A DNA stretch of 64,000 nt, from positions 2,223,001-2,287,000 of the forward strand of contig NZ_CP132387.1 of assembly GCF_030758755.1 (NCBI RefSeq), in the 5' to 3' direction. The position numbers and the translations under genes were made by a program. Positions 1 to 64,000 of this stretch are shown here, one piece after another (position 1 is the stretch's first letter; each line of letters opens with the position of its first letter). The notes under the pieces were generated by a model. That model did not search any database, was not told the origin of the DNA, and saw only the letters and a list, made by a program, of their open reading frames with translations. This DNA is from Bartonella apihabitans. GTDB lineage: Bacteria; Pseudomonadota; Alphaproteobacteria; Rhizobiales; Rhizobiaceae.

Positions 1-521
1 GCTTCCGCACCATAGATTCCCGGTCCCCATTCGGCGATATTGAGATAAATTTCCATAATACGTCGTTTGGATAGAACAGCATCGGCAACCGTCGCATAAG
101 GAATTTCAAGACCTTTTCTCAAGTAAGACCGGTCATGCCATAAAAACAGGTTTTTTACCATTTGCATCGTAATTGTCGATGCACCTCTGTTTGCCCCCCC
201 CTCGCGCGAAATAACAGTTTTCATTGCCTTCCAGTCAACACCGCTATGGGAACAGAATTGGCCATCTTCCGACATGACAACCGCATAAACGAGATTAGGA
301 GAAATATCGTCAATACTGCGCCACTCCCGCTTATAAGGAGTAAAAGTAATCTGATCACGCAGCATCAAGGTCGAAACCGGATGAATAAATGGCAGATTAT
401 AAAGAAGCATTAGCAAAAACGGGAAAGATAGCAAAATTGCCAACGCGTAGAGAACCAAGCGAAGTCTTTTCGAATGCCCATTATCAGATCGATCCAGCGA
501 TTTTCTGTCTTCAGCAAACAA
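1..521 (-). CDS. mtgA: Monofunctional biosynthetic peptidoglycan transglycosylase, C-terminus beyond window edge
   Basis: Polymerises lipid II into glycan strands on the periplasmic face of the inner membrane (family GT51). Translation of the minus strand gives a basic N-terminus, one hydrophobic anchor (about residues 20-38), then the GT51 signature around [15 protein letters not shown] with the catalytic Glu, followed by [14 protein letters not shown] and [13 protein letters not shown]. All are hallmarks of MtgA. The frame is intact until it runs off the left edge. No in-frame ATG lies before the anchor. A TTG at 519-521 follows GAGG by five bases and directly follows an in-frame stop, so TTG is the likely start. 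A later ATG would cut into the membrane anchor. Divergent from ispA. Confidence 0.9.
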
Positions 522-665
522 TTAAGCCTCGTTCAATCTTCATTCCCCGTTTATAATCGTCTCGCGATTTATCTCTTTTTTATATCTTTATTGTCTAACT
601 CATAAGTGTTGACGGCAAGGTTGGAATGTTTCATGTCCATCTTGCAAAGATTAAAGGAATTCTCA

Positions 666-1568
666 ATGGAAGATTTTACCAATTTACTTGCAAAAAATGC
701 CCGCCAGATTGGTGAAATGCTGGATGCAAAACTCTCCAGCCATATCGAGACGGGAGAAATTGCCCGCCCGCCCCGTCTTCTTGCCGCAATGCGCCATGGT
801 GTTTTAAATGGTGGCAAGAGATTGCGGCCTTTTCTTGTTATCGAGACTGCCCGACTTTTTGACGCCAATATCGAAGCGGCACAATGTGTTGGCGCAGCCC
901 TTGAAGCAATCCATTGCTATTCATTGATACATGACGATTTACCGGCCATGGATAATGATGATTTGCGGCGCGGCAAGCCTACCGTCCATAAAGCATTCGA
1001 CGAAGCGACGGCTATCCTCGCCGGTGACGCATTATTGACAATTGCTTTTGATTTTCTCTCCGATGATAAACTGGAACTTGATGCAAAAATCCGGATCAAA
1101 TTGATAAATGGTCTTGCCCGCAGTGCCGGTCTTGGCGGCATGGTTGGCGGGCAAGTGCTGGATCTCGAAGCAGAAACAAAAAAACCTGACGAAAGCGGCA
1201 TTATTACATTGGAAGCGATGAAAACCGGTGCACTTATCCGCTATGCCTGCGAAGCCGGTGCTATTCTTTCGAATGCCACCCGCGAAGACCGCGAAAGACT
1301 TTCCGAATTCGGCGCGGCGATCGGCTTGGCTTTCCAGCTTGCCGATGACGTCCTTGACGTGACTTCCGATACCAAAGCGCTCGGCAAAACTGCCGGAAAG
1401 GATATTGCAGCTAATAAAGCAACTTTGGTTGCCCTCCATGGTGTCGAATGGGCCAGGCACCAACTGGAGGGGCTGATGAAACAGGCTGATGACTTGCTTG
1501 AACCATTTGGCAACAAGGCCGATATTCTAAAGCAGACAGCAAGATTTATTATAGAAAGAAAAAACTGA
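666..1568 (+). CDS. ispA: Farnesyl diphosphate synthase / polyprenyl synthetase
   Basis: Condenses IPP with DMAPP and GPP to make farnesyl diphosphate, precursor of undecaprenyl carrier lipid, ubiquinone side chain and hopanoids. The 300-residue product carries the first aspartate-rich motif DDLPAMDND at about residues 90-98 and the second, DDVLD, at about 227-231, plus the GGKRLRP substrate motif near residue 50. Length matches the family. Start chosen at 666 because AAGGA precedes it by seven bases. An upstream in-frame ATG at 606 would add 20 unconserved residues and has no ribosome site. Stands alone, head-to-head with mtgA. ispG, from the same isoprenoid route, lies 1.4 kb away on the other strand. 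Confidence 0.94.
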   Translation: MEDFTNLLAKNARQIGEMLDAKLSSHIETGEIARPPRLLAAMRHGVLNGGKRLRPFLVIETARLFDANIEAAQCVGAALEAIHCYSLIHDDLPAMDNDDLRRGKPTVHKAFDEATAILAGDALLTIAFDFLSDDKLELDAKIRIKLINGLARSAGLGGMVGGQVLDLEAETKKPDESGIITLEAMKTGALIRYACEAGAILSNATREDRERLSEFGAAIGLAFQLADDVLDVTSDTKALGKTAGKDIAANKATLVALHGVEWARHQLEGLMKQADDLLEPFGNKADILKQTARFIIERKN

Positions 1569-1926
1569 ACAACAAAAAAAGACCTGCAAAAAAACTTCAG
1601 GCATTCATAGCGCATTCGCGGTGAATGTCATGCGTTTACGAGCAGACGAAAAGACGCATTCGAACTTTCGTTAAAGCCAAGTGATTATCTTCTGCGGTAA
1701 AGAAAAATGTTTTCGCGTTTATTTCGCTCAATAAATGAAGCTTTTTTGATGTTTTTAAAGAAGCCACTCTTTGCCGGACGTTTTGGGCGCTTGCTCTTTT
1801 CACAAGATAACTGCTTCGGTAATGATGTGTGGCATTTTCCTTTAATATCGCTTTCTCTCGCCCCTTCAAGAACTTATCATTAACAAAGCAAAAGACATTT
1901 AAACCGGAAGACTTCGGAAAATACAC
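1569..1926. other. Noncoding gap between ispA and yigZ
   Basis: 358 bases without a supportable gene. A minus-strand reading frame of 96 codons fills most of it but has no family resemblance and would read into the promoter of the downstream gene, so I do not call it. A short CATTC...GAATG inverted repeat near 1610-1626 could be part of an ispA terminator but lacks a T run. Confidence 0.5.
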
Positions 1927-2535
1927 ATGGCCTTTACTCTTGCTTCTGCAACCGAGCTTATGGAAGAAATTAAAAAAAGCCGTTTTTTAACGCGTGCCTT
2001 TCCGATCAATTCGGTAGCCGAATCCGAAGCGATTATTGAAACAATCCGCAAAGAAGAGGCGACGCACCATTGCTATGCGTGGAAGTTTCATCAGAATTAC
2101 CGCTTCAATGATGATGGCGAACCGACGGGAACTGCCGGTAAACCGATCCTGAATGCCATTGAAGGCAGAAATTGCGATTGCGTTCTCGTCATTGTCACAC
2201 GTTGGTTCGGAGGGGTTAAACTCGGCACCGGTGGCCTTGTTCGTGCCTATGGGGGCGGTGCCGCAAGGGCACTCCAAAAAGCCGAACTTGTCGAACTTGT
2301 TGATTGGCAGATTTTGACTTTTCACTGCCCTTTCAATCTCTTACCAATTGTCGAAAACGAGGTTCAAAATTTTCTTGCGCAGATTGATAACCGGCAATTT
2401 GACGATTCAGGATGTGAAGTGACACTCCGTTTGCCAAAAGCACAACAAGAAAACTTTATTTGCTGGATAAAAGACATAAGCAGCGGAAAAATCCTGATTG
2501 ATAGAGAAAACTCCCGCCCCGACATTTCTTTATAG
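1927..2535 (+). CDS. yigZ: YigZ / IMPACT family protein
   Basis: A 202-residue protein of the IMPACT (UPF0029) family, cytosolic. Eukaryotic relatives bind the translation regulator GCN1. The bacterial molecular role is not firmly established. The N-terminal half holds the family signature: THHCYAW (about residues 46-52), DDGEPTGTAGKPIL (about 62-75), and TRWFGGVKLGTGGLVRAY (about 91-108). The C-terminal half corresponds to the DUF1949 ferredoxin-like domain. Length is typical. No operon partner: 358 bases follow ispA and a long gap precedes convergent ispG. The ribosome site is weak (CGGAAAA). Confidence 0.9.
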   Translation: MAFTLASATELMEEIKKSRFLTRAFPINSVAESEAIIETIRKEEATHHCYAWKFHQNYRFNDDGEPTGTAGKPILNAIEGRNCDCVLVIVTRWFGGVKLGTGGLVRAYGGGAARALQKAELVELVDWQILTFHCPFNLLPIVENEVQNFLAQIDNRQFDDSGCEVTLRLPKAQQENFICWIKDISSGKILIDRENSRPDISL

Positions 2536-2952
2536 AAGCGCGCTCCGAATTTATAGCAGTTTTTGTCAAACACAGATGGCTGTCAATTTGACTGTTATGT
2601 TTTTCTTTCTTTCACTTAATTGAAGAGAGCCTGATAGGTGACACATTCAAAAACAATCGCTTTTCAGATGACAAACATCTCATCCAGCTCTTCCGCGATC
2701 TGCCATGCTTAAAGTTTTATCGGGCGAAGCACATTTTTAGTTTTCCAACCAAGCTTTTAACATTTTGGATTTTTAAACGCGTTCAAGCTCTTTTAATCCT
2801 GCAAGAGGCGAACCGCGCTTTCATCGTTTTTCGAGATGAAAAAGCCAACGCATTTTTTGCTGTTTAAAAACCTCGGCGAAAAACGCGCCAATCAAAGTTG
2901 GACACTTGTTTCAAATGTCCACTTCATGGTTTTTGAATGGACGATTGCAACT
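2536..2952. other. Noncoding gap between convergent yigZ and ispG
   Basis: 417 bases with no credible gene. Plus-strand frames starting at 2836 and 2906 overlap the ispG 3' end and look like shadows. Contains a hairpin next to the ispG end (listed separately) and a weaker inverted repeat TTTCATC/GATGAAA at about 2819-2841. Confidence 0.5.
2898..2922 (-). terminator. Candidate ispG terminator hairpin
   Basis: TGGACA and TGTCCA arms extend inward to a roughly 10-bp stem with one mismatch and a 3-base loop, about 30 bases past the restored ispG stop. The trailing T run on the minus strand is short, so it may not act alone. Confidence 0.4.
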
Positions 2953-4187
2953 CTATTTGAAACGCTCTTCGATATATTCGGCTACCATCTGCTCGAATTC
3001 AGCCGCAATATTTGCCCCGCGCAATGTTTTTACCTTTTTACCATCAATAAAAACGGGGCAGCCGGCATTTCGCCTGTACCGGGAAGCGAAATACCGATAT
3101 TGGCATGTTTTGATTCCCCTGGACCGTTGACGATACATCCCATGACGGCAACATTGAGTGTTTCGACACCGGGATATTTTTTCCGCCAGACCGGCATATT
3201 TTTCCGGATATCGCCCTGAATTTTCTGTGCGAGCTCCTGAAACACCGTCGAGGTGGTACGTCCACAGCCGGGGCAAGCGGCAACAGTGGGTATAAATTGC
3301 CTGAATCCCATGACCTGCAAAAGCTCTTGTGCAACCTGCACTTCGCGGCGGCGATCGCCACCCGGTTCAGGTGTCAAAGAAATACGGATGGTATCGCCAA
3401 TTCCCTGTTCCAGCAGAATGCCAAGAGCTGCCGAAGAGGCGACAACACCTTTGGTTCCCATACCTGCTTCGGTAAGACCCAGATGCAACGCATAATCGCA
3501 GCGCTTGGCCAACATGGTATAGACGGCTACAAGATCCTGTACCTGACTGACTTTTGCCGAAAGAATAATTTTATCCTTCCCAAGGCCGATTTCTTCCGCA
3601 AGATGGGCAGAAATAAGCGCAGACTGCACCACCGCTTCATGCATGACCTCGTCGGTCGACAGCGGTCCCCCTTTTGCGGCATTCTCGTCCATTAAGCGTG
3701 TCAGCAATTCCTGATCGAGAGAACCCCAGTTAACCCCGATACGGACCGGTTTATCATATTGAATTGCAAATTCGATTATTTCACTGAATTGTTTGTCACG
3801 TTTTTCGCGAAACCCGACATTTCCGGGATTGATGCGATATTTTGCCAAGGCTTTCGCACAATCGGGAAATTCGGCGAGTAATTTGTGACCGATATAATGA
3901 AAGTCACCAATAAGCGGAACTGTAAGTCCAAGATTATCGAGCCGTTCTCTAATTCTTGGTACAGCGGCTGCCAATTCATCCCGATCGACAGTAATGCGTA
4001 CAAGTTCCGAACCTGCCTTGGCGAGTGCTGCGACCTGAGCCACTGTTGCATCCACATCGGCTGTGTCCGTATTGGTCATTGATTGCACGACAATAGGATT
4101 ATCGCCTCCCACCATAACGCCGCCAACATTGACAGCAACAGATTTGCGACGCGGAAAAGGTTTGGAAAAATATTCGTGCGTATTCAT
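2953..4187 (-). pseudogene. ispG: 4-hydroxy-3-methylbut-2-enyl diphosphate synthase, C-terminus frameshifted
   Basis: Penultimate enzyme of the MEP isoprenoid pathway, a [4Fe-4S] protein converting MEcPP to HMBPP. The intact first 370 or so residues show [13 protein letters not shown], the TIM-barrel region, and the cluster cysteines in CPGCGRT and [10 protein letters not shown]. The main frame then stops early (385 residues), but the expected ending ([13 protein letters not shown] ... EYIEERFK) is present in the neighbouring frame down to 2953. Restoring one base in the G4 run at 3055-3058 (C4 on the coding strand) gives 411 residues, the usual size. As given, the last 34 or so residues, which lie in the reductase domain, are replaced. 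Since ispG is normally essential, I infer an error or a very recent mutation. Confidence 0.9.
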
Positions 4188-4559
4188 TTTCGGATGATGT
4201 CTCTTTTATTGCCTGATCATCATAATCATATCGGTTTGTTATAACTGTTTTAAAGCCATTTTCCCAATCGGAAATTTGAAAAAGATTTTCACTTTTCCGA
4301 TTATCGGAATGTCTTTTTCAGAAATTCCGTGAGGTCAGTGATGAATTGAACCCGTCCCCGTGCTTTTCAAGTTTTTCTTTTTCGTCTTTCCGGTTTTAAA
4401 TAATTTCGCGATTTGAATATAGCGTTTTCGGGAAAAAATAACGGCCCGAGGTTTTCTATTCCCACTGGAAGGAACTTTTTTACGCATTATCTATTGTAAT
4501 AGATAGTAGTTACAGCCTTGTGTTCGATTTATACGGGGCTTCAGCGCAAGGGAAAAACA
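4188..4559. other. Divergent promoter region of ispG and the DUF883-like gene
   Basis: 372 bases, AT-rich, between two divergently transcribed genes. No open frame or clear operator was recognised. It must hold both promoters. Confidence 0.45.
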
Positions 4560-4850
4560 ATGTTTAATCTTCTTAACGGCAGCGATACGAAAGAAAAAGT
4601 CGAAAAACGCATTCAGGATCTCAAAGCCGAGCTCCAATCGCTCACCCATTCACTGACCAAGGGCGACGGTTTTATGAGCAATACCGGCGAAATTGCCGAA
4701 ACAATAAAGGATAAAGGGCGCCAAGCGCTCGATGTTGTCGGTGAACAAGCCCACTATATTACCAAGCAGACAAAAAATTATCCTAAAACCGCCTTGGCCG
4801 TTGTAGGGGTCTTAGGTGTTGCGGCTTACTTTCTCTTCCGCCGCAAATAA
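4560..4850 (+). CDS. DUF883-like (ElaB/YqjD-type) small membrane protein
   Basis: 96 residues: an amphipathic, charged helical N-terminal two thirds with coiled-coil character (about residues 9-70, including DLKAELQSLTHSL and KDKGRQALDVVGEQ), then one transmembrane helix ending in FRRK. This layout matches the DUF883/YqjD group, C-tail-anchored inner-membrane proteins some of which bind ribosomes in stationary phase in E. coli. Function here is unproven. The start at 4560 follows AAGGGA with good spacing. A further upstream in-frame start at 4518 has no such site. Single-gene unit followed by a strong hairpin terminator. Confidence 0.75.
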   Translation: MFNLLNGSDTKEKVEKRIQDLKAELQSLTHSLTKGDGFMSNTGEIAETIKDKGRQALDVVGEQAHYITKQTKNYPKTALAVVGVLGVAAYFLFRRK

Positions 4851-4996
4851 TCGGAACGATAAAAAATCGGATTGCATTTGTGTTCGAATAAAATTTGTTT
4901 CACTAAGGTTTGAGAACCACATTTTTTAAAATAACCGGCACATTCAAAAGTTTGGATTGGTTATCTATCACTGGATAAAGCAAAGTAGAGTTAAAT

Positions 4997-5023
4997 AAAA
5001 AAGCGCGTTAAACGCGCTTTTTT
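4997..5023. terminator. Bidirectional intrinsic terminator
   Basis: Perfect inverted repeat with 13-base arms around a single A, core GCGCGTT/AACGCGC, flanked by A and T runs on both sides. It lies between the DUF883-like gene (plus) and the end of livJ (minus), so it probably serves both. Confidence 0.85.
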
Positions 5024-5080
5024 CTATTCCGGTCTTTTCAGCTCTTATGGCTTACTTCAGTTTTTTCCAGAATTGATTTT

Positions 5081-6199
5081 TCAATCCTTGACTTCGGAAT
5101 AATTATAGCTTCCGTCCGGAGCCTTATACCAGCGGTTCATAACAAAACCACCTTCCTTCGGATCGCCTTTCTCGGTGAAATCCAAAGGTTCAAGAACGGT
5201 TTTGAAAGGCCCTTTTGTTTTCAGGTATTGAGCCACTTTTTGCGGATTTTGTCCTTCGGTTTCAATGCCTTCGGCAATAAGCTGTACAACCGCATAGGAA
5301 TAAAGCGTGAATGCTTCGGGTTCAAATCCACTTGCCCTGAAGGTTTTTACCAATTCGTCATTGTCCTTGTTTGAACGAGGATCGGCATTGAAGGTATTCA
5401 TGACGCCGATAACGGCATCTTGTGCCGTTGCAGCAAGTTCATTGCTGGCAAAAGCATCCCCACCGATATAGACAGGTTTAACCTTCTGTTCCGCCATTTG
5501 GCGCAACATCAGACCGGCTGGTGTATAAAGCCCGCCGAAATAGACAACATTTGCGCCACTCTGCTTCATTTTTGCAATAATGGCCGAGAAATCCTTATCC
5601 TCGACATTGACACCATCGAAGCTCAATTCGGTAACGCCAAGCTTGTTCAGCGTCTTTTTAACCTCTTCAGCAATACCAATTCCATAAGCGGTTTTGTCGT
5701 GAATAATCATGACCTTCGGATCAGGAACATGCTTTTTTATGAATTCAGCGGCAAATGACCCTTGCTGATCATCACGGCCGCAAACACGAAACTGCATCGG
5801 ATAGCCCGATTCAGTCAATTTAGGATTGGTAACACCGGCTGAAATCGCCAGCATGCCATTTTCATCATAAACAGTTGCTGCCGGAAGCGCTGCACCCGAA
5901 TTATAATGGGCTACGACAAATTGCACACCATCACCTGCAAGCTTGTTCGGCACCGAAACGGCTTGTTTGGGGTCCGATGCATCATCGACAATCTCGATAA
6001 CGAGCTTTTCCCCTTTGATGCCTCCCTTGTCATTGATATTTTTAACGGCCATTTCGGCACCATGTTGAATTTGTGCACCAATCGCCGCGCTCGGTCCTGT
6101 AGCAGGAATTGCAACACCTATTTTGATATCTGCCCAAGCACTATTCATGAGTGTGCCAAAAGCAATTGCTGCAACGGTTGCCAATAATGCTTTCTTCAT
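5081..6199 (-). CDS. livJ: Branched-chain amino acid ABC transporter, periplasmic substrate-binding protein
   Basis: Type I periplasmic binding protein (Peripla_BP_6) that delivers Leu/Ile/Val or related amino acids to LivHMGF. A 372-residue precursor: Lys-rich start MKKALL, hydrophobic core, and a probable signal peptidase cut after NSAWA before DIKIG. The mature part starts with the typical IGVAIPATGPSAAIG. Start at 6199 is fixed by AGGAG seven bases upstream. The longer frame to 6319 would place 40 unrelated residues ahead of the signal peptide. Last gene of the liv cluster on the minus strand, 75 bases after the small membrane gene, with a terminator just past it. The exact amino-acid specificity cannot be read from sequence. 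Confidence 0.92.
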   Translation of the reverse strand: MKKALLATVAAIAFGTLMNSAWADIKIGVAIPATGPSAAIGAQIQHGAEMAVKNINDKGGIKGEKLVIEIVDDASDPKQAVSVPNKLAGDGVQFVVAHYNSGAALPAATVYDENGMLAISAGVTNPKLTESGYPMQFRVCGRDDQQGSFAAEFIKKHVPDPKVMIIHDKTAYGIGIAEEVKKTLNKLGVTELSFDGVNVEDKDFSAIIAKMKQSGANVVYFGGLYTPAGLMLRQMAEQKVKPVYIGGDAFASNELAATAQDAVIGVMNTFNADPRSNKDNDELVKTFRASGFEPEAFTLYSYAVVQLIAEGIETEGQNPQKVAQYLKTKGPFKTVLEPLDFTEKGDPKEGGFVMNRWYKAPDGSYNYSEVKD

Positions 6200-6273
6200 T
6201 CCAGTTCTCCTCTTTTTCTTTACAAGTTGTAAAACATCCAAAGTATTTTTTCCAGACAACATCAAAGAAAAGC

Positions 6274-6621
6274 TTATTTCTTGTGCCAGGTAAAAGGCGA
6301 CGATTTCTTGTAAAGCCAACTATATTGGCGAACCATCTGGTTTGTCCGCGTAAATTGGAAACCGAGACCCGCAAAAATCAGCAAGACAACAAGATCGACA
6401 AGATAATAATGAAGCGATAACAAAGTGCCGTTAAAGGGCGGAATATAATGGATGAAGCGGATGGCCGCGGCAAGCGGAACCATTGAAATCAGCGCCACTT
6501 TCAGCCCATGCCAGGTCAGTGCACAAGCGCGCCCCGTCATCCACGCTGCCCAGCCACCAAGAATGATAGTCACCAGTACAAAGACAAAAAGTGAAGACTC
6601 TTGATAAAGGATACCTTGCAT
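6274..6621 (-). CDS. DUF6867-like small membrane protein of the liv operon
   Basis: 115 residues with three predicted transmembrane segments (about residues 10-28, 40-58, 70-88) and a basic C-terminus ending WHKK. Lies between livF and livJ, preceded by GGGAG seven bases from the ATG. I recall proteins of this size in the same place in Rhizobiales liv operons, annotated DUF6867. Biochemical function is unknown. The conserved position suggests an accessory role with the permease, which is inference. Confidence 0.7.
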   Translation of the reverse strand: MQGILYQESSLFVFVLVTIILGGWAAWMTGRACALTWHGLKVALISMVPLAAAIRFIHYIPPFNGTLLSLHYYLVDLVVLLIFAGLGFQFTRTNQMVRQYSWLYKKSSPFTWHKK

Positions 6622-6670
6622 TTTTTCTCCCTAACGCTTCAAACACCAGTGGTGATTTTGAAGATCGTGA

Positions 6671-7405
6671 TTAATGTCGACCACCTTCAAGATAGGCTGC
6701 CCTGACTTTCGGGTTCGATAAAAGTTCCGCACCGGTTCCGCTCATTGTAACAACACCATTCACAAGAACATAACCGCGATGGGCGAGTTTTAACGCCCCG
6801 AAAGCATTTTGTTCGACCAGAAAAACAGTGAGACCGGTTTCCTTGTTTAATACTTTGATCGCATCAAATATCTGTTTAACAATGAGCAGCGCCAGCCCCA
6901 ATGAAGGTTCATCAAGCAATAATAGTCTCGGACGAGACATAAGCGCACGCGCAATTGCCAGCATCTGCTGTTCGCCACCGGACAATGTTCCGCCGCGCTG
7001 CTGCAAGCGTTCTTTCAAGCGCGGAAATAACGCAAACATTTTCTCGACATCCTCGTCAAAATATTTGAGGTTATCAATACTTGCACCCATTTGCAGGTTT
7101 TCGAGCACGGTCATGCGCGGGAAAATGCGCCGTCCTTCCGGTGACTGTGCAATACGCAATCGTGCAATTTCATGCGTTTCCATATAGGTAATGTCGTGAC
7201 CATCGAACAAAATGCGACCTGACCGTACACGCGGTTTGCCGAATATCGTCATCATCAAAGTTGACTTACCAGCACCATTGGCGCCGATGAGTGTAACAAT
7301 CTCGCCTTGCCGGACTTCAACACTGACGCCCCGTAGAGCTTGAATAGCACCGTAATAAGTTTCAATATTTTCGACTTTAAGAAGTGCTGGTGCTTCGCTA
7401 CTCAT
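6671..7405 (-). CDS. livF: Branched-chain amino acid ABC transporter ATP-binding protein LivF
   Basis: One of two ATPases energising the Liv importer, on the cytosolic face of the inner membrane. 244 residues with Walker A GANGAGKST (41-49), the LivF-typical SPEGRRIFPRMTVLENL stretch (about 88-104), ABC signature LSGGEQQ (141-147), Walker B LLLLDEPSLG (161-170) and the switch His region VFLVEQN. Its ATG overlaps the livG stop (ATGA), a sign of translational coupling. Confidence 0.95.
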   Translation of the reverse strand: MSSEAPALLKVENIETYYGAIQALRGVSVEVRQGEIVTLIGANGAGKSTLMMTIFGKPRVRSGRILFDGHDITYMETHEIARLRIAQSPEGRRIFPRMTVLENLQMGASIDNLKYFDEDVEKMFALFPRLKERLQQRGGTLSGGEQQMLAIARALMSRPRLLLLDEPSLGLALLIVKQIFDAIKVLNKETGLTVFLVEQNAFGALKLAHRGYVLVNGVVTMSGTGAELLSNPKVRAAYLEGGRH

Positions 7406-8319
7406 GAACGCTTTCCCTCTTGTTCTTTCGAGTCGGCAGTAATGATTTCCGTTTCCGTTATTTCAACCGAACCTGAAACAACATCGTCCGGAAGACCCGC
7501 TTCGGAGGTTTCATCATCTTCGTCAACGCCAAGATAAGCTGCAATCACTTTCGGATCGTTTTTGACGACCTCCGGCGTGCCATCGGCAATTTTCGACCCG
7601 TATTCGAGAACAACAACATGATCGGAGATTTCCATCACCACCGACATATCATGTTCGATCAGCAATACGGACGTATGCTCGACATCCCTGATATCCAAAA
7701 GAAGATCGTTAAGTTCAAGCGATTCTTTAGGGTTAAGACCGGCCGCCGGTTCATCAAGACATAAAAGTTGCGGATCGGTGCACATTGCACGTGCAATCTC
7801 AAGACGCCGTTGATCACCATAGGGGAGATCTCCCGCAGGATCATCGGCACGATGGACAAGATTTATTTTTTCAAGCCAAAGCTCGGCTTTTTTGATCGCC
7901 TCTTTGGCTGCCCGCTTATATGAAGGAAAACCGAACAGGCCAAGCACGGTCATGCCGGAAGCGCGCATCAGCTCATTATGCTGGGCAACGAGCAGATTTT
8001 CCAGAACCGTCAAGCCGGTAAACAAGCGGATATTCTGGAAAGTGCGGGCAACTTTTGCTTTCTTGGTAATTTCATAATCGGCAAGCCGCTCTAACAGAAA
8101 CGTTTTACCTTCATTGGTATGAAGAGACAACATTCCGCCAGTCGGCCGATAAAAGCCGGTAATACAGTTAAAAACAGTTGTTTTGCCTGCACCATTCGGC
8201 CCGATCAAAGCCGTAATCTTGCCCCGCTCGACATTGAAACTCAAATCGTCAACGGCAACGAGACCACCAAATTGCATCCTGAGGTGCTCGATTTGGAGAA
8301 GGGTATTATCGTCAGCCAT
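7402..8319 (-). CDS. livG: Branched-chain amino acid ABC transporter ATP-binding protein LivG
   Basis: Second ATPase of the Liv importer. Walker A GPNGAGKTT (40-48), the LivG-style degenerate signature LPYGDQRRLEIARA, and Walker B LLCLDEPAAGLNP. About 50 residues follow the usual AAYLG end, acidic and low in complexity (DEDDETSEAG...). This tail makes it 305 residues where many LivG proteins have 255-300. Coupled to livM upstream (TAATG overlap) and livF downstream (ATGA). Confidence 0.94.
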   Translation of the reverse strand: MADDNTLLQIEHLRMQFGGLVAVDDLSFNVERGKITALIGPNGAGKTTVFNCITGFYRPTGGMLSLHTNEGKTFLLERLADYEITKKAKVARTFQNIRLFTGLTVLENLLVAQHNELMRASGMTVLGLFGFPSYKRAAKEAIKKAELWLEKINLVHRADDPAGDLPYGDQRRLEIARAMCTDPQLLCLDEPAAGLNPKESLELNDLLLDIRDVEHTSVLLIEHDMSVVMEISDHVVVLEYGSKIADGTPEVVKNDPKVIAAYLGVDEDDETSEAGLPDDVVSGSVEITETEIITADSKEQEGKRS

Positions 8320-9875
8320 TAGCCGTTTCCTTCTTTTGTAAAATCACCTGAAACAGCTTTCTTCACTTTCAGGAAAGCACTCGGCTCCCGTTTACCGACA
8401 AAGCCGCGCGGTTTCCACACCATGACGAACACCATCGCCAGACCGAACCAAAGCATCCGATATTGTGGCGGGTCAAAATCAGCCAATATCATTTGTAGGG
8501 CCGGAACATCGCGCAATAACTCGGTACCGCCAATCATGACCGCGGCAGCCACAGCAATCCCACCAAGCGAGCCCATGCCGCCCAGAACAACAATTGCCAG
8601 AATAATTGCCGATTCGTCGAAAATGAAACTTGTGTAATCGGCGCGCCCCTGTCTTGCTGCGAAAAACGCTCCGGCAAAACCGCCGAACATTGCGCCGATG
8701 GAAAAGGCCGTCAATTTTGTTGTTACTGTGTTGATTCCAAGCGACCGACAAGCAATTTCATCTTCGCGTAAAGCTTCCCATGCCCGCCCGATTGGCAGCC
8801 GACGCAGCCTCATCACAACCCAGGCGGTAATCACCACCATGACAAGAATGACGTAATAGAGAAATATCTTATAATGGGCAGCCTGAAAATTTAATCCGAA
8901 GAGTTCGGCAAATCCGCCTTCACCCCTTGTGAAGGGAACGCCGAAGAATGTTGCCTTTTGAACCGACAGGCCGGCAGCGCCGCCGGTAACCGGTGTCCAG
9001 TTTTGCAAAATTGTGCGGATAATCTCTCCGAAAGCCAAAGTAACAATGGCAAGATAATCACCACGCAATCTTAACACCGGAAATCCCAGCATCATCCCCC
9101 AGAGGGCTGCAAAAATACCGGCCAAGGGCAAGCACAGCCAGAATGAAAAGCCGAAATGATTGCCGAGAAGGGCAACCGTATAGGCTCCCACGGCATAAAA
9201 AGCGACGTATCCCAAATCAAGCAAGCCGGCAAGGCCAACCACAATATTGAGCCCCCAGGCAAGCATGACATAAATCAGTATCTGGATCGCATAATTGTCG
9301 ATCCACTTTTGCGACTGGGCGAGATTATCAACGAGAAAAGTCGTGACAAAAAACGGATATACAAGCAGAAGCGCCAGAATACATCCCGGAGCATATTTCT
9401 GGAACCCCGGTGTGACTTCCCTGACCGTTATCCTGATTGCCTGTTGAATGCCTCTGGCATAAAGAAAAACAAAGGCAAGCAGCACAAAAGCAACGACGAC
9501 AATTCCGGCAATGAAAAGCTGATGGGCTTGAGCCGACAAATTATAGGTGGATTGCGCAGAGGCATCTTCATAATAAAGCCATGCCCGATAGGCGATGAAC
9601 AATATAACAGAAGGGACGAGTGCAAAAACTGCTCCCTTTGTACCACCGCCAAAAAGGCACCACGTAAAACGCCCGACACCGGCAATAATCACATAATTAA
9701 GAAGATAACCGATTTGCGGTGTCAGTGTCATCTCGTTTCGCAAATTGAGATCAGCCCTGAAACCCACGATAAAGGCAAACAGCAATAATGCGATAAAAGC
9801 TGTCACAATGCCTTCGCGACAAGCGCGTTTAAAGTCGATTCTTCCGGCATTTGGCAAAGATGTTATCTGGTTCAT
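8319..9875 (-). CDS. livM: Branched-chain amino acid ABC transporter permease LivM
   Basis: Inner-membrane permease of the Liv importer. 518 residues, long for LivM because of extra N-terminal membrane segments ahead of the conserved core, a form common in Rhizobiales. The core carries LNIVVGLAGLLDLGYVAFYAVGAYTVALL, GDYLAIVTLAFGEIIR, and the EAA-like loop LPIGRAWEALREDEIACRSLGIN that contacts the ATPases. Nine bases after livH and overlapping livG, so one transcript is likely. Confidence 0.94.
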   Translation of the reverse strand: MNQITSLPNAGRIDFKRACREGIVTAFIALLLFAFIVGFRADLNLRNEMTLTPQIGYLLNYVIIAGVGRFTWCLFGGGTKGAVFALVPSVILFIAYRAWLYYEDASAQSTYNLSAQAHQLFIAGIVVVAFVLLAFVFLYARGIQQAIRITVREVTPGFQKYAPGCILALLLVYPFFVTTFLVDNLAQSQKWIDNYAIQILIYVMLAWGLNIVVGLAGLLDLGYVAFYAVGAYTVALLGNHFGFSFWLCLPLAGIFAALWGMMLGFPVLRLRGDYLAIVTLAFGEIIRTILQNWTPVTGGAAGLSVQKATFFGVPFTRGEGGFAELFGLNFQAAHYKIFLYYVILVMVVITAWVVMRLRRLPIGRAWEALREDEIACRSLGINTVTTKLTAFSIGAMFGGFAGAFFAARQGRADYTSFIFDESAIILAIVVLGGMGSLGGIAVAAAVMIGGTELLRDVPALQMILADFDPPQYRMLWFGLAMVFVMVWKPRGFVGKREPSAFLKVKKAVSGDFTKEGNG

Positions 9876-9884
9876 GGCCGCCGT

Positions 9885-10793
9885 CTAAACCTTTTCAACT
9901 TCTGGCCGTCCAAGAATACCGGATGGCATAAATACGAGAACAATTGCAAGAATGAGAAAGACCGCAACGTCTTTATATTCCGGCGGAAAATAGGTTTGCC
10001 ACAAAGCTTCTGTCAAGCCAATCAGAAGACCACCAAGAACTGCGCCGGGCAGCGACCCGATTCCCCCGAGAACGGCGGCGGTGAAAGCTTTGATTCCAGG
10101 AATAAAACCATCGGCAAAATGAATTTGTCCATAATTCATCAGGTAAAGTGTTCCGGCTATTGCGGCAAGCGCTGCCCCCATAATGAAGGTCACCGAAATA
10201 ATCCGGTCCACATTGATTCCCAAAAGAGCCGCCATTTTGCCATCCTGTTCGACGGCACGTTGGGCGCGCCCGAGCGGTGTTTTGCTGACAATATGGGAAA
10301 AGATAAAAAGCAGAACTGCGGTAACGACCACGACCAGAAGCTGCTTGTTCAAAATAAAAACATCAGTTCCCGGAATGACAAAACCACCGCTGATCATTTC
10401 CGGAATAGGCTTGTTACGCGGGCACTGCTCGACCTGAACGAAATTGCGCAAAACAAACGACATCCCGATTGCTGTGATCAATGGAGCAAGACGAAAGGAG
10501 CCGCGCAATGGCCGATAGGCAACCCGTTCGATAACCCAAGCCCAGACAGATGTGAAAACCATTGAAACAATGAGCATTATAAGCAGTGCCAAGGCAATAG
10601 GTACCGCCGCCGGCAATGTCAGCAACATCATAAACACAATCATCGCAATGAAGGCACCGATCATGAACACATCACCATGGGCAAAATTGATCATGCCCAA
10701 TATGCCATAGACCATCGTGTAGCCAATAGCGATAAGCCCATAAATAGCCCCCAAAGCAACTCCGTTTATTAGTTGCTGAAAAAAATAATCCAT
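9885..10793 (-). CDS. livH: Branched-chain amino acid ABC transporter permease LivH
   Basis: First gene of the liv cluster, the partner permease of LivM. 302 residues from MDYFFQQLINGVALGAIYGLIAIGY, the family's usual N-terminus, through NFAHGDVFMIGA and the cytoplasmic TPLGRAQRAVEQD loop. The frame is open further up to 10955, but those 54 codons lack family similarity. The start at 10793 has AGGGG about 12 bases upstream. Promoter expected in 10794-10960. Confidence 0.93.
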   Translation of the reverse strand: MDYFFQQLINGVALGAIYGLIAIGYTMVYGILGMINFAHGDVFMIGAFIAMIVFMMLLTLPAAVPIALALLIMLIVSMVFTSVWAWVIERVAYRPLRGSFRLAPLITAIGMSFVLRNFVQVEQCPRNKPIPEMISGGFVIPGTDVFILNKQLLVVVVTAVLLFIFSHIVSKTPLGRAQRAVEQDGKMAALLGINVDRIISVTFIMGAALAAIAGTLYLMNYGQIHFADGFIPGIKAFTAAVLGGIGSLPGAVLGGLLIGLTEALWQTYFPPEYKDVAVFLILAIVLVFMPSGILGRPEVEKV

Positions 10794-10919
10794 TGAATGT
10801 GCGTCCCCTGTGTTATTTTTCCGTTTTCCACAATACCAACTGTCAGGCCGAAAGCAAATGGCCGGAATAGGGATTAACGCAATCGAACGCGGTTTCATAG
10901 TATTTTTTAAATTTTCTAA

Positions 10920-10952
10920 AACTGCTTTGAGATAAAACAGTTCAAAGCAGTT
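10920..10952 (-). terminator. Candidate terminator of the MFS/HlyD efflux operon
   Basis: Inverted repeat AACTGCTTTGA / TCAAAGCAGTT with an 11-base loop, 12 bases past the HlyD-family stop, followed on the minus strand by TTTTAGAAAATTT. Moderately convincing. Confidence 0.55.
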
Positions 10953-10963
10953 CAACCTGTAAT

Positions 10964-11980
10964 TTAATTTTCTGACTTTTCCGGATCTACTGATGTATCA
11001 ACATGGGGAATGACCGACATACCGGGTATTAATCGCTCAACATATTTCTGGTCAGGGTCGATCTCGATGCGAACCGGAATGCGCTGAGCAACTTTGGTGA
11101 AATTTCCGGTTGCGTTATCGGGCTTCAAAACAGCAAATTCCGAACCGGCCGCTGGCGAAAAGCGGGCAACATGTCCTTTGAATTTATACCCGTCCAACGC
11201 ATCAACAGAAAATTCCACCGGTTGTCCGGCTTTCATATTGGCACATTGCGTTTCTTTATAATTAGCGACAATCCACACATCATCGGGTACAACGGCAAGG
11301 AGTTGCGTTCCCGCTGTTACATATTGGCCGAGTTTGGCACCAACTTCACCGACACGCCCGTCGCGTGGGGAATAAATTTTGGTATGATCAAGATCTATTT
11401 TTGCAAGTTCAACCGCCGCTTCGGCACTTTCGACATCGGCCTTCAAGCCTTCCCGATCAACAAGAATTTTCTTCAACGCCTGTGTTCTGACTTCAAGTTC
11501 CGCACTTTTTTGATCACGATCAGCCCACGCCAAATCTTCACTACTTTGCGATGACACACCACGTTGCGTTAATGGCTCAACACGTTTCCAGTTAAGCTCC
11601 GCCTTGGTAAAGGCAGCCTCTGCGGAGCGAATATCGGCTTTCGCTGATTCTTCCTGTTGATAGGAACTCGCCAATGCGGCCTTTTTTGAATCGAGTGTGG
11701 CTACTGCCTGTTCCACCTTCTGTTTGAAAATGCGATCTTCTATTTCGACAAGAAGTTCACCTTCTTTGACGCGCTCGTAATCTTTAATCTTTACGCTCGA
11801 AATATTCCCCGCCACTTGCGGGCTGATCATCGTCACAAAGCCTTTAACATAAGCATTATCTGTGGTTTCGATACTGCTGATAAAAGGAGGCAGTTGCCAC
11901 GCCCATAATATCAATAATATCCCGCAAATACCGGCGATAATGGAAACAGCCGTTGCTTTTGAACGTAAAAACCTTATCAT
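10964..11980 (-). CDS. HlyD/EmrA-family efflux periplasmic adaptor
   Basis: 338-residue membrane-fusion protein: one N-terminal transmembrane helix (about residues 10-30), then TTDNAYVKG and the lipoyl half-motifs, a long alpha-helical hairpin (about 95-190), and the returning VYSPRDGRVGEV-type beta domain (here IYSPRDGRVGEVGA). The ETTDNAY start is typical of EmrA partners of 14-helix MFS pumps. It should bridge the MFS pump in this operon to an outer-membrane channel, perhaps the NodT-like factor at 45-47 kb, although that has its own MacAB. Third gene of marR-MFS-adaptor, 32 bases after the pump. Confidence 0.88.
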   Translation of the reverse strand: MIRFLRSKATAVSIIAGICGILLILWAWQLPPFISSIETTDNAYVKGFVTMISPQVAGNISSVKIKDYERVKEGELLVEIEDRIFKQKVEQAVATLDSKKAALASSYQQEESAKADIRSAEAAFTKAELNWKRVEPLTQRGVSSQSSEDLAWADRDQKSAELEVRTQALKKILVDREGLKADVESAEAAVELAKIDLDHTKIYSPRDGRVGEVGAKLGQYVTAGTQLLAVVPDDVWIVANYKETQCANMKAGQPVEFSVDALDGYKFKGHVARFSPAAGSEFAVLKPDNATGNFTKVAQRIPVRIEIDPDQKYVERLIPGMSVIPHVDTSVDPEKSEN

Positions 11981-12012
11981 TCTCTTTCATCCGCATTTTT
12001 AACGCCTGGTTT

Positions 12013-13662
12013 TCAGGCTGTTTGTGTCGATAACTGGACTTGTTTGTCACGAAAATTTTTATATCCACGCAAAGCCATTCTGATGAGCAACATCACCAGA
12101 ACAATAAGAGCGATACATGAATAAAGGCGGAACACATCATTATAAGCCAGAACATTGGCCTCGAGTGTCGACCTTTTTGCTAATGCCGCAAGACCCTCGC
12201 TATGTCGCAATACCGGATCGCTGATCACGTGGGCGTAGGCATCCGAGAGCTGATTGACACCATTTGCTACCATCGGATTGCTCATCACAATTTGTTGGGT
12301 GAGAATATTTGAATGATATTTTTCAAATACAATTTGTAAACTGCCGAAAAACGCCGAGCTCATCAGTCCGCCCGTATTTTGAGTAAACAGAAAGACAGCA
12401 ATAAAACTCAGAATATAATTCGGTCCTCTGGCAATAGCCGTTGCCAGCCCCTTCGACATGGAAGGCGGTAAAAACAACGCATAGCCAACGCCAATCATTG
12501 CTTGACTTAATATCATCTGGTCGGGTCTTGTGAGATTGGTTGCATGGCTATCCATGAAGGACCCGCCAGCAAGCAGGATAAGCGCAATAACGTGGAACAA
12601 ATCCTCGCGGCCAGGCTTGAAAAATATAGCACATGAAAGGCCTCCGAGAACGGTGCCAACAACCACGCCTGCATGCATAACTTCCATTTCACGGTTGAGC
12701 AGACCGAACAGATTAAAAAAATTGGATGCTAAAGTTGCCTGTTCCGACAGCAAAATTCTGAACATCATAAGAACGATTGCGATGTGAAGCATTTCTTTGC
12801 TGAATAGCCAGCGTAAATCAATCAACGGATTTTTCCGGTTCAGTTCTATGACTGACGCGACCATAAGGCAGAAAACCGCAATAGCGAGCCACCACCCCAT
12901 CCACGATACGTCACGCCACCAATAAAGTTTACCGACCGGCATAATTGCCGCGTTAATTCCAAGACCGACAGCGATAAGTGCGTAGCTCACATAGTCCAAC
13001 TTCTCGATAACTTTTGCCCGTTTGATTGGCGTTAGCGGCAAATAGAAAATGCAAGCAAAGCCGATGAGTGCAAGCCCCATTTCCAGAGCAAATAGCGCGT
13101 GAAAGCCCGCATGATCAATCAATGCAGGTGAAACCAGCCTTGATAAAGGAACAGCAAGAGCAATATTCATCAAATTGAGGCTCAAGCCCACAGTGCGCTT
13201 TTTGGCTGGTGCGAATGCTTCAATCATATAGAAAAAAGCAAGGGACGACATGGGGGCCGCCGCAATACCTGCGAAAAACCGGATAATAATTGCCGATTGC
13301 AAGCTTGTGACAAACAAATGCAATATACATGTCAATAAAAAACCGATAATCGACAATTCGGCAAAAAGTCTCAGACCATATTGGTTTCTTATCTTGATAA
13401 GAAAAATAGACAGGCTGACATTGGGCGCCATATAAGCCCCGACAAGCCATGTCGTTTCCTCAACAGTTGCATGAAAAAAACCTGTGAGTTGGGTAATGTT
13501 GGATTGCACCATATTGGCCCCGAGGCCATAGACCCATTGTAAAAGACTTGCCGCAAAAATATAAATCAGACAGCGATGGATGGGACCGGCAAATATTTTG
13601 CCGGGATTGGGAAACGGCGGTTCCCGTTCATCATCGGGCAGTGGGAGAACGCCTGCGCTCAT
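12013..13662 (-). CDS. DHA2-type MFS multidrug efflux transporter (EmrB-like)
   Basis: 549 residues with about 14 hydrophobic segments. Motifs fit the DHA2/EmrB group: N-terminal TTWLVGAYMAPNVSL and the region-A-like LIKIRNQYGLRLF loop. Substrate unknown. Its ATG overlaps the marR stop (13659-13662), so it is translated from the regulator's transcript. With the downstream adaptor it probably forms a tripartite proton-driven exporter. Confidence 0.87.
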   Translation of the reverse strand: MSAGVLPLPDDEREPPFPNPGKIFAGPIHRCLIYIFAASLLQWVYGLGANMVQSNITQLTGFFHATVEETTWLVGAYMAPNVSLSIFLIKIRNQYGLRLFAELSIIGFLLTCILHLFVTSLQSAIIIRFFAGIAAAPMSSLAFFYMIEAFAPAKKRTVGLSLNLMNIALAVPLSRLVSPALIDHAGFHALFALEMGLALIGFACIFYLPLTPIKRAKVIEKLDYVSYALIAVGLGINAAIMPVGKLYWWRDVSWMGWWLAIAVFCLMVASVIELNRKNPLIDLRWLFSKEMLHIAIVLMMFRILLSEQATLASNFFNLFGLLNREMEVMHAGVVVGTVLGGLSCAIFFKPGREDLFHVIALILLAGGSFMDSHATNLTRPDQMILSQAMIGVGYALFLPPSMSKGLATAIARGPNYILSFIAVFLFTQNTGGLMSSAFFGSLQIVFEKYHSNILTQQIVMSNPMVANGVNQLSDAYAHVISDPVLRHSEGLAALAKRSTLEANVLAYNDVFRLYSCIALIVLVMLLIRMALRGYKNFRDKQVQLSTQTA

Positions 13663-14102
13663 GAGCGGCCCTCTCTTTCAACCGCATTGGCGATATGTTG
13701 AAGAACCCCCATGGCACTTGTAATATTTTTATCGTCAATGCCGGACATCACCTCATGACTGAGATGAGCGGCATAAGTTTCTATTTCCTCGACTATTTTT
13801 CTTCCCTCGGGCGTTAAAGTAACGCGCTTGGCACGCCGGTCATCTTCCGCAACATTTCGTATAACCAGCCCCTGTTCTTCCAGTGCATCAATAAGCCTGA
13901 CCAGAGTTGCATGTTCAATGCCTAATTCTTCAGCCAAATTTTTCTGGAAAAAATCGTCCTGATCTTTCAGGGCCGACAAGGTGAGTGCGCGGGCCAAGGT
14001 CAGACCGTGCTGGCGGATACGCGCGTCCAGCAAATTTCGCAATTTACGGCTGACTTTGAATAACAAATCGATAAACAGCACTGATTGAGTGGCGTTTTTC
14101 AT
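13659..14102 (-). CDS. MarR-family transcriptional regulator
   Basis: 147 residues with the winged helix fold: the recognition region LAEELGIEHATLVRLIDALEEQGLV (split about residues 57-82) and the wing VAEDDRRAKRVTLTPEGRK, both diagnostic of MarR. First gene of the operon with the MFS pump and adaptor, so it likely represses the operon until a ligand binds. A probable operator lies just upstream. Confidence 0.92.
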   Translation of the reverse strand: MKNATQSVLFIDLLFKVSRKLRNLLDARIRQHGLTLARALTLSALKDQDDFFQKNLAEELGIEHATLVRLIDALEEQGLVIRNVAEDDRRAKRVTLTPEGRKIVEEIETYAAHLSHEVMSGIDDKNITSAMGVLQHIANAVEREGRS

Positions 14103-15058
14103 GAACTCGTCCAGAGAATTTATGTAGTATGCTAATGATTATGATGCGACATATATAAGCATAGAAATTTATTCGCAATTCACTTCCTTACTTCTCACAA
14201 AGGGTTGAACCGGTTACCAGTTCCAACGAACGCAAGCGTATAGTTATCCGGATTTCTTTTGGCGGGAATAGTTATCAATCAGGATGTTTCTCGGCATGAG
14301 AAACGCATAAAACTGTTCTTATGCTTCAATCTATGATTGTGACGTTTATGAGGCAATCGTAACCAACAAACCTATAAATATTCGCGACCGAATTTACTTT
14401 TTCAAATTCCTTGAATATTTCCGATCCCGGATTCGCGTTCGAAATAATCGGAATTTTGGGCAAGCATTATCATTCGTGATGTTTGATTACCGACGTTTCG
14501 CGAGAAGATATTAATTACCGAAAATTCATCGCACGTTTTGTTGAAATATCAGAATACCTATTATTTGGAATGCGATATTACGTTTTGTTTTAAATAACCA
14601 GTTTTCAAACAAAAACCGGACTATAAGATTAGTTCTAATGATATTAAAAAAGTTATCCATAAAATTATTTTTTATGGTTTACTATATATTCTATATAAAT
14701 AATTTCTTTTCTATTTATTTCAGAGCGATATGGTTAGAAAACGAACACATGAAAACATTTAAAACTGAATAAATTCAAAGACGACAGAATTGTTTCGCTG
14801 TTACAATTTATTCAAAAATGAATATCAGTTTTTGGGTGGTGAAATAATACTGAAAACTAACGGGTTGAGGCGGGTTTCTTGTTTGACGAATGAATGGCCT
14901 TCGGCTCGTCTGCGTTCTGCATTATCAAATTCTATAGCACATCGACTTTGATGAATGCCCGTTACGGTAAAACACCGCTAAAATCCTTCACCTTTTCAAT
15001 GTCGCCCGAACAAAAAGCAAAAAGGAAAAGGTGGAAAATAATAAAGAAACGCCAGTGA
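14103..15058. other. Long AT-rich noncoding region between marR and atpC
   Basis: 956 bases, the longest gene-free stretch in the window. The right end abuts the atpC stop and the left end holds the marR promoter. The centre (about 14580-14760) is very AT-rich. No open frame over about 60 codons, tRNA or recognised riboswitch. It could hide a small RNA or decayed gene, but I see no positive evidence. Confidence 0.5.
14128..14163 (-). promoter_or_regulatory. Candidate promoter/operator of the marR efflux operon
   Basis: About 26-60 bases before the marR ATG. Arms TATGCTAA (14128-14135) and TAAGCATA (14156-14163) form an imperfect dyad. On the minus strand TTGCGA and TATATG, 17 bases apart, could be -35 and -10 elements overlapping it. 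Autoregulation is the usual MarR pattern. Location and spacing are seen, function is inferred. Confidence 0.35.
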
Positions 15059-15463
15059 TCAGATTGTCGAGATAACGTTCTGTATAGATGTCAGTTGATG
15101 AATAAAATCTTCTGCCTTGTTGCGTGCTTCATCATTCTCGGCACCTTCAAAGACATCGCGCGCTTCACTAATGCGGCGCTCCAAATCGCTTTCATCGAAT
15201 TTTTCAACGGAAACGGCTGATTCAGCTAATAAAGAACAACCGTAACGATTAATATCGGCGAAGCCGCCATAAACAACAAATGACAATTGGCCGGTTGCCG
15301 ATTTTACTGTGATAATTCCGGGGGTAACCGCAGTCATAACAGGAGAGTGATCAGGAAGAACGGTCATATAGCCTTCACTTCCCGGCAAGACAACTTCTGT
15401 TGCTTTTTCCGAAAGTAGCAATTGTTCTGGAGAAACCAGCTCAAATAAAAATGATTTAGCCAT
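15059..15463 (-). CDS. atpC: ATP synthase F1 epsilon subunit
   Basis: 134 residues: the N-terminal beta-sandwich begins FELVSPEQLLLS and includes VVLPGSEGYMTVLPDHSP. The C-terminal helical hairpin is present. Couples the gamma rotor to the c-ring and can inhibit ATP hydrolysis. I place the start at the ATG of MAKSF, where family members begin. A GTG four codons upstream (15473-15475), preceded by AGGG, is possible. Last gene of atpHAGDC, separated from atpD by about 160 bases containing two hairpins. Confidence 0.93.
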   Translation of the reverse strand: MAKSFLFELVSPEQLLLSEKATEVVLPGSEGYMTVLPDHSPVMTAVTPGIITVKSATGQLSFVVYGGFADINRYGCSLLAESAVSVEKFDESDLERRISEARDVFEGAENDEARNKAEDFIHQLTSIQNVISTI

Positions 15464-15538
15464 ATCTTTCGTCACCTTACCCTAAAGACAATCAGTAAAA
15501 TCCGCAAAAGTCTAAAGAGACCTGAAGATTTCAAACTC

Positions 15539-15585
15539 TTTGCAGTGCAAAAATAGATTTTCCCTAACGGGCAAGGCACTGCAAA
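15539..15585 (-). repeat. Inverted repeat between atpD and atpC (distal)
   Basis: Perfect 10-base arms TTTGCAGTGC (15539-15548) and GCACTGCAAA (15576-15585) with a 27-base loop. It is the second of two consecutive hairpins in the atpD-atpC spacer and ends one base from the first. Confidence 0.6.
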
Positions 15586-15586
15586 T

Positions 15587-15619
15587 GGTTCTGTCGCCAA
15601 TATAAAAGGCGACAGAACC
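15587..15619 (-). repeat. Strong hairpin between atpD and atpC (proximal)
   Basis: Perfect 12-base arms GGTTCTGTCGCC (15587-15598) and GGCGACAGAACC (15608-15619) with a 9-base AT loop, seven bases after the atpD stop. On the minus strand the sequence that follows (ATTTGC) is not a T run, so it looks like an mRNA-stabilising or attenuating element rather than a complete terminator. Confidence 0.7.
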
Positions 15620-15626
15620 CTTTCAA

Positions 15627-17258
<1,632 letters not shown>

Positions 17259-17270
17259 TTACCTTCCATA

Positions 17271-18158
17271 TTAGAGCGCTTCTGCGCCCGCAATAATTTC
17301 AATCAGTTCTGTCGTGATCTGAGCCTGACGTTGACGGTTATAAGTGACCGACAGTTTATTGATCATCTCACCCGCATTACGTGTTGCATTATCCATCGCA
17401 CTCATCTTGGCACCCATTTCTCCGGCACCGTTTTCCAGTAGTGCCCGAAAAACTTGTACACCAATATTGCGCGGGATAAGCGTATTCAGGATTGTTGCGG
17501 CGTCAGGTTCATACGAATAAACGGCAGGAACAACTGCTTTCTCCTGTGTATCTTCGGTCTCATCTTCTTTCGGAGCGGGGATAAGTTGCAGGGAAGTCGG
17601 TTGCTGATTGATGACTGACACGAAGTCGGAATAAAACAATGTGCAGACATCAAATTCGTCTTTTTTGAACAATTCAATTATTTTATCCGCAATGTTTTTA
17701 GCGTGCGAATAATTGAGGTGCTTGGCTTCCCGCAGGCTGACATGGTCAATGATATATTGACCGAAATCACGATGCAAAATATCGAAGCCTTTTTTACCCA
17801 CAGTGAGTATTTTTACACGTTTGCCCTGCCCGAGCAGTACCTTGATATGCTCGATTGCATGGCGGGCAATTTGCGAATTGAAACCGCCACACAGTCCACG
17901 CTCTGCTGTACAGACCACGAGAAGATGCACATCATCTTTCCCGTTGCCGACCATCAATTTCGGTGCATCTTCTGTACCGATATGAGAAGCCAGATCGGTA
18001 AGCACCGCGGCCATACGTTGCGCATACGGACGCGCTGCTTCTGCTGCCTCTTCTGCGCGACGCAGCTTTGCCGCAGCGACCATTTGCATCGCACGGGTAA
18101 TTTTCTGCGTCGCCTTAACCGAGGCGATACGATCTCTAAGATCTTTTAGCGAAGCCAT
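17271..18158 (-). CDS. atpG: ATP synthase F1 gamma subunit
   Basis: Central rotor shaft. 295 residues with the conserved N-terminal coiled coil ([32 protein letters not shown]), the [12 protein letters not shown] motif, and the C-terminal helix [19 protein letters not shown]. Lies 20 bases after atpA and 18 before atpD. Confidence 0.96.
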
Positions 18159-18178
18159 TAAACCGTCCCATCATCAGA

Positions 18179-19709
18179 TCAAGAAAAGTTCTTGGAATAA
18201 GTTTGAAGAACTGTCGTCAACTTGTTCTTCAGCTCATCTGTCAACTTCTGTTCGTTGCGGATACCATCAAGAATATCCGTATGGTCGGTGCGCATCAGCG
18301 CCAGAAATCCTTGTTCGAATTTGCTAACCTGATTAACAGCAATCTTGTCGAGATAACCATTTACACCGGCAAAGATAACAACAACCTGTTCCTCTGTCTT
18401 TAACGGTGAAAATTGTGGCTGCTTCAACAACTCGGTCAACCGCGCACCGCGATTAAGCAGACGCTGGGTCGATGCATCAAGATCAGAGCCGAATTGGGCA
18501 AAGGCGGCCATTTCACGATATTGGGCAAGTTCACCCTTGATCGAACCGGCTACCTGCTTCATTGCTTTAATTTGCGCAGCAGAACCAACACGCGAAACCG
18601 ATAGTCCAACGTTCACCGCCGGACGGATACCTTGATAGAACAGGTTCGTTTCAAGGAAAATCTGACCATCGGTAATCGAAATCACATTGGTCGGAATATA
18701 GGCTGACACGTCATTTGCCTGCGTTTCAATAACAGGAAGTGCTGTCAGCGAACCGGCACCATGAGCATCATTCATCTTGGCTGCACGTTCAAGCAAACGA
18801 GAGTGCAAGTAAAAAACATCGCCAGGATAAGCTTCACGCCCCGGCGGGCGACGCAGCAACAAAGACATCTGGCGATAAGCCACAGCCTGTTTTGACAAAT
18901 CGTCGTAACCGATCAAAGCATGCTTGCCATTATCACGGAAATATTCACCAATCGCACAACCGGCAAACGGCGCAATAAATTGCATCGGAGCCGGTTCGGA
19001 AGCAGTTGCAGCAACAATGATCGAATATTCCAGTGCGCCACGTTCTTCCAGTGCTTTCACAAAACGGGCAACAGTTGAACGTTTCTGACCGACAGCAACA
19101 TAGACACAATAAAGTTTATCTTTTTCGATATTCTTGTCATGTGCCGGCTTCTGGTTAAGAAATGTATCAAGCAAAATTGCTGTTTTACCGGTTTGACGGT
19201 CACCGATCACCAACTCGCGCTGACCACGTCCAATCGGAATAAGTGCATCAATCGCTTTAAGACCGGTCGACATCGGCTCGTGAACCGATTTACGCGGGAT
19301 GATTCCGGGAGCCTTGACATCAACACGACGACGTTCTTTGGCATTGATCGGGCCTTTACCGTCAATCGGATTTCCCAAAGCGTCCACAACGCGTCCAAGA
19401 AGCTCCTGGACCAACAGGAACATCAACAATGGTTTTCGTGCGCTTGACCGTATCACCTTCACAAATGTCACGGTCCGAACCGAAAATAACAACACCGACA
19501 TTATCACTTTCGAGGTTAAGCGCCATACCACGTATGCCACCGGGAAACTCGACCATTTCACCGGCCTGAACATTATCCAAGCCATAAACACGGGCGATAC
19601 CGTCACCCACAGACAGAACCTGACCAACCTCGGAAACTTCGGCTTCTTTACCGAAATTTTCGATTTGACTTTTCAGGATTTTAGATATTTCCGACGGTTT
19701 AATATCCAT
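18179..19709 (-). pseudogene. atpA: ATP synthase F1 alpha subunit, reading frame broken by a one-base insertion
   Basis: Non-catalytic nucleotide-binding subunit of F1. Codons from 19709 give the usual [16 protein letters not shown] start and run to TIVDVPVGP. The frame then fails, and the rest ([16 protein letters not shown], Walker [20 protein letters not shown]) continues in another frame to 18179. The coding strand reads CCAGGAGCTT where CCAGAGCTT is expected, so one extra G near 19405 explains it. Removing it yields 509 residues, the normal length. The neighbouring atp genes are intact and alpha is indispensable, so the break is probably an error in this sequence. Start overlaps the atpH stop (TGATG). 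Confidence 0.95.
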
Positions 19710-20284
19710 CAGCCGACCTCTTTCAGTGCAAGCTTAAGCGAAAACAATTTCGATGACAGTGACGTATCAATCTGACGCGAACCGAGTCGGACGATAAGAC
19801 CACCCAATATATCCGGATTTACGGTTTTATGCAGGTTCACATCTTTACCTGCTACGGTTTTTAACGTTGCTTTCAACTCTTTTTCCTGAGCTGAAGTCAA
19901 TTCCTGTGCCGAAACAACTTCTGCCGAAATTTCCCCGCGGAAATTCGCAGCCAGATTATGGAAGGCAGAAACAATGGCCGGCAACACAAAAAGCCGTCTA
20001 TTGGATGCGACGACACATAAAAAATTGGCAACATAACGACTGGCAGTGTTTTTATCCATGCCGGCTTCTTTACAAAGAGAAGCAACCGCCTTTTCCTGTT
20101 CAACCGATGAAAAAACCGGGCTGAAGACCAGGCGTTTTAAATCACTATTTGATTCGATCAATGAAAGGCATGAAGATAGTTCTTTTTCTACAGCATCGAC
20201 GCATTTGGCTTCTCGTGCGAGATCAAAAAGTGATGCAGCATAACGCTCGGCTACTGCAGATGTTAGCGAAGACGACTTTGACAC
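19709..20284 (-). CDS. atpH: ATP synthase F1 delta subunit
   Basis: Peripheral stalk subunit joining F1 to the b subunits. 191 residues with [12 protein letters not shown] near the N-terminus and the C-terminal [22 protein letters not shown], both typical of AtpH. The start codon is GTG at 20282-20284, preceded by AGGA six bases upstream. First gene of atpHAGDC, so the operon promoter should lie in 20285-20480. Confidence 0.94.
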
Positions 20285-20480
20285 TCTATCCTGTCTTTCC
20301 CCTTAGCAGAGAGTTGACTTTAATAATTGCCAACTCGGTAATGCCAGATAACTTTTCCCGTTGTCGGTATGTGACCGCTATTCAAATATTAAAAGTTGAT
20401 AGGCATCTAGCATACACAATTGAGACTCGCAACACCGCAACAGGCTGCTTTTTAAAACTATGCCTTATTTTTTTTAATAT

Positions 20481-20873
20481 TTAAGCTACAAAACCGAAAG
20501 CATAAACAAAACTCGCTATTGCAAACACTATTTCGATCAATAGCGCTATGACATTAAAGCCAGAAAAGCTTTTGTCAATTATAAATGAGACAAGCCGTCC
20601 GACAATGCAGAAAAATACCGCCAAAAATAGTGCAACCGCTAAAAAAGGTTGTGCAAACAATAAATAGCTAATTCCCAAGCCGAGCGGTAATCCGCCCATA
20701 TTGCCGCGCACCGCAGCAAGAAGTGAAGCTGATTCTTGTTGCGGATAAGTCCAGAACATCCGCATCGCAATTTTCGGCCAGATTAAATAGAACAGACCTA
20801 CCAGAACAAAACCCCACGCTACGAACCATGCAAGCCACTCTCCGCAAGTTTGGGGAAAGTAAAGTTCAATCAT
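20481..20873 (-). CDS. Small integral membrane protein, DUF4345-like
   Basis: 130 residues with four hydrophobic segments (about residues 14-31, 50-72, 73-95, 108-129). The RGNMGGLPLGLGI stretch and GRLVSFIIDKSFSG loop resemble DUF4345 membrane proteins, but I cannot confirm membership. The ATG at 20873 has AGGTAGG upstream. Between the atp operon and an exported unknown, same strand, with gaps of 100-200 bases, so probably transcribed separately. Function unknown. Confidence 0.6.
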   Translation of the reverse strand: MIELYFPQTCGEWLAWFVAWGFVLVGLFYLIWPKIAMRMFWTYPQQESASLLAAVRGNMGGLPLGLGISYLLFAQPFLAVALFLAVFFCIVGRLVSFIIDKSFSGFNVIALLIEIVFAIASFVYAFGFVA

Positions 20874-20973
20874 CGTTACCTACCTTCAAATCCTCTCAAG
20901 ACCGAATTTTTCAACCATTTATGCTATAAGTTCTATATGCACGCTTTTTTTAAAAAGAAAACGGGTAGCAATA

Positions 20974-21615
20974 TTATTGTGCTGGCCCCGAAAGAAAATT
21001 CTCTTCTCCGGTCGGATCTTTCAGGCAATTTTCTTGCAATATTTTTTCAATGTCCTGAGGTACCGATTTGATCTTTGCTGTATTTGTTTCCTTGAATGTA
21101 TCAAAGGCTGATGATGCTACCGTGTCACCTGTCTCGATCAATGCTTTATCCAACAAAGCATCATTGTTTTCCATACGCACCTCGACAACTTCAGCAGAAA
21201 GATCGAGTGCACGTGCCGTTTCTATCATATCGCGACGCTGGCTTAAGGTAGTTATCATGCGTGTCGCCACCGGCCCCGGTTCAACCTTTCCGTTAATACT
21301 CAATCCTTTTTCGAGTTGATAAACTTCTTTGAGAATGTGATCATATTGCTGGACAATATTCATATAGACCCATTGTCTGGCTTTGGACGAAGGCTTTTTA
21401 CATGATTTCATCATGCTGTTTGCCGGTTCGTCAATCATTGGCATAAATACTTTGTCCGATTCTTTGAGCATACTATAAGCAAAGACAAAAACGGTAACAT
21501 CGGCACTTTTCTTATTGTTCTGGCTATCGTGCCCGATGACATCGGAAACAGATTGGGAAAAAACCGGACTTATTGAAAACAGTAACGTCGACAATATCAA
21601 TAAAAAACGCATCAT
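20974..21615 (-). CDS. Exported protein of unknown function
   Basis: 213 residues. Starts MMRFLLILSTLLFSISPVFS, a clear Sec signal peptide with a probable cut before QSVSDV. AGAGG lies seven bases before the first ATG. The mature part is largely helical and charged, with cysteines only in the segment MKSCKK and near the end (ENCLKD), which could form a disulfide. I do not recognise a family. Downstream of priA on the same strand (87 bases), so co-transcription is possible. An upstream in-frame start at 21663 would spoil the signal peptide. Confidence 0.65.
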   Translation of the reverse strand: MMRFLLILSTLLFSISPVFSQSVSDVIGHDSQNNKKSADVTVFVFAYSMLKESDKVFMPMIDEPANSMMKSCKKPSSKARQWVYMNIVQQYDHILKEVYQLEKGLSINGKVEPGPVATRMITTLSQRRDMIETARALDLSAEVVEVRMENNDALLDKALIETGDTVASSAFDTFKETNTAKIKSVPQDIEKILQENCLKDPTGEENFLSGPAQ

Positions 21616-21702
21616 TCCAAACCTCTGAAACGATTGATCTATGCCAAACAGACCACCTGCCACATTGTTACTGTTTGTCCCGTTCAGCGAGAAGCACGGA
21701 CA

Positions 21703-23907
21703 TTAAATGAAACTTTGCGGATCAATGTCAACCTGCACCCGTATTGTACCACGAATTTTTGGCCCCCGTGCAATCATTGCACGAATAAAAGATTGCATAT
21801 CGGCACGACGGCTTCCCTGCAGAAGCAGTCTGAACCGATATCTTCCGCGCACCAATGCCAATGGCGCTTCGGCCGGTTCCAATACCGATATTTCATTTGC
21901 CGATGGCGCCGCCTGACGCAAACCGCGCGCATGCGTTTCGGCGTCACTGCGGCTTTCGGATGAAACAATAAGCGCTGCCAGACGCCCGAATGGCGGAAGA
22001 TTGTGGCGAGCCCGCTCGTCAATTTCTCTTTTATAAAAAGCCTCGCTGTCGCCCGAAATAATTGCCTGCATGACCGGATGTTCCGGCTGATAAGTCTGTA
22101 TCAATCCCTGACTTTTTAGCCCTGTGCGACCAGCGCGACCGGTAACCTGAGACAACAACTGGAACGTGCGTTCAGCTGCGCGCGGGTCCCCATTGGAAAG
22201 TCCCAGATCCGCATCGACAACACCGACGAGTGAAATACCCGGAAAATGGTGGCCTTTGGCAACGAGTTGTGTTCCGATGACAATATCGACCTCGCCATTT
22301 GAAATGGCTTCCAGCTCCAGCCTCAATCTTTTGACACCCCCTATCAAGTCGGTCGACAATACGAGAATGCGCGCTTCAGGAAAAAGCTTCAATGTTTCCT
22401 CGGCTATCCTTTCGACACCCGGCCCACAAGCAACGAGATGATCGAGTGTTCCGCATTCCGGACAAGCTTCAGGGATCGGTTCATGATAGCCGCAATGATG
22501 GCACATAAGTTGCCCGCGAAAGCGGTGTTCAACGAGCCAGCTCGAACAATTCGGACATTGGAAACGATGGCCGCAAACGCGGCATAACGTTAAAGGTGCA
22601 TAGCCGCGACGGTTGAGGAATATGAGCGCCTGTTCTTTGCGATCAAGCACCTCGCGCATGGCAAGTTCAAGTGGCGGTGACAAAAACCGGCCCGATGGAG
22701 GAGCATTTTTGCGCATGTCGATAGCGCGCAAATCCGGCAGTGCCGCTTTTCTGAAACGGGAAGGAAGATGAACCGCCTGATAGCGCCCCTGAAGGGCATT
22801 AACCTTGCTTTCTACCGACGGGGTAGCAGAAGATAAAATGACCGGAAAACCGCCAAAAGAGCCACGCGCCACAGCCATATCACGCGCATTATAAAAAACA
22901 CGGTCTTCCTGTTTATAGGCAGTATCATGTTCTTCGTCGACGATAATCAGTCCAAGATTTTCGAAAGGTAGAAAAAGTGCGGAACGGGCTCCGGCAACGA
23001 CTCTTATCCGCCCTTCAATGACCTGCCGCCAGACCCGTTCGCGCTGTTTGGGAGTGAGATCGGAATGCCATTCGGCAGGCGGCGCACCGAAACGGCTTTC
23101 AAATCGATCGAGAAATTGCTGTGTTAATGCTATTTCCGGCAAAAGAATCAAAATCTGTTTGCCTTTTTTAAGCGCCTGCGCAACAGCTTCAAAATAGACT
23201 TCTGTTTTGCCCGACCCTGTAACACCGTCAAGCAGCAAGACTTTAAAACAATCGCCGTACACGGCCTCTATCAGCGTATCGGCGGCAAGTTTTTGCGCTT
23301 TTTCAAGTGTCGGGCTTGAATAGTCGGGCTCAGGGAGCGCCACAACCGGAGGGGGCGGCATTTCTATCTCTTCGAATACGCCTGAATTTTTCAATCCTTC
23401 GACAACGCTTGTCGATGTTCCGGCCGCATGGGCGAGCCCCGATTTTGTCCAGGCGAGGCCATTTTGTGCAAGCTCGAGAACGCGTTTTCGTGCAGCGGTC
23501 ATTTTCTCGACTTTGCCACCACAATAGCGCAATCCGGCAATTGCCGGTTCCGGATCAAATGCCGCAGGAACCCGCAAAGCCATACGTGCCACCATTCCCG
23601 GCGGGGAAAGAGTATAATCGGACACAAAATGGATAAAACGCATCATATCGGCCGGCAATGGCGGACAATCGAACACTTCGGAAATCGGCCGCAATTTTTT
23701 TGCCGCCACTTTGTTATCGCTGTTTGCCTCATTGGTAACGAGGCCAGCCACTTGTCTTGGCCCCAAAGGCACGCGCACAATCGAACCGACTTTGACATTC
23801 ATATCGTCCGGCACAGAATAGCTATAAGCCGTTTCCGCCGGCATAGGCACCAGAATTGAAACAGTTTTTTGAGGTTTTGATTCGATATTTGTCATTATCG
23901 GTGTCAT
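21703..23907 (-). CDS. priA: Primosomal protein N' (replication restart helicase)
   Basis: 3'-5' superfamily 2 helicase that reloads the replisome at collapsed forks. 734 residues: N-terminal 3'-BD (VRVPLGPRQVAGLV), Walker A GVTGSGKTEVY (228-238), DEEH box in IIVDEEHDTAYKQED, the PriA zinc region with cysteine pairs (CRVCGHRFQCPNC, CHHCGYHEPIPEACPECG), and the C-terminal helicase motifs GTQLVAKGHHFP and QVTGRAGR. Complete. ATGs at 23907 or 23895 could both serve as start. Confidence 0.96.
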   Translation of the reverse strand: MTPIMTNIESKPQKTVSILVPMPAETAYSYSVPDDMNVKVGSIVRVPLGPRQVAGLVTNEANSDNKVAAKKLRPISEVFDCPPLPADMMRFIHFVSDYTLSPPGMVARMALRVPAAFDPEPAIAGLRYCGGKVEKMTAARKRVLELAQNGLAWTKSGLAHAAGTSTSVVEGLKNSGVFEEIEMPPPPVVALPEPDYSSPTLEKAQKLAADTLIEAVYGDCFKVLLLDGVTGSGKTEVYFEAVAQALKKGKQILILLPEIALTQQFLDRFESRFGAPPAEWHSDLTPKQRERVWRQVIEGRIRVVAGARSALFLPFENLGLIIVDEEHDTAYKQEDRVFYNARDMAVARGSFGGFPVILSSATPSVESKVNALQGRYQAVHLPSRFRKAALPDLRAIDMRKNAPPSGRFLSPPLELAMREVLDRKEQALIFLNRRGYAPLTLCRVCGHRFQCPNCSSWLVEHRFRGQLMCHHCGYHEPIPEACPECGTLDHLVACGPGVERIAEETLKLFPEARILVLSTDLIGGVKRLRLELEAISNGEVDIVIGTQLVAKGHHFPGISLVGVVDADLGLSNGDPRAAERTFQLLSQVTGRAGRTGLKSQGLIQTYQPEHPVMQAIISGDSEAFYKREIDERARHNLPPFGRLAALIVSSESRSDAETHARGLRQAAPSANEISVLEPAEAPLALVRGRYRFRLLLQGSRRADMQSFIRAMIARGPKIRGTIRVQVDIDPQSFI

Positions 23908-24004
23908 GTTGGTCTTGCTTTTGCATAAAACAATGGATCATAACAAGCAAATCGTAAAAGATCACCAGATATCGGACAGAGTAAAAGCACTCAGGAGCTG
24001 AAAT

Positions 24005-24658
24005 ATGAAATTTTTTGTTGATACGGCCATTATTGAAGAAATTTCGGAGCTCAATAATCTCGGCCTTGTTGATGGTGTTACGACCAATCCTTCACTGATC
24101 TTGAAATCCGGACGGGATATCATCGAAGTAACGAAAGAGATTTGCGCACTGATAGACGGCCCTGTATCAGCAGAAGTGACCGCAGCAGACTTCGACGGAA
24201 TGATGCAACAAGCCCAGATATTGGCAAAAATTGCCAATAATATCTGTATCAAACTTCCTATGACATTTGACGGATTGAAGGCTTGTAAAGCACTTTCCTC
24301 AAAGGGCTTGAAAACCAATATGACATTGTGTTTTTCGGCCAATCAGGCATTGCTTGCGGCAAAAGCCGGTGCAACATTCGTTTCCCCCTTCATCGGACGG
24401 CTTGATGATATCGGATTGAATGGCATGGATCTCATCGGTGAAATCCGGACAATTTTTGACAATTACGACTTTAAAACACAAATCCTTGCCGCATCTATCC
24501 GCACAGTCAACCATGTCAAAGAAGCTGCCCTTATTGGTGCCGATGTCGCGACAATCCCGCCTGCCGTTTTGAAATTGTTGATAAAACATCCTCTCACCGA
24601 CAAAGGTCTGGATGTATTCATGAAAGATTGGGCAAAGACGGGACAAACTATTGGCTAA
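24005..24658 (+). CDS. Transaldolase / fructose-6-phosphate aldolase family protein
   Basis: 217 residues of the short (TalC/FSA) transaldolase family, cytosolic. Begins [13 protein letters not shown], has GVTTNPSLI (24-32) and the Schiff-base lysine in NICIKLPMT (K83). In Rhizobiales this size class is usually annotated as transaldolase of the pentose phosphate pathway. Sequence alone does not separate transaldolase from FSA activity. AGGAG precedes the ATG. Divergent from priA, a neighbour pair I also recall from Brucella. Confidence 0.92.
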
Positions 24659-24814
24659 AAAAATAATAGCCCTAATTGAAAAGCAGCAGTTCATGATTTG
24701 AAGACGAGCGGGTAATATATCAAGATCAGCATTAGCCATTCTTTACCATGGCTTTGCTGTTTTAAAACGACCAAAGGATCGAAAGAGGGTCATTCTGACA
24801 GAGGGGGGTAAAGA

Positions 24815-25444
24815 GTGCTAGTTATTTGGGAAGCTGTAAAATCGGCATTTTCAAATATGACAGTTTTCGGCGGACGGGCAAATCGGAAAGAATTCAGCCT
24901 GTTTTTGATATTTGATGTCTTCGCTTTTACTGTTTTGTTTCTTATCGCTTTTTTTGACAATAACAGTGTTTTTAGTCAAATCTTCAACTTTCCCATAACC
25001 GCACTTGGTATTGTTTTGTTTATCCCGAGTGTCTCGCTCATCATCCGCCGGTTCCACGACATAGAATGGCATGGCTTATGGCTGATTTTTCCATTCATCG
25101 GGATAATTTTTCTTTTACCACTCATAATTTTATGGCTGGTTTTTTCAATTTTTTATCATTTAACCGGCCTGTTCGGCCTCATCATATGGATATTTTTGGT
25201 CGGATTACTGCCGATACAACTTTTCCATCTGAAAACCGGAGAGCCGATGTTTTACCTGCTCTTGGGTGTACCGGCCGCAATCTATATTCTTTTCGCTCTG
25301 ATACTTTGCCCGATGAGAAGCCAAAAAGGCCAAAACAAATATGGCGAACCAAGTTTAAATCTATATTCCGAGCAATATTTCGTCGATAAAGCGCATAATC
25401 ACTCACCGGGCCACGCACCGGATAAGAAATCCTCATCGGAATAA
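24815..25444 (+). CDS. DUF805 family membrane protein
   Basis: 209 residues with the DUF805 signature: FGGRANRKEF near the N-terminus, four to five transmembrane helices, IIRRFHDIEWHGLWLI between them, and a soluble tail with QKGQNKYGEPS, equivalent to the usual G..G.NRYG end. Function unknown. Start is a GTG at 24815 with AGAGGGGGG ten bases upstream. The region before and after looks monocistronic. Confidence 0.82.
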   Translation: MLVIWEAVKSAFSNMTVFGGRANRKEFSLFLIFDVFAFTVLFLIAFFDNNSVFSQIFNFPITALGIVLFIPSVSLIIRRFHDIEWHGLWLIFPFIGIIFLLPLIILWLVFSIFYHLTGLFGLIIWIFLVGLLPIQLFHLKTGEPMFYLLLGVPAAIYILFALILCPMRSQKGQNKYGEPSLNLYSEQYFVDKAHNHSPGHAPDKKSSSE

Positions 25445-25522
25445 GAAAGAGGTATTGCACCCAATATTGTCACGACGGGATTTGAACAAATAATTGGCAG
25501 AACCGTCATAAAATTAAAAGCT

Positions 25523-25547
25523 GGTCAGGCGATTTAATCGCCTGACC
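25523..25547 (-). terminator. Terminator after lptE
   Basis: Perfect GGTCAGGCGAT/ATCGCCTGACC inverted repeat with a 3-base loop, nine bases past the lptE stop and followed on the minus strand by AGCTTTTAATTTT. It also lies 79 bases after the DUF805 gene and could stop transcription from that side. Confidence 0.8.
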
Positions 25548-25555
25548 AAAACGAA

Positions 25556-26131
25556 TCATTTCAATTTCGACATATCCTGAGCCAAAGACAGGAAGATCTG
25601 CTCGGCCAATTCTTCTGCCGCACGTTTCTTGGCATCCTCTTCAGCTTGCAAGTTTGCATATTCCTGACGAGGACGGTCAAACGAAGCACTGACAGTCCGT
25701 GTCCGCCGGGCGAGAGGATTATTTTTCATATCTTTCAAAACATAGGTCGAATGACCATCAACAGCACCGGCAGATGCACGCCCCGTACGATCGGTCGAAT
25801 CGCCAATATCCATCTGGACCGCAGTCCGGATGTTATAGCTTGTTCCAAGTGATAGTTGATAGGTTGGAGCAGAAGGCTCTCCAGCACCACCATTCAACAA
25901 GAAAATCAACCGGTTACGAACCAACTGGTTAAACCGGTCGGTCGGCGCGTCAATCACAACACCTGACAATTTCGAGCGGATGGACGGTGAAACATTCATT
26001 TGCGCCGTCCCGTTCGAGTCTCCGTGATAGAGAGGCTGAACAGTGCAGGCCGATATGGCGAGCGTTGTCCCCAATAGTACAGCAGTTGTTATGGGTCTGA
26101 TGCTATTCAGAATATGGTCAGGCAACAACAT
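25556..26131 (-). CDS. lptE: LPS-assembly lipoprotein LptE
   Basis: Outer-membrane lipoprotein that plugs and assembles the LptD LPS translocon. 191 residues with signal sequence and lipobox LAISAC (Cys29), then TVQPLYHG, as in alphaproteobacterial LptE. Helical C-terminus rich in Glu/Ala. Overlaps the leuS 3' end by 14 bases with its own AGAGGA, the conserved leuS-lptE arrangement (often followed by holA, which is not here). Confidence 0.85.
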
Positions 26132-28730
26132 TGACGATCCTCTGTGGAACTACGATAATTTTCTTCGGCTTCTTGCCTGCCAGATTTGATTGCACAAAAT
26201 CGAGCGCAAGAACAGCCTTTTCGATGGTAGATTGATCCGCATTGCGGGCAATTGTCAAATCACCACGCTTTTTCCCGTTAATCTGGATAGGGATAGTAAT
26301 CTCGTTATCCACAATTAAAGCAGGATCATAATGTGGCCAAGACATTTGCGCAACCAGATTTGTCCCGCCCAAAGCAGCATGACATTCTTCCGCGAGATGT
26401 GGAGTCATTGGCGATATCATGACGATGAAGAAATCCAGTGCCTGTCTCAAAGCAGCTTTCATTTCGTCATCGGCTTGTTCCAGATTCTGCAATTCCGGAG
26501 CGAGCTTGTTGACAAGTTCATAAAGGCGCGCCACAGCGCGGTTGAAAGCAAGCTTTTCAATATCATCTGCCACTTTCGCAAGTGTGCGGTGAGCCGCTTT
26601 GGAAATATCGAGTGCTGCACCCTTTGTTCCGGCTTGCGGTTTGACATGTGCCAATATTTCGGCACTTGCCGAAATCAACCGCCAGACGCGTTGTACAAAA
26701 CGGTGAGCACCTTCCGCACCTGCTTCGGTCCAGATAACATCACGTTCGGGCGGTGAATCGGACAACATGAAAAGCCGTGCGGTATCAGCACCATAGGAAG
26801 AAATAATATCGTCCGGGTCGACGACATTTTTCTTCGACTTCGACATTTTTTCGATTGAACCGATTTCTACCGGACTGCCATCGGAAAGGAGTGTCGCACG
26901 ACGCACGCCATCCTTTTCTACGATCCGGATATCGGCAGGGGCTACCCAACCTTCCTTGTTGTGATAGGTTTCGTGAACCACCATACCTTGAGTGAAAAGC
27001 CCTTTGAACGGTTCGTCGACATTGACGTGGCCGGTCATTTTCATAGCACGCATGAAAAAGCGCGAATACAACAAATGCAAAATCGCGTGTTCGATGCCAC
27101 CAATATATTGATCGACCGGCAACCATTTCCTGATCGCGTCCTTGTTTGTCGGTTCGTTTTCCCGTGGTGCGGTGAAGCGGGCATAATACCATGAGGAATC
27201 GACAAAGGTATCCATCGTGTCGGTTTCCCGCCGTGCAGGCTTGCCACAGCGCGGGCATTTGACAAATTTCCATGTCGGGTGGCGGTCAAGCGGATTGCCG
27301 GGTTTGTCGAATGTGACATCATCAGGCAATTTTACCGGCAAATCGGCACGAGGAACCGGTACATCCCCGCAATCATCACAATGGATAATCGGAATCGGGC
27401 AGCCCCAATAGCGTTGCCGCGAAATACCCCAGTCGCGCAGGCGGAATTGAACTTTGCGCTCGGCTTGCGGGCGACCGTTCAACATCTGGCCGGACAAGTG
27501 TTTGAGAACTTCTTCAAATGCGGCTTTCGGCTTCAAGCCGTCAAGAAAGCCGGAATTGATCATAATACCGTCTTCGGTGTGGGCTTCTTCGGTCACAACA
27601 AAACTGTCAGGATCCGCACCTTCGGGCAAAACAACCGGACGCACCGGCAATTCATATTTATTGGCAAAATCAAGATCGCGTTGATCGTGGGCAGGACAGC
27701 CGAAAACTGCACCCGTACCATATTCCATCAATACGAAATTGGCGACATAAACAGGTATTTCCCATTTATCATCGAATGGATGGACGACTTTCAAGCCGGT
27801 GTCGAAGCCTTTTTTCTCGGCTGTTTCAATTTCGGCTGTCGACGTTCCCTTGCGGTGACATTCGTCGATAAAATCTTTCAGTTTCGCATTTTTTTCGGCA
27901 AGTTTGCGGGCAACCGGATGATCGGCAGCAATAGCGATAAACGAAGCACCGAATATTGTATCGGGGCGGGTTGAAAAACATTCGATTTCGCTGAAACCGT
28001 CTATCGGCGTATCCTTGGCGATTTCCCAACGCAACAGTGCACCTTCGGATTTGCCAATCCAGTTGCGTTGCATAACGCGCACTTTTTCCGGCCATTCATC
28101 AAGGCTGTTCAAACCATCGAGAAGTTCCTGACTGAATTTGGTGATTTTGAAAAACCACTGCGTAAGCTCCCGCTGTTCAACCAGCGCACCCGAACGCCAG
28201 CCACGACCGTCAATGACTTGCTCGTTGGCAAGCACTGTATGATCGACCGGATCCCAATTGACTTTTGACGTTTTACGATCAACAAGCCCTTTTTCATACA
28301 TATCGAGAAAAAGCATCTGCTGGCGATGATAATATTCGACATCGCAGGTTGCGAATTCGCGTGACCAATCAAGAGAAAGTCCCATGGACTTCAGCTGCCT
28401 TTTCATGGAAGCGATATTCTGATAGGTTCAGTCTTTCGGGTGGACTTTGTGTTGCATAGCGGCATTTTCTGCCGGCATGCCGAAAGCATCCCACCCCATC
28501 GGGTGCAAAACATTAAATCCGCGGGCGCGTTTATAACGGGCAACCACATCCCCCATCGCATAATTGCGCACATGCCCCATGTGAATGCGCCCCGAAGGAT
28601 AGGGAAACATTTCCAACACATAATATTTCTCACGCGGGTCATTATTATCGGTTTTGAAAACCTCTTTTTCGCCCCAGATTGACTGCCATTTCTGTTCTGT
28701 CGCGCGTGGATTATAGCGTTCGGTTGCCAT
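26118..28730 (-). pseudogene. leuS: Leucyl-tRNA synthetase with an in-frame TGA at a conserved Trp codon
   Basis: Charges tRNA-Leu. The restored product is 870 residues, normal for LeuS. HIGH motif appears as HMGH within [14 protein letters not shown]. The editing domain, SWYYARF and KMSKSKKN are present in order. One codon breaks it: after HKVHPKD a TGA (28428-28430) is followed in the same frame by [12 protein letters not shown]. Family members have Trp there (HP..WTY.NI), so TGG to TGA is the only change needed. As given, a 100-residue fragment and a truncated remainder result. leuS is essential, so a base-call error is likeliest. Start at the ATG of MATERYNP. Confidence 0.95.
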
Positions 28731-28848
28731 TACAATTATACTCTTGCAAAATGTGGTCAAAAAACTCAATACGTGCTTCACCACGGATTAAGGAAAGCGT
28801 CAACCATTTCTAGCGCTTTTATTCATTAAAATTGATGAAGAAGGGAAA

Positions 28849-29534
28849 ATGACTATGGATGCGGTTATTGCACAATGGCAAAAAGTCAAAGAGAATATCG
28901 TCAAAGCGTGCAATGATGCAAAACGTAGAGCTGATGACGTTCAGCTTATCGCTGTGTCGAAAACGTTCGGAGTTGAAGATATTCACCCGCTTCTTGAAGC
29001 AGGACAACGTGTTTTCGGTGAAAACCGTGTTCAGGAAGCCGAAAGCAAATGGCCGCAATTGCGCGAAGAATTTCCTGATCTCAAGCTCCATCTCATCGGG
29101 CCATTGCAATCAAATAAAACAAAAGAAGCAGTCCAGCTTTTTGATGTGATCGAAACGGTTGACAGAGAAAAAATTGCAAAATTTCTTCAAGAAGAAATGT
29201 CGAAACAAAACCGCAAGCTCGCCTGCTATGTGCAAGTCAATATCGGAGAAGAGCCACAAAAAGCCGGTATAGCTCCGAACGAGGCAGTCGAGTTTGTCAA
29301 ACATTGCCAAAACGACCATCATCTCGATATTGTCGGTTTGATGTGTATTCCGCCGGTCGGTGAAAATCCCGGCCCTCTTTTGCCCTTCTTGCAAAATTGG
29401 CAAAAGAGGCGGGAGTGGAAAAACTGTCAATGGGAATGTCGGCGGATTATGAAACAGCCATTGCCTTCGGTGCCACAAGTGTGCGCGTCGGTTCGGCAAT
29501 ATTCGGTCATCGTCCGCCGATTACCCATCAATAA
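28849..29534 (+). pseudogene. yggS: YggS/PLPBP pyridoxal-phosphate homeostasis protein, frameshifted
   Basis: PLP-binding, fold-type III barrel protein that buffers free PLP. Residues run normally through LIAVSKTFG (PLP-lysine), FGENRVQEA, HLIGPLQSNKTK and [14 protein letters not shown]. Then the frame is lost, and the expected end ([30 protein letters not shown]) lies in the next frame, stopping at 29534. A missing A between 29377 and 29378 (CCTCTTTT for CCTCATTTT) restores 228 residues. The restored stop directly abuts the convergent SDR stop. Start may be 28849 or 28855. Confidence 0.9.
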
Positions 29535-30511
29535 TCAGCTATCCATGCCAATTCCGCCGGCCGCACCAAAGACCTGACCTGAACAATAGCTTGCTTCTTC
29601 CGATGCCAGCAAAACATAAAGGGGCGCAATTTCAACCGGCTGTCCGGCACGCTTCAAAGGTGTTTCGGACCGAATTCTGGCAAGGCTTTCATGAGCTGGC
29701 CACCGGCGGGTTGCAGTGGTGTCCAGAAGGGACCGGGAGCAACGGCATTGACGCGAATGCCTTTCGGAGCCAGTTGTTTTGCCAGCGATTTGGCAAAAGC
29801 AACATTGGCAGCCTTGGTTTGAGCATAGTCAAACAAGGTTGCAGACGGGTCAAATGCCTGTATCGAAGATGTAATAATGATGGAACCACCCGCAGGAATG
29901 TGTGGCAATGCAGCTTTTGTAACACGGAAAGGTGCATAAATATTGGTTTTCATCGTCTGGTCAAAAGATTCGTCTGTGAGATCAGAAAGGGCTTCCACCG
30001 CCTGTTGACGACCGGCATTATTCACCAGAATATCAAGTCCGCCCAGTTTTTTGACTGCTTCCTCGACCAATTTTTCGCAAAAATGCCGATCGGTCAAATC
30101 ACCGGGAATAGCAAATCCTTTGCGCCCTGCCTGTTCGATAAGCTTGATAACCTCTTGCGCGTCTGACTCTTCTTCCTTTAAGTAATTGATTGCAACATCG
30201 GCACCTTCGCGTGCAAAGGCTATTGCCACGGCGCGCCCTATGCCGCTGTCACCGCCGGTAATCAACGCTTTTCTGCCTAAAAGTTTACCGGAACCTTTGT
30301 AGCTTTTTTCTCCGTGATCGGCCTTTGGCGTCAACTTCGATGCAAGTCCCGGAGCTTGTTGTTTTTCTGTCGAATAGGGAGGCTTCGGATAAGCATCTAC
30401 CGGATTTTTCAACGAAGCTGTCGCCATCCGGTGACCTGACTTCTTTGACGTCACATCAGACCCACTTTTTAACGCTTCTTCCCGTGAGACTATCAGCTTT
30501 TCATCCAACAT
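29535..30511 (-). pseudogene. SDR family oxidoreductase (YghA/GSP39-like), C-terminus frameshifted
   Basis: NAD(P)-dependent short-chain dehydrogenase of the group with a long N-terminal arm. Nucleotide motif TGGDSGIGRAVA, NNAG, catalytic Ser in ITSSIQ, and YAQTKAAN (Tyr-x3-Lys). Substrate unknown. Bacillus GSP39-type relatives are stress-induced. After LPEFGPK the frame stops at 29654, but TPLKRAGQPVEIAPLYVLL and GQVFGAAGG continue in another frame to 29535. One A missing from an A run near 29664 (AAAC for AAAAC) explains it. Restored length is 325. Confidence 0.88.
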
Positions 30512-30822
30512 AGCATTTTCCTTTCAAATACCGGACACAATACGAAGTGGTATTACTTCGGTATTTTAACTACTGCTCGCTGTTTTAAAATCGATGCCCC
30601 GGCGGCGTTTTTCAGTAAAAAAGAAACGAAAATTGACAATTTCTAATTATTTTACTTCGATTTTTTCTAGTCATTCACGATAAGTTTTTTAAAAATATCA
30701 TTTTAAGACTTCCAAGAAACCGATGATACCATTTAATGTAAATATCAAATATCCATCACAAAAGGATATTTTATAAAGAACGTGTTGCGTGAGGAGAATA
30801 GCAACACACAAAGGAGGAGAAG
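30512..30822. other. Divergent promoter region of the SDR gene and acs
   Basis: 311 bases, AT-rich, no gene. A CGAAGT/ACTTCG inverted repeat lies near 30544-30562, close to the SDR start. The acs side ends in a leader hairpin and a strong ribosome site (listed separately). Confidence 0.45.
30782..30807 (+). promoter_or_regulatory. Leader hairpin just before the acs ribosome site
   Basis: Perfect 7-base arms GTGTTGC (30782-30788) and GCAACAC (30801-30807). The loop contains GTGAGGAG, and the strong Shine-Dalgarno AAAGGAGGAGAAG follows within three bases. It might modulate ribosome access or mRNA stability. No known riboswitch is recognised. Confidence 0.4.
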
Positions 30823-32774
30823 ATGTCGGATAAAGTCTATCCTGTGTCTAGTAATATCAAGAAAAATGCCCTGATTGATCGTGAAACATATCTTCAATGG
30901 TATGATGAAAGTATAAGCGATCCGGATGCATTCTGGTCGAAACATGGCCGGCGCATTGATTGGTTCAAACCATTTACAAAAGTTAAAAATACCAGCTTTC
31001 GAGGCCGTGTATCCATCAAATGGTATGAAGACGGAATCACAAATGTAACCTATAATTGCATCGACAGACATTTGAAAAGTCGCGGTGATCAGGTTGCGAT
31101 GATCTGGGAAGGTGACAACCCCTATATTGATAAAAAAGTCACCTATAAGGAACTTTACGAAAACGTTTGCCGGTTTGCCAATATCCTAAAAAAACGGGGC
31201 GTCAAAAAAGGCGATCGGGTTACCATTTATCTTCCCATGATTCTGGAAGCCGCTTATGCAATGCTCGCCTGTGCACGCATCGGCGCAGTCCATTCAGTGG
31301 TTTTTGCAGGCTTTTCGCCGGAAGCCCTTGCAGGGCGTATTGTCGACTGCGAATCGACCTTTATCATTACGGCCGACCAAGGTGTACGTGGTGGCAAGCC
31401 CATTCCGTTAAAAGAAAATGTCGATCATGCAATCGACATTGCCGCACGCCAATATGTGCTCGTCAATCAGGTGATGGTTGTGCGCAGAACCGGCGGCAAA
31501 ATCGGTTGGGCTCCTGGACGCGACTTCTGGTATCATGAAGAAATGGCCAATGCGAAAACCGAGTGCCCGCCAGCGCGCATGAAAGCCGAAGACCCGCTTT
31601 TCATTCTTTATACGTCAGGTTCTACGGGTAAACCGAAAGGCGTCCTTCATACAACCGGCGGCTATCTTGTTTATGCTTCCATGACGCATGAATATGTATT
31701 CGATTATCATGTCGGCGACGTTTATTGGTGTACCGCCGATGTCGGCTGGGTTACCGGACATTCCTATCTGGTTTATCAGCCAGTTTATGTAACGGTGCCA
31801 CAACGCTTATGTTTGAAGGTGTTCCGAACTTTCCCGATCAGGCGCGCTTTTGGGAAGTTGTCGACAAGCATAAGGTCAATATTCTTTATACCGCACCGAC
31901 AGCTATTCGGGCACTGATGGGAGCCGGTGACGAATATGTCGAACGCTCGAAACGGACATCATTGCGCATTCTCGGTTCGGTTGGCGAGCCGATCAATCCG
32001 GAAGCGTGGAACTGGTTTTATCATAAAGTCGGTGATGATCGCTGCCCGATTGTCGATACATGGTGGCAAACCGAAACCGGCGGCCATATGATCACCCCGC
32101 TACCCGGTGCAACCGATCTGAAACCCGGTTCGGCAACACTTCCCTTCTTTGGCATCAAGCCCGAGCTTGTCGACACTGAAGGAGAAGTCCTCGTTGGTGA
32201 AAATGATGGCAATTTGTGCATTACCAACTCGTGGCCGGGGCAAATGCGCACAATTTATGGCGACCATAACCGCTTTGTAGAAACCTATTTCTCGACCTAT
32301 AAGGGCAAATATTTCACCGGTGATGGCTGTCGTCGTGATCACGACGGATATTACTGGATTACCGGCCGCGTCGATGACGTCTTGAATGTTTCAGGCCATC
32401 GTCTTGGCACGGCAGAAGTTAAATCGGCGCTCGTCTCCGATCACAATGTGTCCGAGGCAGCGGTTGTCGGTTACCCGCATCCGATCAAGGGACAGGGTAT
32501 CTATTGTTATGTGACATTGATGGAAGGTATCGAACCGACAGAAGAATTGCGTCAACACCTTATCAAACATGTCAGAAACGAGATTGGACCGATTGCCACA
32601 CCCGACAAGATCCAGTTTGCTCCGAGTCTGCCAAAAACACGTTCGGGCAAAATTATGCGGCGAATTTTGCGTAAAATTGCCGAAGACGAATTTGAAAATC
32701 TGGGCGATATATCGACACTTGCAGAACCGCAGGTTGTTGAAGACCTGATTGCTAACCGTTTGAACAAACGTTAA
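30823..32774 (+). pseudogene. acs: Acetyl-CoA synthetase, frameshifted in the middle
   Basis: Activates acetate to acetyl-CoA through acetyl-AMP. Both halves match Acs closely: N-terminal [18 protein letters not shown]-loop [35 protein letters not shown] and the acetylation-site end [14 protein letters not shown]. Around 31775-31795 (after GHSYLVYQP) the frame changes. The continuation [18 protein letters not shown] is one frame away, equivalent to one lost base or two gained. Restored length is 650, as in relatives. Strong ribosome site. Faces ackA-pta, linking acetate activation and overflow. Confidence 0.93.
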
Positions 32775-33429
32775 GCACCAAAATAATATCGGCGGAACAT
32801 TCCGCCGATATTACTGCGACTTATTGTTGGCTTTCTGTTAGCCTGAGTTTCTGGCACATCGAATGCCTTCATTATAGGTGCATCTGCCAATATATGGGGG
32901 CACCTGCCAATATTCTGCGCAGCAAACTTTACGTCCTGCCTTGGAAATACATAATCTTGCGAAGATATATCTCACCTGCAAGAAGAAGCGACGGGTGGAA
33001 TCAACCTGACCGTTCACTTCGTCAATCGAAATATAAAATCGGACAGGCTTTACTGAGGTAAATATGTAAAACAGCGGGAATGTTTCATTGAGTTAAAAAT
33101 TGAGCTTACAAAGCCTATGAAAAATTCCTGCGGGGGAAATAAAAATCTCTCATTGAGAACGGATTTTGAAGAACAGATTCGAGCATTAAAATTCGGCATT
33201 CAATACTCTGTCGTCTAAAGGGGCGATGAGAGCATTATAGTCTGGACCAATTGTTGCAGTGCCGATACCGGTGTCTGTTTTCTAAAGCCTCATTGCGATA
33301 TAGCAGGTGGAATTGCATTGTCCTGTTTATTTATTCAGCTATTTCAACTGTTTCAGCGATATTTGAACAATAAGCTTCCCCGCGATGCAATTAAGGAACT
33401 TATGCCCTGCAACCTGTTATTTCAAAAAT
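32775..33429. other. Noncoding gap between convergent acs and ackA
   Basis: 655 bases. Holds the acs hairpin and a short direct repeat: CATCTGCCAATAT (32881) and CACCTGCCAATAT (32901), 20 bases apart. No gene seen. A 64-codon plus-strand frame at 33318 overlaps the ackA end and has no resemblance to known proteins. Confidence 0.5.
32785..32812 (+). terminator. Hairpin after acs
   Basis: Perfect 13-base arms AATATCGGCGGAA/TTCCGCCGATATT beginning ten bases after the acs stop. There is no T run on either side, so termination may need Rho, or the stem may protect the 3' end. Confidence 0.55.
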
Positions 33430-34620
33430 TCAATGAGCTGTTTTTTCATTTTCGGTCAAGAGAAGGGCCGCGTCATCAGCAATACGTTGTTCTTCGTCCG
33501 TCGGAATTATGAAAGCAGCAATAGGACTATTAAGTGTTGTCAGGCGTGATTGATTGGCATTATTGGCTTTATAATCAATCTCGATCCCCATCCAACGCAA
33601 TTGTTCCAAAACCGCTTCGCGAATCTCCGGTTGGTGTTCGCCGATACCGGCCGTGAAAATAATGGTATCAAGCCCTTCCAGAGTGACAGCCAAACGGGCA
33701 ATTTCCTGAGCAATACGAAGAGTAAAAACATCAAGAGCCTGTTTTGCCTGTTCCAATTTTGACGCCACCAGATCACGACAATCCGCGCTGATGCCGGACA
33801 TACCAAGGAGGCCGCTCGAATGATAAAGCATATATTCCATGTCGCTGACACTATGGCGCTTGTTACGCAACAGATGAATGAGAACTCCCGCATCAAGTGA
33901 CCCGCAACGCGTTGCCATAGGTACACCATCGAGTGTGGTAAAGCTCATGGTTGTTTCAGCACTCTGCTGATCTTTCAATGCGCAAAGACTGGCACCGCTG
34001 CCAAGGTGGGCAACAACGACATTCTTGATACGAACATCTTTCGGCAATTTGGGTAATTGTTCCGAAATATAGTGATAGGAAAGTCCATGGAACCCGTATT
34101 TTTTGATACCGCGGTTGTGCAAAATGCGGGGAATGGCGAAACGTCTCACTCTATCGCTCTGGCCTTGATGAAAAGCTGTGTCAAAAGAGGCTGTTTGCAT
34201 GAGTGTCGGATAAAGTTTTTTGACAAGATAAATCAATCGGAGATTGGCCGGTTGATGGAGTGGTGCAAGCGGTATCAGCAATTCCATATAATCCAATGTC
34301 TTATCATTGACGATGCACGCATTTCTGAAGATATCAGCGCCGTGTACTATTCTATGACCAACCGCTTTGATTTCTCCGATATCCATTCGCTTAACAAGCC
34401 AGCCAAACACCTGCTTGAGCATTTCTTTGTCATCGGCTTTTTCAGGGAGCGGTGAAGCCGCTATCTGCTCGCCGGTTTGTTCAATCCGGAAAGAAAAACA
34501 ATTACGCCTCAGATCAATCGAGCCTTTCCCGAGACGCTCTGCACGGGAGCCATTTATTTCGTAAAGTCCGACCTTTAATGATGAAGAGCCGGAATTGAAC
34601 GTTACAATCCGGTTATGCAT
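33430..34620 (-). CDS. ackA: Acetate kinase
   Basis: Interconverts acetyl phosphate + ADP and acetate + ATP. 396 residues with the acetokinase signatures NSGSSSLKVGLY at the N-terminus, VGHRIVHG, AHLGSGASLCA and FTAGIGEHQPEIRE. Start is the ATG at 34620 just before NRIVTF. Fifty further codons upstream are only the read-through of the overlapping pta 3' end. The 8-base overlap with pta indicates one operon. Confidence 0.94.
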   Translation of the reverse strand: MHNRIVTFNSGSSSLKVGLYEINGSRAERLGKGSIDLRRNCFSFRIEQTGEQIAASPLPEKADDKEMLKQVFGWLVKRMDIGEIKAVGHRIVHGADIFRNACIVNDKTLDYMELLIPLAPLHQPANLRLIYLVKKLYPTLMQTASFDTAFHQGQSDRVRRFAIPRILHNRGIKKYGFHGLSYHYISEQLPKLPKDVRIKNVVVAHLGSGASLCALKDQQSAETTMSFTTLDGVPMATRCGSLDAGVLIHLLRNKRHSVSDMEYMLYHSSGLLGMSGISADCRDLVASKLEQAKQALDVFTLRIAQEIARLAVTLEGLDTIIFTAGIGEHQPEIREAVLEQLRWMGIEIDYKANNANQSRLTTLNSPIAAFIIPTDEEQRIADDAALLLTENEKTAH

Positions 34621-35563
34621 GATGCGCCTTCTCCAGTTTGAACTGCCGCTCGACCATGATTTTTGCAAGCGCTGCAGAGGCAAGACGCACTGACACTTTA
34701 TCAGATCGGCTGGTGAGAATAATGGGAACACGCGCCCCGAGAACCAGTCCGGCAGCGCCGGCATCGGCAAAATACATCAATTGCTTGGCAAGCATATTGC
34801 CCGCTTCAAGATCCAGCACCAGAAGAATATCGGCTTTACCTGCGACCGGTGAAACAATGCCTTTTATTTCAGCCGCCTTCAAATTGATCGCATTATCAAA
34901 AGCCAATGGTTCATCCACAACAGCACCGGTAATTTGCCCGCGCATCGACATAACCGTCAAAGCTGCTGCATCAAGGGTGGCCGGCATTTTCGAATTAACG
35001 GTTTCCACCGCAGCTAGTACTGCAACAAGTGGTTTTTCACGCCCCAGAATGCGCATAAGATCAACTGCGTTTTGAACAATATCGCGCTTGTCATCAAGAT
35101 CGGGACGGATATTGATTGCCGCATCGGTAATCAATAGCGGCTTTGAATAGGCCGGAATATCCATTGCATAAACGTGGCTGATACGTCGTTCTGTTCGCAA
35201 CCCCGATTGTGAGCTCACTACTGCGCTCAGAAGCTCGTCGGTATGGAGCGATCCTTTCATTAACGCCTGAACTTTTCCACTTGCTGCCATTTCAACCGCT
35301 GTCTGGGCAGCCGCATGGCTATGTTCTGTCGGTATGATTTCGAGATCATCTATTTTGACACCTGCTTCTTTTGCAGCTTTTCTGATTTTTAATTCCGGCC
35401 CGACCAGAACCGGTTGCAAAAACTTTTCTTGCCAGGCTTCAATAGCCGCCACCATGGCCTCTTTTGAACAGGGATGGACAATTGCCGTTTTGATGGGAGG
35501 AAGATTGCGCGCTTGTTCGAGATAAGCATCATAACGTCCGTGTTTTTTTGCTGCCATCGTCAT
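34613..35563 (-). CDS. pta: Phosphate acetyl/butyryltransferase family protein
   Basis: 316-residue phosphotransacetylase of the short class (PTA_PTB fold), converting acetyl-CoA and phosphate to acetyl phosphate. Conserved pieces include ALMKGSLHTDELLSAV, RRISHVYAMDIP, and the C-terminal AGNMLAKQLMYFADAGAAGLVLGARVPIILTSRSD. Placed before ackA with overlap, so the physiological product is acetyl phosphate. A phosphate butyryltransferase specificity is less likely. Start either 35563 or 35557 (AAGGAA upstream). Confidence 0.9.
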   Translation of the reverse strand: MTMAAKKHGRYDAYLEQARNLPPIKTAIVHPCSKEAMVAAIEAWQEKFLQPVLVGPELKIRKAAKEAGVKIDDLEIIPTEHSHAAAQTAVEMAASGKVQALMKGSLHTDELLSAVVSSQSGLRTERRISHVYAMDIPAYSKPLLITDAAINIRPDLDDKRDIVQNAVDLMRILGREKPLVAVLAAVETVNSKMPATLDAAALTVMSMRGQITGAVVDEPLAFDNAINLKAAEIKGIVSPVAGKADILLVLDLEAGNMLAKQLMYFADAGAAGLVLGARVPIILTSRSDKVSVRLASAALAKIMVERQFKLEKAHHA

Positions 35564-35585
35564 TTCCTTCCAACAACAATTTTAA

Positions 35586-36407
35586 CTAGAACATTGGCCG
35601 CATTATTTTTTCGCCTGATTCTGCGAGACGGGCGACTGTACCCATCAATTCTTTCTTTTCGGCCTCGGTTAAATCAACATGATCGAGTTTTTGATCAAAT
35701 ACAATAGCGAAATTGCATCCTTCGGGTATAGCGCCAAGAACATATCCTCTTGATTGGTCGACAAAAACTAACGGATCTTTGCGTTTTACTTTGAGCAAAC
35801 GTTTTTGAATTTTGCCATCAGGCAAATGAATTCGGTAAAAACAATAACCGAAAAATAATTTTGTCAAAGCAACGATCGTCGGCATCATTTTGCGTTGGGT
35901 TCCGACAACCCGCCATTGCCTATAGTGCTGTAAAAAATCGGCAAAACTTTTTATCGCAATTAGAAATGCAATAATCGCGACAATCAAGAACACAAATAAC
36001 CGTTGCCATATGTGCTCTATTTCAAGGTTAAGTACCATTTTGTCCGGATTGTTTCGCTCATAAATAATATATACCGGATAAGAATTCCTTGTTACTCCTA
36101 AAAAGCGCACTGAAAAATGTTTTATAAAACTCTGATTTCCGAGCGTTATTTTCGCGTCTGTACGGCATTCTCGAAAGACAAGTAGTGTTGCATGGCAAAG
36201 ATTATTTTCCAAAGTAAAATTCTGGACATATTCCGGCTTATCCATAATTTTGAAATCTTCAATGAAATGTGGCTTCCAGAAAAAACAGAATCCTAAAAAA
36301 ATAATATTGAACAATAAAAAATAGATGAGTCCGCGCTTAAGATAGGAGTAATCACAGCGTTTTATTTTGAGCGGTCTTGTCGGGAAAGATTGACTGAGAT
36401 TTTTCAT
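35586..36407 (-). CDS. Membrane protein of unknown function
   Basis: 273 residues. An N-terminal transmembrane helix (about 25-45) is followed by a roughly 90-residue extracytoplasmic part with two cysteines (NLCHATLLVFRECR), a second helix (about 135-155), then a soluble cytosolic domain rich in Lys/Arg. No family recognised. GGATGAG precedes the ATG. 22 bases before pta on the same strand, so it may head the pta-ackA transcript. Confidence 0.6.
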   Translation of the reverse strand: MKNLSQSFPTRPLKIKRCDYSYLKRGLIYFLLFNIIFLGFCFFWKPHFIEDFKIMDKPEYVQNFTLENNLCHATLLVFRECRTDAKITLGNQSFIKHFSVRFLGVTRNSYPVYIIYERNNPDKMVLNLEIEHIWQRLFVFLIVAIIAFLIAIKSFADFLQHYRQWRVVGTQRKMMPTIVALTKLFFGYCFYRIHLPDGKIQKRLLKVKRKDPLVFVDQSRGYVLGAIPEGCNFAIVFDQKLDHVDLTEAEKKELMGTVARLAESGEKIMRPMF

Positions 36408-36605
36408 AACTCATCCGGTAAAATCCTCGATAAGTTAAATAATATAATTTTATGCGGTGATTTTACAATAAACCGACATGATAAACTGTTAACAAGGTGG
36501 TTATTAAATGATATAAGTCTCCGTGGGAAATGCGGGATGACGCTAGAAGCCTATTTGTACATGAAAGTATTTATGGGTTATTGATACGGAGTCTGTATAA
36601 CCACG

Positions 36606-37975
36606 ATGAAACGTGTTGAAAAACAGGAGTGGCGTAACCAGCTTATTCTCGATAATGCCCTGGATTATGCAATATTAACGGCTGACATGAACGGGCTTAT
36701 TGTCAGCTGGAGTTCCGGAGCCGAAAAATTGTTCGGCTGGAAACCGGAAGAAATAATCGGTCAGCCGCTTGATGTTCTTTTCACCGAAGAAGACAGGATG
36801 AACAGGCTTCCGGAAACGCGCCAACAAATGGCAAGTTTGCACCGGATAGACGTTGTCGAGCGGTTTCACCAAAGAAAAGATGGTACGACTTTCTGGGCAT
36901 CGGGAGATCTTCAAGCGCTCTATAGCGATGATGGAAAGCAACAGGGATTCTTGAAAATTGTCCGCGATCGAACGGACGAACAACGTCATTCCGAAACATT
37001 AAGGCTAAGTGAAGAACGGCTGCGGCTCGCCCAGCAGGCTGCCGGCATCGGTGCTTTCGAAATTGACCGTGATCGCAAAATGATTGAAGCGACACCGCAA
37101 TTTTTAAAACTTCTCGGATTCGAGGAAAGCCCTGAACTTCCCTTGAATGACTTTTATTCCGTCATCGTCGATAATCCGAAACAGATTGCAAAACAAATGT
37201 TGCAGACCAGGCAGGACGAAAGTCTGATTACACATTTGGAATTCCAGATCAAAAGGGCTGACACCAAACAATTACGCTGGATCGGTTATTGGGCGGAAGC
37301 TGCTCCAAAAGACGTTGGCAAGTCGATGAAACATCGAATCCTGGGCGTTTTACAGGATATTACCGAGCGGCGCGACGCACAGGAAAAACAGGCACTCCTT
37401 TCGGGTGAACTTGCTCATCGTGTCAAAAATATTCTGGCAATTGTTCAAAGCATTGCCAACCAAACTCTTACCGAATCGACATCCGTGACAAAAGCATTAC
37501 AGGATTTTTCGGTACGGCTGAATGCACTTGCCCATGCGCAGGATATTTTGACACAAGGGGCAACCAGCAGTGCCGACCTCAAACAAATAGTCGAAAGCAG
37601 TCTTGATATTCATGACAAAACCAAAAAAAGGTTCATCATATCGGTTCCCCCGTATCGCTCTCGCCGCCAACAGCATTGTCCATGGCTTTGGCACTTCACG
37701 AATTGAGCACCAATGCTGTCAAATATGGTGCTTTGTCCTCCAAAAACGGCATCGTCGAGATCAACTGGACTATCGATAAGGATGAATTCCATTTTTCATG
37801 GCGTGAAAAAGGCGGTCCGACGGTTTCTCAGCCAACAAAGCTCAGTTTCGGCAGCAAATTGATAAAGCGTCTTTTACCAGCCCGTTTTAACGGACATGCC
37901 GAATTGGATTATGCGCCGGAAGGTTTCTCCTTTGAACTTACAGCACCTCGAACAGCAGAGAATTTTCCCGGCTGA
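36606..37975 (+). pseudogene. PAS-domain HWE-family sensor histidine kinase, frameshifted
   Basis: Cytosolic sensor kinase: PAS 1 (about residues 12-130, AILTADMNGLIVSWSSGAEKLFGW), PAS 2 with PAC (about 140-265), then the HWE core with the phospho-His region ELAHRVKNILAIVQSIANQTL and the N box ALHELSTNAVKYGALS, which typify HWE kinases. Between them the frame slips near 37640. A lost base after FIIS restores SPVSLSPPTALSMALALHE, for about 456 residues. No transmembrane helix and no adjacent response regulator. HWE kinases often sense light or redox via PAS ligands, or act in the general stress response. The ligand here is unknown. Weak ribosome site. Confidence 0.85.
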
Positions 37976-38373
37976 AAAATCGGAGTAACCTTAGGAAAAA
38001 GTGCACCATATTCATTGTGGGGTAAAGATTTTCAACACTATTTGCTGACCCCGAATATCCAGTTGAATGGACGGGAAACGCAAATCGACCAACATTTTCT
38101 ATTTCCGGAGCTTGGCTCATAGGACAGCCGATTTTAGCAATGCACTTCAAAAACTCCGGACGCGCATTTTGTCATTGCTGAAAAACTGACCGGTCATCAG
38201 ATATTCCTGCCTATCCGGCGATTTTTATGATCCGATAAAACAAAAACGGATTTGGTGGCGACAATGTCGATCTCGCGCCGGAATCGCTATCAAAGATATT
38301 TGTGAGACGCTATCGGACATTTCATGACGATGATCACCGGAAAGATTATCCGACGTTATGAAATTTTATGCAT
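37976..38373. other. Gap between the HWE kinase and hpt
   Basis: 398 bases without a gene. Plus-strand stretches of 35-45 sense codons occur in different frames (about 38040-38165 and 38240-38345), interrupted by stops. They may be remains of a decayed gene or chance. No family recognised. Confidence 0.4.
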
Positions 38374-38922
38374 TTATTTGTGGATGACACCGACGAAAGG
38401 AAGTTGCCGGAATGCGTGGCCCGCATCCATTCCGTAACCGACAACAAATTGATCAGGACAGGGAAAACCGACAAAATCCGCTTCAATATCAGCCTGACGG
38501 CGCATCGCCTTATCAAGAAGGGCTGCAATAAAAATGCGTCCTGCGCCACGCGTTTTCAAAAGATCGCGAACAAATTTCAGTGTCTTTCCCGATTCCAGAA
38601 TATCATCGATTAAAAGAATGTCGCGCCCGGTAATATCGCTATCAAAATCATGAAGAAGTTTGATCTCTCCGCTTTCCTGACCAGCGCCATAGCTTGAAAT
38701 TGTTATGAACTCGACAGTCGAGCTGACACCGGCGCGATGAAGTTCTCTGATAAGATCTGCTGCAAAGATAAAAGACCCTTTCAAAATCGGTAAAACCAGC
38801 AAATTTTGCGGCCTTTTAGCTGCAATTTCAGTTGCTATTATACGATTGCGTTTGGCAATGTCCTGTTCCGAAAACAGAACATCAATCGACTTTCCATCTA
38901 TCAAGGGCATGTTATTATCCAT
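38374..38922 (-). CDS. hpt: Hypoxanthine phosphoribosyltransferase
   Basis: Purine salvage: transfers phosphoribose from PRPP to hypoxanthine (and guanine). 182 residues with the PRPP loop LLIDDILESGKTL, LPILKGSFIFAADLIREL and the C-terminal DQFVVGYGMDAG. Complete. Monocistronic as seen. No convincing ribosome site before the ATG. Confidence 0.93.
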   Translation of the reverse strand: MDNNMPLIDGKSIDVLFSEQDIAKRNRIIATEIAAKRPQNLLVLPILKGSFIFAADLIRELHRAGVSSTVEFITISSYGAGQESGEIKLLHDFDSDITGRDILLIDDILESGKTLKFVRDLLKTRGAGRIFIAALLDKAMRRQADIEADFVGFPCPDQFVVGYGMDAGHAFRQLPFVGVIHK

Positions 38923-39146
38923 ATAAATTTTTATGGCCGTGGCCTAACACAGACAATCGCGTTAAGAAAGCAATTGTCACCGCCAAATTTTAACCGCGAC
39001 TTAACCATATTCATCAAGGATAGGAAAAATTGGGTCCTCTGGTCAAGGACCTTTCAAGTGTTGGCAATGAATGCCTCTGAAGGACAATAGCGGCTCACAG
39101 GGCAAAACCGTATAAAATTTCTGCGGTTAGAATAGGTAAATTAACA

Positions 39147-39806
39147 GTGATTCGTTTTGAAAATGTAGGCTTGCGTTATGGCATGGGGCCGGAAGTCCTC
39201 CGTGATATAAGCTTTTATATTCCGCACGGATCATTCCAGTTTTTGACTGGTCGCTTCGGTGCCGGCAAAACAACATTGTTGCGGTTGATGTTTCTGGCAT
39301 TAAAACCGACGCGCGGCCTTATCAATATATTCGGCCATGATACTGCCCTTTTGAAACGGCAGGATATGCCGAAATTGCGCCAGAGAATTGGTATTGTTTT
39401 TCAGGATTTCCGCCTGCTTGATCACATGACAACATACGAAAATGTTTCACTTCCCTTACGTGTGAGAGGGCGTGAAGAAGCAACCTACCGCGCCGAAGTC
39501 GAAGAGCTTCTGCAATGGGTGGGACTTGGTGAACGCATGGACGTATTACCACCTGTTCTATCCGGCGGAGAAAAACAACGCGCTGCGATAGCACGTGCTT
39601 TGATTGATCAGCCCGAAATTTTATTGGCAGATGAACCGACCGGTAATGTCGACCCTGTCCTTGCACGCAGACTATTGCGGCTTTTTATCGAGCTTAACCG
39701 TTCGGGAACTGCTGTGATTATTGCAACCCACGATGTCAATCTGATGGAGCAGGTTGATGCGCGTCGCATGATTCTTAACGATGGAAGGCTGGAACTTTAT
39801 GACTGA
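39147..39806 (+). CDS. ftsE: Cell division ATP-binding protein FtsE
   Basis: ATPase of the FtsEX complex, which activates periplasmic murein hydrolases at the septum. 219 residues. Begins with GTG. RFENVGLRYGMGPEVLRDISF is typical FtsE. Walker A reads GRFGAGKTT, whereas most FtsE have GPSGAGKT(S/T), but all invariant residues remain. Signature LSGGEKQRAAIARA and Walker B LLADEPTGNVD are intact. Overlaps ftsX by eight bases. Confidence 0.93.
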   Translation: MIRFENVGLRYGMGPEVLRDISFYIPHGSFQFLTGRFGAGKTTLLRLMFLALKPTRGLINIFGHDTALLKRQDMPKLRQRIGIVFQDFRLLDHMTTYENVSLPLRVRGREEATYRAEVEELLQWVGLGERMDVLPPVLSGGEKQRAAIARALIDQPEILLADEPTGNVDPVLARRLLRLFIELNRSGTAVIIATHDVNLMEQVDARRMILNDGRLELYD

Positions 39807-40773
39807 GCTTTCCCCGTCGATACCCCCAAGAAAATTCTGGTTCCGGAAAAGCCCGACGGCTCAAACATCGATTGTTCCGGCGGGTGATGTGTCGGGACAA
39901 GCCTTGGTCGTTGTGATTGCTATCATGACGTTTCTCGCATCCCTTGCTATTGGCGGCGTGGATCTTATCGGTCATTCGGCGCATAATTGGGAAAATCAGG
40001 TTTCAAGGGAAGCCACTATTCAAATCCGTCCGACTGATGGCCTCGATATAGAGAAAACTTTAAAATATGCCGTAGAACTCGCCAAAAGCTTTCGGGGTGT
40101 AAAATCTGCCGAAATTGTCGATCGCGCTCAAACAGAACGCCTTCTCGAACCGTGGCTTGGAACCGGACTGGAATTGAACGACCTTCCCATTCCGCGTCTT
40201 GTTGTCGTGACACTTGATGATTCCGTTCCAGTTGATTTCGGTATGATAAGCGATGCCATTGCAACACAAATACCCGGTGGAAGTTTCGACGATCATCGCA
40301 ACGCAATCAGCCGGCTCGTCACAATGGCACATGCGACGATTATTATCGGACTGGTCATATTGGCTCTTGTCATTTCGGCATTGACCCTTACGATTATATT
40401 TGCAACACGCAGCGCCCTTTCAGCCAATGCGCATATTGTCGAAGTGCTGCATTTCATTGGCGCGGAATCAAGCTTTATCGCCCGTCAGTTCGACTTGCAT
40501 TTTTTCAAGACCGGTCTCAAAGGAGCCTGTTACGGCGGCCTCTCCGGCATTATCGTCTTTATTGCTTTTTCGTTCTGGTCAGGCTTTGTTTCCGGCACAC
40601 CGGGAGGTGACCAGACATCGGCCTTATTCGGCCATTTCAGTCTTGGCCTATCAAGTTATATCAAGATATTTATTCTTGTGAGCTTCGTCTCTTTACTGAC
40701 GATGATGACGAGCCGCCTCACCATTTTAAGCCAGTTAAAATCTATTGACCGTAGCGAAAGCGAGTTGTTTTAA
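39799..40773 (+). CDS. ftsX: Cell division protein FtsX
   Basis: Inner-membrane partner of FtsE. 324 residues from MTELSPSIPP: a Pro/Arg-rich cytosolic start, first transmembrane helix (about 40-62), a periplasmic domain (QIRPTDGLDIEKTL ... RLVVVTLDD), then three C-terminal helices with the FtsX-type VEVLHFIGAESSFIARQFDLHF loop. The start at 39799 overlaps the ftsE stop. Confidence 0.9.
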   Translation: MTELSPSIPPRKFWFRKSPTAQTSIVPAGDVSGQALVVVIAIMTFLASLAIGGVDLIGHSAHNWENQVSREATIQIRPTDGLDIEKTLKYAVELAKSFRGVKSAEIVDRAQTERLLEPWLGTGLELNDLPIPRLVVVTLDDSVPVDFGMISDAIATQIPGGSFDDHRNAISRLVTMAHATIIIGLVILALVISALTLTIIFATRSALSANAHIVEVLHFIGAESSFIARQFDLHFFKTGLKGACYGGLSGIIVFIAFSFWSGFVSGTPGGDQTSALFGHFSLGLSSYIKIFILVSFVSLLTMMTSRLTILSQLKSIDRSESELF

Positions 40774-40775
40774 CG

Positions 40776-41447
40776 ATGAGCGAATACACCTTATATGCGC
40801 AATTGGCAGATCCTGTGCAGAAGCGAAAAAAGCTTCGCCAGATCAGATTGCTGCGTTGGAAAAGGCGTTTTTTCAAACATCTGCCGCCGGTCAGTATTTT
40901 TATTCTCGTCTGCATTGTTCTGTTCGGCAGTGGTTTTTTCTATTTCAGTGAAAAAATATCCCGCCTTGCCCCACCGGATCCGCTTCCGGTTGCTGATGCA
41001 ATTATTGTGCTGACTGGCGGTGAAAGCCGGATGGAAGCCGGTCTTGATCTTCTTGGCAAAGGACTTGGCAAAAGACTGTTGATCAGCGGTGTCAATCCAT
41101 CCACCAATAGTCAGGCCTTAATACGTGTGACCCATAGTGACCCGCAATTATTCGAGTGTTGTGTGGATCTCGGGCATGAAGCTGTCAATACAATCGGAAA
41201 CGCCGAAGAGGCGACCGACTGGATAAGAAAAAATCACTATCAGAAGGTCTATATCGTCACCAACGATTATCATATGCCGCGTTCGTTACGCGAATTGAAC
41301 CGCTTGATGCCGGAGATAGACTTCATCGCCTATCCGATCAGCGACGGAACAGGAGAACAAAGTCTGCTCCGTCAATTAGGCGAATTGAGATTGCTCGCAA
41401 GCGAATATATCAAATTCATCGGTGCCGAACTACGCGCTTATTTCTGA
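40776..41447 (+). CDS. YdcF family (DUF218) membrane-anchored protein
   Basis: 223 residues: basic N-terminus, one membrane helix (about 38-58), then the DUF218 domain with DAIIVLTGGESRMEAGLDLL, ISGVNPSTN, NTIGNAEEATDWI and VTNDYHMPRSLREL. DUF218 proteins are linked to envelope biogenesis (E. coli ElyC/SanA). Two bases after ftsX, thus ftsE-ftsX-DUF218 in one operon, an arrangement I recall from other Rhizobiales. Confidence 0.88.
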   Translation: MSEYTLYAQLADPVQKRKKLRQIRLLRWKRRFFKHLPPVSIFILVCIVLFGSGFFYFSEKISRLAPPDPLPVADAIIVLTGGESRMEAGLDLLGKGLGKRLLISGVNPSTNSQALIRVTHSDPQLFECCVDLGHEAVNTIGNAEEATDWIRKNHYQKVYIVTNDYHMPRSLRELNRLMPEIDFIAYPISDGTGEQSLLRQLGELRLLASEYIKFIGAELRAYF

Positions 41448-41540
41448 TAAAGGCGTAATTTTTTTTAAGCCTGTTTTTTTAAGCCCGCTTAGTCGATAAT
41501 TGGCAAAAGTGATAATGGAATGACAATCGGTTACAATTGT

Positions 41541-42014
41541 TCAGCGCTTGAAATCGGCAACTTTGGCCGAAAGAACGGCAATTGCATCTTTCGAATGCAT
41601 CTTGACCTGAAAACCGCGTCCGCCGCCATTGATATAGATTTTATCGAACAATTCGGCCGTTTTTTCGAAAACTGTTGGTAAATGTCGTCTTTGTCCGAAA
41701 GGCGAGATTCCACCCACCTTGTAACCGGTAAGTTTTTCGGCTTCCTCGACGCTCAACATTTCGGCATGTTTTCCACCAAAAGCAGCGGCGAGTTTTTTCA
41801 TATTGGCTTCCTGATCGGATGGCAAAACCGCAACATGGGGTTTGCCATCAACGCTGACCATCAATGTTTTGAAAACAGTTTCCGGATCGGCACCGACAGC
41901 TTCTGCTGCCTGCAGGCCGACACGATCGGCATGCGGGTCATAGTGATAGGTGATAAACTCGTATTCAATATGGTTATGATCGAGAAAGGCGGTTGCCGGA
42001 GTGGTTTTTGACAC
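41541..42014 (-). CDS. ybaK: Cys-tRNA(Pro) deacylase YbaK
   Basis: Trans-editing hydrolase that clears Cys-tRNA-Pro. 157 residues of the YbaK/EbsC fold: HIEYEFITYHYD, ETVFKTLMVSVDG with the key Lys, and KVGGISPFGQRRHLPT, the family hallmark. Start is GTG at 42012-42014, preceded by GAAGGAAG. Convergent with the DUF218 gene. Confidence 0.9.
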   Translation of the reverse strand: MSKTTPATAFLDHNHIEYEFITYHYDPHADRVGLQAAEAVGADPETVFKTLMVSVDGKPHVAVLPSDQEANMKKLAAAFGGKHAEMLSVEEAEKLTGYKVGGISPFGQRRHLPTVFEKTAELFDKIYINGGGRGFQVKMHSKDAIAVLSAKVADFKR

Positions 42015-42069
42015 TTTAGACTTCCTTCAAATTCAATATTTATCAACGCGTCAATTCGAATCGATGCGG

Positions 42070-44049
42070 CTAGTCGCGCGATAAAGCGGCAACAGGGTCA
42101 AGTTTAGAGGCATTGCGTGCAGGCAGAAAACCGAAGCCGATGCCGATAAGCGTGGAAAAAACAAAAGCTATAATAATTGAACCCATCGAGTAAACAAGCT
42201 TAAACGGTGCGCCGCTCACGGCAAAAATCCATCCGACAGAAAGACCGAGCAAAATACCCAAGGCACCGCCGATCAAACAAACAAGGACAAATTCTATCAG
42301 AAATTGCTGGAGAATATCGCTCTGTCGCGCGCCCACAGCCATCCGCACACCAATTTCATTGATTCGCTCGGATACGGTAACTAACATGATATTCATCACA
42401 CCTATGCCCCCCACCAGAAGTGAAATCAATGCAATGGAGGCAACCAGCAAAGTCAGAACTTGCGTACTTGCAATGACCTGTTCACGAAATTCCTCGGAAT
42501 TGCGAATGAAAAAGTCTTCTGTGCCGTGCCGCATAATGAGAAAGCGTTTAACTGCAGCCTCGGCCAAACGTGAATCGACATTATCGGCAACTTTCAAAGT
42601 AATGGAGCGAACGGTATTATTGCCGAGAAAGCGCGTCTGCACAGTGGTATATGGCAAATAAAGTTGCAAAGTATCGGATGGCGGCCCCATTTGCTGTAAT
42701 TCTATAACGCCGACAATGCGGGTGGGGACTTTTCCCACCAGAACCACCTTGCCGATCGGGCTTTCATGGCTATCGGGAAAAAGCGTTGGCACGGCCTGTT
42801 TTTCAACCACAAGATCGGTTGCACGTGAAAGCACACTTTCAGAATCGAACAACCGCCCTTCAACGAGTTTTGCGCCTTGGGCTTTGAAATATTGATCGCT
42901 CACGCCATAAACCGTCACATTGGATTCAATTGACCCGTAGCGGACAGTAGATGATGTTGTGACAGTCGGTGTTACAGCATCGGCATAAGGTTGTTCGGAA
43001 AGGGCTATTGCATCGGAATCGACCAATGTCGTAACCTTGCCCGATCGCATATCGGCAAAGCTCTTTCCGGCAAAAATATTCAATGTATTGCTTCCCAGAC
43101 TATTGATATTTTCAAGAATCTGTTTTTGCGTACCATTTCCCAAGGCAACCATGGAAACAACGGCGGCAATACCGATAATAACGCCAAGCATCGTCAAAAA
43201 CGTTCGCATACGATGTGCATTCATTGACAACAAAGCCATGCGGAAAGCTTCATGGAAACGGTCAAGAAATGATCTCAACATGCCGATTTTTTTGTTGCTC
43301 ACAACTTCGGTTGCAACTTCGTCGGCATGACCGGTGGCTACTTCTGTCGGGCGGTTGGGTTTATCCGACAAAATTTCCCCGTCACTGATTTCGATAATGC
43401 GTTCGGCTTTTTTTGCGACCGACATATCGTGCGTTACGATAATGATCGTGCGCCCTTCTGCGTGAATTTCCTCCAGAATGCGCAAGACTTCTTCACCGCT
43501 ATGGCTATCAAGTGCTCCCGTCGGCTCGTCGGCAAGGATAACCTCGCCATTATTCATCAATGCGCGGGCAATCGAAACACGTTGCTGTTGACCACCGGAA
43601 AGTTGTCCCGGCCGATGGGTGATGCGCTCGCCCATACCGAGACGTTGTAAAAGCGCAGCTGCACGCTTTTCTCTTTCGTGTGGAGAACGTCCCGCATAAA
43701 TTGCCGGAATTTCGACATTATCAAGCGCTGTCAATTCACCTAGCAAATGATAGCGTTGAAAAATGAAGCCGAAATGATCACGACGAAGAGATGAAAGTTC
43801 ATCGGCGGAAAGTTGCGAGGTTTCTTTACCGGAAACTTTATAACTTCCCGAACTCGGCCGGTCGAGACAGCCAAGAATGTTCATCAATGTCGATTTTCCC
43901 GACCCCGATGCGCCGACAATGGCCACCATTTCTCCGCGTCGGATAGTCAGATTGATACCTTTCAAGACGCGTACTTTGCTTTCACCTGCCGGAAATTCAC
44001 GTACGACATCTTCAAGAACAATGACCGCATCTTTGTGAGTGTTTTCCAT
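42070..44049 (-). CDS. macB: MacB-type ABC transporter, fused ATPase and permease
   Basis: 659 residues: N-terminal ATPase (Walker A GASGSGKST, signature LSGGQQQR, Walker B VILADEPTGALDS), linker, first transmembrane helix near residue 285, a large periplasmic domain, and three C-terminal helices with MNIMLVTVSERINEIGVRMAVGAR. MacB is a mechanotransmission transporter that drives export of macrolides, siderophores or toxins through MacA and an outer-membrane channel. Substrate here unknown. Three bases after macA, last in the operon. Confidence 0.93.
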   Translation of the reverse strand: MENTHKDAVIVLEDVVREFPAGESKVRVLKGINLTIRRGEMVAIVGASGSGKSTLMNILGCLDRPSSGSYKVSGKETSQLSADELSSLRRDHFGFIFQRYHLLGELTALDNVEIPAIYAGRSPHEREKRAAALLQRLGMGERITHRPGQLSGGQQQRVSIARALMNNGEVILADEPTGALDSHSGEEVLRILEEIHAEGRTIIIVTHDMSVAKKAERIIEISDGEILSDKPNRPTEVATGHADEVATEVVSNKKIGMLRSFLDRFHEAFRMALLSMNAHRMRTFLTMLGVIIGIAAVVSMVALGNGTQKQILENINSLGSNTLNIFAGKSFADMRSGKVTTLVDSDAIALSEQPYADAVTPTVTTSSTVRYGSIESNVTVYGVSDQYFKAQGAKLVEGRLFDSESVLSRATDLVVEKQAVPTLFPDSHESPIGKVVLVGKVPTRIVGVIELQQMGPPSDTLQLYLPYTTVQTRFLGNNTVRSITLKVADNVDSRLAEAAVKRFLIMRHGTEDFFIRNSEEFREQVIASTQVLTLLVASIALISLLVGGIGVMNIMLVTVSERINEIGVRMAVGARQSDILQQFLIEFVLVCLIGGALGILLGLSVGWIFAVSGAPFKLVYSMGSIIIAFVFSTLIGIGFGFLPARNASKLDPVAALSRD

Positions 44050-44052
44050 CGA

Positions 44053-45252
44053 TCAGAACGGCCCCACACGATGACGGCTTCCGGTAGTCGAAGGCATGGT
44101 GCCGTTGCTGACACCGGTTACAACCGTTTCACCTTCTTTAAGTCCGGAAACAACTTCGACCATAACTTTATTATTCAATCCGGTTTCGATGTCGCGGGCT
44201 TCAAGCTTGCCGTTTTTATCAAGAACATTGACCACTGCTCGTTTGCCCGAAACATCGTTCAATGCATCACTCGGTATAAGCAGCACTTTTTGGGCGCGTC
44301 CCAGAATAATATGAACTTCCGCAGTCATATAAGTGCGCAAAACGCCATCATCATTCGGCACATTGAACGTGCCATTATAATAAATGGCCTGCGAAGTCGA
44401 CGAGCTCGAAGAAGCCGTCGAGGATGAATTGAAACTGATATCATTACGGATGGATTCAGGTGCCGGTTCGATCTTTTCCAACCGGCTTTCATAGCGCCGC
44501 GTACGATTGCCTAAAACATTGAAATAAAGGCCCTGACCGGGTTTGACATTGATAACATCCGCTTCGGATATTTCTGCTCGAACCGTCATCACCGACAAAT
44601 CGCCGAGAATAACAATCGTCGGTGCCGACTGTACGGCGTTAACGTTCTGACCTTCCTGAACAACCGTGGCAAGAACTGTACCATCGGACGGTGCCGTTAC
44701 ACGCGTATAACCGAGATTGACTTTGGCTGTCTCGACATCAACTTCCGCCTGCACAATCTGCGCTTTCAACTGGTCGATCTGTGCCGCACGGATTTTGACT
44801 TGCGCATCGGCATCATCGAAATCGGCTTTGGAAACAGCATGCGAAGAGATCATCGTTTGCTGGCGGGTCATATTCTGTTTGGCAAGAACAAGTTGCGCTT
44901 CCTGCTCGGCAAGTTTTCCACGATAATTGGCAAGAGCTGCTTCTTTGCTTTTCAAATCGTTTGTCTGGGTTGTCGGATCGATTTCGGCAAGCAAATCACC
45001 TTGTTTGACAATGCTTCCGGGCTTTACCTTCATCGAAACGATACGACCCGTTGCACGCGCACCAACAGCAACCAGCCGGTGCGGTTTAATCGTGCCGTTT
45101 GCAAGAACGCTGACTTCAATATCCCCCCTTTTGACCTTCGACGTCATATAGGTTGGCGCAGTCTTCGAAAAAAACGCCGAGTGGACAAATATCAAAAGCA
45201 CGATCAGTGCAATCACAGCAATGATGATAACGACTGTTTTTTTTGCTTTCAT
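44053..45252 (-). CDS. macA: MacA-like periplasmic adaptor
   Basis: 399-residue RND/MacA-type membrane fusion protein: N-terminal transmembrane helix (about 6-28), GTIKPHRLVAVGARATGRI lipoyl part, hairpin coiled coil (about 95-175), TRVTAPSDGTVL, and a barrel domain. A Ser-rich insert (about residues 275-292) is a local peculiarity. Start overlaps the stop of the outer-membrane factor gene (ATGA), so the three genes are coupled. Confidence 0.9.
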   Translation of the reverse strand: MKAKKTVVIIIAVIALIVLLIFVHSAFFSKTAPTYMTSKVKRGDIEVSVLANGTIKPHRLVAVGARATGRIVSMKVKPGSIVKQGDLLAEIDPTTQTNDLKSKEAALANYRGKLAEQEAQLVLAKQNMTRQQTMISSHAVSKADFDDADAQVKIRAAQIDQLKAQIVQAEVDVETAKVNLGYTRVTAPSDGTVLATVVQEGQNVNAVQSAPTIVILGDLSVMTVRAEISEADVINVKPGQGLYFNVLGNRTRRYESRLEKIEPAPESIRNDISFNSSSTASSSSSTSQAIYYNGTFNVPNDDGVLRTYMTAEVHIILGRAQKVLLIPSDALNDVSGKRAVVNVLDKNGKLEARDIETGLNNKVMVEVVSGLKEGETVVTGVSNGTMPSTTGSRHRVGPF

Positions 45253-46737
45253 CGCGTTTTGCTCTCTGTTTCAACTTTTCTAATGTGCGGCCCTGTATAG
45301 CCGTCGACAATTTCCGGTTTTGTGTCGTCTACCGCACCATTCCAACCACCACCTAAAGCTTTCATGAGCGAGATATAATCCTTGGTAATCGAAACCTGAC
45401 TTTCAATCAGTGACTGTTCGGATGAATAATGAGACCGCTCGGCATTCAACAGTTCAAGAAAACTGGTATTGCCACTTTGATAAAGCGAACGCGACAGGCT
45501 CAATGCTTTGGCATAGGAATTGGCAGCAATGGCAAGTTTTGCCGAGCGCTGTCTTTCTTTGCTCATCGACACAAGTGCATTCTCGACATCTTCCAATGCC
45601 GTCAACACGCTGCTTCGATAATTGATAAAAGATTGGTCACGCTGGGCACGGGCAACCTCGACAGCAGCCATTCTCTGGCCACCTTCAAAAATCGGTATAC
45701 TTAAACCCGGACCGGCCGACCAACTGATTGAAGAACTTTTTCCAAGTTCACCCGGCTGGGTTGCAGAGGTGGAAATATTGCCGGTTAGCGTCAAAGACGG
45801 ATAACGGTCTGCTTCCTTCTGGCCGATGCGGGCGGTGGCTTGCGCATATTGGCGCTCGGCCAATCGAACATCGGGGCGTGTCAGCAGTATATCGGCAGGA
45901 ACGCCCGCCGGTATCGGCCATTTCGGTTCAGGAATTTTACCTGTTTTTGCCATGATATCATTAAGAGCTGTCGGGCTTTGGCCGGTTAAAACAGACAAAC
46001 GATGAATTGTTGTTGCAAGATTGGCCTGCATTTGTGGAATACCGGCTTCGGTGGTGGCAGCCTGACCTTCGGCATTGGATACATCAAGCTGGGAAACCGC
46101 GCCGGCAGCAAATTTGTCTTTGGTCAATTGTGCCGTGCGCCGTTGCGCAATCGCCGTTCTTTGAGCCAATGCTATTTGCTGTTGTAGCCCGCGTATTTCC
46201 GCGTAATTGGTTGCAACATCCCCAATGAGAGTAAGCATTGTGGCACGCATATCTTCTTTGGCACCATCAAGACCATATTTTGCCGCTTCAACAGCCCGCC
46301 GATTGGCACCGAAAAGATCAATCTCCCAACTTGAATCAAGTCCACCACGATACTGGCTGCGCTCAGTCGCCTGCCGATTTATTCCGGTTGGCCGAAGCCG
46401 AGCCGTCAATACTTGGCAATAATGTTCCCGTTGTCTGCCACAAAGTCGCTCTTGCTTCACGCACCCTTGCTTTTGCCGACTGGACATCATTGTTACCGGC
46501 AATTGCATCAGACACCAGTTTATCAAGCAAGGGATCATTCAGTCTTTGCCACCAGTTTGCTAGTTCCGGCGGTGTCGACGGCGTTTCATGTGAATCACCG
46601 CTCCATTTGGAATCGAGCTTGAAAATCGGCTTTTGATAATCGGGGCCAACAAGGCAGCCCGAAAGCATCAAAACTGAAGTCAGTGCAATCAAGGAAAAAG
46701 TTGATCGGCCGACAGTTTTGAAACAGCCTTTCTGCAT
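45249..46737 (-). pseudogene. NodT/OprM-like outer-membrane efflux lipoprotein, frameshifted
   Basis: Trimeric outer-membrane channel for the MacAB pump. N-terminal part: signal with lipobox LMLSGC, then LVGPDYQKP as in NodT/OprM factors, through SIDGSASANRNKSAGD. It stops at 46363-46365, while GLDSSWEIDLFGANRRAVEAA and the rest (LLTRPDVRLAERQ, PIFEGGQR) continue in another frame to 45249. Net change is one base gained or two lost close to 46363-46370. About 495 residues when restored. AGGAAAA precedes the ATG. Confidence 0.88.
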
Positions 46738-46882
46738 TATTTTCCTGCTCCGATCAAAAATTATAAAACTGCAAAGGTTTTAATTTTGCTTCTTATTTCA
46801 CAAACAGAAGCGAAAATCTCGTGAAATTTTGTTCATGTTTTGTCAAAAACAATAGGTCAATTACAAAGAATTTCACTTTTTG

Positions 46883-47689
46883 TTATGCAAGGTCGAAATG
46901 CATGATGACGGGAACATGATCGGACGGTTTTTCCATTCCTCTTGCCTCGGTCAATATTTCCATTTCCTGCATATGTGGTACAAGATCCGGCGATGACCAG
47001 ATGTGGTCCAGTCTGCGCCCGCGATTGGACGAAGCCCAATCTTTGGCCCGATAGCTCCACCACGTGAAAATTTTTTCCGGTTCGGGAATTTTCTTGCGCA
47101 TCAAATCAACCCACCCCCCTTGAGAACAAAGATCAATCAATGTTTTTGTTTCTATCGGCGTGTGGCTGACAATTTTCAAAAGCTGTTTATGCGACCAAAC
47201 ATCATTTTCATAAGGGGCAATATTGAGGTCACCTACCAGAATGCTTGAAAGCCCGTCGCCCATATCGGCTTTAACGGCTTTCATTTCTTCCAGAAAATCC
47301 AGTTTGTGACGAAATTTCGGATTAATTTCAGGGTCCGGCTCATCACCGCCAGCCGGAACATAGAAATTGTGAATACGGATATGTTTGTCGCCAGCTTTGA
47401 TTGTTACAGCAATATGCCTGCAATCATGCTTGTTGCAAAATTCCTTTTTTTCAACGTTTTCAAAAGGCCGCAACGATAAGGTTGCCACACCGTGATAACC
47501 TTTTTGCCCGTGAACAGCGATATGTTCATAGCCTGCCGCACGCAAAGCTTTATATGGAAATTTATCATCAGGACATTTGGTTTCCTGCAAACACAAAATA
47601 TCCGGTTTTTCTTTTTCTATAACTTTGAGAATAAGGGGTAAACGTAAACGAACCGAATTGATATTCCACGTTGCAACTGAAAAACTCAT
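46883..47689 (-). CDS. xth: Exodeoxyribonuclease III
   Basis: AP endonuclease and 3'-5' exonuclease in base excision repair. 268 residues with SVATWNINSVRLRL, the metal-binding Glu in LCLQETKCPD, GDLNIAPYENDVW, and the C-terminal active-site SDHVPV. Start is the ATG at 47689 with AAGG upstream. The adjacent TTG would only add one residue. Confidence 0.94.
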   Translation of the reverse strand: MSFSVATWNINSVRLRLPLILKVIEKEKPDILCLQETKCPDDKFPYKALRAAGYEHIAVHGQKGYHGVATLSLRPFENVEKKEFCNKHDCRHIAVTIKAGDKHIRIHNFYVPAGGDEPDPEINPKFRHKLDFLEEMKAVKADMGDGLSSILVGDLNIAPYENDVWSHKQLLKIVSHTPIETKTLIDLCSQGGWVDLMRKKIPEPEKIFTWWSYRAKDWASSNRGRRLDHIWSSPDLVPHMQEMEILTEARGMEKPSDHVPVIMHFDLA

Positions 47690-47692
47690 CAA

Positions 47693-48183
47693 ACTTTAAC
47701 CTTGATTGAAAATATGCGGTTACCGGTTCTTTAAGCGCAAAAACCGAGAAAATCCAGTTTTAGCAACACCGGTACACTGATGTCATCATCTCAATCAGGA
47801 ATGAGATCAACAAAACGCAAAGTTTCACAAAACCCGATCTATTAAAAAAGCATCCGTTTTCCTTTTGAACTGTCGGCGACAAATATCAATCCCGAAAAAC
47901 AGTTTATTGTTTCCGAATATTTATTAAAACCGTTCGTGTCTTTTATCAAAAGTAAAAATGCGCTCTTAATGAGAGAAATAGCAATATAACCGGATATTAA
48001 AATCAAAAAATTCGTATAACCCGACGAAAGAAACACATTTTCTAAAAATAATATTTTAAATTCGATAAGATAAATTGGCTAAAGAACAGAACAAAATTTT
48101 AACACTCTGATAAATACAATATTTCCGGTTTGAATATACAAAACAACAGAATTCTATTCAGTATCAGAATAATTTTACAAACA
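47693..48183. other. Noncoding AT-rich gap between xth and lolA
   Basis: About 490 bases. A 64-codon minus-strand frame (47842-48036) is hydrophobic at its start but has no ribosome site or family match. No gene is called. It includes the xth promoter and the lolA 3' flank. Confidence 0.45.
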
Positions 48184-48834
48184 TCAATTGCCATTCCGTT
48201 TCATCGAAATACGCTGATAAGGAATATCGAACATTCCCTTTGCAAATCGTACACCGGTGCGAACATTAGTAATTTGCACAGTCGTCTCGAGATTTTGTTT
48301 GTCGACAATGGTCCATTGCAAAAGTTCATAAGTCTTGGAGTCAAAAATCATACGAATTTGACCTTTACCCAATGTCTTATCGGCAAGAACAATTGTCGTT
48401 GACCCTTGATCCTGACTGACGTTTAGAAGCTTACCATCCGAAAGATCAATTTTTGTATCGAGCAACATTTTCATGGGCGTTTGCGACAATTGGTAGAGAT
48501 CCCAAGTATCAAGTTTGCGATTGTTGATCGCAACCGATTTGCCATCGGTAATCACGCGCACCGGTGAATTTTTATAGCTGAAGCGGATTTTACCCGGTCT
48601 TTCAAGGTAAAACGTTCCTTCGGTCATTTCACCTTTCGGGCTGAACTGGATGAAATCACCCGTCATTGTCTGTATTGCAGCAAAATGATTGGCAATATCC
48701 TGTGCATGTGCTGCCAAATTGGTATTTTGGGCAAAAGCCGGAGGAAGTAGCATTGTGGATGCTGTCACACCGGAGGTCGCAAAAGCAAAAGCGGCCAACA
48801 TAATTTTGAAAGCGGGTGCACATTTCTTTGTCAT
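48184..48834 (-). CDS. lolA: Outer-membrane lipoprotein carrier protein LolA family
   Basis: Periplasmic chaperone moving lipoproteins from LolCDE to the outer membrane. 216 residues: signal peptide cut after PPAFA, then FAAIQTMTGDFIQFSPKGE, GTFYLERPGKIRFSY (LolA hallmark) and TPMKMLLDTKIDL. AGGAG precedes the ATG. Downstream of ftsK on the same strand with about 100 bases between, the order ftsK-lolA-xth seen in Rhizobiales. Confidence 0.88.
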   Translation of the reverse strand: MTKKCAPAFKIMLAAFAFATSGVTASTMLLPPAFAQNTNLAAHAQDIANHFAAIQTMTGDFIQFSPKGEMTEGTFYLERPGKIRFSYKNSPVRVITDGKSVAINNRKLDTWDLYQLSQTPMKMLLDTKIDLSDGKLLNVSQDQGSTTIVLADKTLGKGQIRMIFDSKTYELLQWTIVDKQNLETTVQITNVRTGVRFAKGMFDIPYQRISMKRNGN

Positions 48835-48931
48835 TCATAATCTCCTGCATTCATCTTTGCAGTAACCTGTGGCATCACTGTGACAGAACGCTCCGAAAGC
48901 AACATTCCGACAATGACATGAAATTCAGTCT

Positions 48932-51375
48932 TTAAAAATTTTCGCCTTCTTCGGGAACAAGAATTTCACGCTTTCCGGCGTGATTGGCAGGGCTTATCAA
49001 ACCTTCTTCTTCCATCCGCTCGATAATCGTTGCAGCACGATTATAGCCGATACCGAGCCGACGCTGGATGTAGGAGGTTGAAACGCGGCGATCGCGCAAG
49101 ACAACAGCAACCGCCTGATCGTAAGGGTCTTGCGAATCTTCAAAATGGCTGGAACCGCCTGAAATGTCATTATCGCCATCATCGTCATTTTCTTGTGTAA
49201 CGGCATCAAGATAGTCCGGAACCCCCTGACTCTTGAGATGCTGGACAATCTGTTCAACCTCTTCATCTCCGACAAACGGTCCGTGAACACGCTGGATACG
49301 GCCACCCCCCATCATGAAAAGCATGTCGCCCTGCCCCAACAAATGTTCGGCACCCTGTTCTCCGAGAATGGTACGGCTATCAATTTTGGAGGTTACCTGA
49401 AATGAAATACGTGTCGGGAAATTCGCTTTGATTGTACCGGTAATCACATCGACAGACGGACGTTGTGTTGCCATAATCACGTGGATACCGGCAGCACGAG
49501 CCATTTGTGCCAAACGTTGGACGGCTCCTTCGATATCTTTTCCGGCAACCATCATCAAATCCGCCATTTCATCAATAATGACGACAATATAAGGCATCGT
49601 TGTCAGATCGAGAGTTTCGGTCTCGTAGATCGGTTCGCCGGTTTCATGATCAAAACCGGTTTGAACCGTTCTTGAAAGCTGTTCACCTTTACGCTCGGCT
49701 TCTTTTACCCGTTCGTTAAAACCGTCAATATTCCTGACGCCGACTTTTGCCATCTTGCGGTAGCGTTCTTCCATTTCGCGAACGGCCCATTTCAACGCAA
49801 CAACAGCTTTTTTCGGGTCGGTGACAACCGGTGTTAAAAGATGGGGAATTCCATCATAAACAGACAATTCCAGCATTTTCGGGTCAACCATGATCATCCG
49901 GCATTGTTCCGGTGTCATCCGGTAGAGGAGTGAAAGAATCATGGTATTGATTGCCACCGATTTACCGGAACCTGTCGTACCCGCGACAAGCAGATGCGGC
50001 ATTTTCGCAAGATCGGCAATGACAGCCTCGCCACCTATTGTCTTGCCGAGAGCAAGACCGAGTTTGGCTTTATTCTTATAAAAGTCCTGCGTAGCAATGA
50101 TTTCACGAAGATAGACAATCTGGCGTTTCGGGTTCGGCAGTTCAATACCGATAACATTACGCCCCGGAACAACAGCAACACGAGATGAAATAGCGCTCAT
50201 CGAACGGGCAATATCATCTGCCAACCCGATAACACGTGACGATTTTATACCCGGTGCCGGTTCGAATTCGTAAAGCGTTACAACCGGTCCCGAACGTGCA
50301 TTGATAATCTGCCCTTTGACACCGAAATCCTCCAATACGCTCTCTAACTGGCCGGCTCTTTCTTTCAAAGCTTCGGGAGTGAGAAGATCGCTTTTTTCGA
50401 TAGGCTTCGGTTCGGCCAAAAAGTCGACACTGGGTAATTCGAAACCATCGGCGAGCCGCGACTTCGCTTTGCTTGCCGTTTCTCTTGGAAGGACGGTTTC
50501 CTCTTCCGGTTCAGTCCATGGCATTTCATCCGGTGCGGTTTCGGAGGGGGTTGAAAATTCGGGTTCTACCCGTTCATGACGGAACGCGTTTGTCCCTTCA
50601 AAATTGGGGACAGGAGGAAACATCGGTTCCTTGCGATGAAAAAGGCGGCCGATTTCTGCTCTCAACAAATAGAAAAGATGCATTGTTCCACCAAGAACGG
50701 TTACCATCAAAGATGCGCGTGCCGAACCATCATCTTCCTCTGTCCCCATGCGGTTTTCCGCTTTACGTCTCGATTTTGTTTTTTTCTTGGGACTACGGCG
50801 ACCGACAACACCACCCGCTATGGCAGCGGTCCAAAATGCCAAGCTAAAATGGCAGCAATGATTGATGTTGAAACCACCGTCGGCACGGCTCCGAGAAAAA
50901 GATTGGCAAAATTGAGGATTTTATCGCCAAAGACACCGCCAAGTCCGATTGGCATGGGCCAATGCGCGAAAGGCGGCACCAGCGCAATAAGACCGGAAAA
51001 ACAAAATGCCGATATTAACCAGAAAAAAAGCCGGTGGAACGGTCTTCCTATATCTTTTTGAGCAATCAAAAGAACCGACCAAAAGAAAGGAGGAAGAAGA
51101 GCCGCAACACTGGCAAGCCCGAAAAATTGCATGGCAATATCTGCAAAAACGGCACCCGGCCACCCCATGATATTTGTAACCGGATTATTATTGGCATAAC
51201 TCAGACACGGATCTGCAACATTCCATGTCGCCAAAGCGGCGGCTGCAAGGCCTATCAATATCAATATACCGATACCGAGGAACGAGCCGAGCTGTCGGGA
51301 AAACATCTCCACCAGATGCGGGCTTTGATAAGCACCATCTGTTGTCAAATCATAAGGGGATGAATCCTGACGCAT
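48932..51375 (-). pseudogene. ftsK: DNA translocase FtsK, frameshifted after the membrane domain
   Basis: Septal DNA pump resolving chromosome dimers. Residues 1-185 give the four-helix membrane domain. The frame then ends in [11 protein letters not shown], while the linker, motor (Walker [14 protein letters not shown], Walker [30 protein letters not shown]) and DNA-reading gamma domain ([20 protein letters not shown]) follow in the neighbouring frame from about 50840. Adding one base near 50843 gives [17 protein letters not shown] and an 814-residue protein. Sequence error or fresh mutation is likely, since ftsK is normally kept. Confidence 0.93.
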
Positions 51376-51481
51376 AACCTAACCTGAAAACCCGATAATA
51401 GCCGAAAGATATTTTTTATGGCCGACTATAAAGCGAGAGAGTTAACGGGTTATTAACCAATAAAAAAAGCCTAAAAAATAA

Positions 51482-51509
51482 AAAGCCCGTTTTGTGGAAA
51501 ACGGGCTTT
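51482..51509. terminator. Intrinsic terminator between amtB and ftsK
   Basis: Perfect 12-base arms AAAGCCCGTTTT/AAAACGGGCTTT with a GTGG loop. A T-rich run follows on each strand. It ends the minus-strand amtB transcript 22 bases past its stop and insulates ftsK. Confidence 0.88.
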
Positions 51510-51530
51510 CTTTTTTATGCAACTGAAAAT

Positions 51531-52847
51531 CTATTGGACTGTTTCTCCGTGCAAGGAAATGTCGAGTCCTTCGATTTCTTGCTGTTTTGTCGGGCGTAAA
51601 CCAATGACGGCCTTCACAACATAAAGAATGATGGTTGTGACAACCGCAGTGTATATCATGGCGACAACGAGACCAAAGCCCTGATTGAGTACCGAAACTT
51701 TTGCATAAGCCTCCGGATCGGTAAAGAAAATATCGGAAGCAAAATAACCGGTCAAAAGTGCACCGATAATACCGCCTACGCCATGCACGCCGAAAGCATC
51801 AAGCGAATCATCGTACCCCAATGCACGTTTGACAAAAACCGCGGCAAAATAGCATACCGGTCCGGCAATGATGCCGATTATGATTGCACCGGATGGCTCG
51901 ACGAAACCTGCTGCCGGAGTAATAGCCACAAGTCCGGCGACAGCACCCGAAATAATGCCGAGAACCGACGGTTTTTTGGATACAGCCCATTCGGCAATCA
52001 TCCAGCACAAAGCACCGGCAGCGGTGGCAATTTGCGTGTTCAACATTGCAACGGCTGCAACTTTGTTTGCAGCACCGGCAGAACCGGCATTGAAACCGAA
52101 CCAGCCGATCCACAACAGCGAAGCACCGATCATCGAAAGAGTAAGATTATGCGGAGCCATATTGACGGTGCGATAACCCTGCCTTTTGCCAAGAACAAGA
52201 GCAGTAATCAAACCGGCGACACCGGCGTTAACGTGAATGACCGTACCACCGGCAAAGTCGAGGACACCATCTTTTCCGAGAAAGCCGCCGCCCCAGACCC
52301 AATGACAAATAGGCGCATAGACAAGAAGCGACCACAATCCCATAAACCACAACATTGCTGAAAACTTCATACGTTCAGCAAATGCACCGGTAATCAATGC
52401 CGGTGTGATAATGGCAAAGGCCATCTGGAACGTGACCCAAAGATAGGTAGGAAATGTACCATTCAGGTCATCAATAGATATGCCTTTTAAAAACAACAGC
52501 GAAAAATCGCCATAATACGGATTTTTTCCGGAAAAAGCGAAAGAATAGCCCACAACAAACCAGATAACGCTGATAAGACAGCAAATTGCAAAGCTCTGCA
52601 TCATTGTTGCCAGAACATTTTTCTTACGCACCATGCCACCATAAAAAAGGGCAAGCCCCGGTATGGTCATAAGCAGAACAAATGCCGTCGAGACCAGCAT
52701 CCATGCCGTATCACCGGAATCTATTTTAGCCGGAATTTCGCTAACAACTTCGGTGATTGTTTCCACCTCCTGCGCATAGCCTGCAGTCGTCCCCATTAAT
52801 GCAAACGCCCCGATAGCCACAGGAATCAATTTTTTCAAACTCGCCAT
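51531..52847 (-). CDS. amtB: Ammonium transporter
   Basis: Inner-membrane ammonium channel. 438 residues: cleavable signal (about 1-24, ending AGYAQ), then 11 membrane helices with DTAWMLVSTAFVLLMTIPGLALFYGGMVRKKN, TPALITGAFAERMKF, FAGGTVIHVNAGVAGL and the FGVHGVGGIIG His of the pore. Start at ATG 52847 with GAGAGG upstream. Follows glnK, whose PII protein plugs AmtB when nitrogen is ample. Has its own candidate promoter motif. Confidence 0.95.
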   Translation of the reverse strand: MASLKKLIPVAIGAFALMGTTAGYAQEVETITEVVSEIPAKIDSGDTAWMLVSTAFVLLMTIPGLALFYGGMVRKKNVLATMMQSFAICCLISVIWFVVGYSFAFSGKNPYYGDFSLLFLKGISIDDLNGTFPTYLWVTFQMAFAIITPALITGAFAERMKFSAMLWFMGLWSLLVYAPICHWVWGGGFLGKDGVLDFAGGTVIHVNAGVAGLITALVLGKRQGYRTVNMAPHNLTLSMIGASLLWIGWFGFNAGSAGAANKVAAVAMLNTQIATAAGALCWMIAEWAVSKKPSVLGIISGAVAGLVAITPAAGFVEPSGAIIIGIIAGPVCYFAAVFVKRALGYDDSLDAFGVHGVGGIIGALLTGYFASDIFFTDPEAYAKVSVLNQGFGLVVAMIYTAVVTTIILYVVKAVIGLRPTKQQEIEGLDISLHGETVQ

Positions 52848-52903
52848 CAAACCTCTCCATTTGGAAAAGAACGCGCTTTACGTTCACTCATTTGCTTATC
52901 TAA

Positions 52904-52921
52904 CAAGTTTCATGCCAATTG
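52904..52921 (-). promoter_or_regulatory. Shared glnK/amtB motif, copy before amtB
   Basis: Minus-strand CAATTGGCATGAAACTTG, 57 bases before the amtB ATG, differs by one base from the copy before glnK. It resembles a sigma-54 -24/-12 element (TGGCA-N6-TTG) but lacks the C of the -12 GC. Confidence 0.5.
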
Positions 52922-53019
52922 CTCTGCCCCGCGATATAGCTCAACAAAAAACGCTTATATGATAACCATTTTTACTATTTGCCTATTTTTTGGGCATTTT
53001 GCCTTTGGCAGAAGATCTT

Positions 53020-53427
<408 letters not shown>

Positions 53428-53428
53428 T

Positions 53429-53446
53429 CAAGCTTCATGCCAATTG
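53429..53446 (-). promoter_or_regulatory. Shared glnK/amtB motif, copy before glnK
   Basis: Minus-strand CAATTGGCATGAAGCTTG, 71 bases before the glnK ATG. Read as sigma-54, TGGCATG-N4-TTGAA matches the -24 side well and the -12 side partly. NtrC/sigma-54 control of glnK-amtB is known in other proteobacteria. Here it is inference. Confidence 0.5.
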
Positions 53447-53808
53447 ACTCCAAACATTGAAAAAATTTCATTTCTGGAAGAGGAATAAAGCGGACAAGAA
53501 GTCTGCAAAAAGTCTACCGGTCGCTATTTTGATAATAAATCGGTTTGAATTGATAAAGTTATGGACACAGCTCTAGGTCTATCCATTGTCTTTATAATTT
53601 CTATTGTGTAATAATAAATTTAAATGTATATTATTATTTATCCTATAAATTATTTTATTTATAGAAATATTTTCGATTAAAATGTAATGTTTTTATAAAC
53701 GTAATTTTATACAATAATACGATTGTTTTTTATTATAATAAAATTAATTAAAAGCGGTTTGATTGAATAAATATATTCTATCCAATCATTGCTTTTTCTT
53801 CCCGATCG
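53447..53808. other. Very AT-rich gap upstream of glnK
   Basis: About 360 bases between the glnK promoter motif and the tesB stop. The part 53580-53790 is extremely AT-rich with runs of A and T. No gene, repeat or terminator with a clear stem was recognised. Confidence 0.5.
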
Positions 53809-54681
53809 TCATGGTTTCGGGCTGACAAGCCTGATAAGGCCTTCCTGAGCCACACTTGCAATCAATGTTCCGTCGCGCGTGTAGATATATCCCTGACTAA
53901 ATCCACGTGCGCCGTGGGTGTTGGGACTTTCAATGTCGTAGAGCATCCAGTCGTCAAGACTGAACGGACGATGAAACCACATAGAATGATCGAGGCTCGC
54001 GGGAATGAGACCGGGAGTCAAAACCGATAACCCATGGACGACCAGCGATGTATCAAGCAAAGTCATGTCTGAAAGATAGGCAAGAAGAGCGGAATTCAGG
54101 CTTCTGGAACGATCGACTTTGCCATTCAGTTTGAACCAGCAGCGTTGTACCGGCCGATGTTTGTCACGATTGAGATAATCATCAAGATCAACAGGGCGAA
54201 TCAAAAACGGACGCTGCTCGTTCCAGTAATCGCGAATATTTTCAGGTGCAGATTCGAGAATCGCTTTGTCTATTGCCTGTTCACTGGACAATGTCTCGGG
54301 CTCGGGCAAATTTTTCGGCATCGGGCGCTGGTAATCAAGACCCGGTTCATCAACCTGAAAGGATGATGAAAAAGACAGGATGGCAACACCGTTTTGCTTG
54401 GCAACCACCCGTCGCACAGAAAAGCTTCTTCCGTCGCGAAGTGGTTCGACTTCGTAAATAATCGGATGATCAGGATCCCCGGGACGGATAAAATACGCAT
54501 GGAGGGAATGGATAAATCTGTCTGGCGCAACACTGCGATGGGCGGCAACCAAGGCCTGCGCAATAACATGACCGCCAAAAACACGCTGCCAATGCGAATT
54601 TCCGCTTTGACCACGAAACAAATTCTGGTCTATTTTTTCTAAATCCAGTATGGATAATAGATGTTGAAGTCGATCGGTCAT
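53809..54681 (-). CDS. tesB: Acyl-CoA thioesterase II
   Basis: Cytosolic double hot-dog thioesterase hydrolysing medium and long acyl-CoA. 290 residues with FRGQSGNSHWQRVFGGHVIAQAL, SLHAYFIRPGD, the second domain SDMTLLDTSL and SLDHSMWFHRPF, all TesB landmarks. Complete. Divergent from the ubiH-like gene. Confidence 0.93.
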   Translation of the reverse strand: MTDRLQHLLSILDLEKIDQNLFRGQSGNSHWQRVFGGHVIAQALVAAHRSVAPDRFIHSLHAYFIRPGDPDHPIIYEVEPLRDGRSFSVRRVVAKQNGVAILSFSSSFQVDEPGLDYQRPMPKNLPEPETLSSEQAIDKAILESAPENIRDYWNEQRPFLIRPVDLDDYLNRDKHRPVQRCWFKLNGKVDRSRSLNSALLAYLSDMTLLDTSLVVHGLSVLTPGLIPASLDHSMWFHRPFSLDDWMLYDIESPNTHGARGFSQGYIYTRDGTLIASVAQEGLIRLVSPKP

Positions 54682-54787
54682 GAGCCATATTCACTTGGAT
54701 AGTTGTACGAAACCGATTAGGTGAAACAGGAAAGCAGATGATTGTCAACAACCATCCCGCTCATCAATACTTACGAAAGGAAGCTCT

Positions 54788-56029
54788 ATGTCTTCTTCGG
54801 CAATCCACCCCCATAAAGTTCTGGATCTCGTCATTGCAGGAGGTGCCTATGTCGGTCTTTCACTCGCCGTTGCGATTAAACAGACTGTGCCGTCCCTCAA
54901 AATTGCTGTAATTGATAGAGCCCCGAAGGATAGTTGGAAAACCGATCCGCGTGCATCGGCAATTGCGGCAGCCGCCATTCGTATGTTGAGACAACTTCAA
55001 TGTTGGGATGAAATCGAGCCGCTCTCACAACCGATCAATGACATGATTATTACCGACTCACGCAATAGTGATCCGGTAAGGCCGGTTTTCCTGACCTTTG
55101 ACGGGAATGTCGCTCCCGGAGAACCTTTTGCCTATATGGTGGAAAACAAATATCTGAACGCCTCGCTTCACCGCCGTGCGGAAGAATTGGAGATACCTGT
55201 TTTAGAAGCTTTGAGTGTCAATAATTTTACCAATAACGGTAACGAGATGCATATAGAATTGAGCAATGGTGAAACATTGCAGGCCCGGCTTCTTGTCGCT
55301 GCCGATGGTGTACGCTCGAAGCTTCGTGACATTGCCGATATCAAAACACTTTACTGGCCTTACGGGCAAATGGGTATTGTTTGTACTGTCGAGCATGAAC
55401 GCCCGCATAATGGACGTGCCGAAGAACATTTTCTGCCCGCGGGACCTTTTGCCATTTTGCCACTTAAAGGCAACCGTTCATCGCTTGTCTGGAACGAACG
55501 CAATAAAGACGCCGAACGCCTGATGGCTGCCGATGATATTGTTTTTGAATCCGAACTCGAGCTTCGTTTCGGACATCATCTTGGTGCGTTGAAAGTCGTT
55601 GGCGACAGGCGTGCATTCCCCTTCGGCCTCACTTTGGCGAGAAGTTTTGTCAAACCGCGTTTCGCACTTGCTGGTGACGCTGCCCATGGTATCCATCCGA
55701 TTTCCGGACAGGGATTGAATCTCGGGTTTAGGGATGTTGCGGCACTTGCCCAAATTATTGTCGAAACGGCTCGCCTTGGCCTTGATATCGGTTCCATTGT
55801 CGGGCTCGAACGCTATCAGGCTTGGCGCAGATTCGAGACAGTTCGTATGGGGATAACAACAGATGTGCTCAACAGACTGTTTTCCAACGACATTTCGCCA
55901 ATCCGCCTATTGCGTGATGTCGGTCTCGGTCTCGTTGAACGGATGCCGAAAATGAAAAATTATTTCATTCAGGAGGCAGCCGGAATTACTGACGGTTCTC
56001 CCAAACTTCTTTTAGGTGAAGCACTCTGA
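54788..56029 (+). CDS. UbiH/COQ6-family FAD-dependent monooxygenase
   Basis: 413-residue flavoprotein hydroxylase of ubiquinone biosynthesis. N-terminal dinucleotide fold VIAGGAYVGLSLAVAI, the DG motif AADGVRSKLRD, and FAD-ribityl motif LAGDAAHGIHPISGQGLNLGFRD. Which ring position it hydroxylates (UbiH, UbiF, UbiL or UbiM type) cannot be decided by eye. AAGGA precedes the ATG. Confidence 0.9.
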   Translation: MSSSAIHPHKVLDLVIAGGAYVGLSLAVAIKQTVPSLKIAVIDRAPKDSWKTDPRASAIAAAAIRMLRQLQCWDEIEPLSQPINDMIITDSRNSDPVRPVFLTFDGNVAPGEPFAYMVENKYLNASLHRRAEELEIPVLEALSVNNFTNNGNEMHIELSNGETLQARLLVAADGVRSKLRDIADIKTLYWPYGQMGIVCTVEHERPHNGRAEEHFLPAGPFAILPLKGNRSSLVWNERNKDAERLMAADDIVFESELELRFGHHLGALKVVGDRRAFPFGLTLARSFVKPRFALAGDAAHGIHPISGQGLNLGFRDVAALAQIIVETARLGLDIGSIVGLERYQAWRRFETVRMGITTDVLNRLFSNDISPIRLLRDVGLGLVERMPKMKNYFIQEAAGITDGSPKLLLGEAL

Positions 56030-56084
56030 GAAAGAACTTGATCAAGGGAAAGCAAATTCCTTGAAAGAGATGTTCACTCCAACA

Positions 56085-56127
56085 ATCAGGCCCGTAGCAA
56101 GCGAGTGTTCCTCGAATCGGGTCTGAT
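56085..56127. repeat. Two-tier hairpin downstream of the ubiH-like gene
   Basis: Outer 10-base arms ATCAGGCCCG/CGGGTCTGAT (one G-T pair) enclose an inner CGAG/CTCG stem. Begins 56 bases after the stop. May be the 3' end structure of the ubiH-like mRNA. No T run. Confidence 0.4.
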
Positions 56128-56772
56128 AACCAAATGAAAAATTCGGGCCCTCATGTTAATTCGAGTCTTTTATAGTTGAAAAACCGGACGTAAAATTCCG
56201 GCATAATCCGGCATAATAACGTCAGCCCGTGGACTACTTGGAGATTGCATCCGGAGAAAAAAGCCTTGAAGCGGGTTGGATAAAGATGTGCGAAACTGCA
56301 TCCAAAGGAAAAGTTGCAGTTAACCGGCCAACAAAATGATAAACAAAAAATCACTCTCAACCGTTCAATAAAAATCATTCTGAATGAGTTAAATGAAGCC
56401 GCAGGAATTGAAATAAAAATTATGCTCTATCAAAGGGATTGCGCCGCTCACATTTTCTTTTTGAAAGAAAACAATTTGAGTGGGATCTGAAAAAATTGGT
56501 GGAAGCACGGCAATTTACCGATAGTCGCGATGTGACAAAGCTCCCAAAGCGTTTAGCCAATATAAAGTGTTGAGCGAATATTATGGGCAGCCTCAAAAGC
56601 ATAGTCTCTTAACGGTTAGGCAATCCATATAATAGCCTTTCGCTGGTTTCGGCCTTTCACTTCAAAACATAACTGTTTTTTTAAGCAGCAAACCTCGTAT
56701 TTTTATGAAGCCACGTATTTCAATGACTTTGTCGTGTTTCAAGATCACCCGAAAATGTCTGGGACAAATTAA

Positions 56773-56802
56773 AAAAGCCGCATGAAAATTCACGCGGCTT
56801 TT
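56773..56802 (-). terminator. Terminator of the sdh operon
   Basis: AAAAGCCGC/GCGGCTTTT arms extend inward through TGAA/TTCA with one mismatch and a 2-base loop. T run on the minus strand, 26 bases past the sdhB stop. Confidence 0.82.
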
Positions 56803-56828
56803 AAATGAAATAGACCCGAACTTTGTGA

Positions 56829-57609
56829 TTAAACGCGCCGCTCTATCATCAATTTCTTAATTTCGGCGATAGCCTTTGCAGGGTTCAACCCCTTCGGGCA
56901 TGTTTGCGCACAATTCATGATTGTGTGGCAACGATAGAGCCGGAACGGATCTTCCAGATTATCAAGGCGTTCACCCTTTGCTTCATCACGCGAATCAGCA
57001 ATCCAGCGATAGGCCTGCAACAATACAGCCGGTCCGAGATAGCGATCACCATTCCACCAATAGCTCGGGCAGGATGTTTGGCAACATGCGCAAAGAATGC
57101 ATTCATAAAGCCCATCCAGTTTCTGGCGGTCTTCATGGCTTTGCAACCATTCTTTCTCGGGCACCGGCGAAACTGTATGCAACCAAGGCTCGATCGAACG
57201 GTGTTGAGCATAGAACCGGTTGAGATCAGGAACCAGATCTTTTACCACCGGCATAGATGGCAAAGGATAAATCTTGATCGGGTGTTTGACCTCGTCCATG
57301 CCTGTAATACAGGCAAGGGTATTCGACCCGTCAATATTCATGGCACAAGAGCCACAAATACCTTCACGACAGGAACGCCGCAATGTCAAAGTCGGATCAA
57401 CATGATTCTTGATGTATAAAAGGCCATCAAGAATCGATAGGCCCGCAAGAATTACGATCGACATAATAGGTGTCGAGACGCGGGTTCTGGTCGTCATCCG
57501 GCGACCAGCGGTAGATGTGGAATTCGGTCAGTTTCGAGGTGTCAGCCGGTTTCGGCCAAACCTTACCCGGCTTGATTTGCGAATTCTTGGGAAGCGTCAT
57601 ATGAACCAT
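56829..57609 (-). pseudogene. sdhB: Succinate dehydrogenase iron-sulfur subunit, frameshifted
   Basis: Carries the 2Fe-2S, 4Fe-4S and 3Fe-4S clusters of complex II. The N-terminus (MVHMTLPKNSQ ... [10 protein letters not shown] ... [10 protein letters not shown]) is in one frame. [20 protein letters not shown] and all cluster cysteines ([43 protein letters not shown]) are in the next. The coding strand reads CCTATCGATTCTT where CCTATGATTCTT (P-M-I-L) is expected, so one extra base near 57436 explains it. Restored length 259, as in relatives. GGGGAG precedes the ATG, 15 bases after sdhA. Confidence 0.94.
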
Positions 57610-57624
57610 TATCAGTATCTCCCC

Positions 57625-59468
57625 TTAGTAAACGCGCTTCTTCGGCGCAATTTTCTTGAGCGAAATGCCACCGTCTTCCTCTTTGGTTAACGGGTTGAGG
57701 TGGACACCACGATAGGATAGCGAAACTTTCCCATCCTCGGACAAACGCGAAACCGTATGCTTACGCCAGTTTTTGTCGTCACGCTCCGGGTAGTCCTCAC
57801 GTGCATGAGCACCACGGCTTTCATGACGGGCTTCAGCCGAATAAACTGTCGAAATCGCATTGGCCATCAGGTTTTCCAATTCCAATGTTTCCATCAGATC
57901 GGAATTCCATATGAGCGAGCGATCGGTTACTTTCACATCCGGCAATTCATTCCAGATTTCCGAAATGCGTCTGCAACCTTGCTGAAGCGTTTCTTCCGTA
58001 CGGAAAACGGCCGCATCTTCCTGCATGGCGCGCTGCATCTTTTCACGCAACTCGGCTGTAGGTTTGGCTCCATTGGCATAACGGATACGATCGAACCGAT
58101 CCATGATCTTATCGACCGCCTGTTCGTTTATTGGCGGAATTTCCGACTTGCGATCAATAACTTCGCCAGCCCGGATAGCCGCCGCACGACCAAACACCAC
58201 AAGATCGATCAACGAGTTCGAACCTAGACGGTTAGCACCGTGCACAGATGCGCACCCTGCTTCACCGACGGCCATCAAGCCTGGTTGAACACGATCGGGT
58301 TCATCTTCTGTCGGGTTTAATACCTCGCCAAAATAATTGGTCGGTATGCCGCCCATATTATAGTGAACCGTCGGAATAACCGGTATCGGATCTTTCGTAA
58401 CGTCAACACCGGCAAAAATGCGGGCTGATTCAGAAATACCCGGTAGACGCTCATGCAAAATGGCCGGATCAATATGACTCAAAACCAGATAGATGTGATC
58501 TTTTTTAGGACCAACACCGCGTCCTTCCCTGATTTCAATCGTCATACAACGCGAAACAACGTCACGCGAAGCAAGATCCTTGAACGAAGGAGCATAGCGT
58601 TCCATGAAACGCTCGCCTTCCGAATTGATGAGATAGCCACCTTCGCCACGTGCACCTTCGGTGATCAAACATCCCGAACCATAGATACCGGTCGGATGGA
58701 ATTGGACAAATTCCATATCCTGCAACGGTAGACCGGCACGGGAAATCATACCACCGCCATCACCTGTACAGGTGTGGGCAGATGTTGCCGAGAAATAGGC
58801 ACGGCCATAACCACCTGTCGCCAGCACAACCATTTTTGCCGAAAAACGGTGAATACTGCCATCATCAAGATTCCAGGCTACAACACCTGTGCAAACGCCA
58901 TCGGTCATGATGAGGTCAAGCGCATAATATTCAACAAAGAATTGCGCATTGTGCTTCAGGCTTTGGCCATAAAGTGTGTGCAAAATAGCGTGACCGGTAC
59001 GGTCGGCAGCAGCACATGTACGCTGAACGGGCGGACCGGCTCCGAAATCTGTCGTATGTCCGCCAAACGGGCGCTGATAGATTTTACCGTCTTCGGTACG
59101 TGAAAATGGAACACCATAATGTTCAAGCTCATAGACAGCCGCCGGTGCATTGCGCACCAGATATTCCATGGCATCCATATCGCCTAGCCAGTCGGACCCT
59201 TTGATCGTGTCATACATATGCCACTGCCAATTATCCGGCCCCATATTGGATAGAGATGCTGCAATACCACCTTGTGCTGCCACTGTATGGGAACGTGTCG
59301 GGAAAACCTTGGTAATACAGGCGGTTTTTAACCCCTGTTCGGCCATTCCCAACGTTGCACGTAGGCCCAACCACCGGCACCAATAATAACGACGTCAAAT
59401 TTGTGATCGACAAAATGGTAGGCTTTTCCACTTTTTGTTGTGGAACTAGTTGAAGAAGTGGTGACCAT
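57625..59468 (-). pseudogene. sdhA: Succinate dehydrogenase flavoprotein subunit, frameshifted near the N-terminus
   Basis: Oxidises succinate to fumarate with covalently bound FAD. The first 35 codons (to DVVIIGAGG) are in one frame. From [18 protein letters not shown] the protein continues in another, through [13 protein letters not shown] (FAD His), [12 protein letters not shown] and HPTG. One base is missing near 59368-59371, within the dinucleotide-binding GAGGAG loop. Restored length 614. Start ATG 59468 with GGAGG upstream, five bases after sdhD. Confidence 0.94.
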
Positions 59469-59473
59469 AGAGA

Positions 59474-59860
59474 TCAACCTCCCAATGTAATTTTTAAAAG
59501 GGCAAGAAGCAGACCCGCACCAATAATGTAACAAAAGAACGTATTGAGTGCCAACATCAAGATGCGTGTTGCTTCATTCGGAAGATAATCTTCCAAAATG
59601 ACCTGCATCCCGAGTTTCATGTGATAGACACCGGAAAGAACCATCAAAGCCATCACAACGGCTACAATCGGATTTGCCAATGTTGCATGCACCGTCGCAT
59701 AATCCTTGCCAACAAGGGAGACAACAAGCACGATGAAAAAGATAAATAACGGGACATTGGCAAGTGCTGTCATACGTTGAGCCCAAAAATGGCTCGTTCC
59801 TGTATGGGCAGCTCCCCAGCCCCGAACTTTTCCAAGTTCTGTTCTGAAATCTTTTTTCAT
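59474..59860 (-). CDS. sdhD: Succinate dehydrogenase membrane anchor subunit SdhD
   Basis: 128 residues, three transmembrane helices, begins with GKVRGWGAAHTGTSHFWAQRMTALA, typical of alphaproteobacterial SdhD. The His in VYHMKLGMQVILEDYL is in the heme/quinone region. Second gene of sdhCDAB. Confidence 0.93.
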   Translation of the reverse strand: MKKDFRTELGKVRGWGAAHTGTSHFWAQRMTALANVPLFIFFIVLVVSLVGKDYATVHATLANPIVAVVMALMVLSGVYHMKLGMQVILEDYLPNEATRILMLALNTFFCYIIGAGLLLALLKITLGG

Positions 59861-59879
59861 GAATTTCTTCTCCCTGCCA

Positions 59880-60281
59880 TTAACGAACGCAATAACCGAC
59901 GATCCAGATAAGAAGCGTCACGATAATGGAAATAAAGACTGTTGCCCAAGCCGTTTTGGTCGCGCAATGTTTTTCAAGGAGATACGTTCTTGTATCCCAG
60001 AAAAAATGCCGCACACCGCCAACAAGGTGATGAACAAGAGCCAATGTATATAGAAACAGAATGCAACGGCCGATAAATGAATTGAACAAACCGTTCACTG
60101 CTTCAAATGCCCCGCCACCGGAAGCTACTGCCATCAACCATGCTGCAAGGAACAAGGTTCCGACATAGAGAGCACCTCCCGTAATACGGTGGGCGATAGA
60201 CATCGCCATCGTAATCGGCCAGCGATAAATGCTGACATGTGGTGAAAGAGGACGCGTTTTTGTTGTTGTCGTATCTGTCAT
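59880..60281 (-). CDS. sdhC: Succinate dehydrogenase cytochrome b556 subunit SdhC
   Basis: 133 residues from MTDTTTTKTRPLSPHVSIYRW, with SIAHRITGGALY (the family signature) and the heme ligand His in HHLVGGVRHFFWD. Three transmembrane helices. Start at 60281 has AGGA upstream. A longer open frame to 60359 adds 26 unconserved residues. First gene of the operon, so the promoter lies in the following 500 bases. Confidence 0.94.
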   Translation of the reverse strand: MTDTTTTKTRPLSPHVSIYRWPITMAMSIAHRITGGALYVGTLFLAAWLMAVASGGGAFEAVNGLFNSFIGRCILFLYTLALVHHLVGGVRHFFWDTRTYLLEKHCATKTAWATVFISIIVTLLIWIVGYCVR

Positions 60282-60605
60282 AGGCTTTCCTGACCTGGTT
60301 TTGACTGCGGTTATGGAATAACCACCCCCGCCATTCCTCCCGTCTGTTTTGCTTTGCAAACAGGTTGGAAATAACTTTCAATGCACCGGAACAATATTTT
60401 CCATCCAATGCTACAGGCCGGCCATTTCAGTTGGCGGATTAAAGGTCACACCCAAAAACAACCGAATGCTCCATAGTCAAAACTAAAGAACATTATTCTT
60501 CTAATGCGGATTTTGCTCCACGTCAAAGCAGTAAAGCATATTCTTGTCATCAAATCATTGGGATTGGGTATAGTTTTTATTACAAATCCGGTTTTAATCG
60601 TTTAA

Positions 60606-60630
60606 AAATATGATAAATTTAATCATATTT
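60606..60630. promoter_or_regulatory. AT-rich palindrome, possible operator
   Basis: Arms AAATATGAT and ATCATATTT around a 7-base centre, 325 bases before sdhC. Symmetry suits a dimeric regulator. It is not the known Irr or RirA consensus. Function speculative. Confidence 0.3.
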
Positions 60631-60720
60631 AGCCTCTTGTGAGGCCTTAGAAGCGACAGTAGCTACGTGAACTGATTCTCGGTTACCACCCCTATTTACT
60701 CAAAGATTGCCCGAATAGCA

Positions 60721-60756
60721 GAAAACCGTTTTGCGTTTTCAAACAAAACGGTTTTC
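60721..60756 (-). terminator. Terminator of the GNAT gene
   Basis: Perfect 13-base arms GAAAACCGTTTTG/CAAAACGGTTTTC with a 10-base loop, 52 bases past the GNAT stop. The T run on the minus strand is short. Confidence 0.65.
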
Positions 60757-60808
60757 CTGATTTTATTTTGAATCATCAAGCTCTAGAAGCAAAGGAGCTT
60801 CAGCGATT

Positions 60809-61279
60809 TTAATCAAACCGTATAATGTAGCCGGTCCAATCCCCTTTAACGGCAATTTGTTCATAAAGCTTGCGCCCGTCCTCTGGAATACGGGGAGCAT
60901 TCAAAATCAACTTTGTCCAGCCGCGCTCCTCGGCTTTATCACAAAGGAGATCGATCATAGCTTTGGCGATGCCCTTACCCTGATATTCATGATGCACATG
61001 AATATGATCTACCTGCCCTGCACGCAATCCGGAAACCGGTTCGGGATGATCATAAAAAATGACAAATCCGACGAGTTCGCCGTTGACGTGAGCGCCAAGT
61101 ACTTCGGCTGTACGATCCTGTAGCAGTTGTTCGGCATAATACTCGTCGGGCCGACGTGGTGCACCGCGTTTTAACGCCTGGGTATAACTTGCAAGAAGAG
61201 GAGCAAGTAAACGTGCGTCCTTCAAATGTAAAAGGCTGATTGCTACATCATGCCGGTCTTCTTTATTAGTAGTCATCAT
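60809..61279 (-). CDS. GNAT family N-acetyltransferase
   Basis: 156 residues of the acetyl-CoA-dependent GNAT fold: motif A VDHIHVHHEYQGKGIAKAMIDLL with the pyrophosphate loop Q-G-K-G-I-A, followed by WTKLILNAP and DGRKLYEQI (motif B). Substrate unknown. Two tandem ATGs, GGGAG upstream. Stands alone between leuC and the sdh region. Confidence 0.87.
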   Translation of the reverse strand: MMTTNKEDRHDVAISLLHLKDARLLAPLLASYTQALKRGAPRRPDEYYAEQLLQDRTAEVLGAHVNGELVGFVIFYDHPEPVSGLRAGQVDHIHVHHEYQGKGIAKAMIDLLCDKAEERGWTKLILNAPRIPEDGRKLYEQIAVKGDWTGYIIRFD

Positions 61280-61382
61280 ACCCGAACTCCCTTTGGTGGG
61301 TTTTTCACTTAATCTATGTTTAAAGTGACCGGATCAAAACGTAAAGAGTTCTTGCTTCAGGAAATACAATTTGCCGCAGTTT

Positions 61383-62792
61383 CTATTTCCAGTCTCTGAT
61401 ATCGACAAAATGACCGGCAATTGCAGCCGCAGCAGCCATAGCGGGTGACACCAGATGCGTGCGCCCTTTATAGCCCTGCCTGCTTTCGAAATTACGATTG
61501 GACGTTGAAGCGCAGCGTTCTCCCGGTTCCAGCCTGTCATCGTTCATAGCAAGACACATGGAGCATCCGGGCTCCCGCCAATCAAAACCGGCTTCCTTGA
61601 AGATTTTATCAAGTCCTTCTTTTTCTGCCTGTTCTTTAACGAGACCTGAGCCTGGTACGACCATTGCCGAAACGGTGGGTGAAACCTTTTTCCCTTTAAC
61701 CATTGCGGCGGCGGCTCTCATATCTTCAATGCGCCCATTGGTGCAAGAACCGATAAAGACCCGATCAATCTTGATATCGGTAATTCTGGTTCCGGCTTTC
61801 AGACCCATATATTCGAGCGCCCGCATTTTTGATGCGCGTTTGGTTTCATCGTCAATTTCTTCCGGATCCGGTACAACACCGGTAACCGGCACGACATCTT
61901 CCGGCGATGATCCCCACGTAACTGACGGAACAAGCTCGGATGCATCAAGCGTAACAACGGTGTCGTAATGCGCCCCTTCATCCGATTTCAGTGTTTTCCA
62001 ATAGGCAATTGCTTTTTCCAGCATTTCACCTTTTGGCGCGCGCGGACGGCTCCGGATATAATCAAAAGTGGTTTCATCCGGTGCGATCATTCCGGCTCGT
62101 GCACCGGCTTCAATCGACATATTGCAGACAGTCATGCGACCTTCCATAGAAAGGCCACGAATTGCTTCACCGGCAAATTCGATCACATGACCGGTTCCAC
62201 CGGCTGTGCCGATTTTTCCAATAATGGCCAGCACAAGATCTTTTGCAGTCACGCCTTTTGGCAGACTACCATTGACCTGAACCAGCATATTTTTCGATTT
62301 TTTCTGGATCAGTGTCTGGGTTGCCAGAACATGCTCGACCTCGGATGTTCCGATACCATGGGCAAGAGCACCGAAAGCTCCATGCGTCGAGGTATGGCTA
62401 TCACCGCACACAATCGTCATGCCGGGCAGAGTAAAGCCTTGCTCGGGGCCTATGATATGGACAATACCCTGACGTTTATCGTTCTGGTTAAAATATTCTA
62501 TGCCGAATTCGGAGGTATTTTTTGCCAAAGCCTCGACCTGCGTGCGGCTTTGCTCGTTCTTGATACCTTTTGCACGATCGGGAGATGTCGGAATATTATG
62601 ATCGACAACTGCCAATGTTTTTTCCGGATGGCGCACAGGACGATGGGCGATACGCAAACCTTCAAAAGCTTGAGGGCTGGTCACTTCATGAACAAGATGA
62701 CGATCAATATAGAGTAGGCAAGTTCCGTCTTCCTGACGGTCTACAATATGATCTTCAAAAATCTTGTCATAAAGTGTACGCGGGGCACTCAT
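61383..62792 (-). CDS. leuC: 3-isopropylmalate dehydratase large subunit
   Basis: Isomerises 2- to 3-isopropylmalate in leucine synthesis, with LeuD. 469 residues, complete, aconitase fold: [29 protein letters not shown] and the [4Fe-4S] cysteines in IGSCTNGR and [10 protein letters not shown]. Start ATG 62792 with AAGGA upstream. leuD is not in the window, which is common in Rhizobiales. Confidence 0.96.
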
Positions 62793-62949
62793 TTTTTTGT
62801 CCTTGAATATTATAATCTAGGTGTTTTTATCTTTTAGACCGGCCATTATTCGACGATCATTCTAAAAGTCAATTCACTTGATATGAGATAAGAACAACCT
62901 GTCGATTTTACAAATTCCGATGAAGTTCAATAAAAGATAATATTATAAA

Positions 62950-62973
62950 AAAAGCGGCTTAAAAGCCGCTTTT
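62950..62973 (-). terminator. Terminator of the rplS operon
   Basis: Perfect AAAAGCGGCTT/AAGCCGCTTTT arms, 2-base loop, T run on the minus strand. Lies 25 bases past the rplS stop, so it ends the trmD-rplS transcript before leuC. Confidence 0.88.
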
Positions 62974-62997
62974 ATCTCAAATAAAACCAATCGGCTT

Positions 62998-63459
62998 TTA
63001 TTCTGATTTCTGTTCAGCTTCCGGTAGCGGTGCAGCCACTGTTTCAACAGTGACAGTTTCAGCCACACCGGTGCTTGGAACATCAACCGCCTTCTTGCGG
63101 TAATCTCTTTTCTCGGAAATGCGGGCAGCTTTACCGGTAAGGCCACGCAAATAATAGAGTTTAGCACGACGCACATTACCACGACGAACGACTTCAACGC
63201 CCTCGACAAGTGGTGAATATACCGGAAATACGCGTTCTACACCCTCGCCATAAGAAATTTTACGAACGGTGAATGTCTCGTTAAGACCACCACCCGAACG
63301 GGCAATGCAAACACCTTCATAAGCTTGAACACGGGTACGTGTACCTTCAGTCACACGAACCGAAACGCGAAGTGTGTCACCGGCCTGAAAGGCTGGGAGT
63401 TTGCGCTTTTCTTCAATTTTTGCGCGCTGCTCGGCGTCGAGCTGTTGTATAATATTCAT
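62998..63459 (-). CDS. rplS: 50S ribosomal protein L19
   Basis: 153 residues, interface of the 30S and 50S subunits. [44 protein letters not shown] and the [26 protein letters not shown] signature. The last 35 or so residues form a Val/Glu/Ala tail beyond the core, seen in alphaproteobacterial L19. AAGGA upstream. Conserved trmD-rplS order. Confidence 0.96.
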
Positions 63460-63637
63460 CTCATCAATCCTTCATGTTCTTCTCGAACAGTCAGAGCGCT
63501 CGACTCTTGCCCTCGAAACCTTGTTCCTTCGGCTATGCCTTGCGGCAGGAGCGGGTTCACCATCCATTAATTTCCGGATGCAGATGACGTACCATCTGAA
63601 AACGTGGTTTGCCCATTACACTATCGCGCAAACTGAA

Positions 63638-64000
63638 TCAAGCTTTCCTGTTATTTTTCTCGTAAATCGAATAAAGATCCGGCCGTCTTGCTCTGGTTAT
63701 TTCTTCCGACCGGCTTTTACGCCATTTTTCAATTTCCTGATGGTTTCCCGATGTCAAAACGTCGGGAATTGATCTGCCTTCAAATATTTGTGGCCTTGTA
63801 TATTGCGGATATTCAAGAAGTCCGGCTTCGAAACTTTCCTGTTCGCCCGATTGATTGTTCCCCATCACACCGGGCAAAAGCCGCACAATCGAATCAAGTA
63901 TAATGAATGGCCGCCCCCTCGCCACCGGAAAGAACGTAATCACCAATCGAGACCTCGATAAGATTTCTGGCTTCGATCACCCTTTCGTCCACACCTTCGA
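63638..64000 (-). pseudogene. trmD: tRNA (guanine-N1)-methyltransferase, frameshifted and cut by the window edge
   Basis: Methylates G37 of tRNAs, essential for frame maintenance. From the right edge the frame reads [28 protein letters not shown], typical TrmD. It then breaks, and [26 protein letters not shown] and [16 protein letters not shown] lie in another frame to the stop at 63638. One extra base near 63907 (ATTCATTATAC for ATTATTATAC) accounts for it. The N-terminus lies outside. Precedes rplS by 178 bases. Confidence 0.92.

Follow-up and report, generated by a model that had tools for sequence, protein, structure and literature searches.

Twelve interrupted genes and their relatives

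The window, the whole stretch of 64,000 nucleotides that was analysed, corresponds to G000:C3:2223001-2287000 in a genome (G000) of 2.74 Mb in three contigs. Its nearest relatives are those of the Bartonella apis group of the bee gut: the large leuS fragment shares 96% identity with B. apis PEB0122 and 97% with a Bartonella MAG, and over 17.7 kb the nucleotide identity to the window is 94% for G007 and G018 and about 81-83% for G014. These relatives are described as bee-gut symbionts in the available excerpts of PMC11389375, and G000 itself probably also came from a bee. The window was aligned with G007 (nearly full length, 93-94% nucleotide identity in alignment), G018 (10.7-46.7 kb) and G014.

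All eleven frame-changing indels and the one in-frame TGA in leuS that were listed in the initial annotation are present in the alignment with G007. They had been described as single-base events in housekeeping genes; compared with G007, the indel is of one base in 8 of the 11 genes, of two bases in acs and the outer-membrane factor and of four in ftsK, with the effect on the frame as described, and the housekeeping label does not fit the SDR oxidoreductase, the HWE kinase or the outer-membrane factor. Protein families were confirmed for 10 of the 12 genes on the G007 orthologues, and those of leuS and the outer-membrane factor on the window fragments. The restored lengths proposed earlier agree with those of relatives for ispG (411), atpA (509) and sdhB (259); that of sdhA (614) equals the length in G014, the ORF of G007 being longer (636) because it was called mechanically from its first start, and ftsK is restored to 814, compared with 815 in G007 and 816 in G014.

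The word GGNCC recurs at these sites. It lies adjacent to the break near 19407 in atpA (18179..19708, reverse strand) in the window and in all six relatives, and accompanies the break near 29373 in yggS (28849..29534, forward strand, its end set from the 228-aa ORF of a relative), again in the window and in six of six relatives. At the leuS TGA (28428-28430; gene 26118..28784, reverse strand), GGNCC is absent from the window and present in five of six relatives, G007 being the exception. The same word is found in all five covered relatives at the two-base indel near 31782 in acs (30799..32774, forward strand), in five of six at the break near 37649 in the PAS/HWE histidine kinase gene (36606..37975, forward strand), in two of three covered relatives at the two-base indel near 46367 in the gene for an efflux outer-membrane factor of the NodT subfamily (45249..46737, reverse strand), in both covered relatives at the four-base indel near 50843 in ftsK (48932..51375, reverse strand), and in one of two at the break near 63906 in trmD (63638..64000, reverse strand, cut by the window end). 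Only the window carries it at the breaks near 29669 in the SDR oxidoreductase gene (29535..30511, reverse strand; none of six relatives) and near 59369 in sdhA (57625..59473, reverse strand; neither of two covered relatives). In sdhB (56829..57609, reverse strand), GGNCC lies a few bases from the break near 57436 in the window and in both relatives, and the indel near 3059 in ispG (2953..4187, reverse strand) falls in a run of G with no GGNCC nearby. In total, GGNCC occurs within about 8 bases of 11 of the 12 sites in the window or a relative, and at 9 of the 12 in at least one relative; its background in the window itself is 1.6% of positions, to which the relatives add further chances.

The orthologues of close relatives, a comparison proposed in the initial annotation, are intact at every site covered. 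The ORF is open across all 12 sites in G007 and in G014, across the 7 covered in G018 (where the outer-membrane-factor ORF is cut near a contig end), and across 6 of 6 covered sites in L002 (PEB0122), 6 of 6 in L072 and 5 of 5 in L003.

Smaller irregularities occur inside further genes of the window. Compensating pairs of one-base indels lie at 5948-5955, near GGYRCC, and at 39249-39260, near GGNCC, as seen against G007 and G018, respectively; the frame is kept and the local residues are changed in what we take, from the sequence, to be genes for a binding protein and an FtsE-like protein. At 8482, an in-frame three-base gap coincides with a G007 GGNCC site in a branched-chain amino acid permease-like gene.

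Frame breaks at GGNCC within and beyond the window

The GGNCC idea arose from alignment snippets at the break sites of the window; six further G000 stretches (L104, L105, L106, L108, L109 and L110) played no part in forming it. Together with the window they provide 174,255 aligned bases, about 6% of G000; alignments below 85% identity or shorter than 400 bases were dropped, and L107, L111, L112 and L138 did not enter the set. Genes were taken as the mechanical longest ORFs of G007, with overlapping ORFs dropped (which removes yggS from these counts), and an interior break was defined as one within an ORF of at least 600 nt and at least 45 nt from its ends.

Over 119,239 coding columns aligned with G007, the seven G000 stretches show 28 interior frame breaks, and 21 of these lie within 3 bases of GGNCC, whose vicinity takes up about 2% of the coding columns (0.6 expected, p 8.2e-30). 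The window contributes 8 of its 11 breaks to this number, and the six outside stretches contribute 13 of their 17 (p 2.7e-19 for the latter). When GGYRCC is admitted as well, 22 of the 28 are accounted for. In the control comparison of G018 with G007, a single break was found in 53,356 columns, away from GGNCC. The excess of frame breaks is thus beyond chance and is not confined to the window. Six interior breaks lie off both motifs, namely window 1905, 3059 (ispG) and 57436 (sdhB), L110 9965, and L105 7391 and 13231; that in sdhB falls just outside the 3-base rule, and that at 1905, counted as a miss, is probably located before the real start codon. None of 25 breaks in short ORFs or near ORF ends is at GGNCC, and among non-coding indel clusters 5 of 135 are near it; natural indels may hide a GGNCC signal in non-coding DNA.

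Substitutions and other sequence words

Substitutions were screened by sequence word. Among canonical 5-mers with 15 or more occurrences in the window, GGCCC (34/61) and GGACC (30/52), the two canonical forms of GGNCC, are the most often altered relative to G007 (mean 27%), and they rank tenth and eighth, respectively, in the same screen against G018. In the larger set, CCAAA ranks first, GGACC second and GGCCC fourth for losses relative to G007, and of the GGNCC forms only GGACC is within the top 12 relative to G018. GGNCC is lost in G000 at 117 of 276 G007 sites and in G007 at 47 of 206 G000 sites; the difference is smaller in the control pair, with losses in G018 at 39 of 125 sites and in G007 at 24 of 110. 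Outside GGNCC, coding changes are about equally numerous (1,668 private to G000, 1,755 private to G007), indicating that G000 is not error-ridden in general. At the fixed positions of GGNCC, G>A or C>T makes up 19 of the 29 changes private to G000 and 3 of the 8 private to G007, both small numbers. Differences within GGNCC sites of G007 fall at codon positions 1-2 in 45 of 137 cases, compared with 2,014 of 8,735 elsewhere (p 0.010); for the opposite comparison the figure is 8 of 41, which does not differ significantly from 45 of 137 (p 0.12). The sites that lost GGNCC thus show only a modest shift, and part of the substitutions are real, ordinary divergence.

Other words were considered as the target. 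Restriction of the signal to RGGNCCY was rejected, since 45 of 112 GGNCC sites with neither flank are also lost; these losses beyond RGGNCCY point to GGNCC as the probable target word, and indels are commoner where both flanks are present (7/35) than where neither is (5/112). GANTC, the CcrM motif, gave no clear signal, with 44 of 174 sites lost in G000 and 32 of 162 the other way. GGYRCC, the BanI target, which was examined because a second restriction-modification pair (below) suggested it, was lost at 34 of 85 sites and at 18 of 69 in reverse, which is suggestive only, and it lies near 2 of the 28 interior breaks, one of them also at GGNCC. In a screen of palindromes, GGSSCC, which overlaps GGNCC, had the highest loss (27/45), and GGNCC ranked fifth of 93 by loss.

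Disagreement between 23S rRNA copies

23S rRNA genes were found in G000 and G003 among four genomes searched; 16S was found in G000 alone. G000 holds at least two 23S copies (L157 and L158), from the scoring of 10 among 63 initial candidates. In the 3,268 aligned bases holding the gene, the two copies differ at three positions, and all three fall in two GGNCC sites. Another aligned piece covers flanking sequence outside the 23S gene and contains many differences between the copies. At one GGNCC site, L157 has an extra base at 3533 relative to the Rfam consensus and to G003; the other site is where L158 deviates from the Rfam consensus, at 1774-1777, and where L157 is identical to G003. Differences limited to one restriction motif are not expected between copies that concerted evolution keeps alike, whereas consensus errors would produce this pattern. 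With both copies off at GGNCC, a 23S-based identification of G000 would be slightly wrong.

Restriction-modification genes of G000

A profile search with PF00145 gave six matches in G000, representing four C5-methyltransferase genes, and no match in G007, so that the restriction-modification pair described here was not seen there. At L128 1462-3563 (G000:C3, about 570 kb), a 433-aa C5 methyltransferase with a MerR-type N terminus is encoded back to back with a 261-aa endonuclease. The latter matches RE_EcoO109I (PF14511) with 95.8 bits (cut-off 22.5, E 3.8e-27), and EcoO109I (E 4.6e-4) is the only solved structure that it matched. In addition, source names among the 120 homologues listed of 1,336 include EcoO109I, the MjaII superfamily and the PmeII family. 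EcoO109I cuts RGGNCCY and MjaII cuts GGNCC, and our literature search returned no paper linking EcoO109I with RGGNCCY. The methyltransferases of G018, G014 and G003 share 29-33% identity with the 433-aa enzyme, for which GGNCC is predicted as the target by analogy with EcoO109I and MjaII.

Adjoining this pair, two overlapping ORFs in different frames (L128 53-1266) resemble another frame-broken gene, presumably glnE. A second pair, on the 5,266-bp contig G000:C1 (L111), which is possibly a plasmid, comprises a 421-aa C5 methyltransferase and a 341-aa endonuclease of the BanI family. Two further, mutually similar C5 methyltransferases, at L133 1009-3320 and L132 577-1917, one of them followed by an N6/N4 methyltransferase gene, look like prophage genes.

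Origin of the frame breaks

The best explanation of the breaks, with a probability of roughly 0.9, is in our view not mutation but base-calling that erred systematically wherever GGNCC was methylated, in an assembly built from native nanopore reads. The C5 methyltransferase of the type II pair most probably methylates a cytosine in GGNCC throughout the genome. If native DNA was read, as on a nanopore, base-callers untrained on this modification would misread the modified base uniformly, and the same sites would be miscalled alike in most reads. Polishing with the same reads could not remove such shared miscalls, and indels of one to four bases, together with C-to-T or G-to-A changes, would remain in the consensus, some of them in essential genes. 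Both premises, that GGNCC is methylated in G000 DNA and that the reads were nanopore reads, are drawn by us from the assembled sequence. The explanation builds on the clustering of breaks at GGNCC, the open frames in relatives, the disagreement between rRNA copies, the restriction-modification genes and a lack of relaxed constraint in the broken genes. Uncorrected read errors had already been favoured in the initial annotation; the concentration at GGNCC, which fits a restriction-modification pair in the genome, adds a cause.

Ordinary random assembly errors, arising in homopolymers or at low coverage with no part for methylation, could account for the 4 of 28 long-gene breaks that lie well off both motifs, the ispG break in its run of G among them, besides window 1905 and sdhB. 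Such errors are an unlikely general cause, given that 21 of 28 breaks are at GGNCC, including 13 of 17 outside the window; homopolymer miscalls were likewise rejected as the main cause, as among the twelve sites ispG alone looks like one. We regard as less likely again that the breaks are genuine, the cell's own restriction-modification system having mutated GGNCC sites in vivo through self-cutting followed by imprecise repair or through deamination of methylcytosine. The motif does fit the predicted target of that system, and the prevalence of G>A or C>T among G000-private changes at GGNCC, relative to G007, is in its favour. Deamination does not produce indels, however, and if a three-base overhang were filled in, three-base insertions should result, a class absent among the 25 coding indels near GGNCC. 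A search of G000 for Ku gave no match, and real mutation would further imply that F1 alpha, LeuS, FtsK and TrmD were lost together and that 23S rRNA was changed at conserved places. A variant in which an active GGNCC system mutates its own chromosome, by occasional self-cutting and by deamination together, so that the deposited sequence represents a population with broken essential genes in many of its cells, is more doubtful still.

Early genome decay in a host-bound symbiont, raised as an alternative in the initial annotation, draws on the bee-gut lifestyle described for the relatives in the excerpts of PMC11389375, and is in our judgement the least probable of these readings. Outside the motif, differences at codon positions 1+2 and at position 3 number 327:1311 in 23 broken ORFs and 1134:4627 in the others, a group that includes the four ORFs broken away from the motif, and the two patterns are equal (Fisher p 0.81), giving no sign of relaxed constraint. 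The genome shows no reduction in size (2.74 Mb; G007 has about 2.7 Mb), the breaks favour one motif, and the 23S copies disagree only there. Moreover, decay and self-cutting would each leave the cell without several essential proteins.

Since the breaks cluster at a word that is probably methylated by the genome's own restriction-modification system, the twelve broken genes are almost certainly sequencing errors with an identifiable cause and not gene loss or another real feature. Taken at face value, the G000 record would imply a false loss of ATP synthase, complex II, LeuS, FtsK and TrmD, and extrapolation from the 174 kb compared suggests that such errors may touch a few hundred genes. Frame breaks gathered at a single palindromic word, together with rRNA copies whose only disagreements lie there and a matching restriction-modification pair, form a signature by which such artefacts could be spotted without reads, and the errors in turn predict the methylation target, GGNCC.

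Comparison with known systems

Errors concentrated at one methyltransferase motif are likewise known from nanopore assemblies of Klebsiella, where, according to the benchmark excerpted from PMC6591954, about 70% of consensus errors from the ONT base-callers then current lay in Dcm motifs; the motif there is CCWGG, and in G000 it is GGNCC. For Neisseria, the excerpts of PMC12506013 place 74.76% of the erroneous indels on a methylated site or one base away from it, with mismatches at 5mC mostly from C/G to T/A. The Listeria case, with the lineage-specific motifs GCAGC and GCTGG, is dominated by mismatches rather than indels in the excerpted account (PMC10687267), unlike the frame-breaking indels of G000. 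G000 is likened to these nanopore precedents from its consensus sequence, and our literature search found no paper joining Bartonella, 'frameshifted proteins' and nanopore. As to the enzymes, the excerpt of PMC9465063 documents an m5C methyltransferase acting on GGNCC in Mycoplasma agalactiae. Restriction-modification systems of the EcoO109I/MjaII type resemble the G000 pair in combining a PF14511 endonuclease with a C5 methyltransferase, but the G000 methyltransferase differs by its MerR-type N terminus, and the GGNCC losses in G000 extend beyond RGGNCCY, the flanked form cut by EcoO109I.
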